Assembly: GCF_021155765.1 (NCBI RefSeq)
Contig: NC_060110.1
Span: 18,312,001-18,376,000, forward strand
Length of the DNA stretch: 64,000 nucleotides
Origin: Diprion similis
Taxonomy: Eukaryota; Arthropoda; Insecta; Hymenoptera; Diprionidae
Direction of reading: 5' to 3'
Every line of letters begins with the position of its first letter. The first letter of the stretch is position 1. Below are positions 1 to 64,000 of the stretch, in pieces. Under the pieces are notes generated by a model. It made no database searches and was not told the DNA's origin. It was given only the letters and a program-made list of their open reading frames with translations. A program made the translations under genes and the position numbers.

Positions 1-733
1 GGCACATTCAACTGACAGTTCCAACCCATCTACCACTTCTGAATCGATACTTTTCTCCTTAATCGGTTCATTTTCTGTTTTTGTATCAATTTTGATAACT
101 TCTTCTTTCATTATATCTTCATTTTTTTTTTCAATTACCTCAACGGGCTGATCAAAAACAAATAATATTAAATATAGATCAACACAATTTTTTTCCAATT
201 GATATAACAACAATAAATAATATAAATTTTGCTATTCAATTTGTTATTAATCTGCAGTGAAACAACTTACGATGATGAGAACATTAGAAAATGCTAGGTA
301 AAAAGTTTATACCACTTAAAACCCATCCCACTTTTTCCTCCCATTAAAACTATATGAATAAAATTGTAAATGTTAAAATTATTATCACTTTCTGAGAATG
401 ACCATTATATATTATTACCTCTGGTGAATTTACGGGACCTTCGTCTTTTGTGTTTGGCTTGATATGATCATCGGTTTCATTAGTTTCACCATTCTTATGT
501 TCATCATCTACCACCTTGTTGGTATCTGTATGTTCTTTTGAAGGTGACGTATCACCATTTGTTACCTGAGTAATTACATCTTTTTTACTGTCAACAGGCT
601 CTGTAGGCTCCACTGATTCACTACGTGGTCGTTTACTTGGAAGATCGCATTTTTCATCCCCAGAATTATCTTCCCGCATTCTTTTTCCAGTTGTCTGACT
701 TTCGCCGTTATCACTTTTGTCAGAATCCATCAT
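1..733 (-). CDS. Partial gene: charged, NLS-bearing protein of unknown family (5' end)
   Basis: Two coding exons are visible on the minus strand. Exon 1 runs 733 to 419 (105 codons from an ATG-ATG start) and ends at a GT donor at 418-417. Exon 2 starts at 147 after a CAG acceptor, continues in the same phase, and runs off the left edge. The 154 visible residues are hydrophilic, rich in Glu, Asp, Lys, Ser and Thr, with no membrane segment or recognisable fold. Two basic clusters, KRMR near residue 17 and KRPR near residue 34, look like a nuclear localisation signal. This looks like the disordered N-terminus of a nuclear protein. I do not recognise the family and the rest lies outside the window. 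The splice call rests on good consensus sites and a frame that stays open on both sides. Confidence 0.6.
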
Positions 734-2224
734 CTTCGGTTAATTCATGCTGCAAGATGAAGCCAAAGATGATATAGCATTCAGGTAGTAATTAAGTTGA
801 AAAATAATTGCGGTATGTAATTGAACTAAAGTTAGGGGCAAGCGGATATACACATGTCAGAACTGCAGCCGCTTATCCCTATGCGCAAGTTGTACGTTTA
901 TATGTATACGATAGGTATGATGGGTATGCATGTGTGAACTATTGACATAGATACAGTACACGCGGTTCAGTTTCATGGAGTACGGGATTAATTATTCCGA
1001 GTGAGTTAGTGCTGTAGTCGGCTGCGCGTAATTTAATCCACGATGCATGCTGTTAAAACCAGACTGAAATTGTATTGAAAAGTGATGAACGACCTTGAAG
1101 CCTTGAATGAAAACCCACACTGTCACAAGGTAAATAATAATGCTTAATGGATGTTTACAGTCATTAACGAAGCCGGACTTGATTGCGAGCAAATTTTCGA
1201 AGTTCTTTACATGGTAGATTGAAAAATAACCGCATAATTGCGGTGAATAAAACTTCGTAGTATCTTACCAAATTCCACGCCAAATCAGTAGATACAATCG
1301 TGATTAAACACGACTTATTTTTTTTTTTCGCCGCACGATGTTTGCGCGGGTAAAAACTACGCGGTAGAGGACGACGATGAGATGGTCATTGGCCGGTGCG
1401 TCCATAGATAACTTATTACCCAGATTAGGAACGCGGTCGTCGCTCGTATGCCAAGAAAACCGAGTCACGCGTGGCGTCAGCTATGAGCGTTATGAAGAAC
1501 ACATTCGTACTCATCCATAGGAGCATCGCGCAGTGCGCCATTGTATCTGCAGTCAACGATTACGGCTCCTGGAATGCTAACGCAATACAAAGTCCCTTCT
1601 CATCGATCAAGTGGCAACTTTTCCCTCCCATAGTTTAAGAGTTTTTAACTTTCAAAGCGTTGATTGAAGATATCTAAACACGAACAGCCTTGGGCTAATA
1701 TGTCCTTTGACTGTAGTCCGAGAACTGATGACAGTTTGGGGAAAGTATTTGAGGCGTTTTGAAATAAAGAAAAAGATATATGTATACTACACATATACAC
1801 TACCAGTGCCCCTATCACTGCACATTGTAAACCGTCCTATTATAGTGGTTTGTCGGCAGAGTCATGCATGCGCCCAGTAGTACAGTCGTCATAGGTTATT
1901 CAGAGGAAAAAATTGAAAACATCGAAATTTTTTTTATTGGCCTTAGACATAGGTAAATATGCTAACCATAAAAAATAATACTGAAATTTCCTGTGCCTCA
2001 ATTGTTTGAACAATTAAAAGTTACTTTTTATGGTTTTTTTGTAAATATCTCCGGAACGACAATTGCGATTTTAATTCTTTTTTATCTTATTCCGTATTAA
2101 ATTCGCAACACATAAGGCTTGAACAATTTTTTGGTCCACTTAATAGCTTAGAAACTGCAGACGTGTAACGCTAATTACCGTTCGCCCTTATACGTATCTC
2201 GTACAATACAAAATTATACATTTA
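734..2224. other. Intergenic, no gene seen
   Basis: This stretch lies upstream of the left-edge gene and should contain its promoter and 5'UTR close to 734. I see only short open frames without splice or codon support. Confidence 0.5.
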
Positions 2225-2915
2225 CAGTGCAACCTCCGAATAAGACCGGGCTCGGGCGGTTAGGAGAATATAATTCCGAGAAATAGGTTACTCCCACCCG
2301 CGGTCCGAATTCGCCACAAAAAATTTTCGGCTCAACCTCCAAATAAGTCCGCTCGCCAACTCGACGAATTAACGACATTGACTCGACTTTATTATATAAT
2401 TCTTATCAAATTCTGTTTGAACAGTAATTCTGCATTATGCACAATGTACGCGCTATGGCCTGCAATATGTATTATAAATTGGATTTCTCATTAATAATAA
2501 AATAACTATTCTCTGTAAAAAAAAGAATTGCTCTCTACTTTAAAATTTCAAATTCTCAATTACATACGAAGAATGATATTATTTGATATTAAAGAATGTT
2601 ATTATTTTTTGACAAGAATTGCTGAATATTTTTGTGTTACCTTTTTTAAGATAATTACATTTTTCTATTAATATATTTAAATTTTTAAAAAGCATAAATA
2701 CTAATAGGTGTTAACAATAGTTTAATTCATTACTTTACTATTATTCAAAGCATAAATTGAGACCAACACACAATTTCCACGGGCGGACTTATTTAGAGGT
2801 TGGCCCCCGATTTTGGGACGATGCGTAACGATGCGTGAAGTAGTGGGGGCAACTCTCGAGCGAAGATTAGGGGAAGCGGACTTATTTGGAGAGGGCTTAT
2901 TCGGAGGTTGCACTG
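2225..2915. mobile_element. Pogo/Tigger-like MITE, about 691 bp
   Basis: The ends are inverted copies of CAGTGCAACCTCCGAATAAG (2225 onward, and reversed up to 2915), and both ends are flanked by TA, the target duplication of Tc1/mariner-pogo elements. Further copies of the CCTCCAAATAAGTCCG-type motif lie inside near 2333, 2785 and 2876 in both orientations. No transposase frame is present, so it is non-autonomous. It sits directly before the start of the segmental duplication at about 2918. Confidence 0.7.
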
Positions 2916-3137
2916 TACTTCACTGCAGGAGGCATCGAATCGCAGCTGTAACAGAGAAACTGATTATGATTATTGCTTCCCTCAGTTGGAGTAATGTAAA
3001 TTGACTTGCTAGGATTGGTTCACATTAAAAACTGTTGAATAACGAAACAGAAGAATCATGATATTATCCTATAGAATATGCATCGTTTGAAAATCTCTCG
3101 TTACAAGAGTGACAGTGGAAATTCAACTTAAAATGTC

Positions 3138-6100
3138 TTACATATCCTTGCATAGGTCTTCGAAACGCTCGGGAATAGGGTAACGAGCTTGCGGCGAGAC
3201 CGATAGTAATGGATCGTCATCATTGTCATTATCAACTTTGAATTCCTGGCACCTGTCGGTATATAATCGTTTACGGATTGAGCGATATACGGTTGAATTT
3301 AACAACGCTAACGACCCAAGTTATATGCTGTTACTAACCGGACAACGAAGTAGCGTTGATATTGGGCGATTACATTTTGAGATACGGTTATAATATGATC
3401 TAGAGCGAATATGAATGCAGGATTGCGATAGTCACGCGCATACTCTTCTTTCTCTTCGTTAGATTTCGACTTTTTCAAGAGAGAACGGAGTTGCGGGGTA
3501 TCGACCCAAATTACTTTACTGCCTTCCCTTAGCATCTGCTCAGTCCATCCGATGGGGCCCATAGTCGCGATCGTATCAGCATCTTCTTCCGACTGCAAGT
3601 CGTGAACCTGTAATCCACGCAATTGAAGCCTTTACACGTTATTTGGATGGTGATTTCGTTTCGTGGAATTTCAAGGATATACGGATGTTTCTGCCGGTGG
3701 AAATTACATACGTATCGGGAGTTTTCGGTAGAAGGCCTCGATGCCAACGTTTTTGCGCCGTTAAATAGGCAACTGCAAATACATTTTTGTAACACCTGCA
3801 TGGGAAGTTCGATTTCGCGCACGATTAAACGTGCGCGAAGTGGCCGATTCCTGCACTGGGCAGAGAGCGCGCGTTAATGTAAGTAGTACGTCAGCGTTAA
3901 GTAACATTTAAGCACCATCGTCCGAGTTAAGTGGTGAATACAACCGCGTCCGGTGCCTAGAACTCCTAGAAGCAACGTAACTAATATATACTTCTGTAGT
4001 CGAACTTCCCATTACATTAAAACAGAGCCCACAGGTTTTACAAAAAATAGAATGTGTAACTTGTGCGATTTGGCGATTCCGAACGAGTGTGAAGTATGCC
4101 GCACGAGCCGAACTTTTCGCACATGATACACAATATACTATTTACTCTTGTCAGTAAATCAGATGTCACTTTGGTGTACCATTTGCCGACGAGACATCGT
4201 TCGCGTCGGGATTCTTCACTGACCGTGAAAGCTCCTGGTATAATGTTATACTTACTCACGCCGCGCTGGCGTATTGCGCGATGAGAACTTACGTGACACT
4301 GACACTTCCGCTGTATCTCATCCCGAAAAGTTTTCATTTTATCCATGAAATCCGGTGAACTCTTCGCATACAGTAATAGAATTTCTCTCGATTTTTTTAC
4401 ATGGTTTAGTTTTATCGTTACTCCTCGCACCTGAGATGACATATGACTCGTCGATTTCTTTGCACATTTAATGACACCCCATTTCCATATGAAGTATGGT
4501 AGTACCAATATCGTAATGACACCCAGTGCTATGTAACCAATAATCCGAAGGACAGCACCCGAGGAATCCTGGTGATCCTCAGGAGGAGTGCTATTCGAAT
4601 CCCGAAAACCTGCAAATCACGAATCATATAGCTTTATCGATTACACTGGATTTAATAGAAGTCAATTTCTCGTTTGAATTTCTCACCGTGAGGGATTACA
4701 TCAAGGGTGTATGCAGATTTCCACTGTCGTAGGTCTTCGTGGGTGTGGTTTATGAAACAAGCGTCCTCGAAAATCACTGTATACGAAGAACAATACGAAG
4801 CACCCCCTCGCTTCAAATTAACCCATTCAATTTCTGCTGTCCATGTTTCATTGTGAGGGTCAGACTCGATGGACTAAATAAATGTATCATGCTCATTAAT
4901 CAGATATTATAGACATTACTTAATGTCTAATACAGATCATGCCGATTACACGGAGAACGCGGTGGTGTGCACGGCAATAATCTCACGAGTATAGATCAGT
5001 CGGGCAGTTTGATATTCAATCATCGGATTGCAATTTCGATGCCAACTTCTATTCTCTGTGCTATGCCTCTAGCATAGCTGTCGAATGATTTCAAAAGTTT
5101 GTGTGCGAAAATATGAAGCAGCAAAGCTTTATCAAGAACATCGATTTTCGACGTTATTTGAACCAACGTCTAAGAGCCTGGTGAAAATATTCAATCTAAA
5201 TAAGTAGGAAGGTACTTGTTTCATGAAACTTTACTGACAGTGAACATTTCACGAAAGTCAAAAGCATTTGGAGACTTATACTGACGTGTCCTATTAAGGA
5301 TGAACGTATCAAATTAATGCCAAAATTACCCTCCTTTCCTCTATTCCTCTATACTAGCATTTTTATTCTGGGGAAATATAAAACTTACTCGAATTTCAAG
5401 ATGAATGGCTTCGGTTTTATTCCCACTATTGCGTGGACTCTAAAAAATATGAAAACTGCTTCACTGTGCTATAAATTACATTATTCATTCAAAATATGAT
5501 TCACGTAGTCTGCGGGAATTAATTTTTTTGGCAGCAGTAGAAAAAATCGCTGAAACGGTGGAAGTGTTGACAATAATTCAGCACGGACCATATCTTTCGT
5601 TTAAAAAATTATACTTCCTTGAATATTTACGCAAGAATTGAATGTGATAGCAGTTCTCCGTTACCTCTATGGTAAAGGTGTGACTATGGGTTGGATCACC
5701 TGGGCACTTTTCTTTGGTACTGTCATTTACAGCTCCAGTCAATTCCCACAGATAAGTTTTTATTCCGAGACATTTTAATGGTACTCTTAGCTTGACAAAA
5801 TGTGCCCTGTTCCTAAAGAAACGCAGAAAAAATATTTTGTTGCACACAGATTGTGAGGTGATCTTTATTATCTACAAAGTCTTACTAAGCTATACAACAA
5901 TAAGCGATATAACTAATGTGGTGTGCATTCCAAATGGTTATTCAATTCTTTACGCCTTACGATTCTGAATCCTCGGGGGTGAATCCGCTATTGCTGCACA
6001 TCATGCTTGTGTCATTGTAAGGAATCGCCGTCTGGTAAAAGGAGGGGCCTTTCATCCAATTTTTACCTTCTTTGTTTGTCAGTTGGATGTAATAACAGCC

Positions 6101-8815
6101 GGTGAATATTTTATTATACGAATGATATTGATGTCGGCTTTCATTCTGAAGGTAAATCGTTCATTCTCTTGTGAGTAAAATTCGGTAATGATGTACGATT
6201 CACACTTTGAAATAGACAAATTTCCATGCGGTGTGAGTTAATTTACAACTATAAAAGTTACCTTGTATGATACAGACTTCCCTCTGACATATTTGACAAG
6301 ATAAGGTAGACTTGTATTTGGTTTATCTGCCGGGCAATCCGCTTCCTTGTCAATAAACGGATGGGCCAATAGCGAGATATTAAGATCTTCTTGTATATTT
6401 TCAAACTTTACTTCAAGTTCTAAAATTCGACACCCCAAAGATTCCATTATTATTACAATTAAAAAGAGTGTTGAGTACGAAGTAATCATAAAAACAAATC
6501 AAATAAAAAGAAACATCACTTGCCAAATTTAACTTAGTCAAACTAACTTATTTTCATAAAATTATCCCAAAGAATCTTACGGTCTGGAACAGTTGGATTC
6601 ATACGTTGCGTGACGGCAACTGGCGGATCAGTTTTTTCCCACAGAACAGTCATCTGTAACAAGTATCTAAAATGATTATACGATTAATCGCGCTGATCTC
6701 TAAATATATATTTCAGTTTTTGAATCACACTTCCATCGTATGCAACCATAAAAAAAAATCATTTTTTTGCCACCCTGGTATCGTTTATTTATCGAAATTC
6801 CTCTTCATATAATATTTTTTGACATACTTTACGGCTGATTCATCACCCGGATAGAAGGATTCGAATGATATGACACCGAAAAAAAAAGATGTGCAGCATG
6901 AGCGATTGAAGCCCAACATATCCGAAATATGTCTATATTACGCAGGATTTCAGGCGCTCAATCAAAATGGAGTTCGTGAAAATTCGTTTTAATTTTAGCT
7001 CACACTAGAAGTCACCGAGAATTCTCAAAAGTATGCACGGTTTTCGCGTTTTCTGACTCACTAAGCTGGACTAAAGTGACCGTTTTCAGACCGGCGGACA
7101 AAACAAATATGTACTTCCGACTCAACCATAGAGTTAACTTTTTTGACCTTTTTGAAAAAGCAAGACGAAAGTGGCATATTTTTGCCGCCTAACTTTTTTC
7201 CCACTAAATGCGGGAAAAATGAGATAGTGGGAAAAAAGTTCACTTTTTTCCCGTAAAATGGGAACATGATGGAATAATTATACGATAAAATATGATAAGG
7301 ATGATGATGACGATGACGATGACGATAATGATAATGATGATGAAAAAGAATATTCTTAAGTGGGGAGGCGCCGCACCCCCAACCCCCCGGTGGGGGCTTT
7401 GCCCCTACACCCCACCAGGTCTTGCGGCTCTGAACCCGCTCCAAGAATAGTCTCGAATGTTAGTTTTAGAAAAGATCGATGGAGGATGTGGAATGAGGTG
7501 TGGGAGAAATTCTTGAACACAAAAAAGTGAAAAAAAATGTGCAACACATACATGGGGTCTCTGAAACTCAAAAATTTTTTCGTCATTTATATATTACTTG
7601 CACAACCATGATTCAAGCTTGCCGACTTCAAGTACGTTAAAGTCGGTATTGGGGTCAAATAGATTCCAATGAGGTGTTGGGGTCAACTGGAGCCCAGTAA
7701 GGAAAACGAAAACAGCAAACACAAACTGCCCAAAAAGGGCGCCACCTGCTCGCACTGCGGTCGACATAGAACACTCAGCTTCTGTGCGTGAGTGATTCCC
7801 ACTTTTTGAGTCAATGATGTGGCCAGAGTTGAGTCGGAAATAAAGTCCTATATGTAACACAGGAATAAAAGTCGACTATTCCCGTGTTACATAATGTATT
7901 ATTATCAATATTTTCAAGAAAAGGATTAATAATTGAGATAAAATATGTTTATGTATACTTATAACGTGTTCGGAATTGTGAAGAAAAAAAATCCACACAT
8001 GGGTTACAAAAAAATTTGTTGTGCACCAAGGGCTAAGCGGGCTTTTCAACCTCGTGTGGTTGCAGTACTCGCCTTCGACTCGTACTGCAATCTCCACACT
8101 CGTTTTAAAAGAGCCCGCTGTACGAGAGAGAGATATAGCCCAAATTATTGCCGAATTTTCGTCTACACCGTTTGATCGTGACAAAATGTGAAACTCAAAT
8201 TCACATGCTGGAGCGCTTATATGGAAGATGCAATGAAGTATTGTATTTTTAGTTGAAAATAATTAGTTGAGAAGACGTAAGTCGAACAACGAAGTACTGG
8301 AACCACAGATATCATATTCGAGAGATCGCATAAAAACTTTGACTCGCTGTGCATCGCCTAGTTAAGATAAGATTCGGCGGGGTGTAGTGCGGTTAGCGGG
8401 AAAGGCCGACAGCGGCCAAACCATCCTCCTCAGTTCCTTTACAACGCCAAAATTGGTTTGGACCCCTTAGTGATCCCGAAGTTCTGTCTCTTTTTGTGTC
8501 GCTGATTGTCGCATCGAATGCGGCAATTATGCGTACCAAATATGTCGAAATCTTTATTCTGTACGTCCAATCTGGACTAGATCCACAAAATTAGCGAGTG
8601 ATACTGGTTGAATAACAAGAGTTGCGATTCTCGCGTTGTGCTCCGGCGTGCATTGGTTCGCACACTAAGAAAATCATGTAAAAGAACATCAAAACACCAG
8701 CAACATTATGTTAGTTACGTACGATGTGTTTATCACACGCAGTATTGCGTGCACTAGTAGAGACTGCACTAGCGTAGATGATACAGCAAATGGAGACGAC
8801 AAATAACGACGACAT
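3138..8815 (-). CDS. IL-17 receptor-like protein with SEFIR domain, copy A
   Basis: Predicted single-pass receptor of 514 aa. Nine coding exons: 8815-8723, 6653-6581, 6419-6262, 6145-5961, 5812-5665, 4873-4687, 4609-4293, 3607-3339, 3252-3138. All have GT/AG borders, and the phases 0,1,0,2,0,1,0,2 keep one frame. The start is the ATG opening a signal peptide (MSSLFVVSICCIIYASA). Residues about 20-298 are a Cys-containing ectodomain with N-glycosylation sequons. About 299-322 is a membrane span (VLRIIGYIALGVITILVLP). From about 356 to 477 is a SEFIR domain: EILLLYAKSSPDFMDKMKTF, then KCQCHVHDLQ and KVIWVDTPQ. In known IL-17 receptors SEFIR recruits CIKS/Act1-type adaptors by homotypic contact; that role here is inferred. 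The tail ends in FEDLCKDM. Neighbours B and C are paralogues on the same strand. Family call is firm on SEFIR motifs plus architecture; no ligand is known. Confidence 0.85.
7282..7345. repeat. GAT/GAC-type microsatellite
   Basis: Impure trinucleotide and hexanucleotide run of GATGATGAC units in intron 1 of receptor copy A, inside the segment that is absent from copy B. Confidence 0.8.
8037..8118. repeat. Short hairpin repeat in intron 1 of copy A
   Basis: The arms GCGGGCTTTT and AAAAGAGCCCGC enclose inner arms GTGTGGTTGCAGTAC and GTACTGCAATCTCCACAC, so about 80 bases fold into one stem. The same hairpin is present in copy B at 22394-22475. It may be a tiny MITE or a structured intronic element. 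Confidence 0.6.
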
Positions 8816-11800
8816 ACTTGCGGCGAAATGCCACGTGGATTCCAGTAACAGTTTGATGCTTCGGAAACTATATGTTATAGTGAGTGTTTACACGAGTCAA
8901 GCGAAAACTGTGTTGAACTGTCGGTGATTTTCATCATTGACAAACTAATTACAAACTGACATGAGATGTTACACGTCACAGCAAAGGTGAGATACATTTT
9001 CTATTCATCATAAACTGGACTTCATTAACGATCCAAAGGTTTTCACAAGTTTCACAAGTTTAACACTGAGGCCTCGTTTTCAGAAAAGTTTTGCGAAGCT
9101 ACGAGTAAATTCTGCCAATTCAACTTATTTCGTTGCCCATTTTAACGGCACTGCGGAGTATGTATAGTTTACAATTTCGCACGTATATGTATATATGTGT
9201 GTACTCCCCACTCGAGCGCCACGACGATATTTTAGGAGAAGGGAGCTTTGGAAAACATTCACTCTGGTCAGTTGTTTGAATACTTTTATTGTAACTATAG
9301 GATTTGTGTCACTGTTAATACTAGATTTTTAAGTCGTAGTATTGGGCCAAAATTGTCCCCAGCAAAATGACAACTTTCATGGTAAGTTGCTGCACGAGTA
9401 TTTTAACGTAGAACATTAATAATTAAAACGTTGTACCTCGTATAAGCGCCAGAAATTGCTTATGTAAAGCTCAATGATGTGCGTACTAAAGTTTTTTGGT
9501 GTCAAGTCTGACACCGAGGAAAACGAAAAATTACACTTCTGAGGTTGTAAATGCAAAAATGATGTTCTTTCATAATGATCAACACCATTATAAGTATTAG
9601 GATGGTCTCCTTATTTAGGGTGTGGACTAATTTTTTTCATGTCGATCTTCAAATCGACTCCAAATAATTGAAAAGTGATTCCCGAATTTCTTTCAAACTT
9701 TTATCTCAACTTCTCAAGGTTTTCTACAAAGCTTTTGTTTCGCTATAACAATAACATGGAATTTTATGATCACTACACATTTTAATTTTTTTCCTCGGGA
9801 AAAATTTGAATCAAGCGACGATTTTTCAAGTATAATTAAGTCTTTTCGAGTATATTTTTGTTCTGATAGCTTCACTTTTTCAATTTTTACTCGTATATTA
9901 TACTTGACAAATCCTTGTTTGATTTATATTTTTGTCATGAAAATCTTAGGAGCACAAAAATACAATCTAAAGTGATCATAAAATCTCGTGGGGTTTAGTG
10001 TAAATTGCAATTTCAATTTTTGACAACAAACACCGCCAGGAAGTAGATAGGATTAATCAGTTCTGGTGTGCCACAAGCGGCCACGAGATGTCAGCTCCAC
10101 TATTTTCTGCTACAGTAAATATAAAGCTGAAGGACGTAATAAGTTTAACGGCTCATCCCAAGTTACCTATATGGTGAATCACACGGTCACCCCTTTGGGT
10201 ACATCGTCCGAAAATTCCTAACGGATTGTGAAACACGATGGAACAGCAATGTGGTAAATGTTCAAATCGAAGTTTGCGAATCCGTCTCTCTTCCGTCTCA
10301 AATCCGATCTTGAAAATCGGTGAACTTTTTGGGAAAATTTCAGAGTTCAGAATTCGTTAATTCGGTAGGAATTTATCCTTAGGGGGTCATTTTGAAAGGA
10401 AAGCTTTGATCCCTCGGGTCCATAAATATTTTATTCTTTAAAACCTGAATTTTTTAAAATTTACGCTAGGTTAAAAAAGGTAATCGAATCCAACAGTTTA
10501 CTGTACACGTTTTTGAGAGTTAAAAATCTTGCAAAGGGGTTGAAACCCGGCAGAATTTGATTTTTCGTGTCAAAAAATGAAAGACGATACTTTCACCTTT
10601 GAAATGAGGTTTTTTGAACCGTCTTCCGGTGAACGGGTCGTTTTTATGGCCGCTCAAAGTTGTCTCTATGTTTTTTGAGAGAAAATTTAACAACTTTCCA
10701 AAAAAAAAAACATCGCGGCTCGACCATCAAAACCGCGTTTTGAAGAGAAATTCTGTTGGTTTTGGAAACAACTTGGTTTTCATCGAGATTCGATGACAAA
10801 ATTCATTTTCCCCGTACATGACCTCAAAGTTGACACTTCCTATCCGGACAGTTACAGGAAATATGTAAAGCAATTATTCATCAATGGAAAATATGTTTAC
10901 TGCAGTTTTTAGTTGAGTTTGAAAGAATGTTGTTTACTGTTGTGGCGAACAAGATAGAGAGATATTGTTGGGTGTGACGGTCAGTTTAAACGACACTCTA
11001 CATGTAACAAAAGAACTGATATTGATAATTTAAGCAATTTATATGCTCTTCTGTTAACGATGTAATTGGATGATGATCAATTTCAAAATTTCGATTTTCG
11101 ACCATCTACTCAAATCGGTACATAACCATTAACTGGTTCCGGAGTCTTTTTGTTCAGAATTGTGTATAAAACGGGGCTGTTGAGCTCCTTTTGCGTCTAA
11201 AACACGTGGACTTCGATATCTGAAGATATGTACAACAACGTTAAAATCGACCAGGGCATCCCCTTAAAAAAACTACAATGGAGTCAAAATGTAAAGTAAA
11301 GTGGGGTTTCCTACCCTCCAAATTTAACTAATTTAATTCGAAAACACGTGGTCGTACAATTTTAACCCGTGGAACTTTATTCTTGGTTCTAAGTATATAA
11401 TAAAAATAGTCAGTAAGCATATAATATTGTTACGGAACTGAGGATGGCTGACGATGCCCAACGAAAACATTTTGATCAAATAAATTAAAGTTTATTTTGA
11501 AACTGACCGTTACACCTAACAATATATCTCTATCCTGTAGATTTTTGAACAATGAAAGGACGTAAATTTCATAACGTATTTATCACACCATAAAAAATAA
11601 GCAACCACACAAACTGATGCTGAATATGGACAACGGATATTGCTATCTCCAAGGTTACACTAGACTTATCTACAAACCCAGATATTTTTTATCTTTGCGG
11701 AACAGCATCCGGCGGACGCGGTATCTCGCTCAAACGAGCAGCCGCGTCACGGTTTTCAAAACCAACTTTATCGCAACACAATTTCGGTTTCACTCACTCC

Positions 11801-14024
11801 TTGCCTATAAAGCTGTAAAACTGTCGAATTCGAATGGTATAATACAATATAAATAACTTTTACGTCTCGGAAAATATCGCAGAAAATTTCACGCCTTATT
11901 GCGTTCTGTTTATCGGTAATTATTTACTTCTTATAACACGCTAAAAAAATTTCAGTCAGATTTACGCTTCACTCGCCAACTTTGCAGTTTTTTTACTGCA
12001 TTTGTTTGTTATTTTTCTGTGCGACAAATACGGTGAGCGAAAGGCGACTATTTCAGGGGGTATGAGGTTCTATTGCTAAAGCAAATGCCAGAATTGCTGA
12101 TAGCTATCATTGTTGTGTCAGTTGAAAATTTGAGGCGGAAAGGACGCCTGACAAATACGATTAAACGATTAGCATCGTTTCCGTCATTTTACTCTTGGCA
12201 CAAAAAAAAAAAATCGAATTTTACCAGAATGGAGTGCTTATTTACATTATTTTTCACCACAAGAAACCATAATTAAAAATAAATTGCATGATAAAAAAAT
12301 ATATATATTTTTTTTTCAACATAAATTAAGAAAACTAAATATTTAACATTCTCATTCCATTTTGGAACCATGACAAAAAAAATGTGTTTTCATGTTCCTG
12401 AATTTACAAAAAAGTGAAAAGTTTCATCGATTTTGAAAATCGCCATTTTCATATCAAGGATATTCCCTCATTTCATGAGATGGCCACACTTTTACGAGGC
12501 GGCGTAAAAATTTCTAAAAATTAGAAGTATTATTTTCACCGAAACAAACCGAAAAATCAATTGGTCATCGGAATCCCTGGCGGTCAGGCCGATGACCCGT
12601 TGGTTTGACGTAAAATGCTTCATACTGCAGATACACATTTGTAGTATGTGGTCGAAAAGAAGGATAGGCGAGAACTTCATAGACGTCTGGAGTCCCACGG
12701 TCGTGAATAATTGTTGCTCTGTACCAAAAATAATGTAGGATGAAGTCCGAATTAGCCCGAAAGACCAAATATAAGATTCGATATTGTTTGTAACCGTTTT
12801 ATCATAATAAATATGCTACGGTCAAACGTAAACAAGTTTCATATTCAGTTCAGATGTTCTGCTCCGTATTTTCCGATTTTTCCTCAAAACGTAATGACTC
12901 GTGCTCCGGAAACAATACATTTGTCATTAATTATTTTTTTCCGTGTAAAAATAGCAGCTTTTCAATAATGCTAATCCCGATTCTGGAGCCTGAAAATTGG
13001 CGGAGTAATTCCATTTGTTTACGAGTGAAAAAAGTACCCCCTTTTTAGAGTCATTTTACGCCCACTTAATTGTGAAAAATCGTTTTGCCTCATAGTGTAC
13101 ATGATAGTGGGACTATTCGGGATTAATATTTTTCCAGATTTGTTGCTCTTCGATAATCGTCCGATGTAGAAATTCCGTGCAAAAAGAGGCGGTTTTTTAA
13201 TGCAAAATAGCTTTTCTCAAAAAGTATCAATCCGATCGAGCTCCAGTTTTGCATACTCTTTTAGTGTACCAAGAAACATGTATTACGAGACTTTCAAAGA
13301 TGTACATGCAGTATTGCATAATCTATTCGTTATTGTAGAAATGGCTGTTTTAGCAGGCTTTTATTACTTTGCAAGAGAACAAATTGATCAATTCCAATTT
13401 GCGGCCGACCAAATTATTCGTCTTTTAATTACCTATAAATTCTTATTAAACTTTGTTTCTCTCAGATGAATAGTTTCCTCGCTATCCATCAAAAACATAA
13501 TTTCTTTGAAAAACAACTTTGAACGCTCCGCATTTTTTTGGCACACAAAATCCTGGTTGGAAACACATTGACCTCTATCACGGCCAACAGCTCTACAAGA
13601 ATATATAGGTCTCATCCGTTCCGAAATCGGGTCATGCAAAAATGATATATTTCCTGGAGTAATCTCCTTATATCTATCCATCGCACACTGGTGGGGGACG
13701 TCGCCAAACGTTAAAAAAATTTCGGTGACATACTTGCCGCAAGAGTAGCTAGTAAGGGTTGAGTTGCATACTTGCTTTGTTTCTTATACTACTTCTCCTC
13801 TGTTTCTCTTCGCCAGAAAAACTATCGCAGTAGACGTGCAAGATACTAATTCGTTGATATTAAAGGGTTTATTAACATGACGTTTTGAATGTTCTTGACA
13901 GCGAAGATACACGAAATTGCGCTTTTTAAAACTCTGGTATACATTCCGAAAGATTTATTGTTCATAGTTGAATGAGATGTTTTATGCCCGTTACAGCACT
14001 TGTCTACGATACAATATTGTACAT
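8816..14024. other. Intergenic spacer between receptor copies A and B
   Basis: It contains the promoter side of copy A, the tail of the duplicated block to about 9530, one TIR element (10950-11537), and AT-rich DNA with long A and T runs. Open frames here, such as 13200-13469, show no recognisable domain, signal peptide or splice support, and I do not call genes. Confidence 0.5.
10950..11537. mobile_element. Non-autonomous DNA element with ~38-bp TIRs
   Basis: The left end CAAGATAGAGAGATATTGTT, continuing as GGGTGTGACGGTCAGTTT, is repeated in inverse orientation at the right end up to 11537 with a few mismatches. The 588-bp interior has no coding potential. It is a MITE-like element; the superfamily is not clear. 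Confidence 0.65.
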
Positions 14025-14245
14025 TCGCTTCACTCCAGGAGGCATCGAATCACAGCTGTAACAGAGAAACCGATTATAATTATTGTTTTCCTCAGTGGGA
14101 GTAATGTAAATTGACTTGCTGATTGGTTCACATTAAAAACTGTTGAATAACGAAACAGAAGAATCATGATATCATCCTATAGAATATGCATCGTTTGAAA
14201 ATCTTTCGTTACAAGAGTGACAGTGGAAATTCAACTTAAAATGTC

Positions 14246-17200
14246 TTACATATCCTTGCATAGGTCTTCGAAACGCTCGGGAATAGGGTAACGAGCTTGC
14301 GGCGAGACCGATAGTAATGGATCGTCATCATTGTCATTATCAACTTTGAATTCCTGGCACCTGTCGGTATATAATCGTTTACGGATTGAGCGATATACGG
14401 TTGAATTTAACAACGCTAACGACCCAAGTTATATGCTGTTACTAACCGGACAACGAAGTAGCGTTGATATTGGGCGATTACATTTTGAGATACGGTTATA
14501 ATATGATCTAGAGCGAATATGAATGCAGGATTGCGATAGTCACGCGCATACTCTTCTTTCTCTTCGTTAGATTTCGACTTTTTCAAGAGAGAACGGAGTT
14601 GCGGGGTATCGACCCAAATTACTTTACTGCCTTCCCTTAGCATCTGCTCAGTCCATCCGATGGGGCCCATAGTCGCGATCGTATCAGCATCTTCTTCCGA
14701 CTGCAAGTCGTGAACCTGTAATCCACGCAATTGAAGCCTTTACACGTTATTTGGATGGTGATTTCGTTTCGTGGAATTTCAAGGATATACGGATGTTTCT
14801 GCCGGTGGAAATTACATACGTATCGGGAGTTTTCGGTAGAAGGCCCCGACGCCAACGATTTTGCACCGGCAAATAGGCAACTGCAAATACATCTTACCCG
14901 CTGTCAGCAAATCAGATGTCACTTTGGTGGCATTTCACGTGAAGCGGACAACAACAAAATTTTGCAGTTTTGAAATTTATTCACATTCGACCTGATTGTA
15001 CTTCTAGAAAGTATGAACGAAAACACCCATTTTTTTCTTACGTTTAGTTGTCAAGTTATGGCCTACAGAGAATAATATAATTATTATAAAAACTAAAATA
15101 TTAAACGTTGTAGTTTACATAGTAAATTTACTTTATTTCTCAATTATGAAATCAGATTCGGAATTTGATTTTTTTTTCTTGTAAAACATCGGAGGTAAAA
15201 ATTTGAAACAGGAATTTTACTAACTTCGACCATTTTTTTTCCCCTAAATTTCAAAATATAGCCTAAAGTATGTAAATAATACACTAAAAGTTTCAAATTC
15301 GGATCCACGTTAATTTTGGAGATAGACGAACTAGGGTACATCCGTGTCGCACTGACCGTGGTACACTGGTGGCTGGTTCAGGCGGAAAGCATTAAAACGC
15401 TGCTTGCGACATTAAATTTGCTAACCTGTTTAGGTGTATTCAGGCTCTAACAAGGATGTACGATAGATAATTTTCAAACTTTAACATAAAATGTACAATT
15501 TTGATCAAAAATATTAGTAGGAATCAATAGTAAGAAGTAATCATGCGATTATACAAATGGACGGAATCATCTTCGACGCAAACTGCCATTTACTACTGCG
15601 CCAAAGATGATATTCAACGTCAGCGGATTTTCGTGCAATACCGATTTGATTCTGCAATCACCGTTCCAAGAAGTAAAATATTGCACGGCTTCATTCTATC
15701 AACCGAAAAATTTCTTAAAAAAAGAATTAGTTCTAGCTTTGTTTCTCATAATGAAATTGTATGAATTGTACAAAACAAATGGTTTTCCTTCGTTACAATG
15801 TTGTTTTGTTTAATCAAGGATTGCGATTAAACATATATATACAATTATACAAAATTACTTTTGAAATTTAAAGTATTTACGCCTACGTAGATGATATCGC
15901 AGCAGTTTTACTAACAATAAGTATATATATGTTCTTTTTTCGCGCACACCAGCCGACCTGAGCAAGCACCAGCCGCCAGCATCAAGGTCAGTGCGACAGG
16001 TACGTACCTTAATTCATCTATCTCCAAAATTAATGTAGATCCCATATTTACATGCTTCAGGATATATTGTGAAATTAAACAAAAAAAAATGGCGAAGTTA
16101 GTAATATTCCAGATTGAAATGTTTACTTACAATCTGAGTTCATAATTTAAAAGTATAGAATATTTCATATGTAAACCACCATAATTAACATTTGATAGTA
16201 AATTTGTTCAATTCGAAAAATTGCTTCCAAAAAATCCGTATTTCAATTAGGTCGATTCTTCAGAAGCCCATATCTTGAAAACTAAACATAAAAAAATAGG
16301 TGTTCACATTCGTACGTTCTAAACGTGAAATTCCGCTTCACATAAAATGCCCATTTGGCGAGACATCGTCCGCGTCGAGACTCTTCACTGGCCGTGAAAG
16401 CTCCTGGTATAATGTTATACTTACTCACGCCGCGCTGGCGTATTGCGCGATGAGAACTTACGTGACACTGACACTTCCGCTGTATCTCATCCCGAAAAGT
16501 TTTCATTTTATCCATGAAATCCGGTGAACACTTCGCATACAGTAATAGAATTTCTCTCGATTCTTTTACATCGTTTAGTTTTATCGTTACTCCTCGCACC
16601 TGAGATGACATATGACTCGTCGATTTCTTTGCACATTTAATGACACCCCATTTCCATATGAAGTATGGTAGTACCAATATCGTAATGACACCCAGTGCTA
16701 TGTAACCAATAATCCGAAGGACAGCACCCGAGGAATCCTGGTGATCCTCAGGAGGAGTGCTACGCGGATTCTGAAAACCTGCAAATTACGAAACATGCAG
16801 CTTTATCGATTAGACTGGATTTAATAGAAGTCGATTTCTCGTTTGAATTTCTCACCGTGAGAGATTACACCAAGGGTGTATACATGGTGCCACGTCGTTA
16901 AGTCATGGTTGCCGTACTTTTGGTTACAATTTCCCACATACAGTTTATATGTAGAATAATACCAAGCACCCCCTCGCTCCAAATTATTCCATTCAATATC
17001 TGCTGTCCATGTTTCATTGTGAGGGTCAGATTCGATGGACTAGATAAATGTATCATGCTCATTAATCAGATATTATAGACATTACTTAATGTCTAATACA
17101 GATCATGCCGATTACACGGAGAACGCGGTGGTGTGCACGGCAATAATCTCACGAGTATAGATCAGTCGGGCAGTTTGATATTCAATCATCGGATTGCAAT

Positions 17201-20200
17201 TTCGATGCCAACTTCTATTCTCTGTGCTGTGTGAATATTAGGCATAAAGAGAAAGAGAGGAGAAAGAGCAAGAGAGAAGAAAGAAGAAAGAAAGAGAAAG
17301 AGAAAGAGAAGAGAGAGAGGAAAGAGAGAAGGGAGAGAAGGAAGAATTCGGACGCAGAATATTCGAGTTAGTGGATCTCGATCCTCCGAGCCACGGGGAT
17401 CGAAGCTTCTTCCGACTATCCACAATTTTGACACACGAAGTTGCAACGACGTGGGCCCGTAATATTATTATCATCGACAACCCATTGTGCAGTCTTGCAT
17501 TCCTCACCGTGCTGCAAAGATCTAGTGAGTGTCGCAAGTGGGTGCTTTCCCCTGAATCGACTGGCGGAGGAGCTCATCAGCGGCCCGATAAGCGTCACCG
17601 ATAGAAGTGACGATAATACGACAGTGTATCTCTCTCTTCTCTTTAATTCAACGGACAATTCTTCGCCTATTTATACCTGTATCTGACACTTCGGTCACCC
17701 CTTCTTTTGTTGTTTCTGTTCAATGCTCAGATAAGATCCGTATTAAATATCATTCCTTTAAGAAACATAAAAATCTTACAGTGCTATGCCTCTAGCATAG
17801 CTGTCGAATGATTTCAAAAGTTTGTGTGCGAAAATATGAAGCAGCAAAGCTTTATCAAGAACATCGATTTTTGACGTTATTTAAACCAACGTCTAAGAGC
17901 TTGGTGAAAATATTCAATCTAAATAAGTAGGAAGGTACTTGTTTCATGAAACTTTACTGCCAGTGAACATTTCACGGAAGTGAAAAGCATTTGCAGACTT
18001 ACTGACGTGTCCTATTAAGGATGAACGTATCAAATTAATGTCCGAATTACACTCATTTCCGTTATTCCTCTATACTAGCATTTTTATTCTGGGGAAATAT
18101 AAAACTTACTCGAATTTTAAGTTGAATGTTTTCGTTTTTTTCCTTACATATGAGCTTACGTCGACTCTGAAAAATATGAAAACTGCTTCACTGTGCTATA
18201 AATTACACTTTTCATTCAAAATATGATGCAAAAATGTTTGAAAAATTGTACTATCTTGAATATTTACGCAATAAGTGAATGTGATACTGGTTCTCTGTTA
18301 CCTCTATGGTAAAGGTGCACGTTTGGGTTGGGTCTAGTTTATTAATTTCAATCTTATTTTTGGTACTGTCAGTTACGGGTTCAGTGAACTTCCACAGACC
18401 AGCTGATACTGTGTAACATTTTAATGGTACTCTTAGCTTGACAAAATGTGTTACGGTCCTAAAGAATCGCAGAAAAAATATTTGATTATACACAGATTGT
18501 GAGGTGATCTTTATTATCAGCAAAGTGAGCCAGTCCACCAATTATCAACGAATGATCTAGACGTCAAAGAATTGATTTTTCTGAAGATTTGTTCTCTTTT
18601 AGAGTGTACTAAGATTGGAAAGTCCACGAAGTTTTAACCTTCTAGGACTCACCGTTCGCCAGAAATGCGACATCAAAGTTTATCATTTTGACCTGACTCA
18701 GGTTTAAGTGCAAACTATTTTCGTATCGTTACCGGCATAAAAAAATTATAAAAAAATATGTGTCTCATGTGAAAAACTCTTGAATTTTCGAATATATTAT
18801 TCATTGTTGGATAACTTTTTGAAATCAACTTCAAAAACACGTTATTTGGCAAAAAACCGCTTTTTCTCATACGCCGCCAAAATTATCTTACTTTTGTGTT
18901 TTTCATGTGAAAAGTGAGATTTTGTCAGTAAGGAACCCAAATTTTCAGACTGAGATGGCCATGGAATCTCACGTGAGACACGTTTAATTGATAAAAGTCT
19001 GTTGATAATATGCTCTTTTTCAAATTTAGCAGGATATTTTTATTTCTTAGATGACAACGTTGGTTTTTAACCCGTTGCATTCGTATGCATTGCACACGTA
19101 GAAAAAGAGATGCTATTTATGTTGTATTTGAAGTATTGACTTGAATCTTGCGCCAAACTCCAATTTAGAATCTCTTCTAAATAATTAGACAGGTGTTTTT
19201 TTATTTGAGATTTAAAAGAAGTAAAAAAATCGATAAGAAACAAAAAGTAAAAAAATTTAACTTTTTCACAAATTCGTAGAAATTTCAATTTCTGCAATAT
19301 CGTAAATACATTATGCCATTTCACGCGGAAAACAATTTATTTCTAAGTAAAAATTAGAGCTTTAATGAACTTTGAAAAAAGTATATTGATCTCGGAAGTT
19401 TCAAGTTACGAATTTTGGAAAATCTCTTGAAACGACAATGGTACGTTCATACATGCTAAATGATGTAAAAAAAAAAGTCGTTCTTGACGTAAAATAGCCA
19501 CAAAATTTCCCTGGGGTTCAACTTTCATCAATTAAACGTGTCTCACGTGAGATTTCCGTGGCCATCTCACTCTAAGAATTTGGGTTTCTCACTAACAAAA
19601 TTTCAGCTTTCACATGGAAAACTCAAAAGTAAAATAATTTTTGGCGGTGCATGAGGAAGGGCAATTTTTTGCCTAATAACGTGTTTTTGAGATTGATTTT
19701 AGAAATTTATCCAAAAATAAATAATATATTCGGAAATTTGAGAGTTTTTCACATAAGACACATATTTTTTCGTAATTCTTTTATACCGGTAACGATACGA
19801 AAATAATTCGCGCTTAAACCTCAGTTAGGTCATAATGATAAACTTCAATATGGCATTTCTCACGAACGGGACGTCGTAGACGGTTGGAACTTGGTGAAGT
19901 TTCCAATCTTAGTACACACTAGAAGAGAATAAATTTTCAGACAAATCAATTTTTTGACGTCCAGATCGTTCGTTGATAATTGTTGGATTCGCCCAAGTGT
20001 TAATAAGCTATACAACAATAAGCGATATAACTGATGTGGTGTGCATTCCAAATGGTTATTCAATTCTTTACGCCTTACGATTCTGAATCCTCGGGGGTGA
20101 ATCCGCTATTGCTGCACATCATGCTTGTGTCATTGTAAGGAATCGCCGTCTGGTAAAAGGAGGGGCCTTTCATCCAATTTTTACCTTCTTTGTTTGTCAG

Positions 20201-23150
20201 TTGGATGTAATAACAGCCGGTGAATATTTTATCATACGAATGATATTGATTTCGGCTTTCATACTGAAGGTAAATCGTTCATTCACTTGTCAGTAAAATT
20301 CGGTAATCTTGTACGATTCACACTTTGAAATGGAAAAATTTCGATGCGGTGTGAGTTAATTTACAACTATAAAAGTTACCTTGTATGAAAGATCCTTCAC
20401 TAAGTAGTATTTTACAATATTAGGGTGACTTATATCTGCCGGACAATCCGCTTCCTTGTCAATAAGCGGATGGGCTAATAGCGAGACTCTAAGATCTTCT
20501 TGTATATTTTCAAACTTTACTTCAAGTTCTAAAATTCGACACCCCAAAGATTCCATTATTATTACAATTAAAAAGAGTGTTGAGTACGAAGTAATTATAA
20601 AAACAAATCAAATAAAAAGAAACATGGCTTGCCAAATTTAACACAGTCAAATTAACTTCGTTTCATAAATTTATTCCTAAGAATCTTACGGCCTGGAACA
20701 GTTGAATTCATGCGTTGCGTGACGACAATTGGCGGATCAGTCTTTTCCCACAGAACAGCTTTCTGTAACAAGTATTTAAAATGATTACACGATTAATCGC
20801 GCTGATCTCTATATATTTGAGTTTTTGAATTACAATTCCATCATATGTAAGCACCAAAAAAATCCTTTTCTTGCCACCCTACTATCGTTCATTTATCGAA
20901 ATTCCTCTTCACATAATATTTTTTGACATACTTTACGGCTGATTCATCACCCGGATAGAAAGATTCGTATGATATGACACCGAAAAAAAAAGATGCGAAG
21001 CATGGGCGATCGAAGCCCAACATATCCGGAATATGTCCATATTACGCAGGATTTCAGGCGCTCAATCAAAATGGAGTTCGTGAAAATTCGTTTTAATTTT
21101 ATCTCACACTGGGAGTCACCGAGAATTCTCAAAGGCGACAACAGTGTCCACGGCACTAATGTTCCTGACTGGAAAAGTGGTCAAAGTAGTTCGCGGCTCG
21201 GCATAGGGTAAGCAGTAATATCTTTCATCCTAGATGCAAGATCACGACCCGACAAGAACGTTTTTGTAAAGCATGCATGTATACTTACTCGGAATTCGAT
21301 TGTAGAGTAGGAGGCAAAATGAGCCAACTAAAAAAAAAACTATGGAAAATAATTATTCCATCTGACTTTTTTTTCTCGTTGTGAATTTTAAATAATTAAT
21401 TTTTCCCCATTTATTCAAATTACATATTTTGAAAAAGTTTTCAATTCTAATGAACTATTTGAACCTATGAATTGTTATATGTTCCATATTTTTTGTTTTT
21501 TAGCTGGCTCATTTTTCCCCCTACTCTACAATCGAATTTCGAGTAAGTATTAATTAATTGCCTGAAATTATCGAAGCTTATAATAAACCACAAAAAATAT
21601 CATATTAGATCGACAAGTTGACATTTTCAAAAATTCATAGCTCGCAAACCAGTTCTATTCCAAACTTGAAATTCTCTGGGCTGTTTAAAAATACAATGAA
21701 GTGTAATCCGTGAAAATTTCAAAGGATTTCGAGTTGGTAGAAAAAATTTATAGCTATTCAAAAACAGCGGTTTTTTTTCAGTCGATCAGCGTTTTTTTTT
21801 TCCAAAAATCGATCTACTTTATTTGGTGACGTCTCAGTGAAATGGAAGCGATCAAGCAAAAATACGGCAGATATCATCAGAATATACCTCAACGAAAAAT
21901 ATATGCCGACGACCATCCTTCGATTTCCAAAAATATAGATTTGAGAGCCTTTGAAACGAAAGGAACATTTTATTAAAATAGCAATCCAGTTGAGAGCTCC
22001 CAGCTAAGCCGGATATGAGTTTGAACTAACTATTTTTTTCTTGAAAATATAAAGTTTACAGAGAAGGATGCCATTTCGTTGGAATCTCCGGGTCATATGT
22101 AGAAGCTGAGATATAAATTTTTGAAGATGACTGACAAATCCACTTTTTTCAAATTTAAAAAAATTTTCTAGTGGCCGGATGTGAGCGTATCGAGCTCAAC
22201 TTTTCAGGGTGACCTTTTTTCTGACCTACTTTCGAGAAAAAAAATCGGCAGCCGAATGGGTGACCTACCCCCGCAGCTTTTCGGCGAAAAGTGATGGATC
22301 TGTTCATATATAATAATTATAACGTGTCTGAAATTGTGAAGTAAAAAAATGCATAGATGCATTACAAAAAATTTAGTGTCCACCAAGGGCTAAGCGGGCT
22401 TTTCAACCTCGTGTGGTTGCAGTACTCGCCTTCGACTCGTACTGCAATCTCCACACTCGCTTTAAAAGAGCCCGCTGTACGAGAGAGAGATATAGCCCAA
22501 ATTATTGCCGAATTTTCGTCTACACCGTTTGATCGTGACAAAATGTGAAACTCAAATTCACATGCTGGAGCGCTTATATGGAAGATGCAATGAAGTATTG
22601 TATTTTTAGTTGAAAATAATTAGTTGAAAAGAAGTAAGTCGAACAACGAAGTACTGGAACCACAGATATCATATTCGAGAGGTCGCATAAAAAGTTAGAT
22701 AAGATTTCGCGAGGCGTAGTGCGGTTAGCGGGAACGGCCGACAGCGGCCAAATCATTCCCCCCTCAGTTCCTTCACAACGCCAAAACTGGTGTGCACCCC
22801 CTTAGTGATCGCAAAGTTCTGTCCCTTTTTGTGCCGCTGATTGTCGGATAGAATGCGGCAATTTGCGTACCAAATGTGTCGAAATCTTTATCTCGTACGT
22901 CCAATCTGGACTAGATCCATAAAACTAGCGAGTGATACTGGTTGAATAACAAGATTTGCGATTCTCGCGTTGTGCTCCGGCGTGCATTGGTTCGCAAACT
23001 AAGAAAATCATGTAAAAGAACATCAAAACACCAGACAACATTATGTTAGTTACGTACGATGTGTTTATCACACGCAGTATTGCGGGCACTAGTAGAGACT
23101 GCACTAGTGTAGATGGTACCCCAAATCCAGACGACCAATAACGAAGACAT
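14246..23150 (-). CDS. IL-17 receptor-like protein with SEFIR domain, copy B
   Basis: Predicted 513-aa paralogue of copy A. Coding exons: 23150-23058, 20762-20690, 20528-20380, 20263-20079, 18458-18302, 17039-16856, 16778-16462, 14715-14447, 14360-14246. Intron phases are the same as in A and the frame is open throughout despite transposon insertions in three introns. The signal peptide begins MSSLLVVWIWGTIYTSA. The second SEFIR exon encodes the same residues as A; the membrane/SEFIR-start exon differs at only a handful of positions. The ectodomain exons differ much more: exon 5 shares its flanks (HFVKLRVPLKC and TFTIE) but the middle is rewritten and three residues longer; exon 6 shares WTA.IEW at the start and YTL.VI.H at the end with a different centre. 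Exon 2 begins with Lys rather than Met, showing that the upstream signal-peptide exon is required. It probably binds a different or altered ligand (inference). Confidence 0.85.
14929..16351. mobile_element. Foldback DNA element in intron 7 of copy B
   Basis: Termini GGCATTTCACGTGAAGCGGA (14929-14948) and its inverse, ending TTCACATAAAATGCC at 16351. The inverted homology continues inward for about 400 bp (14929-15355 against 15990-16351), leaving a unique centre of roughly 600 bp. The related intron of copy A (around 4140-4190) lacks it. No transposase frame is present. Confidence 0.75.
17229..17780. mobile_element. 552-bp insertion, candidate solo LTR, with 5-bp target duplication
   Basis: Copy A reads straight through CTCTGTGCTATGCC at the matching site. 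In copy B the 5-mer GTGCT occurs on both sides (17224-17228 and 17781-17785) of a 552-bp block. The block has a purine-rich GA tract (about 17240-17345) and ends in TTACA; TGTGAATATT follows its first base. A 5-bp duplication and TG...CA-like ends suggest a solo LTR, but the extra base at the left end is unexplained. Confidence 0.5.
18524..20000. mobile_element. Large foldback element in intron 4 of copy B
   Basis: The arms begin around CCACCAATTATCAACGAATG (left) and are mirrored at CGTTCGTTGATAATTG (right). They run inward about 450 bp (18530-18990 against 19530-19995), for example both holding CAATTAAACGTGTCTCACGTG in opposite orientation near 18980 and 19530. Copy A lacks it at about 5870. 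The centre encodes nothing recognisable. Confidence 0.75.
21282..21549. mobile_element. Palindromic MITE in intron 1 of copy B
   Basis: TACTTACTCGGAATTCGATT at the left is mirrored by AATCGAATTTCGAGTAAGTA at the right, and the inverted match continues through GTAGAGTAGG and AATGAGCCA, making nearly the whole 268 bp a hairpin. TA bases flank both ends, as for Tc1/mariner-type insertions. Confidence 0.7.
22394..22475. repeat. Short hairpin repeat in intron 1 of copy B
   Basis: Same hairpin as at 8037-8118 in copy A, retained in the same intron position relative to exon 1. Confidence 0.6.
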
Positions 23151-23582
23151 ACTTGCGGCGAAATGTCACGTGGATTCCAGTAACAGTTTGATGATTCGGA
23201 AAATATATGTTATAATGAGTGTTTACACGAGTCAAGCGAAAACTGTGTTGAACTGTCGGTGATTTTCATCATTGACAAACTAATTACAAACTGACATGAG
23301 ATGTTACACGTCACAGCAAAGGTGAGATACATTTTCTATTCATCATAAACTGAACTTCATTAACGATCCAAAGGTTTGCACAAGTTTCACAAGTTTAACA
23401 CTGAAGCCTCGATTTCAAAAAAGTTTTGCGAAGCTACGAGTAAATTCTGCCAATTCAACTTATTTCGTTGCCCATTTTAACGGCACTGCAGAGTATGTAT
23501 AGTTTAAAATTTCCCATGTGCCTATAGGTATATATGTGTGTACTCCCCACTCGAGCGCCACGACGATATTTTAGGAGAAGGG

Positions 23583-23993
23583 GGCAGTTCTCTAACGGTA
23601 GAGGAAAATCCAAAATTTGTAGTTTTGCATAATACCGGATGTGGGATTTCCAAGGTCACTGATAACGAACACAGATTCAGATGTTCGAAATTCAAGATGG
23701 CGAATCCAATTTGGCGGACAAAAATCCAGAAAGTTACTCCACGTAACCATGTTGGATCCACCATGATGAATTTAGAAACTTCGAGTTCAGATTCGTGATC
23801 AGTGACCTTAAAAACTCTCGAATACCAAGTTTCATCCAAATCGAATGATTTTTCGGATTCGGGTCCACCATCTTGAATTTATAAATTTCGAGTTCAGATT
23901 CGGGATCAGCGACCTCAACAACCCTGGATTCCAGAATTTTGGTAGATTCCTCCACAGCGTTTATATTTAGATTTTCCACCACCCTAAAGGTAA
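23583..23993. repeat. Dispersed AT-rich repeat family (also near 40010-40190 and 48570-48780)
   Basis: Shared wording such as TCCRCCATCTTGAATTT followed by GATCAGCGACCYCAAAAACCC recurs here (twice in tandem, near 23750 and 23870), inverted near 40110-40170 and again near 48650-48720. It has no coding function that I can see and marks an interspersed repeat family. Confidence 0.5.
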
Positions 23994-23997
23994 TTAA

Positions 23998-24578
23998 GGC
24001 CCCGCTGACCTGGCATGTCATATATATATTTCGTGACGTCAGAAGCGGGGAAAACGCCATTACGAATCCTGCGAGAACGGAAGCACGAATCTTACTCGGG
24101 AAATTTTTAAATTGAAGCTTGAATAAAAGTGTACGTGGCTAACTCAGTCACTGGTCATGAAAATCGCTGATAATGTTTTTAATAAAGAATAATGAAGTGA
24201 ATAAAATCACGCCAAAACAAACATGGCCGATCGGAGCTACCGCATGTTGAATATTCGCTGATTGCACTGTTTCACAATTTCTTTCACTCTCGCCAGACAG
24301 TTAGCCACGTACAAAAGCACTCACTTTATTCGGGAAAACTTATACTATCAGTTATTTTTTTGTAAATATGGCACGATTCGTAACGGCGTTTTTCATGTGA
24401 CAGCAGTCCGTTCATGGTCCACAAGAAGTATGTCTCGATTTGTAACTGACATCATTGGTTGGATCTAACAGAACAAGTCAATGAAATCAGCGGCCTTAGT
24501 TTACCGTTCAACGTTCAGAGGCGCTGCACGTATTTATGACGTCACGATTTGATATTTTCAAGTCAGGTCAGCGGCGCC
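23998..24578. mobile_element. TTAA-flanked foldback element, 581 bp
   Basis: TTAA occurs at 23994-23997 and 24579-24582. Inside, GGCCCCGCTGACCTG at the left is mirrored by CAGGTCAGCGGCGCC at the right, and further inward CGCCATTACGAATC is mirrored by GATTCGTAACGGCG. TTAA duplication is typical of piggyBac-type insertion; the termini do not match the classical piggyBac end, so the class is tentative. Confidence 0.6.
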
Positions 24579-24690
24579 TTAAAATGTTGTACCCCGTATA
24601 AGCGTAAGAAATTGGTAATGTAAAGCACAATGATGTGCGAAGTAAAATTTTCGAGTGTCAAACTTAACACCGAGGAAAACCATTCAAAGT

Positions 24691-27484
24691 GGAATACCAA
24701 GGCTTACTTACTATTATAAGTTTTTGTTAGCGCGACCCACTTTCTTATTTTATTCTTTATTTAAGGATGTATGTTGAACACTTTCCAGCTAAAAATTGTA
24801 TTTGCTCAGAATTTTCGGACTTCGCGATTCAATAAAAATCTGAAATAATTCAAAAACATTCGGCATGGTATGATCATATTACCTTGTGGACAGGCATTTT
24901 TTAAATTATTTTTTCCGTAATCTTGAGGAACTTTCCTATCCGAAACCGCAGTAAACAGGCGAGATCCCGTAAATAGTAAACTTCCTTAGTTTTCTAATTA
25001 AAAAGAACAGTAGGGACTTGAAATAAAAACCTAAAAAAATTGGAGACATTTTTTTCTAGATTTGCAGCCGATCTACGACCATCCAACATTCAAATTCCAC
25101 CTATGTCGTCAACCTCGCGAAAACTGGAGCGGAAGTGATGAAAGAGCGAGATATAAACTCGGGATATCCCGTCTCTCTAACTTTGCAGTTGATTGGCTGA
25201 GCGGAAACTTATCAATCAATCAAGTGCAGAGTGAGAGGGACAAGTCATAGCAGGCATATACCTCTCACCATCCTCTCACACACTTTCCTCCTCCGCCACA
25301 CTTCTTTCCGCACGAGGGTTATAGCTATCTCCAGCAGTATACGCGATGGGGCTTTCCATGCATTATCGTCCACGTTTGACGTCAAATGTTTTTCCTTAAA
25401 CAATTTTTTTTGATACGTTGTAGTACTCTATTAACAGATGATCTGTGATTGTGAAATTTTATTTAGCAAACGGTTTTTTTTTAATAAATAATACTAACTC
25501 TGAGAAGAATACATGGTTTAATTTTTTTTTTTAAATCACTAATATTCGGCGTCCGAAACTCAATTTTTTGATACCCGTCCAATCGTGGATGGTTGAGATC
25601 TTCTATTTTTCTAACCAATATCAAAATTAAAGAATCGTGAATTCAATACACACTGGTATGACTTACTTACAAGGAACATCAGTTTGGTGTCCCCTTCTGA
25701 TTTTGTTGAGACTCATGTATGTTGTAGAACATTGAGAACTTAGAGACACATATTTTTTTTATCTGCGGTAAAATGGTTTAAAGGGGTGAAACCGACCCCC
25801 AAGGATTGGCACTCAACGGTATATTTGAACAAAATCAACACTGAAATGTTTTAGTAACGAACAGGAAAACTTAGTAGTACAACATACGTAATGATTGACG
25901 TACGAATCAACGCATAAAAATCTTCATTAGAAATCCTATTCTGAAATCGAATTTTCTTTCGATTACCCCGCATCTGATCAGTCTTGTCTCTCATGTGTCC
26001 TATGCCATGCAATAAATTATTATTATTAAAACAATGAACCTCATATGTTGTTCAATCTGATTGCTTATTATAAGCAATACACGATTGTTCTCTAATTGAT
26101 TATCGTTATCTTATTGATTGTATATACATTTTCTATTCTTGCCGTCACTCAACAGTATTTGTTTGACGTTTCTCCACTTATCCTCGATCCTGACTGTTCC
26201 TATTGTGTTTTATAATTTTATAAGTTTAATGTTGGACGGCAGGTGCTTAAAGCAATAATAATGAAAGAACAAAGCAGCAATACGAAATGCGGAGAGTAAC
26301 ACAGTATTTCTCAGGGCGCTGGAAATAAATCATGGGTTGTCCAAATATCTTAAGCTGGATGAAAAAACGTAGGCAATAACGTGGGGAGACAAACCAGACT
26401 TATTATATGGGATGAAAAAATATGCGTTTATTCAAGAAGTAAACGGGTTATATAAATATGTACATATGTAATTGTAGGAGTTTTGCAGATTTGAAGAAAA
26501 ATGACCTATTTTCTCAAATATTTATTGTAAATAATATCTAAACAAACTTCAGTTTTGCATTTAAATCACTTATCTTGAAAAATGATAATTAAAAATAGAT
26601 TAGAAATGTAAAAGAATTGATAGACAAAGTTTACGTATAAGCTTAAAAGTGATGCTTATAGCTTATAAGCTATTAGGCTTGTATATAAAAAGAAATATAT
26701 TATAAAATTGTGATAAAATTTTTGAAATTAAAAATAACGCGAAAGCGCTGGTAAAATCGCTAACTGTGTTTAATCTATGGCTCCGTTTCATATGCAGCCA
26801 GCGTATTCTCTACTCCAATCCGAACCCTTTGACGTTTTAACTCCATGGGATTGCTCTAGACTCTAGACAAAACTGGCCACTATAAAATACTTTTCTGGGG
26901 CTCTACCCAGTTCACAAAATAACTTTTTCATATTGACGCGAATTGAACCAACTAAAATAATTGCCAGAATATTCCTTAAAAATATCTGAATAATCAATTT
27001 ATTTCATTTATTACACAGAATTATCAAAATAACATCACGGAATTACACATTCTGTTTCCGACAATCAATGTCGAAGTCTCAATTAGTCGGAATATGTTAG
27101 GAATCACCGAGTAAAAACCTTAGGGTGAATAATCCTTTTCAAAAAATATCGACTGAATAAAAATAAGTAGGTTGTCACAAGCCCAGATGACGTAATACTT
27201 GAAAGACCAGTGTTGAATTCTGAGTAAACAAAAATAAACTCTGGATCTAATACAATTGTCCTTAGAATTTTGCTATCTCATGAGGAAAGCGTTATTCTTC
27301 TTCGTTCCATATCTCCACAATTTTCTGACAAACTGAAAAATTTAATGACTGAGTGAAAAATTCCCTGAATATTCTTATACTCTCCAGTTTTCCCTGATCA
27401 ATGACCACCATATGACGCAAAAAAACGTGTTCGTAAATATCGTATATTTGCATTTTACGAAATAAAATCGAAATCAGCATCAAC
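24691..27484. other. Intergenic spacer between copies B and C
   Basis: AT-rich with long homopolymer runs. I see no coding exon, RNA gene or clear element here. Confidence 0.45.
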
Positions 27485-30400
27485 TCACAGGTGTGAACAC
27501 AATTCATCAAAATGTTCGGGTAACCGAAAACGAGTATGCGGTGAGATCACGGCAAGTGGGTCATCAGGTCCGTCAGTCACTTCGAAACCATTCCATCTAC
27601 CAACAATGGTTCAGAATATAAAGAGTGCGTATTTTTAAGCGATATTATTCCTATTGATCTACGTGTTATTGTTGGAAGTATGATTTGTGACAGAGACTAA
27701 CCGGACAATAAAGTGGTCTCGATATTGTGTGATTGGGTCCTGATATAAAGTTTTGGCTGTAGCAAGAGCAAATGGTATTGCAGTATCACGAAAATCAACT
27801 GCATAGTCCTCGTATAACTTTATACGCGACTCATCATTTTCCACGAGCAAACGGAATTGTGGGGTGTCAACCCAAATGACCTTACAGCCATGTTTTAGTA
27901 AACGGTCAATCCATTCATTGGAACCAAGTTCAACATTTAAATCACTGTCTTCGTCTGACTGCAAGTCGTAAACCTAGAACCATGGTAAAAGTATTGAGAT
28001 TATGTTGTATATTATGTTGCAATGCAAAGCACTGGACATGCTGTAATCTAGCTTTAGTATCGAAATGCTTGTTTGAAAACCTGAATCGTTATTTACTTAC
28101 AGCAAAATCCTTTACAATGAGAGGAAATATAAATAAAAGTGTTTTTATTTAAATGTTTTTAACGCCACACAAAGAATTCTATTATTTTGAAGTAGAAGAG
28201 TTTTAAATAGTAAGGATGAAACTTACCGGACAATCGCACCTTTCCTCCAACTTATCTCTGAAAGATCTCATTTCTTCTATGAACGAAGACGGACCCTTTG
28301 TGTAAATTATTAAAATTCTGTTGGGCTTTTCTTTGTACAATAGTGGATTTATTGTGTTGAAGGTTACATCATTTTCCACATTGCGTCCTCTACGTCGGAT
28401 TCTGAAAAATTTGAACATCCAAAAGAGCAATATTGATACCAAGAGAACAGCAACTGAAGTTAATGCAAGCTCATGAAGATTCCAACCAGCTTCAGGTATT
28501 TTAGCCTTATTATAACAAGCTGCAATGAAGACAGTCAAATTTATTATTTGTATCAATTCCTAGTGAGCATAATAACGTCAATATCTCACATAGCTTGATC
28601 TTCCCGAATGTGGCATAATTTTTCCATTGTCTAAAGTCTAACTGGAATTCACTACAGTTCAGCACATTCGGCATGTTTGTTTGTGAAAATTCTGGTGAGT
28701 AACAAACGTCACCTTCTTTCAGTCCTTTCCATACGACCTTAACGCTCCAGGCACCATCTGTTGAATACTTATGTTCCATCTGTGTACATTAATTGCTTCA
28801 TTTTGATTTTACAATCGCAGAAAATGATATGGAAAAATGATTCAGATAATATCATTTTTTGAAGAATATAACACTTACTGGCCACGAAAGGGTAAGGTCT
28901 GTGTCATTGTACTGGCATCGAAAAGTCAAGTTAGCCACCTATTGTATCATATCGTAAAATTTATTAAATACACATGTATATTTCATATATTATTTGACAC
29001 AAGGAATAGGCATCTTATATAATTATCAACACATCAATTGTCCTTTTGCATGATGTAACATTCTGTATACGTACGGACCGTTAGATTGATTCTGACACAT
29101 TCAAGGCTGCCCGTGGTACCTGTTACTCATGTCAAACAAGTGGTAGCTGACTACAACAGTGAGCTTAAATGTGTCAGAATCAACCTAAGGGTCTATACAA
29201 TGAATGTCAGAGTAGTCATACGTTACCATGTTCACATGGCAGATCTGCGATGGCCGTGATGTGGACATATCAAAATCACCCTCTTTTGTTGACTTTTCTT
29301 TGTCAATTTCCCACAGCATAAGATTCAATTCCATACAGGTTGTTGGTACGGTTATGGTAAAGGGTAATATTCGACTCCTGAAAATAACATTACACGGTTC
29401 TTTCCTGTATCTACTATTCTGTGTCATCTGTAACTTTGATGAAAATAAAAATTCAATATTAAACCACATATATTCCATCAAGGGACTACATAGGTTCGTT
29501 GTTGAAAATTTTCCAAGTAACATTGGAGATTGTCATTATAATAATGCATTACCTAAAACCAAGTCCTCAATCCAAGTGAAGTAAAAATTTCAATTATTTA
29601 CAGTATCAATGAAGAGGCGCTTTTTCGCAAAAAAGTCTCAATGAATTTGGCAAATAGAACTATTAGAGTAGCTTTTGTAAAATCATGGGTTCTTCAGTGT
29701 AACCACAATCAGAAATTCAGAATGAGGGGTATATTATGCAAAACTGGAAGTATGCTAGAAATAATTTTTAATCACTAGAAAAAATCTTGTTTGAATTTTG
29801 TGTCACTGAATATTTAAGATGGAAACTAAACGTAACTTAGATCGATGCAATAGGTACACCAAATAGGTGTAGCATTTATCCCATATTGAAAAGTTAATAT
29901 CACTTGCCGCTGATTAGGTTAGGCTTTAAAAAATTGCCATGCCAAAAAGTTTTTTCAAGTCGGTATGTAATTTTTTTCCACAACAAATGACAATCAACAA
30001 TGCAACCCACAAGGCACATTAGGAGAAGGGAACCCTTGCCTTAGTGTTCTGGAGATGATAAATCGATTTCTCGAGCTGTTTTTCTTCAAGAAATACGGTG
30101 GTGATAAAATGTGAATTATAAAAAATTTGGCCGCCTTGGAATTTTTTTTTCTCTACTAAAGAGTATTTAAAATCCATCCATAGAAGTTTAAAAAACACAA
30201 ATTTATGTTTGGTAAAAAAAAATCAGAACTTCAGAAAAATAATTTTTACTATGTTCTGAAGCATATTTGTCAAGAAAAGTAAATCGTTTTCTGTTTGAAA
30301 AGTACTCTAAAGACTTGTTTTCATTAGTGATTAGTAATAAAATTGTATTTATAATTCTTATATAAAATGTTAGGATGTTTGCCTAACGAAAGAATCGTAA

Positions 30401-32824
30401 TTTTTTTGAAACTTTTACACCAAATGTAAAATTATGTTCTTAAAATTCGTATGGATTGATTTTACGATGATCCAATTTGGTTCGGGAAAAAAATTTTAAA
30501 AAAGGGTTGAATTGTTTTCTTATGAATAAATAATAATTTTCATCTTATAACCATAAAATTCCTTGCAAAAATCAGCTCAAGAAATATGTTTCTCGTCCCC
30601 TAAGACTAAGGCATTGTGTCCCTAAAAAGTTGGGTGCCCCTTCCTTGAATAGATCAATTGAAGCTCACGTTTCAATGGCCACGTTTGAAACATCTTCATA
30701 ATGGCATTTCAAGGTTGGATCATGAACAGGATGCGTGGTATTGTAAAAATATGGACCCCACAACCAACTTTTTTTTTTTTCATTTCTCATCACGAAGTAA
30801 TAACAGCCAGTAAATATGTCAATAAACGTACTACTAGCAGGTACATCTTTCTGAAATGAAAAGATAAATTGAAATAAAAACGAAATTAAAAGTACAAACT
30901 AAAAAAAATTAAAATCTAGTATTAATGATTTTTTGTCTACAATGAGACGTCATTCGAGTATTATGTAACGCTATTTTGTTACCTTTTTTGGCCCGCTCCC
31001 CAACAGTAGCACATAGTAACGTTTGCGTAGTCCCCCCCCCCCAAGATTTTACTATAATTGTTATATGTACAGCTACACAATCTAAATTACCTACTTTTAT
31101 AGACATTGATGAGTCCTTTGCATTAGGAATATTTTGGAGCAGATTAACATTTTCCCTAGGATCACAAGCACATTCCTTCTTATTCTTCACATGTGGTATC
31201 GCTAGTAAAATAAGTTGGAAATTTTCTCGTGGCATCGATACATTCCAATCAATTCCTTAAGACAAATATAAAAATAATGAATTTTATCACTATATAAAAT
31301 GAAATATTTCAATACTGAATCATTAATCAAGGTATAATTCACATATTCATAAATACAATTGGCAATTACATTACAACAATATCTTTATCCACTAAATAAA
31401 TGTCATACCAGGAAAATTTGGAGATAGTGTGGACCGCTGGTGCTGAAGCCAACTAGGTGGCTCAGATGACTTGGGTTCATAGTCACACTGATTAATTTGG
31501 TTCAGATTTGCCGAACTGGAACGATTGTCAAGTTTAAGATACACACATTTACGGTTTGATGGACTGAAGTCCCACTCTCGCCAAGTCTAAAACAAGTAAT
31601 CATGTCATGATAGATATTTATAAATTGGATCATTACAGCTTTGGACAAAAACAAATTATGGAAAACTGTTTCACAACTCTCAGGACCTATTAGATTCAGT
31701 ATGAAATTGGTCTGATCACAATTTTTATGTATGGGACATTCCACGCCAATTCGACCTCACTTTTACTTTTGACCTCTCAAATTTGGCACCTCATTTTTTC
31801 TATGATTGTTTTTACTTTGAAAGGTACTCTGTTTTTTTTTTCTCTCTCGACTGAATTTGAATTTTCTACAATTTTTATTAACGTTTATATCGACCAACCC
31901 AAATTAAAAATTTGAAAAAATTCTGAAAAATCCTGCACCAGATATCAAAGTTTTGAAGCTTGGAACCGGAGTGGGCCAATTTTCCCTTCTTACTGTTTTC
32001 AAGCTATTTCTGAAAAAAAATTTCTAAAAATTCAAAGCCAAAGTCATTTTACTATGGATGGTTGTTGAAACATTTTTATGTCACATCAGATTTTTGAAAA
32101 AAATTTCAGATTTTTGGAACCATTTTACCGTTTGCAATTTCTTTATCAGCAAAATGATAGGAAAAAAAATGTCTTGCAAAAAATCGGAAAAATTTTTCAG
32201 AAATCCAATGTGACGTATAAAAATGTTTCAGCAACCATCTGTAGTAAAATGACTTCTACTTCTAATTTTTTTAACGTTTTATTCTCGAAAAAAGCTTGAA
32301 AATAGTAGGAAGGAAAAATCGGCCCACTCCGGATCCAAGCTTGAAAATTTTGATATCTGATGCAGGATTTTTCAGAATTTTTACAAATTTTTAATTTTGT
32401 TCAGTCGATAAAATCGTTTTCAAAAACTGTAGAAAATTCAAATTGAGTTGAAAAAAAAACCGAGTACCTTTCAAAGCGAGAACCTTCATAAAAAAATCAC
32501 GCGCCAAATCTAAAATGCCAAGGGTAAAACCCTTGACTGAAGAATATTCTTCAGTGAACGGTAAAACCCAGGTCGAATTGGCGTGGAATGCCGCATATAC
32601 ATAATAACGGAATAAATTGTGCTGTAGAAATACCAAAGTATGCTGCGTATGAAAATTGACATCTTGTGATACAATTATTTTATATAAATTTGAAGAATAG
32701 AATTTAGAAATTGAAATGTAAATACATTATTTTGTCTAGTTTCGTTGGTACATCCTACATCAGCGCACTCGCGAAGAATTATCCAAAAAATCCAGATGAC
32801 AGCAGTCAAATTTCTCTCACTCAT
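27485..32824 (-). CDS. IL-17 receptor-like protein with SEFIR domain, copy C (diverged paralogue)
   Basis: Predicted 545-aa receptor. Exons: 32824-32726, 31586-31409, 31255-31095, 30850-30669, 29377-29227, 28779-28590, 28519-28227, 27973-27702, 27596-27485. Every intron phase matches copies A and B. The signal peptide is MSERNLTAVIWIFWIILREC. The ectodomain spans about 25-338 with paired Cys, the membrane segment about 339-358 (TSVAVLLVSILLFWMFKF), followed by a basic stop-transfer RIRRRGR. SEFIR runs from about 388 to 508, with RILIIYTKGPSSFIEEMRSF, RCDCPVYDLQ and KVIWVDTPQF. The tail ends PEHFDELCSHL, parallel to PERFEDLCKDM of copy A. Exon 2 is longer than in A/B (59 against 24 codons), adding N-terminal ectodomain. 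Only the SEFIR exons and tail are easily alignable, so the duplication is older. A foldback element lies in intron 1 and a small MITE in intron 5. Confidence 0.85.
29066..29199. mobile_element. Small palindromic MITE in intron 5 of copy C
   Basis: TAGATTGATTCTGACACATT on the left is mirrored by AATGTGTCAGAATCAACCTA on the right, within about 134 bp, and GTATAC/GTATAG-like ends are also inverted. No coding capacity. Confidence 0.65.
31727..32602. mobile_element. Near-perfect palindromic foldback element in intron 1 of copy C
   Basis: CATTCCACGCCAATTCGACC near 31736 is mirrored by GGTCGAATTGGCGTGGAATG near 32590. The inverted match continues (ACTCCG, ATATCAAA, CATTTTAC) almost to a centre near 32165, so about 870 bp could fold into one stem. 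No transposase frame was seen. Confidence 0.7.
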
Positions 32825-34093
32825 GTTCCCTGCAAGTTGAAACACCGACCGAACATTATATTTGTTCCAGTACTGGTAACGAAATTAGTGTATCTATTAC
32901 TACCTGTGGTGGGAGGTAAGAACGATATACGTGCAAATAATGCACCAATTACGATGGCGGATTTTTATTGTTTTACGCTTCACGCAAGACTTGAATGTTT
33001 GATCAGGTCCTGAGGGTGGAAAATATGCAATGCTGCGGCCGGTAATCCCAACCAACATGAGTGTCTAGTATCAAAGCCCACCACATGGCGCTTCCTTGCT
33101 TCATCGGCACGATCGGCAGTCCTATAACCAAATATAACCTATTGGTCAAGAAATACTCTTTGGGCAGAACTTTGGTACCCGTAAAAATCTAGCCGAATTC
33201 TAGCTAGATTTATTTTTGGCACATTCTGTTAGATAGAAATAGCCACAAGGGAAAAAAGAAGAATAAGAATTATTTGAAACAGAAAATACAGTTTTTACGA
33301 GCTGGTGAGTCTCTGGTGATACACGAGTGACTGTGAGGACAATGCTAGGGACCGCTGGACGCTTGTCTACTTGTCTAGGATGGTCATAGCTTGGCAGGAT
33401 CGTAGGATGAAAGAATACAAATAACCATCTAATTGGTCAGTATTTAAAACGATCCGATTGAATTTCTCTGAATCTAATCGAGTATTTCCTCTTGGTTGTG
33501 AACCGGATCGACTCCAAATATCGGGGTCTATGTGTCTCAAACGCGAATAGCCATTCTATACACAATTCTAAACAAAAACACTCCACATATTTTCATTTGA
33601 TGTAGAAAAAAAGGAATGGCACGGATTCTACGAAATCGCAATAGTAAATTCGTAAAATTCATGTCATTAGTTTATTTCTGCGTTAAATGAAATGGATTGG
33701 AGTGTTTCTAATCAGAATTGAAAAAAAAATCCACCAGGGCATGAACGGATAACCTGTATCATCTACATACAGTTATGACTTTATTTTCCTTGATGACGCT
33801 ATACGTTATCGTCATGCATCCACATCCAGGAAAGAATGATTATGTGTGTACTTGCGAAAGATTATTGTATGTTTTTACCTTTAAACAGATATGCTTTGTT
33901 AGGTTGAACGCAAATACTCGAAAGCACAAGATTTCGAGTTACGAATTACTTCAGTATTACCTATTGGCTTTAGAGTAATAAAAAATAATTACCCATATAT
34001 TTTTTGTAATACTGTAATATTTACAGGGATTGAGGAAACCAGAATAAAGCAAACAACACGTACGTAACTCTGACTAAGTGACACAATTACCTG
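32825..34093. promoter_or_regulatory. Divergent intergenic region between receptor C and the 34.1-kb gene
   Basis: The two flanking genes start outward from this 1.27-kb segment, so both promoters should lie here. I cannot place a specific core element with confidence. Confidence 0.35.
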
Positions 34094-34753
34094 ATGATGA
34101 AAAAACAAATGTCCGCCAAAGTTCAGAGTGTGGTTAGTATACGTTGACTAATATGTCGGTTATACTATGGTATATAAGTATATATGGTAGTGCCTACCGT
34201 CATTTGAAGTACACGTTATTTCTCTTTGTATCCAAGCTAATCTATAATTATTTGAATGAATAGAAATATTAAATATAATTTTTTTATATTTTTCCAGAAA
34301 AAGGCTTTGGACTTACTTAGATCCAGGCAGGAGAGTCAAGCTGCTAAGAAGCACAGAAAGATTTTAAAAAGCATAGATGACAGAACTACGTTTCATTGTT
34401 GTAGTAGTAAAATGCACAACAGACGCAATCGTAAGACAAAGAAAGTGGCTTCATCAGGATTCTCTCATGCCTTAATAGCTACTGAAATGAGAAAATGCCT
34501 AATGAGACATGATTGGGCGCATATAACCGAACTTATGCCTCTCTTGTTAAGAGGGCATTCAGAAACAGAGCCACTAATGTGGAGGTATCTGATTATACAA
34601 ATATTGTACAGTAGCAAAGGTAATTTGGCAATGCTTAATCATTTCCTCGAAATGTGTGTGCGTTGCCCAAGTTCAGATTTTTTAAATATGGTATTAGCAC
34701 TTCCCGCTCAAATTAAAGACACTGACTCCATGTCAATTGAGTACGACAGTTAA
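34094..34753 (+). CDS. Small two-exon gene, possibly TAF1A-like (RNA polymerase I factor)
   Basis: Exon 1, 34094-34132 (ATGATGAAA start, 13 codons), ends at a GTTAGT donor. Exon 2, 34298-34753, follows a pyrimidine-rich TTTTTCCAG acceptor in phase 0. Together they give 164 aa. The N-terminal part is very basic (KKHRKI, NRRNRKTKK), suggesting a nucleic-acid or nuclear protein, and the C-terminal half is helical (LMRHDWAHITELMPLLLRG, then MWRYLIIQIL). This helix pattern faintly resembles the N-terminal repeat of TAF1A, but the similarity is weak and from memory. A transcript could instead splice within exon 2 (GTATTA after LNM, about 34690) to an open exon beginning at 35339, which stays in phase. 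The true 3' end is therefore uncertain. Confidence 0.5.
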
Positions 34754-36353
34754 TGCTATAAACTTGAATCATTTACAACAATTAGGTAATACAAGAGTGT
34801 GAGGAATACATAAAAATATGCCACGTAAGTGTTTTTTCGGTATCTGAATCAGAAGTAATTGTTTGCGAAAAATAACGGTTTACCATCTCAACATATTGCG
34901 AAATTAGCACAAATAAATAAATGCTTCGTGTATCTTGACATCTGTTGTTGGTAAAAATGGGAAATTTGCTAATTATTCGATTAAACATTATATACTTGTA
35001 TATTACTTATTTTCGTACAGTGTTTTTATGATGATCATAATAAAAGTTAATATTAATACAAAGATACTATTTACAACGATTCAATAGATCATCGGCGTTT
35101 CCAATAATATTAAAAACTATGTAAGTGATGCAAACAACAATAGGGCATTATGTACACGTGTTGTTGTTGCAATAAAAATAATAATAATAATAATAAACCA
35201 CAAGGTAACATATAAAATACAGCTAAAGACTGTCCGAAAAACATTCAGACTGGCTTTCATTGATTACCTACGTGAAATCAATTTGTACATACAAAAAGTA
35301 CCTACAAAATGCATTTGTATTGATGAATTCAAATTCAGGTACAAGCTATGGCAATTTTACAGAATAACTATATTGAACAACACCTAAATGATGTTCGGGA
35401 AATTCGATCGTCATTGCGCAAGTTTAGTATTGACTTCCAAGTAGCTCTGAAAACTCAGGGTGGTCGTTTTAAATTTAAATTTGGAAATTCTATTTCCCTG
35501 ATCGAAATGACGCCGTTGCTCCGACTTTTTGCTTGGGCTTATCGCACTTGGCAACACTTTTCCTGTATTTTCGAAAATTTGGCAAGTAAATATTTAATTC
35601 CTCTTAGAAAGTCAAAGTTTTCGTCTGAAGCGTACATATTCATGTCTGTATTAATATCATCATTCTGATCTGTACAGATAAATACTAATAATTGATCAAG
35701 CGCAGATATTAAAAAGATAAAAAAAAAAACTTAAGCATACATAGCAGATAAAAAAGATGATGATCTTCCAATTTAAATCATTAATAAGAATTCAAGAATT
35801 GGAAGATCGCTTTTTTTTCCAGGTTTTCCAGATAAATGGCCTCCCTGATGTTGCTCAAGTACAGCAGACCAAGTGACAATTCAAGAAACGGGTCATTCTC
35901 GGCGGAAATTTATCTCACTAGTGTCATTCGTACAGTGTTCTTAGCAGCTACCAAGGTACAGCTCTGGTTTGAAACCTTGAGCTTGTCTCTTCGAACTACA
36001 TACAATCGAAGAATTCTTCTATAACATTGCAGTAGCTTGTGACTGATTTATAGACATGCTTTATACATTATTATACCAATAAACTCTAGATACTAATCGA
36101 TGCTATTTCTTAGCAGCTGCACTGATAGTTTTAACGGCGTTTCAATGATGTAATGTGAAATAATATTCATGAGACAGTACTAGAAGACTTGCAAGCATCG
36201 CCTTGATATGTGGACAGACGATATTTTCTATACTCTCAGAGGTAATGACACAAAATTTATACTGGTTGAAAAAGTTTGGGATGAATATGATGATTTGATG
36301 AAATTACAGTAATAATAAATACGTGTGTAAGAACTGGTAGATGAAGTTACCAG
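34754..36353. other. Region downstream of the 34.1-kb gene; possible extra exon(s)
   Basis: A CAG acceptor at 35336-35338 opens a frame (VQAMAILQNNYIEQHLNDV...) that looks coding for about 40 codons and then becomes less convincing. Another pyrimidine tract with CAG acceptors lies near 35820-35835. I cannot build a consistent continuation, so these are noted and not called. The rest is AT-rich with a TAA microsatellite near 35176-35195. Confidence 0.35.
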
Positions 36354-39300
36354 TCAGTCTAGAGGCAAATGAACATGAGGGTCATTTGATGCCAGCTTCA
36401 CAAGTGTTTTTTTCACTCTGAGTACCGGGAGACGTGCAGCAGGCTTCCCGTGCCAACACTCGCGAATCAATTTTCCCATTCCAGCGAGAGTCTAAAAAGT
36501 AAAATGATTCTAGCGAATTGATTTTTTTTTTCTATTATACTAATAAAAATACATTATATAAACAAACTTACAGGATCTGAGTGCCATCGGTTTGGAAGAG
36601 GTGGTCTTCGCTGATTCAGCGATACCAATTTTCGCATTTCTTCAAAAGAGGGTTCTTGATTGCCACCCGAAAGCCACTCAGAATAAGGAGCAGCGTAATC
36701 CAAAGCCACACCACTACTCACACATCTCCGACTTACCTCCCACATAATGAGTGCTAAACTGTAAATATCTGCACGACGAAAACTCTCTAAGCACTCTATG
36801 TTTATTCTGTAATCAGAAATTTAGATGTATCTTGTTAGATTTGAGTTGAAGTAAAAGTTAACATGTTGAAACTCATCAACAAACATAAAATTGAGCATAC
36901 GTTTGATCAAGAACCTCTGGACTCATGTACCGCTTGGTACCTTGACGAAGATCAACTCGATCCGTAGTGAGACGTTCCTGAGTTACAGCAAGAGCAAAAT
37001 CTGATATTGCGCAGGCACCATTTGCTTTGACGAGTATAGTTTTGGTTTTCAAGTCGCGGTGCGACATTGCTGGTTTTCCTCGAGTTCCATTAATTTCAGT
37101 GTGTAAGTAAAGCAGTCCGTTTGCCACACTCAGGCAGATGTTCAGAGTTTGGTGGTGTGTCAGTGGGTGGGGTGAACGGTTTAAATGATTATAGAGAGAG
37201 CCAAGTGGATGGTAGTGTGTTACTAGCCACAATTGAGTGCAGCTTCCTCTGCTGGTCATATCGCTGCCAACATATCCGAGAATATTGTCGTGACGTGATG
37301 GTAAAAGTCTCGAATATACCTCAGTTTCACGGGTCCATGCGGCTTCGTCTCTTGAGAAGTATATTTTTACAGCTACGCACTCCCCATGCCAGATACCACG
37401 CCATACTTCGCCACCAAATCCGCCACCTCCACCACTTCCACTTCCTAAGCATTCAACCAATGCTACCTGTTTTGCTAATGTACGTTGAACGAGTAACGGT
37501 AATCCTGATCCTGAACCGCTAGTGAGACTCCGTCCATCCAAATATTCCTGTTCAATAGATAAATAAATTGCAATGATTATACAATAAGTATGCACTTGCC
37601 AATGATTTCAGTCATTTGCAAGTAACTTCCTGTGCTTGCACACATATTACAGTGCTCAGATCGAACGTGATGTCATCAAAATATCACATTTGGCCTGTTA
37701 ATGATTAAAATTTGATACCTTGAGAGTGCTATCACCAGCAGCAGTTGCTCTGAGCTCGTGTGTATGATAGGTGGAAGTTGTAGAGGGAGATGAGGAAAAA
37801 TGAAGTGAGGAAGGCTCTAGTTCTGAGTCAACAAGGAGTTTGTTTCGTCGAGGGACCAAAGGGCGCTTGCGACGTGTTCTACGAATGAGTATACAAGCGA
37901 GTATGCCGCTGCCGACTACTCCAAGTCCGACCATTGGACCCAGGATTGCCAGAGTCAGTTTGACCGCATAATCTTCCGATCCTATAAAGGGAAAAACTAT
38001 TGCTACAGCTAAACCATCAAATTTTTATTGACTTAAGTCTCAACGAAACATCAATAATTTATATTTATTTCTCTTCTATCTTTCAACTTCTATTCACCGT
38101 TCGACTGCTCTGGAAGATAGTGTGACGGCAGATCAGGAAAGGATCCGTTATTACATAAATCACTCTGGCAGCATACAACGCTAAATTGTCCACCTCCAGT
38201 TGAACTGCTTGCTTGTCTCTTTTTCCCACTACCATTTCCAATCGGTTGTTGTGGTTTGCTACATATCAATGGCATCTGTTCGGGTAGGTCGGTACATCCT
38301 CTACTTAATCGCTGTGTCCCATCTGCTTCCTGTACTCTCGACTTCCAGCACTAATGCGAAAAAATTAAATTGATATTTCACTACCACTTTTGAGTGCTAT
38401 GGCTCAGATGATCACTTAACAAATCAGCCATATGTTTTTTTCCAATTCATATACTTGATAAATGACAATCTTGATCACTGTAAGAAGTTTCACACAATTG
38501 ACATTATTTGAGATATAATTTATGATCTGTTCGCGTCGGATCTGATTGTATAAAAAATATCAATACAATTTGAATTTATAAGATCATATAGGGAAAATGT
38601 ACTCAAGGTAAAGTAAGGACTCTGAACTTTTGGAGCTTCAATTGGTTCATTAAATTTGGTTTCCAGTCTAGCTGTACATTGAAAAATTATATTCCAAACG
38701 GTCTTCATATCGGCATAAGTCTACAATGGAGTGATCACTGATGCATACTTTTATTGAACTAATAGATACTTCTTTCTTAAACTGAGTAGACCAGCTACTT
38801 GTTGAAAAAATAATTATTTCAATGACACGGTTGATAACAAGCAGCGCAAAAATTATTTTTACTCAATAGTAAACTTAGGGCAACTTGTATAATAAAAAGG
38901 TATGTGGTTGATTCTGTCTTAATTGGTAGAAAACTGCAATTCAGAGAGGTAAAAAATAAATTGAGCATCATTGTAACAAATAAATGAATCAGTTGATAAA
39001 CGGATAGAAGTGAGAAGTGATATCATGTAGAAAAATTCCTCTCGAAAGGTTTAAACCTACTGTGATTGCATTTTCGCAGGTTTCTTCAGACACACAATCT
39101 GGAGGATCACAACTGAGGCACTTATAACGTTTTTGGGTAGAATTAACACCCGTAAAGTGGTTGTCACTCGGTTCAGGAGGATCAGGTGGTTCTTCATTGT
39201 CCATGGGAACGTCATCCTCCGTTAATCCTATACTTCGTTTTTCTCCTGTTGAATGCAAATCGACATGAAATAATTTGACACGCACTGGCATAGGGACATA

Positions 39301-39656
39301 AAATTATGTATGCCAAATTTGTACTCCCAAAATGATGGTTTTTGAAAAATCTCGAAAATTTCGAATAGACTTTGAATTTCTTACGGGGACGTTCGTATTT
39401 TTTTTTCGCTAACACATGAACTACGACTTTTTGGATCGAGATGTAAAAGAAGCAATTTAGTCATTTCGTCGCAGTTTGTGGCACTGATAAGGGCTATTAA
39501 TATTCCGCTACTCAGCTGGGGCTCATATTCTTCAAAAAATTTCGTCGGTAAATATAGAGTAGAATAATCCTGTATGCGTAAATTAAGGCTCATACCTGGA
39601 CATAATTTGAACGTCAACAAAAGCACAAAATGCGTGATAAATATAACATCCGCCAT
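36354..39656 (-). CDS. sax: Saxophone/ACVR1-class BMP type I receptor, with degenerate kinase active site
   Basis: Predicted 593 aa from seven exons: 39656-39596, 39245-39061, 38350-38098, 37981-37719, 37547-36901, 36806-36572, 36491-36354, all in frame. Signal peptide ([20 protein letters not shown]), a Cys-rich ligand-binding domain ending in the CCQSDLCNN box, a membrane span near residue 180 ([15 protein letters not shown]), a GS box TSGSGSGLP (263-271), then a type I receptor kinase with the L45-loop [13 protein letters not shown] typical of Sax/ALK1/ALK2. Such receptors bind BMP ligands and phosphorylate Mad-type Smads. Oddities: the glycine loop is expanded ([12 protein letters not shown]), the catalytic loop reads HRDLKTKT with Thr (424) for the metal-binding Asn, and DFG is DFA (437-439). 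VAVK Lys (315) and HRD Asp are kept. It may act as a pseudokinase partner in a receptor heteromer (inference). Confidence 0.88.
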
Positions 39657-40784
39657 GTCTGTGCGCGTCAAAACAATAAACTTCTTGGCTCAATTATCAG
39701 ATATTGCTTGTGAGAAACATCTAAATTAGTCATTATTTTGCAAAACACGTAGGTATCTCATGATTTATTTTGTTTTCAATAATAATCTGATGCGGTTATC
39801 GCTGGAATGGTGGTGGGCTAATGCAGAATGAATGCCAGTGGTTTAGTGCGTACGTTGACTGACGATTGCTAAAGACTATCTAAAGACAGCCAGTATGGAG
39901 CCTTTGGAAACTCGTCGAGGGAAGCTACGCTCAGCGGAGAAAATTGAGTGTTACGGTCAAAAATCTATTAATGAATTTTTTTGAAACTTTGTTCCCGAAA
40001 GTTTTCTAAATTACTGATTCCGAATCTGTGGTCAAATTTTGAAAATTGAAACTGGTGGATGAAATATGGTTAACGAAAAATCTAAAAATCGTGAATTCAA
40101 TCTCATAATTGGGAATGCAGGGGTTTTTGGGATCGCTGATCATGAATATGAGGTTAGATGTACGAAATCCAAGTACTTAGTTGATATGACCACAGAGGGA
40201 AGAGCCGACCAAAGCCGACGGATTTTGCTCTAACTTTGTATGCAGGGATGTTAGTGGTCGGAAACGCTAAATATATAGCTCCGACATTCAAATGAACTGA
40301 CTACTTACCTTTTAAACAAAAAAAAAAAAAAAAAAAAATTTAGATCAGTTGCGTAGCTAATCTGACGGCAGAATTTTTGAAAACACGAAAATGAGACCTG
40401 ATGTTTGAACTAAGTAGTTAGACGCCGACCGACAGGCTCATGGAAGTGTCACAAAAAAGAAGGCGAGAGAGCGGTCTGTCCATTTTTGCCCATTCACAGA
40501 CTGTAGACCCGCAAAAAATGAAAGATCATCAAATTGCTTTGAACAAACATTTGATCAATGTATGTGAGTATGTTGTACCTCTTTATTACTTTCAAATTTT
40601 CATATTGGCATACATGGCATTTTAAAATGGTCCGTCACAAGCGTACTAGGCTGAAGAAAACTATGGTAAAACGCATCTTTGGCGGGGTACACCAAGAAAA
40701 CTCAATACCAAATAAGCAATAACCACTAGTAGCTAATACTTTTCTTTGGAAATTCTGTAATTTTGCGCCTCGGCATGCTAACCA

Positions 40785-40955
40785 GGTCCAGGCTATCTAT
40801 CATGTAACTTTTCACATTTCACATTCTCGCATTTCCCACCATCCAAGAGTTCTGATTGATTTGCAAAGTTCAGTCAACCAATCCGAATGCTTGGATGATG
40901 GGAAATGTGAGAATGTGAAATGCAAAAAGTTACATGATAGATAGTCAGGACAACC
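40785..40955. mobile_element. Palindromic MITE, ~170 bp
   Basis: CTATCTATCATGTAACTTTT is mirrored by AAAGTTACATGATAGATAG, and CATTTCACATTCTC and CCATCATCCAAG also recur inverted. The element is almost entirely one hairpin around a short loop. Confidence 0.7.
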
Positions 40956-41329
40956 ACAATTCCGATCACCATCTTTGATTCACCGAGGGATCAACTATGG
41001 GATCAACAGCTAGCAAATTCTGAGACCGATGCACCATTTTTAGATTGTTTGAAAACCATGATTTTCGGCCATTTTGAATTTTTAAAATTTGACCTCATGT
41101 GAGACTTGGAAGAAGTTATCTCGAAAACCTTCAGGGACTAGGGTTCAAGAAAATTCATTGCTCGGTTCAGGTTTAATATAATTTTAACCACAAAACTTGA
41201 TTTTAATCCATTACGCGCGCCGGCGCGGGAGGGGGGGGCTTCGGCACGAAAATTTCCTACCGTTACCAACTCAATTAAGATTGGGGTCTACTAGCGAATC
41301 GGTAAATGTAGGCAATGTAGGCTACTCCT

Positions 41330-41803
41330 CACTCTTGCGATTGTGCAACAGAGAGGTCCGATACAGTTGTGCTCTCTCTTTCTAATTAGGGCTTTAGCTC
41401 GGTACAAGCTCGGTACACACGAGGGCACAAACCGCGCATTCTATCTCTATAAGTCTATGGTCGTAAGCCCCAACGGCATTCTAATCTGTACATAGACTTA
41501 TAGAGATAGACTGCGCGCTCCGTGCACCGAGTTGAAGCCTAACGTAGAAAGAGAAGGCACCAGCGGGAGTCCGACCTCTCTCTTACACGGACGAAAGAGT
41601 GGGGAGCAGCCGGAGCAGCGCCGCGAGCAATAAGGCAAGCGGGAAGGTAGTTATCAAGATAGGACTAGAGACACGCTGCTTCCCCCCACCAAGTCGTCGA
41701 TTAAAGTGAGAGGTCGGACTCCCGCTGTTGCCCTCTCTTTCTACGTTGGGCTTCAACTCGGTGCACGGAGCGCGCAGTCTATCTCTATAAGTCTATGAAT
41801 CTG
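41330..41803. mobile_element. Composite or nested MITE with ~95-bp inverted repeats
   Basis: CATAGACTTATAGAGATAGA, continuing through GCACCGAGTTGAAGCC to GGAGTCCGACCTCTC (41491-41586), is repeated inverted at 41708-41797. A third, more diverged arm in the same orientation as the right one lies at 41330-41460, directly outside the left arm. This suggests one copy landed in or beside a relative. Confidence 0.65.
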
Positions 41804-42299
41804 TATCAGCTGGTATCAGCTATGCATTTTCACCAAGTAGTACTATGATGCCCACTAAATTTTCACCTTTACAGATTTTTTTACACAAAACAGTAATTCC
41901 GTGACAAAATACATACCAAATATACAGTAAAAATGTATACATTTCAAATGGCTAAGTTCACCGCATTGATTGAAGAATGTATCAGTCAACGTTCACGGTT
42001 TCTGCACTAGGGTTGATATAGAAAACTAAAGTCTTAGGAGGATTATTTTCAATTTCAAAACATTCATACTAGTGATGGTTGTGTAATTTATTCATGACAT
42101 GTCAAAGCCTCTTCGTCTTTGCAGTGGTGACAATTGAAATTAATATTAAAACTGTATGAAAATAACTAGTAAATGGTATACATATAAAACTTATTGATAA
42201 TACTTGTTACATGTGGAACAGCAGCATCTTCAAACGATGTGAATATGCTGTAAGTTAGAGACAGCAATGTGTATAATGTTACTTGATTCTTCATCTTAA

Positions 42300-43870
42300 T
42301 CAGGAAGTGATCCTTGGCTTAAGCTCATCGTAGCATGACCTGAGGAAGATGTGATTTTTCTTCATCGGATTATAGAACTCGTGACCCTGAAACATATAAC
42401 ACAAAAATTTGTATCAATATTCAAACTTACAACAATTAAGTACTGCAAATAATCAAGGCTTGCACACCTTAGCCCAATCGTAAGAAACAGCATAGGCAAA
42501 GATTTGACCATTATGGTTAAAGCAACATCGCGTGATAGCTTGTTCCATTGGTTCTGAAGGCTTTAACTTGGTCCGTGCATCTTTATCCCAAAAACTAAAA
42601 GTTCCATCACTACCAACTGTAGCCAATGTGCCATGGACCGGATGGAATGCTATATCATTTACCTGTAATTATAATTTAGTGGGATTAGCATACGATTCAA
42701 TGTTTTTTCATGAAACGTTTGTCCAATTGATCATATTTCATCATTTAAACACACCGCGTAGATATCTTGAAAGCCACTAGGAGCTCCATTAGATCTGTGA
42801 CATTTGAAAGTGAAATTGTCCTTCGGATTGACAGGATTTACGTATTGGATAGCCACACGGCCTTCAACACTGCCGAGAGCATATCCAGTTGGCACTTTTT
42901 TCTTATCTCTAAATATTGCCAGGCATCGATGTTGATACTTTAGTGGTGATTCGATCCGCTTATATTCATGCGGCGTTCCCTCAAGTTGATAAACAATTAG
43001 GCCTCGGCCTGCAGTTCCAACAACAGCCATCGGATAATCCTAAATACAATTAATTTTTACTTAGCTAGGATCAGTGTGAACTTCCGATTTTGGTATACTT
43101 TGGATTAAATCTCCTTCAGCACTAGTTCAGCTTTCAAATCTGGTCCATAAGACTTCTAAGATAATTAAGAACCAAAAATTAATAGGATATCTGAATGGTA
43201 CTTGTACATACCACATCGGCACAATAACACCTCTCAGGCAGGTTGATGGTCATCATTGGCTTGGGACTTCGAGTATCCCAAAACTAGAATGAAATAAATT
43301 ACATGCATCATGTTTCGTGGGATATCGAATCAGAACTGAAAGAAAATGCAAAGTTTACCTTGAGAGTTTTGTCCCATGAACCAGTCATAAGGCAACTGTA
43401 ATTAGAGCCTTTTATCCAGTGGCAAGTCTTGATAGGAGCATCGTGAGCTGCGACTTGAATACATTGATTAGAACCAAGGTCCCAGCACTTCGCCATTTTG
43501 TCGCACGCGGCCATAAAGACTTTCGTGCCGTCCTGAGAGAGAGACGCATTTATTAATAACTTAGAACTGATATATAAGGCTGCATGTCATCGATAAAGCT
43601 TCAAAATTAACCCACATCGCTCCAGCAGACATCAAGGACAGGTCCCGCCATTGTCTGCATGGATTTAGGAACCGTTTTGCCAGACTGTTCGACCTCCCAG
43701 CATCTGACATTGCAGTCCCATGAACCAGCCACCAGAAAATTTTGAGGAATTGTCGCAGGACTGAATGCTAGACTCGAAATCGAATCGTCGGGCGGTGAAA
43801 CGACCTCAAAATCTTTCATTGGATATAGGGCTGTGCCACCACCTCCTAGAGCCCTGGTTTGATTGAACAT
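42300..43870 (-). CDS. Rae1: Rae1, mRNA export / nuclear pore-associated WD-repeat protein
   Basis: Predicted 355 aa from six exons: 43870-43616, 43532-43359, 43283-43212, 43039-42755, 42662-42468, 42386-42300, all with GT/AG borders in frame. WD-type blades are evident: [45 protein letters not shown] and [15 protein letters not shown]. The C-terminal YDWAKGHEFYNP segment is characteristic of Rae1. Rae1 binds Nup98 at the nuclear pore, aids mRNA export and acts in spindle assembly. Length fits the family (human 368 aa). It lies head to head with GMPPA. The start is the first ATG, giving [12 protein letters not shown]. Identification is strong. Confidence 0.95.
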
Positions 43871-44501
43871 CTTCGATGTCCAAGGTTAAATATGGAATAA
43901 AACTTCAATCTACAAGGATAATTAAAGTATCTGCGTAACTCGGCGAAGTATCATAACCTAAAATACCTGAACCTGAATATAGCCTAAGAGTTTCCCCTTG
44001 ATTCTGGAATTCTGTAGATAGTGATACCGATAATATGAACGTACGCAATCGTTTTAATACGAAATTATTCGTTGAAAATTACGCATCTATCATTAATAAA
44101 CTTGTACAACTTGTTTAAAACCAAAGAAATCAAAAAAACGTCGGCAGCACAGTTGAATCGGTAAATGGTTCAGTGCAGAACCGACACGAGCGAAAACGCC
44201 GCTCGTGCGGCGAATACACAAGAATGTCAAAAAAAGTCTCATTCGCCAATCGGTCGAGGATGATTGTTGCAATTCGCGTAAAACATCAAATTTTCCATGA
44301 CACTCGAGACTGCGCCCATCTAGTGTTTGAACAATATAATCACGAGAGTTACCTACAATCGTATAAAGTGTTCGACGTGTCAAACTGATTCTACGTGTCA
44401 AAGTACACGTAAACGTAACCTCTCCATTCAAGTTGAATAATCTGAGCTGGACGCGTTAAAACGGCGCAATAATAGAAGATATCAGTAAATAATATTGAAA
44501 A
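43871..44501. promoter_or_regulatory. Shared divergent promoter region of Rae1 and GMPPA
   Basis: The two start codons face away from each other across 631 bp, so the two promoters and 5'UTRs share this space. No core motif can be placed reliably. Confidence 0.5.
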
Positions 44502-46558
44502 ATGTTGAAAGCAGTGATACTGATTGGTGGTCCCTTAAAAGGTATGTTATTTTTGTTGTTTTCTTTCAATGTGAATACTATGTTTCCAAGATAACATGCT
44601 ACTCAAGCTGATTGTAAACTCTAATTTTGCGATTATTTATTAATTTTTTTTATCTCCATGCAAGATTGTTTCATGTATTCCGTAACATATGATCTCAATT
44701 GATAAACCAACCGGAATTCTTTATTTCTTTGCAGGGACTAGGTTTCGACCCCTGTCGCTAGATATTCCAAAGCCCTTATTCCCAGTTGCTGGGTTGCCAA
44801 TGATCCAACATCACATCGAAGCATGTACCAGAGTACCCAATCTGGGGGAAATTCTAATCATTGGCTCGTACCCGACCTCCGACTTACATCAATTTGTGCA
44901 AGAGATGACCCAAATGTACGGGCTCAGCATCCGATACCTGCAAGAGTTCACAGCACTGGGTACAGCTGGAGGAATGTATCATTTTCGTGATCAAATTCGC
45001 TCTGGCAGCCCGGAATGTTTTTTTGTTATGAACGGTGACGTATGCGCCGACTTTCCGCTTCAAGATATGGCCAAGTTTCACATTTCCAAAAATTCTTTGG
45101 TTACTGTTATGGCGACAGAAGCTACTCGGCAACAATCTTTGAACTACGGCTGCATGGTTTTAAAAAAAGGAGGCGAAGTCGACCACTACGTTGAAAAACC
45201 ATCCACCTTTGTTTCTACACTGATCAACTGCGGTGTCTACATTGCCTCCTCAGAGATATTTCAAACTATGGCTGACACATTTTATGCCAATCAACAACAG
45301 GAAAAGCTCTTGTACGCAATACTTTTAAGAAAAAATTCAAATCTGCAGAATAACGATTTTTTCCATATATCGTTCAATACTTAATACTTTACTTCTCTAA
45401 GTTAATTTTCTGTCACAATTATATCAGGCAAAAATTGTTAGGTTGTATTAGGAAGTAGGACTTTCAAACTAACGATATCATTGAATACTTCTTATATCGG
45501 GGTTGCAGGCAATTGAACGGAAATGGAAAGGATCCTGCGTATATGTCATTTGAGCAAGATGTATTGATGAGACTAGCAGGGAGCGATCGTCTGTTTGCTT
45601 TACCAGTAACAACTTGGTGGTCCCAATTAAAAAGTGCAGGCTCGGCAATATATGCCAACAGACATTACTTAGCTCTATATCGCCAAAGTCAACCTGCCAG
45701 ACTGTGTGCTGCTGTACATGGCAAGTGTCATATTATCGGTGATGTTTATATTCATGCAACAGCCACTGTTCACCCCACAGCTGTGGTAAGCCGTTATATT
45801 TCATCTACATATTACGCAGTTAATCTGTTCATGTCACGTTCAGTTTGAGGATGCTTAAGTGATCGATGATTACATTATGATGATCAATTTAGTTGGGCCC
45901 AAACGTCAGTGTCGGCGCAAATGCCACGGTCGGACCAGGCGTACGAATTCGAGAGTCAATTGTATTAGCTGAGGCACAAATCCAAGCGCACTCCATCGTC
46001 TTACATAGTATAGTGGGTCGAGGCAGCAGAGTAGGAGAGTGGGCCAGGGTTGAAGGCACTCCATGCGACCCTAATCCTGACAAACCTTTTGCAAAAATGG
46101 AAAATCCACCACTGTTCAACACGAATGGCAAACTCAATCCCTCTATCACTATACTTGGTAAGGGTCTGATAAGACTTTATACAAATTATATTTGTCCTGC
46201 AAATTTTAGCAGTTATATCTTGTTTGAGATTGCTTTCTCACGTGAAAAATAGTGTAAATATAAATTTCTATACTGTTTGCCTCTGAAAAAATGACAATTA
46301 CAAATATTGTTTATTTATTATAATGGATGAGAATTATTTTTTTATATCAAAAAAGAATGATGAAAAAACAAAACACATACCTTGTGTACAACGTATGAAA
46401 AATTCGAGTTAGGATTCACATTTGGTTTTATGACTCAAGCCTTTGTTTTCGTTTCAGGTACCTGCGTGTCATTAACGGCTGAGAAAATACTGCTAAACTC
46501 GATCGTTTTACCTCACAAGGATCTTACAAGAAGTTTCAAGAATGAAATCATCTTATAA
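44502..46558 (+). CDS. GMPPA: GMPPA, GDP-mannose pyrophosphorylase alpha (regulatory) subunit
   Basis: Predicted 419 aa from five exons: 44502-44541, 44735-45311, 45509-45785, 45893-46157, 46458-46558. All junctions are GT/AG and in frame; human GMPPA is 420 aa. The N-terminal nucleotidyltransferase-like fold begins [20 protein letters not shown] and has [10 protein letters not shown] and NYGCMVLK. The C-terminal part is a left-handed beta-helix with hexapeptide repeats ([25 protein letters not shown]) and the family motif [20 protein letters not shown] partners GMPPB, which makes GDP-mannose from mannose-1-phosphate and GTP, and senses GDP-mannose to limit its activity. The LKG in place of a catalytic-type signature fits the alpha subunit. 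The exon 2 donor (GTACGC at 45312) was chosen because it restores frame with exon 3. Confidence 0.93.
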
Positions 46559-48085
46559 TGCCTGCAGATATTTTGTTAAGTGCAATAACAACTGTTAACT
46601 TTCTACATTAACTAAGATAATCAACACTGTTGTAAACTTGCTTTGAGGCATTCCAAAATTGAATTTCAATCCGTACAAAGTTTTATACACCAATCTTTGA
46701 TACACAATTTTTGAATTTACATTGAACCTTTGTCAATTACGCACAACATTTTTATTCAAATTAAAAAAGAATTAGATTTAGTTTAAAATGTGTAATTTCT
46801 GATACACGACTATATATATATATATATAGAATATCTATAATGTATATACGTATACATGTACATACATAAATATACATATGTTATAATTGTGGTTTAAAAT
46901 GGAAAAGAGAGTAATGATTAGCCAAAAAAAAAAACTTCGTGGTCGGAAAAAATCGAAACATGAGAAACCGATTTATCTGGCAGTTTAAAAAAAATTACAA
47001 GCCATAGAATACTGTGCGTTTACTCGTATTATTGAACTAAATCAAAATCATTTGAGAAATCGGTTTCGATTTCTAAAGTACCGTACAATTCGAATGCCAA
47101 CATTTTCCGCGATCGGCTAACTGATGGAGAGTCATCCATACCTTTACCTAGAAATCGCTGCTCTTACCGATCGACCGATTGTCATGTTACCGACCGATCG
47201 CCGATGCTCTTGTGTCACTCCGAGGATCGGTGTATGCCTTTTTATCAGTGTGCTCAGCGTGTTTAGAAAGAAAAGTATCCACATTCCTCGTGACTAGCGC
47301 TGCAGTAGAGCCTGTTGTTACTTTTGATTTGTGAATCAACAGGGATGTACTCCAACAGGTAATCTCAAGTGATTTCTTTTTCGATTTTCATCATTCGGCC
47401 GCAATCGTGAGACAATAAATTTCCCATTAAACACACTGGAATCAATTAACAATAAAAAAATGTGAAAACAACCGCGCCAAGTTGAAGTTCAATATAAAAT
47501 AGATGTGAACATAGAGATAACTGGAAATCAGGACGAAGATAGAAGAAGACATTCCACGCATTCCAAAGCTGGACCAAGTCAACCATCTACCACGTTAAAA
47601 ATGATATTTTTCTGCTCAGTTGCAAATGATACCTGAGGAATATGGTGAGTTATTCATATATGTGAATAAGCTCAAAATCAAGCTCAACATCTCTATAAAT
47701 CGGATTTTTTTTAAACTTTAATACTTAAGTGTTTATATTGTTAAAAATGATGGATTATATATTTAGTAATAGTGATAGGAAAAAATGAATTAGTATTCTT
47801 GAAAAATTATATTTCTGTTATTTTCGAAGAAACATGCAAGTAAAATTCAATTCATCGGTATTGTTTCTGATTTTTTTTGTTTAGTTATACATGTTTAACT
47901 ATATATCAATGTTCATTCTATATAACTCAGTATTATTTTATCGCCATGTATCTGAAGGGATAACATCTGCTAAAGACTGTAACGAAAATAGTAAGGAATA
48001 CAAGAAAGTTTCAACAATCTATTTTAATTTTAAACATACCTATTATTAAATGATATATCATTTTCTAATTTCTTTGCAACAGCCA
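46559..48085. other. GMPPA 3' flank and XK-related gene 5' region
   Basis: It contains the GMPPA 3'UTR, a TA microsatellite near 46811-46828, and a likely 5'UTR exon of the next gene ending at a GTGAGT donor at 47645. No coding exon seen. Confidence 0.45.
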
Positions 48086-48112
48086 ATGAATAGTCAAGAA
48101 ATTGAATCGTGA
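48086..48112 (+). other. Short upstream ORF in the XK-related 5'UTR
   Basis: ATG AAT AGT ... TCG TGA encodes 8 residues (MNSQEIES) and ends 41 bases before the main ATG at 48154. It follows a GCAACAG acceptor (about 48083). If the 5'UTR exon ending at 47644 is joined, its final ATG extends the uORF in frame to 10 codons. It may dampen translation of the main frame (inference). Confidence 0.45.
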
Positions 48113-48153
48113 AAGACGTACCGAGGGTTACAAATGGGCAAGAAAGGCCGATT

Positions 48154-51100
48154 ATGGCCCAGCAGCAGCAACAGCATCAGCACGAGTTTTTGCCGCTATG
48201 CGACGTGCTGTTTAATATCATCTCGCTGGCCTCTTACTTCTGTGATGTTGTCTTTGACCTAGCAATGGGCTATGCTTTGGCTCATCACGCTGCTGCACCA
48301 GCCTGTTTTTTTCCTCTCAGTATTACTTTTGTCGTTACGTCACTTGTTGTGTCTCAGGTGGGTTCAAACATATTTATGCTTTTCAAGATTCGAGTCCGCT
48401 TTTTTCATTCACTTGTCTGGTTTGCTTAATGTAATAAATTTCTATTCATTCTCACAAACATTTTTTCTGTCTATTGTATTATTTGGTAAAATGAATTAAT
48501 CCTTTCAGTCACGAATTAATTGTGTGGACCGATTTTGGTAAAAATTGTTGTCTAAAAGTTTTTGGGCTCCCTAATTACGGATCAGGCATTGGATTTTTAA
48601 AATTCAAAATAAAAGTAACGAATCGTTAAAATTTGATGTCCGTCATATTGGATCCGCCATTTTGAATTTCAAAAATCTAATGTCGGATTTTTAATTAGCG
48701 ACCCCAAAAACCCTGATATCCAAACTTTAGTAGAATTTAGCACCGTTTCGAAAGTGAAAATGAATTTGGACCAGAAAACAAGCATTTTTTGGGTGATTGT
48801 TTATTGATAAAAAATGAATGACTATATATTTCGAGTGAAATAAAATTTTTAAGCAAAGGTGGAGGTATAATAAACCTAAAGGTTTTTAAAAATCCGATTA
48901 CAAATGGTTGGAAAGACGTTTTAACACCAAAAAACTAATAGAATTAAGGTGGGCCACTGGGTGACCCACCATAACGGAAAGGGTTAATCAGTGTTCAATT
49001 CATCATTTTACAGATCATTAGTGTTCGATGGTACCTTTGGGGTGCTCGAGGTCAGCTAACTGCTGCCGGTACTGATACCCCTGATGATCGTGGTATTCAG
49101 AAGAAAGGTGGTTTGATAGTGGGCTGTGTTTTGGTATTACATTCTATGCAAGTTGGAGTCCTCTGGCGCTACTTCAAGCTGTTTATTCCAGTTGATCTCG
49201 CATACGTAAAGCATGAGGTGCGTTATTCGTTCATTTTCTTTTCAATTATTTTCTATGGCTACCTCACAAGATTTTCAAGGAGGTTTACTCAACCACACAA
49301 TCTCACAAAAATTTCCTTCTAGTTTGACTGCATCTGAATATAAAATGCCTTTCATAGAGGCTGAGCTTTACAACTGAGCCATTGGAAAGCTCGTTTGAGA
49401 TACATGGTTATTCTCTAAATATAGGCCTTTTAATTATCATTTTGTACACAGGTTCGGGAGCTGTGTGTACTACGTCTGATCCATGCGTTCTGTGAGGCAG
49501 CGCCAATGCTGCTCTTACAATTGTATCTATTATCGACTGGAATAACTAGAGAGGATGATGCAAAAGAAGAAGAGGAAGGAGAAAATGGGGGAAAATTGGC
49601 TAAACTAACAGCCGTTTCGGCAGGAATGTCTTTGTGGAGTGTTTGTTGGGCAGTTGCCAGTTTCAGTAAAGGGGCAGCCCGCTTACGGAATTTGGAACGA
49701 CTTGTGCTTACATGGCTGGGCGTTTTAGCACAGTTAGCCTGGCGGCTTGGAACCGTTAGTGCCCGTGTTGGAGCACTTGTCGCATATGCATCACTGTACG
49801 GAGGACAGTGGCTACTGGTTGTTCTTGCGCTTCATTGGCTGTCAATGCTCACTTGGTTGCTACTGACTCCTGACGGTCTATTTCATGGTGGAGAGCGTTT
49901 GCCACTACCACGAAAAGCCTTTCTCGCTACCCTACTCGCATTTGTGTACGTTTTTGCCTATGTCAACCTGCACGAAACAAATCACCGACAAAAAATGGTA
50001 TGTATTGTTATTATCATTCAAAAACTAACGTTCCTGTCAACGAATATTTAAGTGAATTAACGTTTTCTTTCGTTGTGTTAATTAAATTGATAATTATTAA
50101 TTTTTCTCCTGTCTAGGTGATATTTTACACGGTTATGTTCTTGGAAAACAGCCTACTGGTAGGGGTATGGGCTGCCGGTTTCCATCGAAGTAGTCTTCAC
50201 CCAAATCCGATTACCTTGGCTCTCACACTTTTTGCTCTCTTTTTTGGAGGCCTGTTTTTCATGGCGCTCTATTACAGGTGAAACATCTGGGATATCACAA
50301 TTTTGAAGTATATGATACTCTTCGAATGGCAATGATTGAATTATTTATTATTGTTTCATCTTTTCTAATTCAAAAATATGTAAGTTGTCCATTCAATAGA
50401 TTTCCAATTTAATTTGCAGGTTTTTTCATGTACGCAGACTCAGGTATGAGGCTGGAGGCCGTATGAATTCAACAAATGGTGTGGCCACTTTCTGTAAGCA
50501 GGTCTGTACCACAAGATACATAGAAAGCTAATTCTGAAGCTATCTCGGCTGGGCATTGATTGATTTGTTTATATCCTATTTACAGGAACATAATGATGGA
50601 AAACAGATGAATTACTTGGAAGAGAAAAAGAATAGTGTCGAAATAGGGATGAGGAGAGTGAAGTTGAGCAACGGGGGAATTCCGGGAGTATTTAATTGCC
50701 GTTTTGCGAATCCAACTGTGGCTAATCCGAATCGGAAAAAAAAAAAACCAACTACTTTTGTCCCTCCGCCTCCTCCTCCGCCACAACCATTGTCTTTGGT
50801 GACAAACGGTATGAGTGAACCACGCCCCAGGATAAATGGTAGCGCTGGATCTCGGCAATTGATTCCGTTTTGGAGACGACCGCTGACAATGGCTGTAACT
50901 CAGGCACACAATCACCAGGTATCATCAGTAAATTTTAGAACTTGAATTTCAAATTAGATTCCTTAGATTACTTATTTCTACATGATTTTATTACTAACTA
51001 CTGAATTTGGTGTAGGACGGGCCAACTAGTGACACACATGACATAGATGCTGGTGTCAGTTTAGGAGGATCAATGAGCATGAATCACATCAGAGAGAAAT

Positions 51101-52223
51101 TGCAGGAAAAGAAGCAACAGCAACTGCGGGAATTGAGAGCGATTCAGGAAGAGATTAGATCAGGGAAGTTGGTACCACCCCCGTCGGCTTCCGCATCTGC
51201 ATCTTCGTCATCTCCTTTAGCAGCCAATCAACAACCACCGCCAAATGCTAAGCTGCACTCATCTACTAGAGTTCCTTCGCCACAATCCCCATCTGACATG
51301 AATGAAAGCCTTACGCTATCCTCTTGGCCACCGATCAAAATGCATTGCCTCTCACCTCCTCCACCAGCTGCATCTATATATCATCCGCCCAATCCCTGGA
51401 AAGCTCCACAACGAGAGAGAGCTGTTACCCCAGAGATTTTACTTGCTCCTCAATGCTTACCACGTTATCCGCATTGGACACCCCCAGGGCATCTTAGTCT
51501 TAGGTAAATTCAAAGATATGCTACTTCAGATTAGATCCCAATCTAAATTTCTTCTTGAAAATAAAGTTCAATTCGTATCAACAAGTCACCGATGTACTCT
51601 TTCACATATATTCATATATTCGGTAGATTGGGTTCAAATCAAAACGAAGAGGATGAAACTTGTAAAGAAGATGGCGAGGTTCCTGTTGAGGGCGAGGGTG
51701 ACAGTGATGTGGAAGGCAGTCAGGTATCGCTACCAAGAAGTTACACGCTTCCTAGGGAATTTAAGTATACTAATGGGGTTGGTATTGTCAAGGATCGAGG
51801 AGAGCGAGAGTACAGAGGAAGTAACAAGCCACCACCGTCTCGGTATTATCTTCCCTCGACCAACAGCTCGGACGATGGTAAATTAAAATGATGTTATCAC
51901 ATTTTCAGTATCAAGAGCCAATCTAACTACGAGGTGGAATCGCCAATTGAAATCATATCATATTGTTCGCAGGCGACGTGGATAGCGCGGATAATGAGGA
52001 GGAAACAGATTCTGAATTGCGAATACATAGTAATAACAACCGTGCTCACAACAATAATCGTCAACTACGCTTTCAGTCCGATAGAACCAATACTGTAGAA
52101 CCCTCGACTCTAGTTCCTGCGATTATTGTTAATACTTCTAATTGTTACTTAAGCAGCCCATATGGTGCCCCTAGACCAAATCAATTACTTAGAGCTAAAG
52201 TTAAGCATGAAACGAAGTTGTAA
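48154..52223 (+). CDS. XK-related multipass membrane protein (XKR4/6/7-like)
   Basis: Predicted 839 aa from nine exons: 48154-48357, 49014-49217, 49452-49997, 50117-50277, 50420-50501, 50586-50918, 51016-51503, 51627-51877, 51973-52223, all in frame. After a Gln-rich start (AQQQQQHQHEF), the first about 380 residues hold the XK-family membrane core: DVLFNIISLASYFCDVVFDL, ISVRWYLWGARGQ, GGLIVGCVLVLHSMQVG and RLIHAFCEAAPMLLLQLYLL. The remaining about 460 residues are low-complexity: a poly-Pro run, a coiled segment (REKLQEKKQQQLRELRAIQE), Ser/Ala runs and an Asn-rich tail. Some XKR proteins are caspase-activated phospholipid scramblases; whether this one is cannot be told. No clear caspase site was identified. 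It is longer than vertebrate XKR6 because of the tail. Start is the first in-frame ATG after a stop at 48103. Confidence 0.9.
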
Positions 52224-55200
52224 ATTATAGAATTTTTTTAAATATTTAAATAATATTATATATACAAGACAGATACCAATCCGTGTCTACAAATATCGTA
52301 ACCCGGTGTCTTACTAACAATGAGACTGATGAGCGGACATGACTGTCAATTACAGAATCGTGAAAACGATCAATTTCTTTCAATAGTAAGACTGAGTTGA
52401 GTTTTTAAGCATACACACTTGTACAATGAATTCACAGAGTGTGTACTAAGAAAAACTCTAGATATTTTTGGTGTAAATTTCTGCTCTGGTTAGAATACAT
52501 TTAGTCGAGATGACGAAATCTCTCGATTGATCCGTCCAAGCCTAGAATTAGAGATCTGACCTTCCATATGGAAGGTCATATGTTTTGGAATGATTGACCA
52601 TCAGTAGCTCACTTTATCAAATTGGATTTTCAATATCCTACCTTCAAGAGATATTGTAAAAAAATTTATTTCCGTGAAACTGTTTCTTAAAAACCAGTGT
52701 TTTTAGTATGCATGTGTCTTCTTGAATGTTTACAAATTATAATATATCAAATACTTGTGAGTCCTTTTACCGCATCTTTTGGAGTGTACTGACCGAAAAT
52801 GTCATTTTAAGGCTGGTATACAACATTGCCCTGTATCGAAATTCAAAAGTCAATCTACTTTCATTTGGTTTTTTTTTCACTTTAATTATTACTCAAAAAT
52901 ATCATACAAATCTTATTTTTCTAGGTAACATTTTTTTCACATTATGTACTCTTACATTCTATTATTTAATAGGGAATACGTCTAAATCCGTATCTTTGTA
53001 AATATATTCTACCTATTAGTTAGTATCTGAGTAAGAAAATAATTTCAGTTGTATATTTATAATGACTGTAAGTCTTACGATTAGCAGTGAACAAGTAAAA
53101 AGAAACAACGACCATGTTGGCTATTAATGATTGTATATATATTTCAAGTTTAATAGAAGGGAAACGAAGTGGCATCAGTGGGAGATTCACTTGAGAGAGA
53201 CAATCCCATTGATGGGCCTCTGTCCGGCCCGTACATTGTAGGTGCAGACGAATGACGAAGGTCGATTGTATTTTTCTTTTATGACGAACGTTACCGCTTG
53301 AAAGGCATAGGATTGAATCTAACAGATGCAGAGCAATCACGCGGAATTCAGTGGCTTGATCGAGGCCGCAGAATCGATAAGATCAATCCGAATTCATTCT
53401 CTTTGAAAAGGAGCTCAAGTAAAACGTCACGTGTAATTTAGTAGGAGATGGAAAACGTCGATAAGGTAGATATCTTCCCACTTGCCTACACACATACAGC
53501 TAACTTTCCCCTGCGGTGTGGAATCCTTACACATGCTCCGGCTATTGACTACTGAATATTGACTATTGGATAGAATCCGGCTCGAGACCAATCTTGGGGT
53601 GCAGGGCTTAAACGAGATTTATAGGCAATCGGGTGAGGACATCCCACTCGCCTTTGTCAAGAACACGAGACCATTGTGCCTAACATTCGAATTTTACACG
53701 TCGTCAAAGACTTTCGCGTGATGCAGATAATAATTCTTCACTTTTTTTTTAATTTAATTTTTTTTATTTTAGTAACTTATTAATGTACTTCGAGATGCTC
53801 ATATTACACGTACAGTTACATCAATAATGCTTTATAGTATTCTTTGCTCTTTAATGACCCAATACAATATTATTTTCCGACATAGTATTACATTTGATTT
53901 ACTTTTTTCAGGCACTACTGATTTGCATATAATTTCTTGTTTTCAAACAAATTTCCGATGCTTATTCCACGAGAAGCTTCTCGGAAAATTGATACAAGGA
54001 AACAAGAGCTCTAGAATGAAGGAAAACTGCAATAGACGAATCCCAAGTGAAGATACATTGTATGAATTACGAGTAAAGATTCGGTGAGTCGTAGGTTTTA
54101 CCATAAAAACTAGAAATTGATCTTCACGGTTTCTCGAATACGGGGTCGGAAGAATTTTACGACATTATCTTCCACCGACTAAATCGCTGGCTATTTATCA
54201 GGGCACAAGTCGAAGGAATATCGTTTCCATTAGTAATCTTTTTTTCCTTCTTCGTCACAGTCTTAGCTCTAAATGTTTTACATGTTAACAAATGATTCAA
54301 TTCCATTTGCGCTAGTTCACACTGTTTGCGGACAGATCAATCATACACATATATCTGCTTACGTAGTACTCGTTTAACTTTAATACTTTAAAGGAATGTG
54401 AATATATTCCTTTCACATTATTTCCTACACCTTTTTCGTGCACGTTGATTGTTAGATAAATATAACCACACATACCAGATTATTGACCAAAGATTACGGC
54501 CATAAACTCCGATGTAAAAGCCTAATGTGACTTTATGGTATTTTATCATCAGTCAGTTAACCGTAGCGACAAATTTACCATCTGTTTGTACATTATTTTT
54601 ATTATCATTTTTCCCGTTGCATGCACATTGCACATATTAGTTTTTGTATGTATACGAAATTGATTTTACGCTGACGAGTATAATATGTTTGAGTATAATT
54701 GTAACCGCGTGTAACATCATGTATACGATGTGTATTATACATTTTAATTTCTGATGTGTCACATAGTATGTTTAATGCGGTGCCGAAGCAATTCTTCTAT
54801 ATTTTTAATCAAACTTCGTTTCGGCCTACGCGTAACGCAATTCATGGTGAAATAATTGATCCCTGCCGAGGGTGGTCAGTCATGCTGCAGTTATCTCGCA
54901 TTTTTATTCATTTACTTTTTTTTTTTTTTTTTTATCTCGTCGTGGGATTTATTCTACCGTTATAATTGATAGGGCAGAGAAAAGTTATGATGAACGTTTG
55001 ACTATTTTTCCACGTCACTCTATAAGCTCGGATAGAAACGCTCGCGAAATGTATATGAAATATACATTTGACTGACGTGACGATAAAACTGATAAAAATA
55101 AATACATAAATATTACTCCTAATACATCAAAGCGAAACGATATACGATGTATTCCAGAATACACCGCCTCTCGAAATCATTCTCATTCATCCTATACGTA

Positions 55201-57300
55201 CCTCGTAGTTGTTTATCCTACGTAAAAACTAAAATATACATGTGATTGATTAATTTATACGGTGGTGCGTGGAATTGTGAAAATTTTATAGATATGTAAT
55301 GCGTCAAACTGTATTTCCAGGAAAGTCATAAAACATTTTTCATCGATTGGTTTTAGCAAGGTTTACGAGACGGTGAGATAATAGTAATAATAATAATAAT
55401 AATAATATAACAATATGTTAAATATTTTTTCCTATAGCCTGTACATAGTAATAAAGTTATCGTGTCGTTATCTCCGCGGATCTTGTATCTTGGAAAACTT
55501 GATCTTCGATACCCTTGACTGCGAAATTTCTCATAAGTCTCATGAATAATGCGATTCACGTATACGTAGATATACGAAGCGAACTTGATGCGAGTTTGAC
55601 CCTAAAATCTTGACCGGTACAAAGAGAGCGCAAGACAGCGAAGATTAATAAATTGTAGGAAAGGTTTGAGAACCGGAGCGTATCACACGTAACATTATTC
55701 ACTCTAGCGTAATGTGTTGATAGATACACGGACGTAGAATAATCATTGCACCAATGCTGTACCTTACAGTAGATAGGCATCTGTATTCATCCGTATTACA
55801 CATATATTGCATTATTATAATTGTAAAGCACATACGACAGTCATTGACTCGCAGTCATAGAATCGGCTATTTATATCCACAGCTTCGACAGGTCAGCGTG
55901 GATTTTCGTTTGAGTTTTATTTCTTCCTGTGCATGATGCCGTGAAAAAAGAGAAAGAAGAATAAATAAAAAAATTAAAAAAATACAACGTTCCAAAATTA
56001 TAAACTGAATTCCTTTGAGGTGCAATATGCAAATTGCAATGAGCAGCGAACGTAAATTGGTGGTGTTACACCAGCGAGAAATAAATAAATAGGGAAGTAA
56101 AGAGTTTCTCTTTGCTAAAAAGGTGTTTAAATTCATAGGTAAATCATCCTTGGGTACATGTACTCGATACAGGGTGTCCCATCTCAATGAATCCACTGTG
56201 ATATTCCTAGAGTATAAAATAGAAGTATAGGAATATGAAAAGGGGTAGTAATTTTTTAGTTTCGAAATAGATGTTACTGAAAATCAGTGGATTTTCTCTC
56301 GAACAGCGTACATTTTTAATGTAATTTTTTTTTCTTCTGGGCAAATGGAACTACGGTTCTTTTGTGGAGTTATATTATTTCACAAAGTTTCGACAATCGC
56401 TCTAACAATTAAAAGAGTAAAATTTTGTAGCTCCTGAGTATCGCAATCCCCCAAATACTGATTTAAATATTGAGACACCCTCTACATTTGCAATAATAAT
56501 GTAAGCTGCTGTGATAATAAAAGTGGCATAACAATTTCTCACAATATATAATTTCTGCTTATCTTTCCTTTCATATCTCTTACGAAATACCAAACGTAAT
56601 ATTTACACTCTCTTAAATTTCGAGTTTTATTTACACGCAGCCTTTCTGTTGGCTGCGCGTCTATCGTCTTAACCATAATTCTTAATAGTATAGGTATCCG
56701 TATTTTTATGTAATCGTTATTATCCCTCGGTAACTGTACGTTATCTGATACTGGGTCTATACTCGAATCGGAGTGCAATGGGAAAGACCGTTTCCGATAT
56801 ACCTGTACCGATTACCACCTGAATATTGATTCGGTATTGCTACCTCGTTGCATGTGATAGCGATAACGCTATCAAGATCCTCCTAGAAAGCTTCTGGAGA
56901 TACACGTTACGATACGAGTCAGGATATATACTTAAGAAAAGACTTCTTTTTCTTCTACCCTTACAAGAATTACCCCCAATAGATGGTTCAAATTTTCTTT
57001 TACGCGTTAGTCTTGCGTCGTATGAACATATTTCATGATCACAATGTCTTAAGCGAGGTAAAAATTCTGCATGTGTTTAGTTTCAAATTTTTACGATATA
57101 CACATGCATTGCTGTGAGTAGTCATACTGATAATCAGAACAACTTCCGCTCAAAAAAAGAAATCCATATTTAGGATCATTTTGAGATTTTATCCACTTGA
57201 AAATGGAGCTGCAGAAATCTCAATGCGTTTTGCAGTTTAAAAATCCCGAATTTTAGAATAGAAATATCTATTAACTATTCAATTTCCAGAATTTGTAGAA
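52224..57300. other. XK-related 3'UTR and intergenic DNA, no gene supported
   Basis: AT-rich. The proximal part is likely 3'UTR of the preceding gene. An ATT/AAT microsatellite lies at about 55383-55408 and a long T run near 54919. Open frames are short and without splice or codon support. Confidence 0.4.
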
Positions 57301-57954
57301 AGCCTTCCGGGTGTCTCGAGGCCGTCGCCGAACCGTCCAAAGTAGGAAGAAGCGTTATTTTCCCGTCACCCGTAAGCGCGTAGATCGCGGATGCGCCTGG
57401 AGGCGAGAGACCCGCGTTGCAAGGATGCAAATATTTGTCGTTCCGCGGGTGTTTCGGCAGGTGGTGTCATGGCGTCGGCCTCGGATCGCAGCTGAGTCGC
57501 GGGCGGCGCACGCATGCGTTTTGGAATGGAAAGGAGGGCCGCGTAGACAGGCAGCTCGGCTTGCGAGAGAGTAAAAGTCGGTGTGCCATTGGCAGCCATG
57601 CACGTAGGTAGAGGATATCTGAAGGAGAGACCGCGTCGCTGCGCGAGTGTCTCGAAAGGACGCGGTCGACGCGATGACGCGACTTAAAGAAGGTGTGCGA
57701 TTCAAAACAGACCGAGTGTTATCGCCGAAGGGATACGCCGGGAAATGTCACAGCGCGTGAAAACGCGTTCATTTGTTTTTTTTTTCCATCATCAGAAAGC
57801 TAGGAAGTGCACCAAGTGAGTAACGACGACTGCCCCTCCCCCTCTACCGCCCTCTCCTGCCCCACGGCCCCGACCCTTCCAGCAAGTGTGGGCGAGACCA
57901 TTTTCGGGCGAGCTGCGCGCATGCAGCCCGTCTTAACCCCCGAGCCTCTGTTCT

Positions 57955-57992
57955 CTCACTCTTTCTCCCTCTCTCTCTCTCTCTCTCTCTCG
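57955..57992. repeat. CT microsatellite
   Basis: Uninterrupted CT dinucleotide core inside the GC-rich segment. Confidence 0.85.
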
Positions 57993-59849
57993 CTCCCTCT
58001 CCGTCTTCTCTCCTTGCGTGGTGGATTAGATTCTCTGCGAGAGACAGGGAGAGAGGCTGCGAGCCGAATGAATACGCGGCTGTATCGTCTGCTGCTCCGC
58101 TGCTGCCTTCCCCCCTGCCCCGACATAGACCCATTCCGCCGGTCGCGTCGCTCGATACGTTTAAAAAAGTAAAAAAGCTTCGGACGGTTTCGGGACGGGC
58201 TCCGTTTTCCGGACGAATATACATCTCGGCGGGTTCGTTTCGTCGGGAATTTGTATGAAAATTGGCGAGGTCTGGTGGCGGGTGCGATACGGCTAGCCAT
58301 AACCTAGGTGAGCGCACGTTGAGCCAGTCCATTGAGCAAAGTGAACTACCATACTCGCGCCTCCACGCGTCACAAGGTTAGTTACGGTTCAGTCGGGCCG
58401 ACGCGACCCGAAAACAGCCGAAGTCGGCCGAGCCGTCCCGCCACGCACCGAGGTATCCCGAGCCGCGCGAAAAAGGGGCTGGAACCTCGACCCATTCGTA
58501 CTTTTGGGGTAGGAAAAGCTGGGGGCAGGCATCCCCTACGTCTCGTCTTATCACTACGACGCAACCCCTCGAGTCTCCTCTTTGTGAATGGGATACGTGT
58601 CTTGGTTTTACGTTCCCTTTAATGTACTTATAGCCAGTCTAGCAGTCGACGCGTATACGCACGCACACGTTTATATACCTCGGGGTAAATCAATGCTTAT
58701 TCACGATTCCCTTTCGTTCTTTGTTCTCGTTATCTTTTCTCATCGAAATCTTAAGTTTTGTAAATATTCCGCGATATTCAACCGAGGCAGGCTTTACTGT
58801 CCTAGACATCTGTTCGAACGTACACAAGTACCCGGAGGTCGGGGTTATTTCACTCCATACTATGTTCGCCGAATTTGTTGCAACTTTATCAAATACCTAT
58901 TGACCATCAAAATTTTACTCGAACTCGAACATTATTCTGACAATTTCTTCTCCGTACGGTTCAAGCCAGCATAGTGTCGAAAGTTTCAATCAAGGGAACA
59001 GTCTTACGAATTATTGAGAAATATCAAAACCATATTCCTCTCTATTCAATGTCCGTGCTAGCAAGTGTCCGGAGGTTTTGCAGGTCTGCCATAGTTTAAA
59101 CGTACAAATTCGAAACCGTGAATCCTGCACGCGAGTGATCGACAAGCAAGAATGTTTAGATCGCGTAGTCGCGTGCGGTACCTCAGTCCAGCAATAGGAT
59201 AACTGCAGAATTAAAATAGAAATTCTCAAGATTCCTCCTCAGTGGCTCCCAAATCTTGACCGTGCGACGTAAAGTTACTCGTTCTCCTCAATACCGAATT
59301 CTCTATGTAGGTATATCCGTCAGATTCCATCCCATGCAGGTATCTCTCGTCAGACCGACGGCAGGCGACGTCGCTCTCTCGACGTGTTTACGCCGCTCCT
59401 CGTTTTTCGGCGAGCGCGCGGTATCGGGGGGGAGGGGGGGGGGGGGAGGAGCAGATCGGCAGGTCCCGAAGGAGTGGGGACGGGACGCCGGTCGACTCGA
59501 GGATTGCGTCGGTTGGCGCAGGCCGGCGGCAGGGCAGGGAGGCTCGGCCACTTCGGCCAGTCAGTCAGTCAGTCAGTCAGTCGCATAGAGGAAGTGGCGG
59601 TGGCGAGGCGGTTCGGGAATACCGGACGAGCGATGCGACAACGGGCAGACGACGAAAGGATGGCTAGAAGGACGGGCGGGCGTTCTTCGCGCGTGTTCCC
59701 GAGGATGGTATGCCTCTTCTAAGCATGCCCCCCGGACCCGGTTTATCCTCCTATTGACTCGGCCCCCCTCGTCGTGGTGTTGTCGTCGTAATTTTTTCCC
59801 CGTCTTTTCTTTTTCTCCTCTACTCTCCGCCGTTCCGCATTCTCACGTA

Positions 59850-59896
59850 TATCCATCCAACCATCCATCCATCCATCCATCCATCCATCCATCCAC
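59850..59896. repeat. CATC tetranucleotide microsatellite
   Basis: About eleven CATC units; a shorter CAGT tetranucleotide run precedes it at 59558-59581. Confidence 0.85.
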
Positions 59897-60010
59897 CTTG
59901 TACCTGACCGAACGGAGTTTATTAACGTGTGTCGAAGGAGATAGCTAGATAGACGGGGGACGGGGGGCGGGGTGGCGGCGGCTGGGGGCGGGGGTGTGGG
60001 GTGGGGGGAT

Positions 60011-62249
60011 GACTGTAGTGATAATATTTTGTGCGGTGGTAGATTGTTGTAATATTATGTATACGCGTACGATAAAATGTCGCTCAATTGTGCGCTACGC
60101 CGGTTCTTGGTTGTACGTACGCACTGGTTTTATACACAGCTTAAACGTTTTCAAGTAAATAAAGAAATAAATATATGAATAAAGATGATCATATTAATAA
60201 TAGCTAGTAACAATCAAGATATAATATCAAAAATATATAAATAAAGAAAGAAATAGTGATTTGTTAGACGGAGTGGGAGGGAGGGATTGGACACTCGGCC
60301 AACGAACGATTAACAGCGAAGTCGCCTACACCCTGCATATTTAATTAATCGCGATTAAAACTAGTCCGAGAAACAAGGGCGTTTTCACTTTCAACGCAAC
60401 GTAACGTAACGTAACGTAACGTAACGTAACGAACCGCGTGTGCGCGTGTGTGTTCGTATATAACTTGATTGTTCGCTACGGTTAAATTTTTCTAATTCCC
60501 AGACGACGAAGAATCATCATCACCGGCATCATCATCATCATCATCACCATCATCATCAGCAGCAGCAGCAGCTTCTTTGTGCTTGTTTTTTTTCTCTTCA
60601 AACGATGGCTTCGTCGTCTCTATCAGTGTTTAACGGTGGCAATGCGACGATGCAATATCGTAAGCTGGCTCTGAACCGTTAGAGGCTAGATCAACGACGC
60701 CTCGTTCGTACGGTTTCGTTTCGGAAGAAAACGAAGAAAATAAGAACGAAAAAAAAGAAAACAGAAAGAAACAAGAAACTGTGACGTATTTTGTTACACG
60801 GGAATTATTCGACGACGAACTTCCGTTCGAGATGGAAGGGAAGTCCTGCTGCTCTTCGGGCTTTGTTCCGTAATTTTTCTTCCGACTAGCGAGACTGATC
60901 CTCGGAAGAAACGATGAGAAACAAACGGCAGAACAAGAACAGGCACAAAAAACAAGAAAGAAAGACACACCGCAGCCACCTCCGAAACATAACGAGAATT
61001 ACTATAATCTAATCTATATAGAACGTCGATAATAATCCACCCTGTTTAACAATATAAACAATACACAAAGGACAACGTTGAAAACGATGAAACATCTTCG
61101 CCACTGTGTCATTGCTCCTCGAACGATGAAGACGACGATAAACGATACAGTTAGAAGTTGCAATCTGACACGTATTTTGTCCGATGTTGCTAATAAAATA
61201 TCTATCTAATAACAGTGATTTTAATAACACAAAGTTTGAAAGGATTAATGAAGAAGCGAGTAAAAATTAACACACAGTAAAGTGTTTGTCAAAGGATTAA
61301 AAGGATGATGTATTACGTCGCAGTAGTAGAGTGTTCGCGCAAGCTGCGTAAAGCTGAAAGACTGATCTCGGTAAAGTTCGGTAAAATGAGGGAATAAAAG
61401 AAACGAAGGAAAAAGAAAACAAAAAAAAAAAAAAAAAAAAACCAACGGAAACTCGCGTTACAAGGACGATGAAAAACTGCACAATTTCCCGAAATATGGG
61501 TGAAATTGCGTGAAAACTTTACGATATAGGAACAAGTTTTTTCGGTGCGTATGTGCGTGGTGGCCGGTACTCGTGTGTGTCGCGATATGTTAATATAATT
61601 GTGTAAAATTGACGAGCGTGTGCCCCGCATAAATAAGATAATGAAAAATCAATCGTACGAATAGAAGGCGAAGCCCGTTCCTCGTACCTACTTGGCACTT
61701 GCACACTTGTTTAATAAGAAGATTAGTAGCGAGCAGCTGACCGCGCAGCGATTCCTCTGCCAGATCCTAATATCTTTGTCATCTTCGTTACACGCCCGAG
61801 AGTCACGCAACGCAGAGCAATGGCTATTCCGTAGCTTTGTCGAGACAAAACCCGAAGTTTTCCCATCCTCAACCCTCAACCCTCAACCCCTCGCCTTTCT
61901 GCTTTTTCTTCCGTTTTTCTCCCTTGTTTCTCAACGCCGAGCCCGAGTCGAGACGTGTAACAGTTTTTCTTTTTATCTCGCTCGCCTCTGTAATTTTTTT
62001 TTTTATAATCTGGCGTCTATCTGCCGCACGATTAATACTTGGATCATAGAAACGGATTTAAATGTGTAATAACTGAACTAAATATCTAACAAAGACGGCA
62101 CGAGGAAAGCATAATTAATATAATCGGTGATAATTAGTATGTATGTACCTACCTGCTATCATCATCGGATACACGAACTTCCGACGTGTTATTGTACCTT
62201 GTGTATACACGTTGTTACAAAGATGCTGAAGTGGATTTGACTGATTGAC

Positions 62250-62286
<37 letters not shown>

Positions 62287-62794
62287 AATCGATTGTACAC
62301 TCGTCTGTATATCTATCCATTTATCTTTATATCTACTTATCGAATATCTACACCTTTAATGTACACCTATACGTACGATATAAATTACCTATAATCTATT
62401 GAAAATGAAATGAAGAAGTAAAAACGAAAACGGGGTAAGAGAATGAAAAAATAAAATAAAGGAACCAAAACCGTCGTCCGGATATAATTCTATGTGCGTG
62501 TGATGATATACGTGATACGAAACAAAACAAAAAAAAAAAAAAAAAAAAACTTGAAACACGTACGTAATAATTGATATTCGCCAGCGTAAATAATACTTCC
62601 ACGGAAAGTGTGAAGAAAAGAAAGATTGATTCGGTAATAAAAAAAAACAAAAACGAAAGGAGTTATCTATACATACAAACAAACACAAACACACTCGCAT
62701 GTATGTACGTATATAAAAATATATACATATATATGTATACATACATATATATATCAATTGTGGTGGCAGTGTATTAAATTAAAATTAGTGAATT
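60011..62794. other. Simple-repeat-rich 5' region of the right-edge gene
   Basis: It contains an AACGT pentanucleotide run (60398-60431), CAT and CAG trinucleotide runs (60510-60572), poly(A) tracts (61421-61441, 62529-62548), a TGAT/GATT run (62241-62284) and TATA/ACATA runs near 62700-62755. The last part is probably 5'UTR. No coding exon seen. Confidence 0.45.
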
Positions 62795-63842
62795 ATGCTG
62801 AAGTTTTTAACGCACAAGCTACGAACTCATTCGCTGAACGAGGATCCGAACCAGGAGAAGGTGAGTTACCTACATTAGAATTGACATTTATAACACGTTA
62901 ATTAAAACTACACGAGGCTGAAACTAGCAGCGAAACATTCTAACGTCCATTCCACTAAAGCGGTGAATTCCGAAAGTCAAAATTTTGTGAAACCACTTGA
63001 ACCCCCGAAGTTTTTCTAGAATTACAAGGATAACATTTTGGACAGGATATTTCTATTGCCAAAAGTTTGAGAGACACGTCAGGCCGCGAATTCTACCGCT
63101 AGTTTCAGCTTTATTAAAATTATATGTATCTCTGTATTCCTCTCTATCATCATTACGCGTGAAATTTCTCTTTATTATCCGTGAATAAACCCAACATCAA
63201 GAATATCGATCCTCTCTCATTTGCTCGACGATTATTTTACTCATTTTACATAGGAATCGAGTAGCATATCTATTATATGTACACGATATGTCCTTAAATG
63301 TATGCTCTATGTACATACATACATACATACATATATGACAAATGATAATACGAACGCGCGTGCGCGCGAGAAGATGAGAGAGAGAGAGAGAGAGAGAGAG
63401 AGGTGTAACCTTTGCCTTGCGAAGGTCACTACCGGTGACTCGTGCCAAAATGGCTGCTGCTGGTGCCGCATTATAGTAACGTTACGCCGGCGTGAGTGAG
63501 TTAAGCGGGTGGTCACTGGTTATGCATACATACAACGACAACTCTAGTGGGTTTGCCAATTTTCATGATACTTGCCGGGGACGATGAGTGGCGAGGATGC
63601 CGCGGCGGGAGGGGGGGGGGGGGGGTTAAGAAGGCCGATGCACAACATCGATATTATGTACATATACATTGTACATAATAACGGTGATATATTTGTCTCG
63701 TTATCACTCGCCGCATGCAGATTATCAGATTTATCACTAATTAGTTGGTGTTCGTTTTATGTATTTCAGAGCGACGATGATCACGACTCGGGAACTGAGT
63801 CCGACGATGAGCTGCAGGTCAGGATCGAGGAACCTTCCAGCT
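62795..63842 (+). CDS. Partial gene: first two coding exons, family not recognised
   Basis: Exon 1 (62795-62860) starts MLKFLTHKLRTHSLNEDPNQ and ends at a GTGAGT donor. Exon 2 (63770-63842) follows a TTTCAG acceptor in phase 0, reads SDDDHDSGTESDDELQVRIE, and ends one base into a codon at a GTAAGT donor. The 46 residues are a basic amphipathic start followed by a strongly acidic Ser/Asp stretch with casein kinase 2-like sites. I do not recognise the protein, and the remaining exons lie to the right of the window. The long CpG-rich region upstream and the 909-bp first coding intron suggest a large, regulated gene (inference). Confidence 0.6.
62861..63769 (+). other. Intron 1 of the right-edge gene
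   Basis: It holds an ACAT run (63316-63333), a GA microsatellite (63376-63402) and a poly-G run near 63610-63624. No other feature seen. Confidence 0.5.
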
Positions 63843-64000
63843 GTAAGTCTTATATACCCTTTTTAATTGAACGATTGGATTTATTTATATGATACATGCA
63901 TACCGTGTACGTTGAATTACTGTTTTTCAATTTATATTTCTTACACGTGTTGTACGGAATTACGAATTGCGCCACTTGGCGTGGTGTGAAGTCTACGATG
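63843..64000 (+). other. Start of intron 2 of the right-edge gene
   Basis: The sequence begins with a GTAAGT donor and has no further exon before the window ends. Confidence 0.45.

What the first reader, a model, noticed from the sequence alone, without database searches (positions are those of the whole stretch)
3138..32824. Tandem cluster of three IL-17-receptor-like (SEFIR) genes in an apparent insect
Three complete genes with signal peptide, ectodomain, single membrane span and SEFIR domain lie head to tail on the minus strand, all with nine coding exons and the same intron phases. SEFIR is the hallmark of IL-17 receptors and their Act1/CIKS adaptors. I recall no IL-17 receptor in Drosophila, so an expanding cluster in another insect would be an overlooked cytokine-receptor system, possibly immune.
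Basis: partly seen in the sequence, partly recalled or inferred. Interest (0 to 1): 0.88.

Follow-up and report, generated by a model that had tools for sequence, protein, structure and literature searches.

The report
Three tandem IL-17-receptor-like genes
An animal genome, perhaps an insect's, carries three neighbouring genes for likely cell-surface receptors with the inner signalling domain of interleukin-17 receptors, and the two youngest copies differ mostly in parts of their outer half; what they bind is unknown.

Summary
The observation largely holds. Three head-to-tail minus-strand genes (A 3138-8689, B 14246-23041, C 27485-32824) each encode an ectodomain, one membrane span and a short cytoplasmic tail; signal peptides rest on tentative first exons. 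Spliced A and B match Pfam SEFIR above its cut-off (32.4 and 30.8 bits against 23). C has no SEFIR hit of its own but is homologous to A over 458 alignment columns (E 3e-67). Exons 3-9 share splice phases in all three; exons 1-2 are tentative, and the exon 1/2 phase differs. A and B are a recent tandem duplication. Their differences lie mostly in ectodomain exons 3, 5 and 6: 101 of 481 sites, against 14 of 1079 in the other exons. dN exceeds dS there, but not significantly. Best reading: IL-17R/CFSH-receptor-like cytokine receptors with diverging ligand-facing halves. Insect identity, ligand, expression and an immune role are untested. Papers seen call IL-17 absent from insects, apart from one Drosophila report, so this is a useful test case, not a new kind of system.

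The parts
3138..8689 (-). Gene A, 523 aa. Exons, 5' to 3' on minus strand: 8605-8689 (start and signal peptide, tentative), 8100-8207 (tentative), 6262-6419, 5961-6145, 5665-5812, 4687-4873, 4293-4609, 3339-3607, 3138-3252
   Evidence: Splice sites and translation; homology to C; SEFIR 32.4 bits
3138..3607 (-). Gene A exons 8-9: second part of SEFIR and C-terminus; identical in A and B, intron 8 included
   Evidence: Pfam SEFIR
4293..4609 (-). Gene A exon 7: membrane span and first part of SEFIR
4687..6419 (-). Gene A ectodomain exons 3-6; exons 3, 5 and 6 are the divergent ones between A and B, exon 4 differs at 3 of 185 sites
14246..23041 (-). Gene B, 528 aa. Exons: 22939-23041 (tentative), 22457-22564 (tentative), 20380-20528, 20079-20263, 18302-18458, 16856-17039, 16462-16778, 14447-14715, 14246-14360
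   Evidence: SEFIR 30.8 bits
27485..32824 (-). Gene C, 545 aa. Exons: 32726-32824 (tentative), 31409-31586 (tentative), 31095-31255, 30669-30850, 29227-29377, 28590-28779, 28227-28519, 27702-27973, 27485-27596
   Evidence: 138 of 458 alignment columns identical to A, E 3e-67; no SEFIR hit of its own
2918..9246 (.). Copy 1 of the tandem duplication (gene A plus flanks)
   Evidence: blastn pieces of 78.7-97.9% identity to 14028-23585
14028..23585 (.). Copy 2 of the tandem duplication (gene B plus flanks, with several longer introns)

Best explanation
Genes A, B and C encode single-pass type I receptors of the IL-17R/CFSH-receptor kind. A secreted ligand, most likely an IL-17-like cystine-knot protein, would bind the ectodomain and bring receptor chains together; their cytoplasmic SEFIR domains would then recruit a SEFIR adaptor of the Act1/CIKS type and change transcription. 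C is the older paralogue. A and B arose by a recent tandem duplication, after which the membrane span, SEFIR tail and much of the introns stayed or were made alike (gene conversion or purifying selection), while ectodomain exons 3, 5 and 6 moved apart, so A and B probably differ in ligand specificity but signal alike. Shown here: the layout of exons 3-9, the SEFIR match of A and B, homology of C, the duplication and the exon-concentrated divergence. Inferred: signal peptides, ligand, adaptor, dimerisation, signalling output, selection as the cause, and that the host is an insect.
For: SEFIR in Pfam 32.4/30.8 bits over profile positions 1-149 of 150, cut-off 23; spliced tail of A 36.6 bits, exact reverse no hit; no TIR model listed. 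Two PDB sequences matched A's tail at E up to 10; the better is the IL-17 receptor B chain 3vbc, at a weak E of 0.25, sharing 6 of 9 letters in IATMGPIGW/IAEMGPVQW. Conserved phases at the six junctions of exons 3-9 and A-C homology E 3e-67. A/B divergence: exons 3+5+6 101/481 against the other six exons 14/1079; exons 5+6 79/332 against the ends of introns 4-6 25/340, p 2.4e-9. A crab and a shrimp SEFIR receptor of the same layout bind CFSH in pull-downs (PMC10418988, PMC10604874; passages).
Against: The ectodomains of A and C match no Pfam family at E up to 10, so fnIII modules were not seen. C's tail alone has no SEFIR hit, and its 38 PDB matches hold no IL-17 receptor (calcium-channel subunits, antibodies, beta-lactamases and others). 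The three-sequence SEFIR profile ranks 3vbc only 15th of 19 (E 0.64), behind mostly designed ankyrin proteins, the best at E 0.00018 from many weak repeats. The full-length profile finds nothing relevant (2 matches). The exon 8 model is unusable (mean pLDDT 46). dN > dS in exons 5-6 is not significant (0.322 against 0.202, p 0.21), nor in exons 3+5+6 (p 0.28). No ligand or adaptor gene was recognised in the window by a loose motif scan, and the genome is not held.
Confidence: 0.68

Rival explanations
1. They are orthologues of the crustacean CFSH receptor with an endocrine (sexual or reproductive) rather than immune role.
For: A crab and a shrimp use SEFIR receptors for the IL-17-like hormone CFSH (PMC10418988, PMC10604874; passages). 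Veenstra left open whether insects have an orthologous system (PMC4888303; passage).
Against: No crustacean sequence could be compared here. A young tandem duplication with divergent ectodomain exons is, from general knowledge, more typical of immune or conflict genes, though hormone receptors can also duplicate.
Confidence: 0.35
2. They are immune receptors: an IL-17-like cytokine axis in barrier defence, with A and B diversified under pathogen pressure.
For: Tandem expansion and ectodomain-concentrated divergence. IL-17 acts early in the gut response to Vibrio in sea urchin larvae (PMC5457136; title, abstract start and one passage seen).
Against: No expression data; dN/dS above 1 is not significant.
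Confidence: 0.35
3. A and B differ by short segmental gene conversions from another, more diverged paralogue, not by selection on the ectodomain.
For: dS is also raised in exons 3, 5 and 6 (0.19-0.22). In 30-base steps the differences peak inside exons 3 and 6 and taper towards their ends, rather than stopping at the splice sites, as short tracts could do. Intron ends beside exon 5 are raised too (7/66 and 10/66), and the first 60 or so bases of exon 7 hold most of its changes.
Against: Three separate tracts, all in ectodomain exons, are needed, with low divergence next to them (0/66 before exon 3, 1/66 before exon 6, 1/38 after exon 6). No further copy that could be a donor was found in the window: the 6 tblastn hits outside the modelled exons at E up to 5 are weak, best E 0.044.
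Confidence: 0.35
4. A and B are two haplotypes placed in tandem by an assembly error, so there are only two genes.
For: High identity and identical exons 8-9.
Against: Aligned intron pieces differ by 0-15%, several introns differ greatly in length, and exons 5 and 6 differ by 25% and 23%, which is far for alleles; about 4.8 kb between the copies (9247-14027) has no match in the other copy except about 100 bases.
Confidence: 0.07
5. One or more of the genes is a pseudogene or makes a soluble decoy.
For: No transcript data; exons 1-2 of A and B are uncertain.
Against: Exons 3-9 are open with GT-AG introns in all three copies, and exons 7-9 differ at only 8 of 701 sites between A and B.
Confidence: 0.1

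Closest known systems
Crustacean CFSH receptors Sp-SEFIR and Lvit-IL-17R (PMC10418988, PMC10604874; passages read)
   Same: Signal peptide, ectodomain, one membrane span, SEFIR tail; arthropod
   Different: 652 and 625 aa against 523-545 here; 288 aa intracellular in Lvit-IL-17R against about 190 in A; sequences could not be compared
Vertebrate IL-17 receptors A-E
   Same: SEFIR tail in A and B (Pfam); A's tail shares a short motif with IL-17RB (3vbc)
   Different: Ectodomains of A and C match no Pfam fnIII model; in A and B the SEFIR match reaches the last residues, so there is no long C-terminal extension
Act1/CIKS adaptors
   Same: SEFIR domain
   Different: Act1 is a cytoplasmic adaptor without a membrane span or signal peptide (recalled); A-C have a membrane span
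Toll/TLR and other TIR receptors
   Same: Same domain superfamily and receptor topology (recalled)
   Different: No TIR model and no leucine-rich repeat was listed for A, B or C

Membership tests
IL-17 receptor family | Cytoplasmic SEFIR domain (genes A and B) | tested here: met
   A 32.4 and B 30.8 bits against cut-off 23
IL-17 receptor family | Cytoplasmic SEFIR domain (gene C, on its own) | tested here: not met
   No SEFIR hit for C whole (E up to 1) or its tail (E up to 10); C is included only by homology to A
IL-17 receptor family | Single membrane span | tested here: met
   One strong internal hydropathy peak in each of 3 proteins
IL-17 receptor family | N-terminal signal peptide | tested here: inconclusive
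   Rests on tentative exon 1; hydropathy peak passes the cut-off in B and C, not A; no dedicated predictor was run
IL-17 receptor family | Extracellular fibronectin-III-like domains | tested here: inconclusive
   No Pfam hit for the ectodomains of A or C at E up to 10; spliced ectodomains were not folded
IL-17 receptor family | Binds an IL-17-family ligand | not testable with these tools
   Needs binding assays and the genome
IL-17 receptor family | Signals through a SEFIR adaptor (Act1/CIKS) | not testable with these tools
   No genome held
Crustacean CFSH receptor orthologues | Groups with crustacean SEFIR receptors in a tree | not testable with these tools
TIR-domain receptors | TIR domain | tested here: not met
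   No TIR family listed for A, B or C
Act1/CIKS adaptors | Cytoplasmic protein without a membrane span | tested here: not met
   Strong membrane span in A, B and C

The most novel reading that the evidence does not exclude
Some insects keep a working IL-17/CFSH-type axis that the literature calls lost, and here it is in evolutionary conflict: a tandem receptor family whose signalling tail is homogenised while three ectodomain exons diversify to track changing ligands or pathogen mimics.
Probability: 0.3. Interest if true: 0.8.

Novelty: new member of a known kind. Interest (0 to 1): 0.55.

Why it matters
Papers state that IL-17 is absent from insects (PMC4517768, PMC5457136; passages) or report a single Drosophila protein with the domain (PMC8353272; passages), and the crustacean IL-17 homologue is a sex hormone whose insect counterpart was an open question in 2016 (PMC4888303; passages). 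Receptors with a SEFIR tail in an insect would make that question testable by RNAi and ligand binding. The A/B pair is a natural experiment: almost the same signalling tail behind two different outer halves. The value depends on confirming that the host is an insect.

Tried and rejected
Chance ORFs: rejected, because exons 3-9 recur in three copies with matching splice sites. TIR receptor and Act1-type adaptor: rejected. Kbp-5 (PF20883), listed, is below its cut-off (11.8-16.5 against 31.1 bits) and was rejected.

Exon 2 of A and B: tblastn with C exons 1-2 against the A and B upstream regions gave short matches only, the best E 0.033 with a stop in it; I treat them as chance. By the phases, exon 1 could also join exon 3 directly in A and B, giving eight exons; I could not decide.

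Structure: only contiguous exon 8 pieces of A and C were folded; confidence was too low for a fold search, and none was run. A search of viral contigs for relatives of exon 8 found 12 pattern matches and no relative. No Rfam family at gathering threshold and no tRNA in the window. A motif scan of 98 Cys-rich frames of at least 45 aa printed 12 with a loose motif, some overlapping these genes, and I saw no convincing IL-17 ligand; the 98 were not run against Pfam as a set. NCBIfam gave nothing above its cut-offs.

Papers: ten searches in an open-access library. 'SEFIR' with 'insect' gave 16 papers, of which I read passages of 6; no title or abstract start among the 16 is about an insect SEFIR receptor. 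'IL-17 receptor' with 'Hymenoptera' gave 0 papers. Several other searches held more papers than they listed. Subscription papers and sequence databases were not searched. I recall, without any call, that public databases probably hold unnamed insect SEFIR proteins.

Full report
The window carries, on its minus strand, three genes in a row. Read from the sequence and assembled, they are A (3138-8689, 523 aa), B (14246-23041, 528 aa) and C (27485-32824, 545 aa). Exons 3 to 9 have matching splice positions and phases in all three: 0, 2, 0, 1, 0, 2 at the six junctions, with a phase-1 entry into exon 3. All introns in these models begin GT and end AG. Exons 1 and 2 are less secure: exon 1 ends in phase 1 in A and B but in phase 0 in C, and the A/B exon 2, with a weak donor, is not among the candidates printed.

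The cytoplasmic end is a SEFIR domain. The open frame around exon 8 of A scores 22.9 bits against Pfam's cut-off of 23; spliced A scores 32.4 and B 30.8, covering profile positions 1-149 of 150; A's tail alone scores 36.6 and its exact reverse nothing. C has no SEFIR hit, yet aligns with A over 458 columns at 30% identity (E 3e-67) and shares A's KVIWVDTPQ block. In PDB, two sequences matched A's tail at E up to 10; the better is IL-17 receptor B (3vbc), at a weak E of 0.25. Against this, C's own 38 PDB matches hold no IL-17 receptor, and a three-sequence SEFIR profile puts IL-17RB 15th of 19, behind mostly designed ankyrin proteins. All three proteins have one strong membrane span; an N-terminal hydrophobic peak passes my cut-off in B and C but not A. 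The ectodomains of A and C match no Pfam family.

A and B are a young tandem duplication that includes flanking DNA (2918-9246 against 14028-23585). Their differences are unevenly spread. Exons 8 and 9 and the intron between them are identical, and exons 7-9 differ at 8 of 701 sites. Exons 3, 5 and 6 differ at 101 of 481 sites, the other six exons, the two tentative ones included, at 14 of 1079. The ends of introns 4-6 differ at 25 of 340 sites against 79 of 332 in exons 5 and 6 (p 2.4e-9). The sequence just before exon 3 differs at 0 of 66 sites, just before exon 6 at 1 of 66 and just after it at 1 of 38. In 30-base steps the differences peak inside exons 3 and 6 and taper towards their ends, while around exon 5 the intron ends are also raised (7/66 and 10/66). 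In exons 5-6 dN is 0.322 and dS 0.202, but this is not significant (p 0.21), and for exons 3+5+6 p is 0.28. I therefore call this exon-concentrated divergence. Selection on the ligand-facing part, with the rest homogenised by gene conversion, is the reading I prefer; short conversions from an unseen paralogue are not excluded.

How it probably works: ligand binding outside, SEFIR-SEFIR recruitment of an adaptor inside. In mammalian IL-17RA, helix alphaC of the SEFIR domain is needed for binding Act1 (PMC4014126, passages). In a crab and a shrimp, SEFIR receptors of the same layout bind the IL-17-like hormone CFSH in pull-downs, and their knock-down changes sexual-differentiation genes (PMC10418988; PMC10604874; passages). 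This makes an endocrine role as likely as an immune one. No ligand or adaptor was recognised in the window (loose motif scan), and the genome could not be searched.

Comparison with what is in print: IL-17 genes were reported absent from insects (PMC4517768; PMC5457136), then one domain match was reported in Drosophila and none in Apis (PMC8353272). Veenstra asked whether insects have a counterpart of the CFSH system (PMC4888303). I found no paper on an insect SEFIR receptor in the searches, which cover open-access papers only; some of these listings were capped, and I read passages of only some listed papers.

Verdict: a real cluster of SEFIR receptors (C by homology) and a new member of a known kind.

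Noticed in passing
18526-18998 and 19521-19995: Inverted pair, 84.6% alike over 475 bp, in the part of gene B's intron 4 that has no match in gene A's; looks like a mobile element with long terminal inverted repeats.
   Followed up: partly
13433-13783, minus strand: Cys-rich open frame of 116 codons between genes A and B, no Pfam match.
   Followed up: partly
36876-37607, minus strand: TGF-beta type I receptor-like frame: GS motif and kinase in Pfam; open frames further upstream may be its other exons (not tested).
   Followed up: partly
43308-43885, minus strand: Two open frames with WD40 matches, Rae1-like by recall.
   Followed up: no
44686-45384, plus strand: NTP_transferase frame, like mannose-1-phosphate guanylyltransferase alpha by recall.
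   Followed up: no
48106-50051, plus strand: XK-related gene, two open frames with Pfam matches.
   Followed up: no
58001-60000: G+C rises to 0.534, against 0.32-0.43 in the other 2-kb steps, with low-complexity frames; possible CpG-rich promoter region.
   Followed up: no
39970-40110 and 41016-41159: Inverted repeat pair, 74% alike over 147 bp.
   Followed up: no
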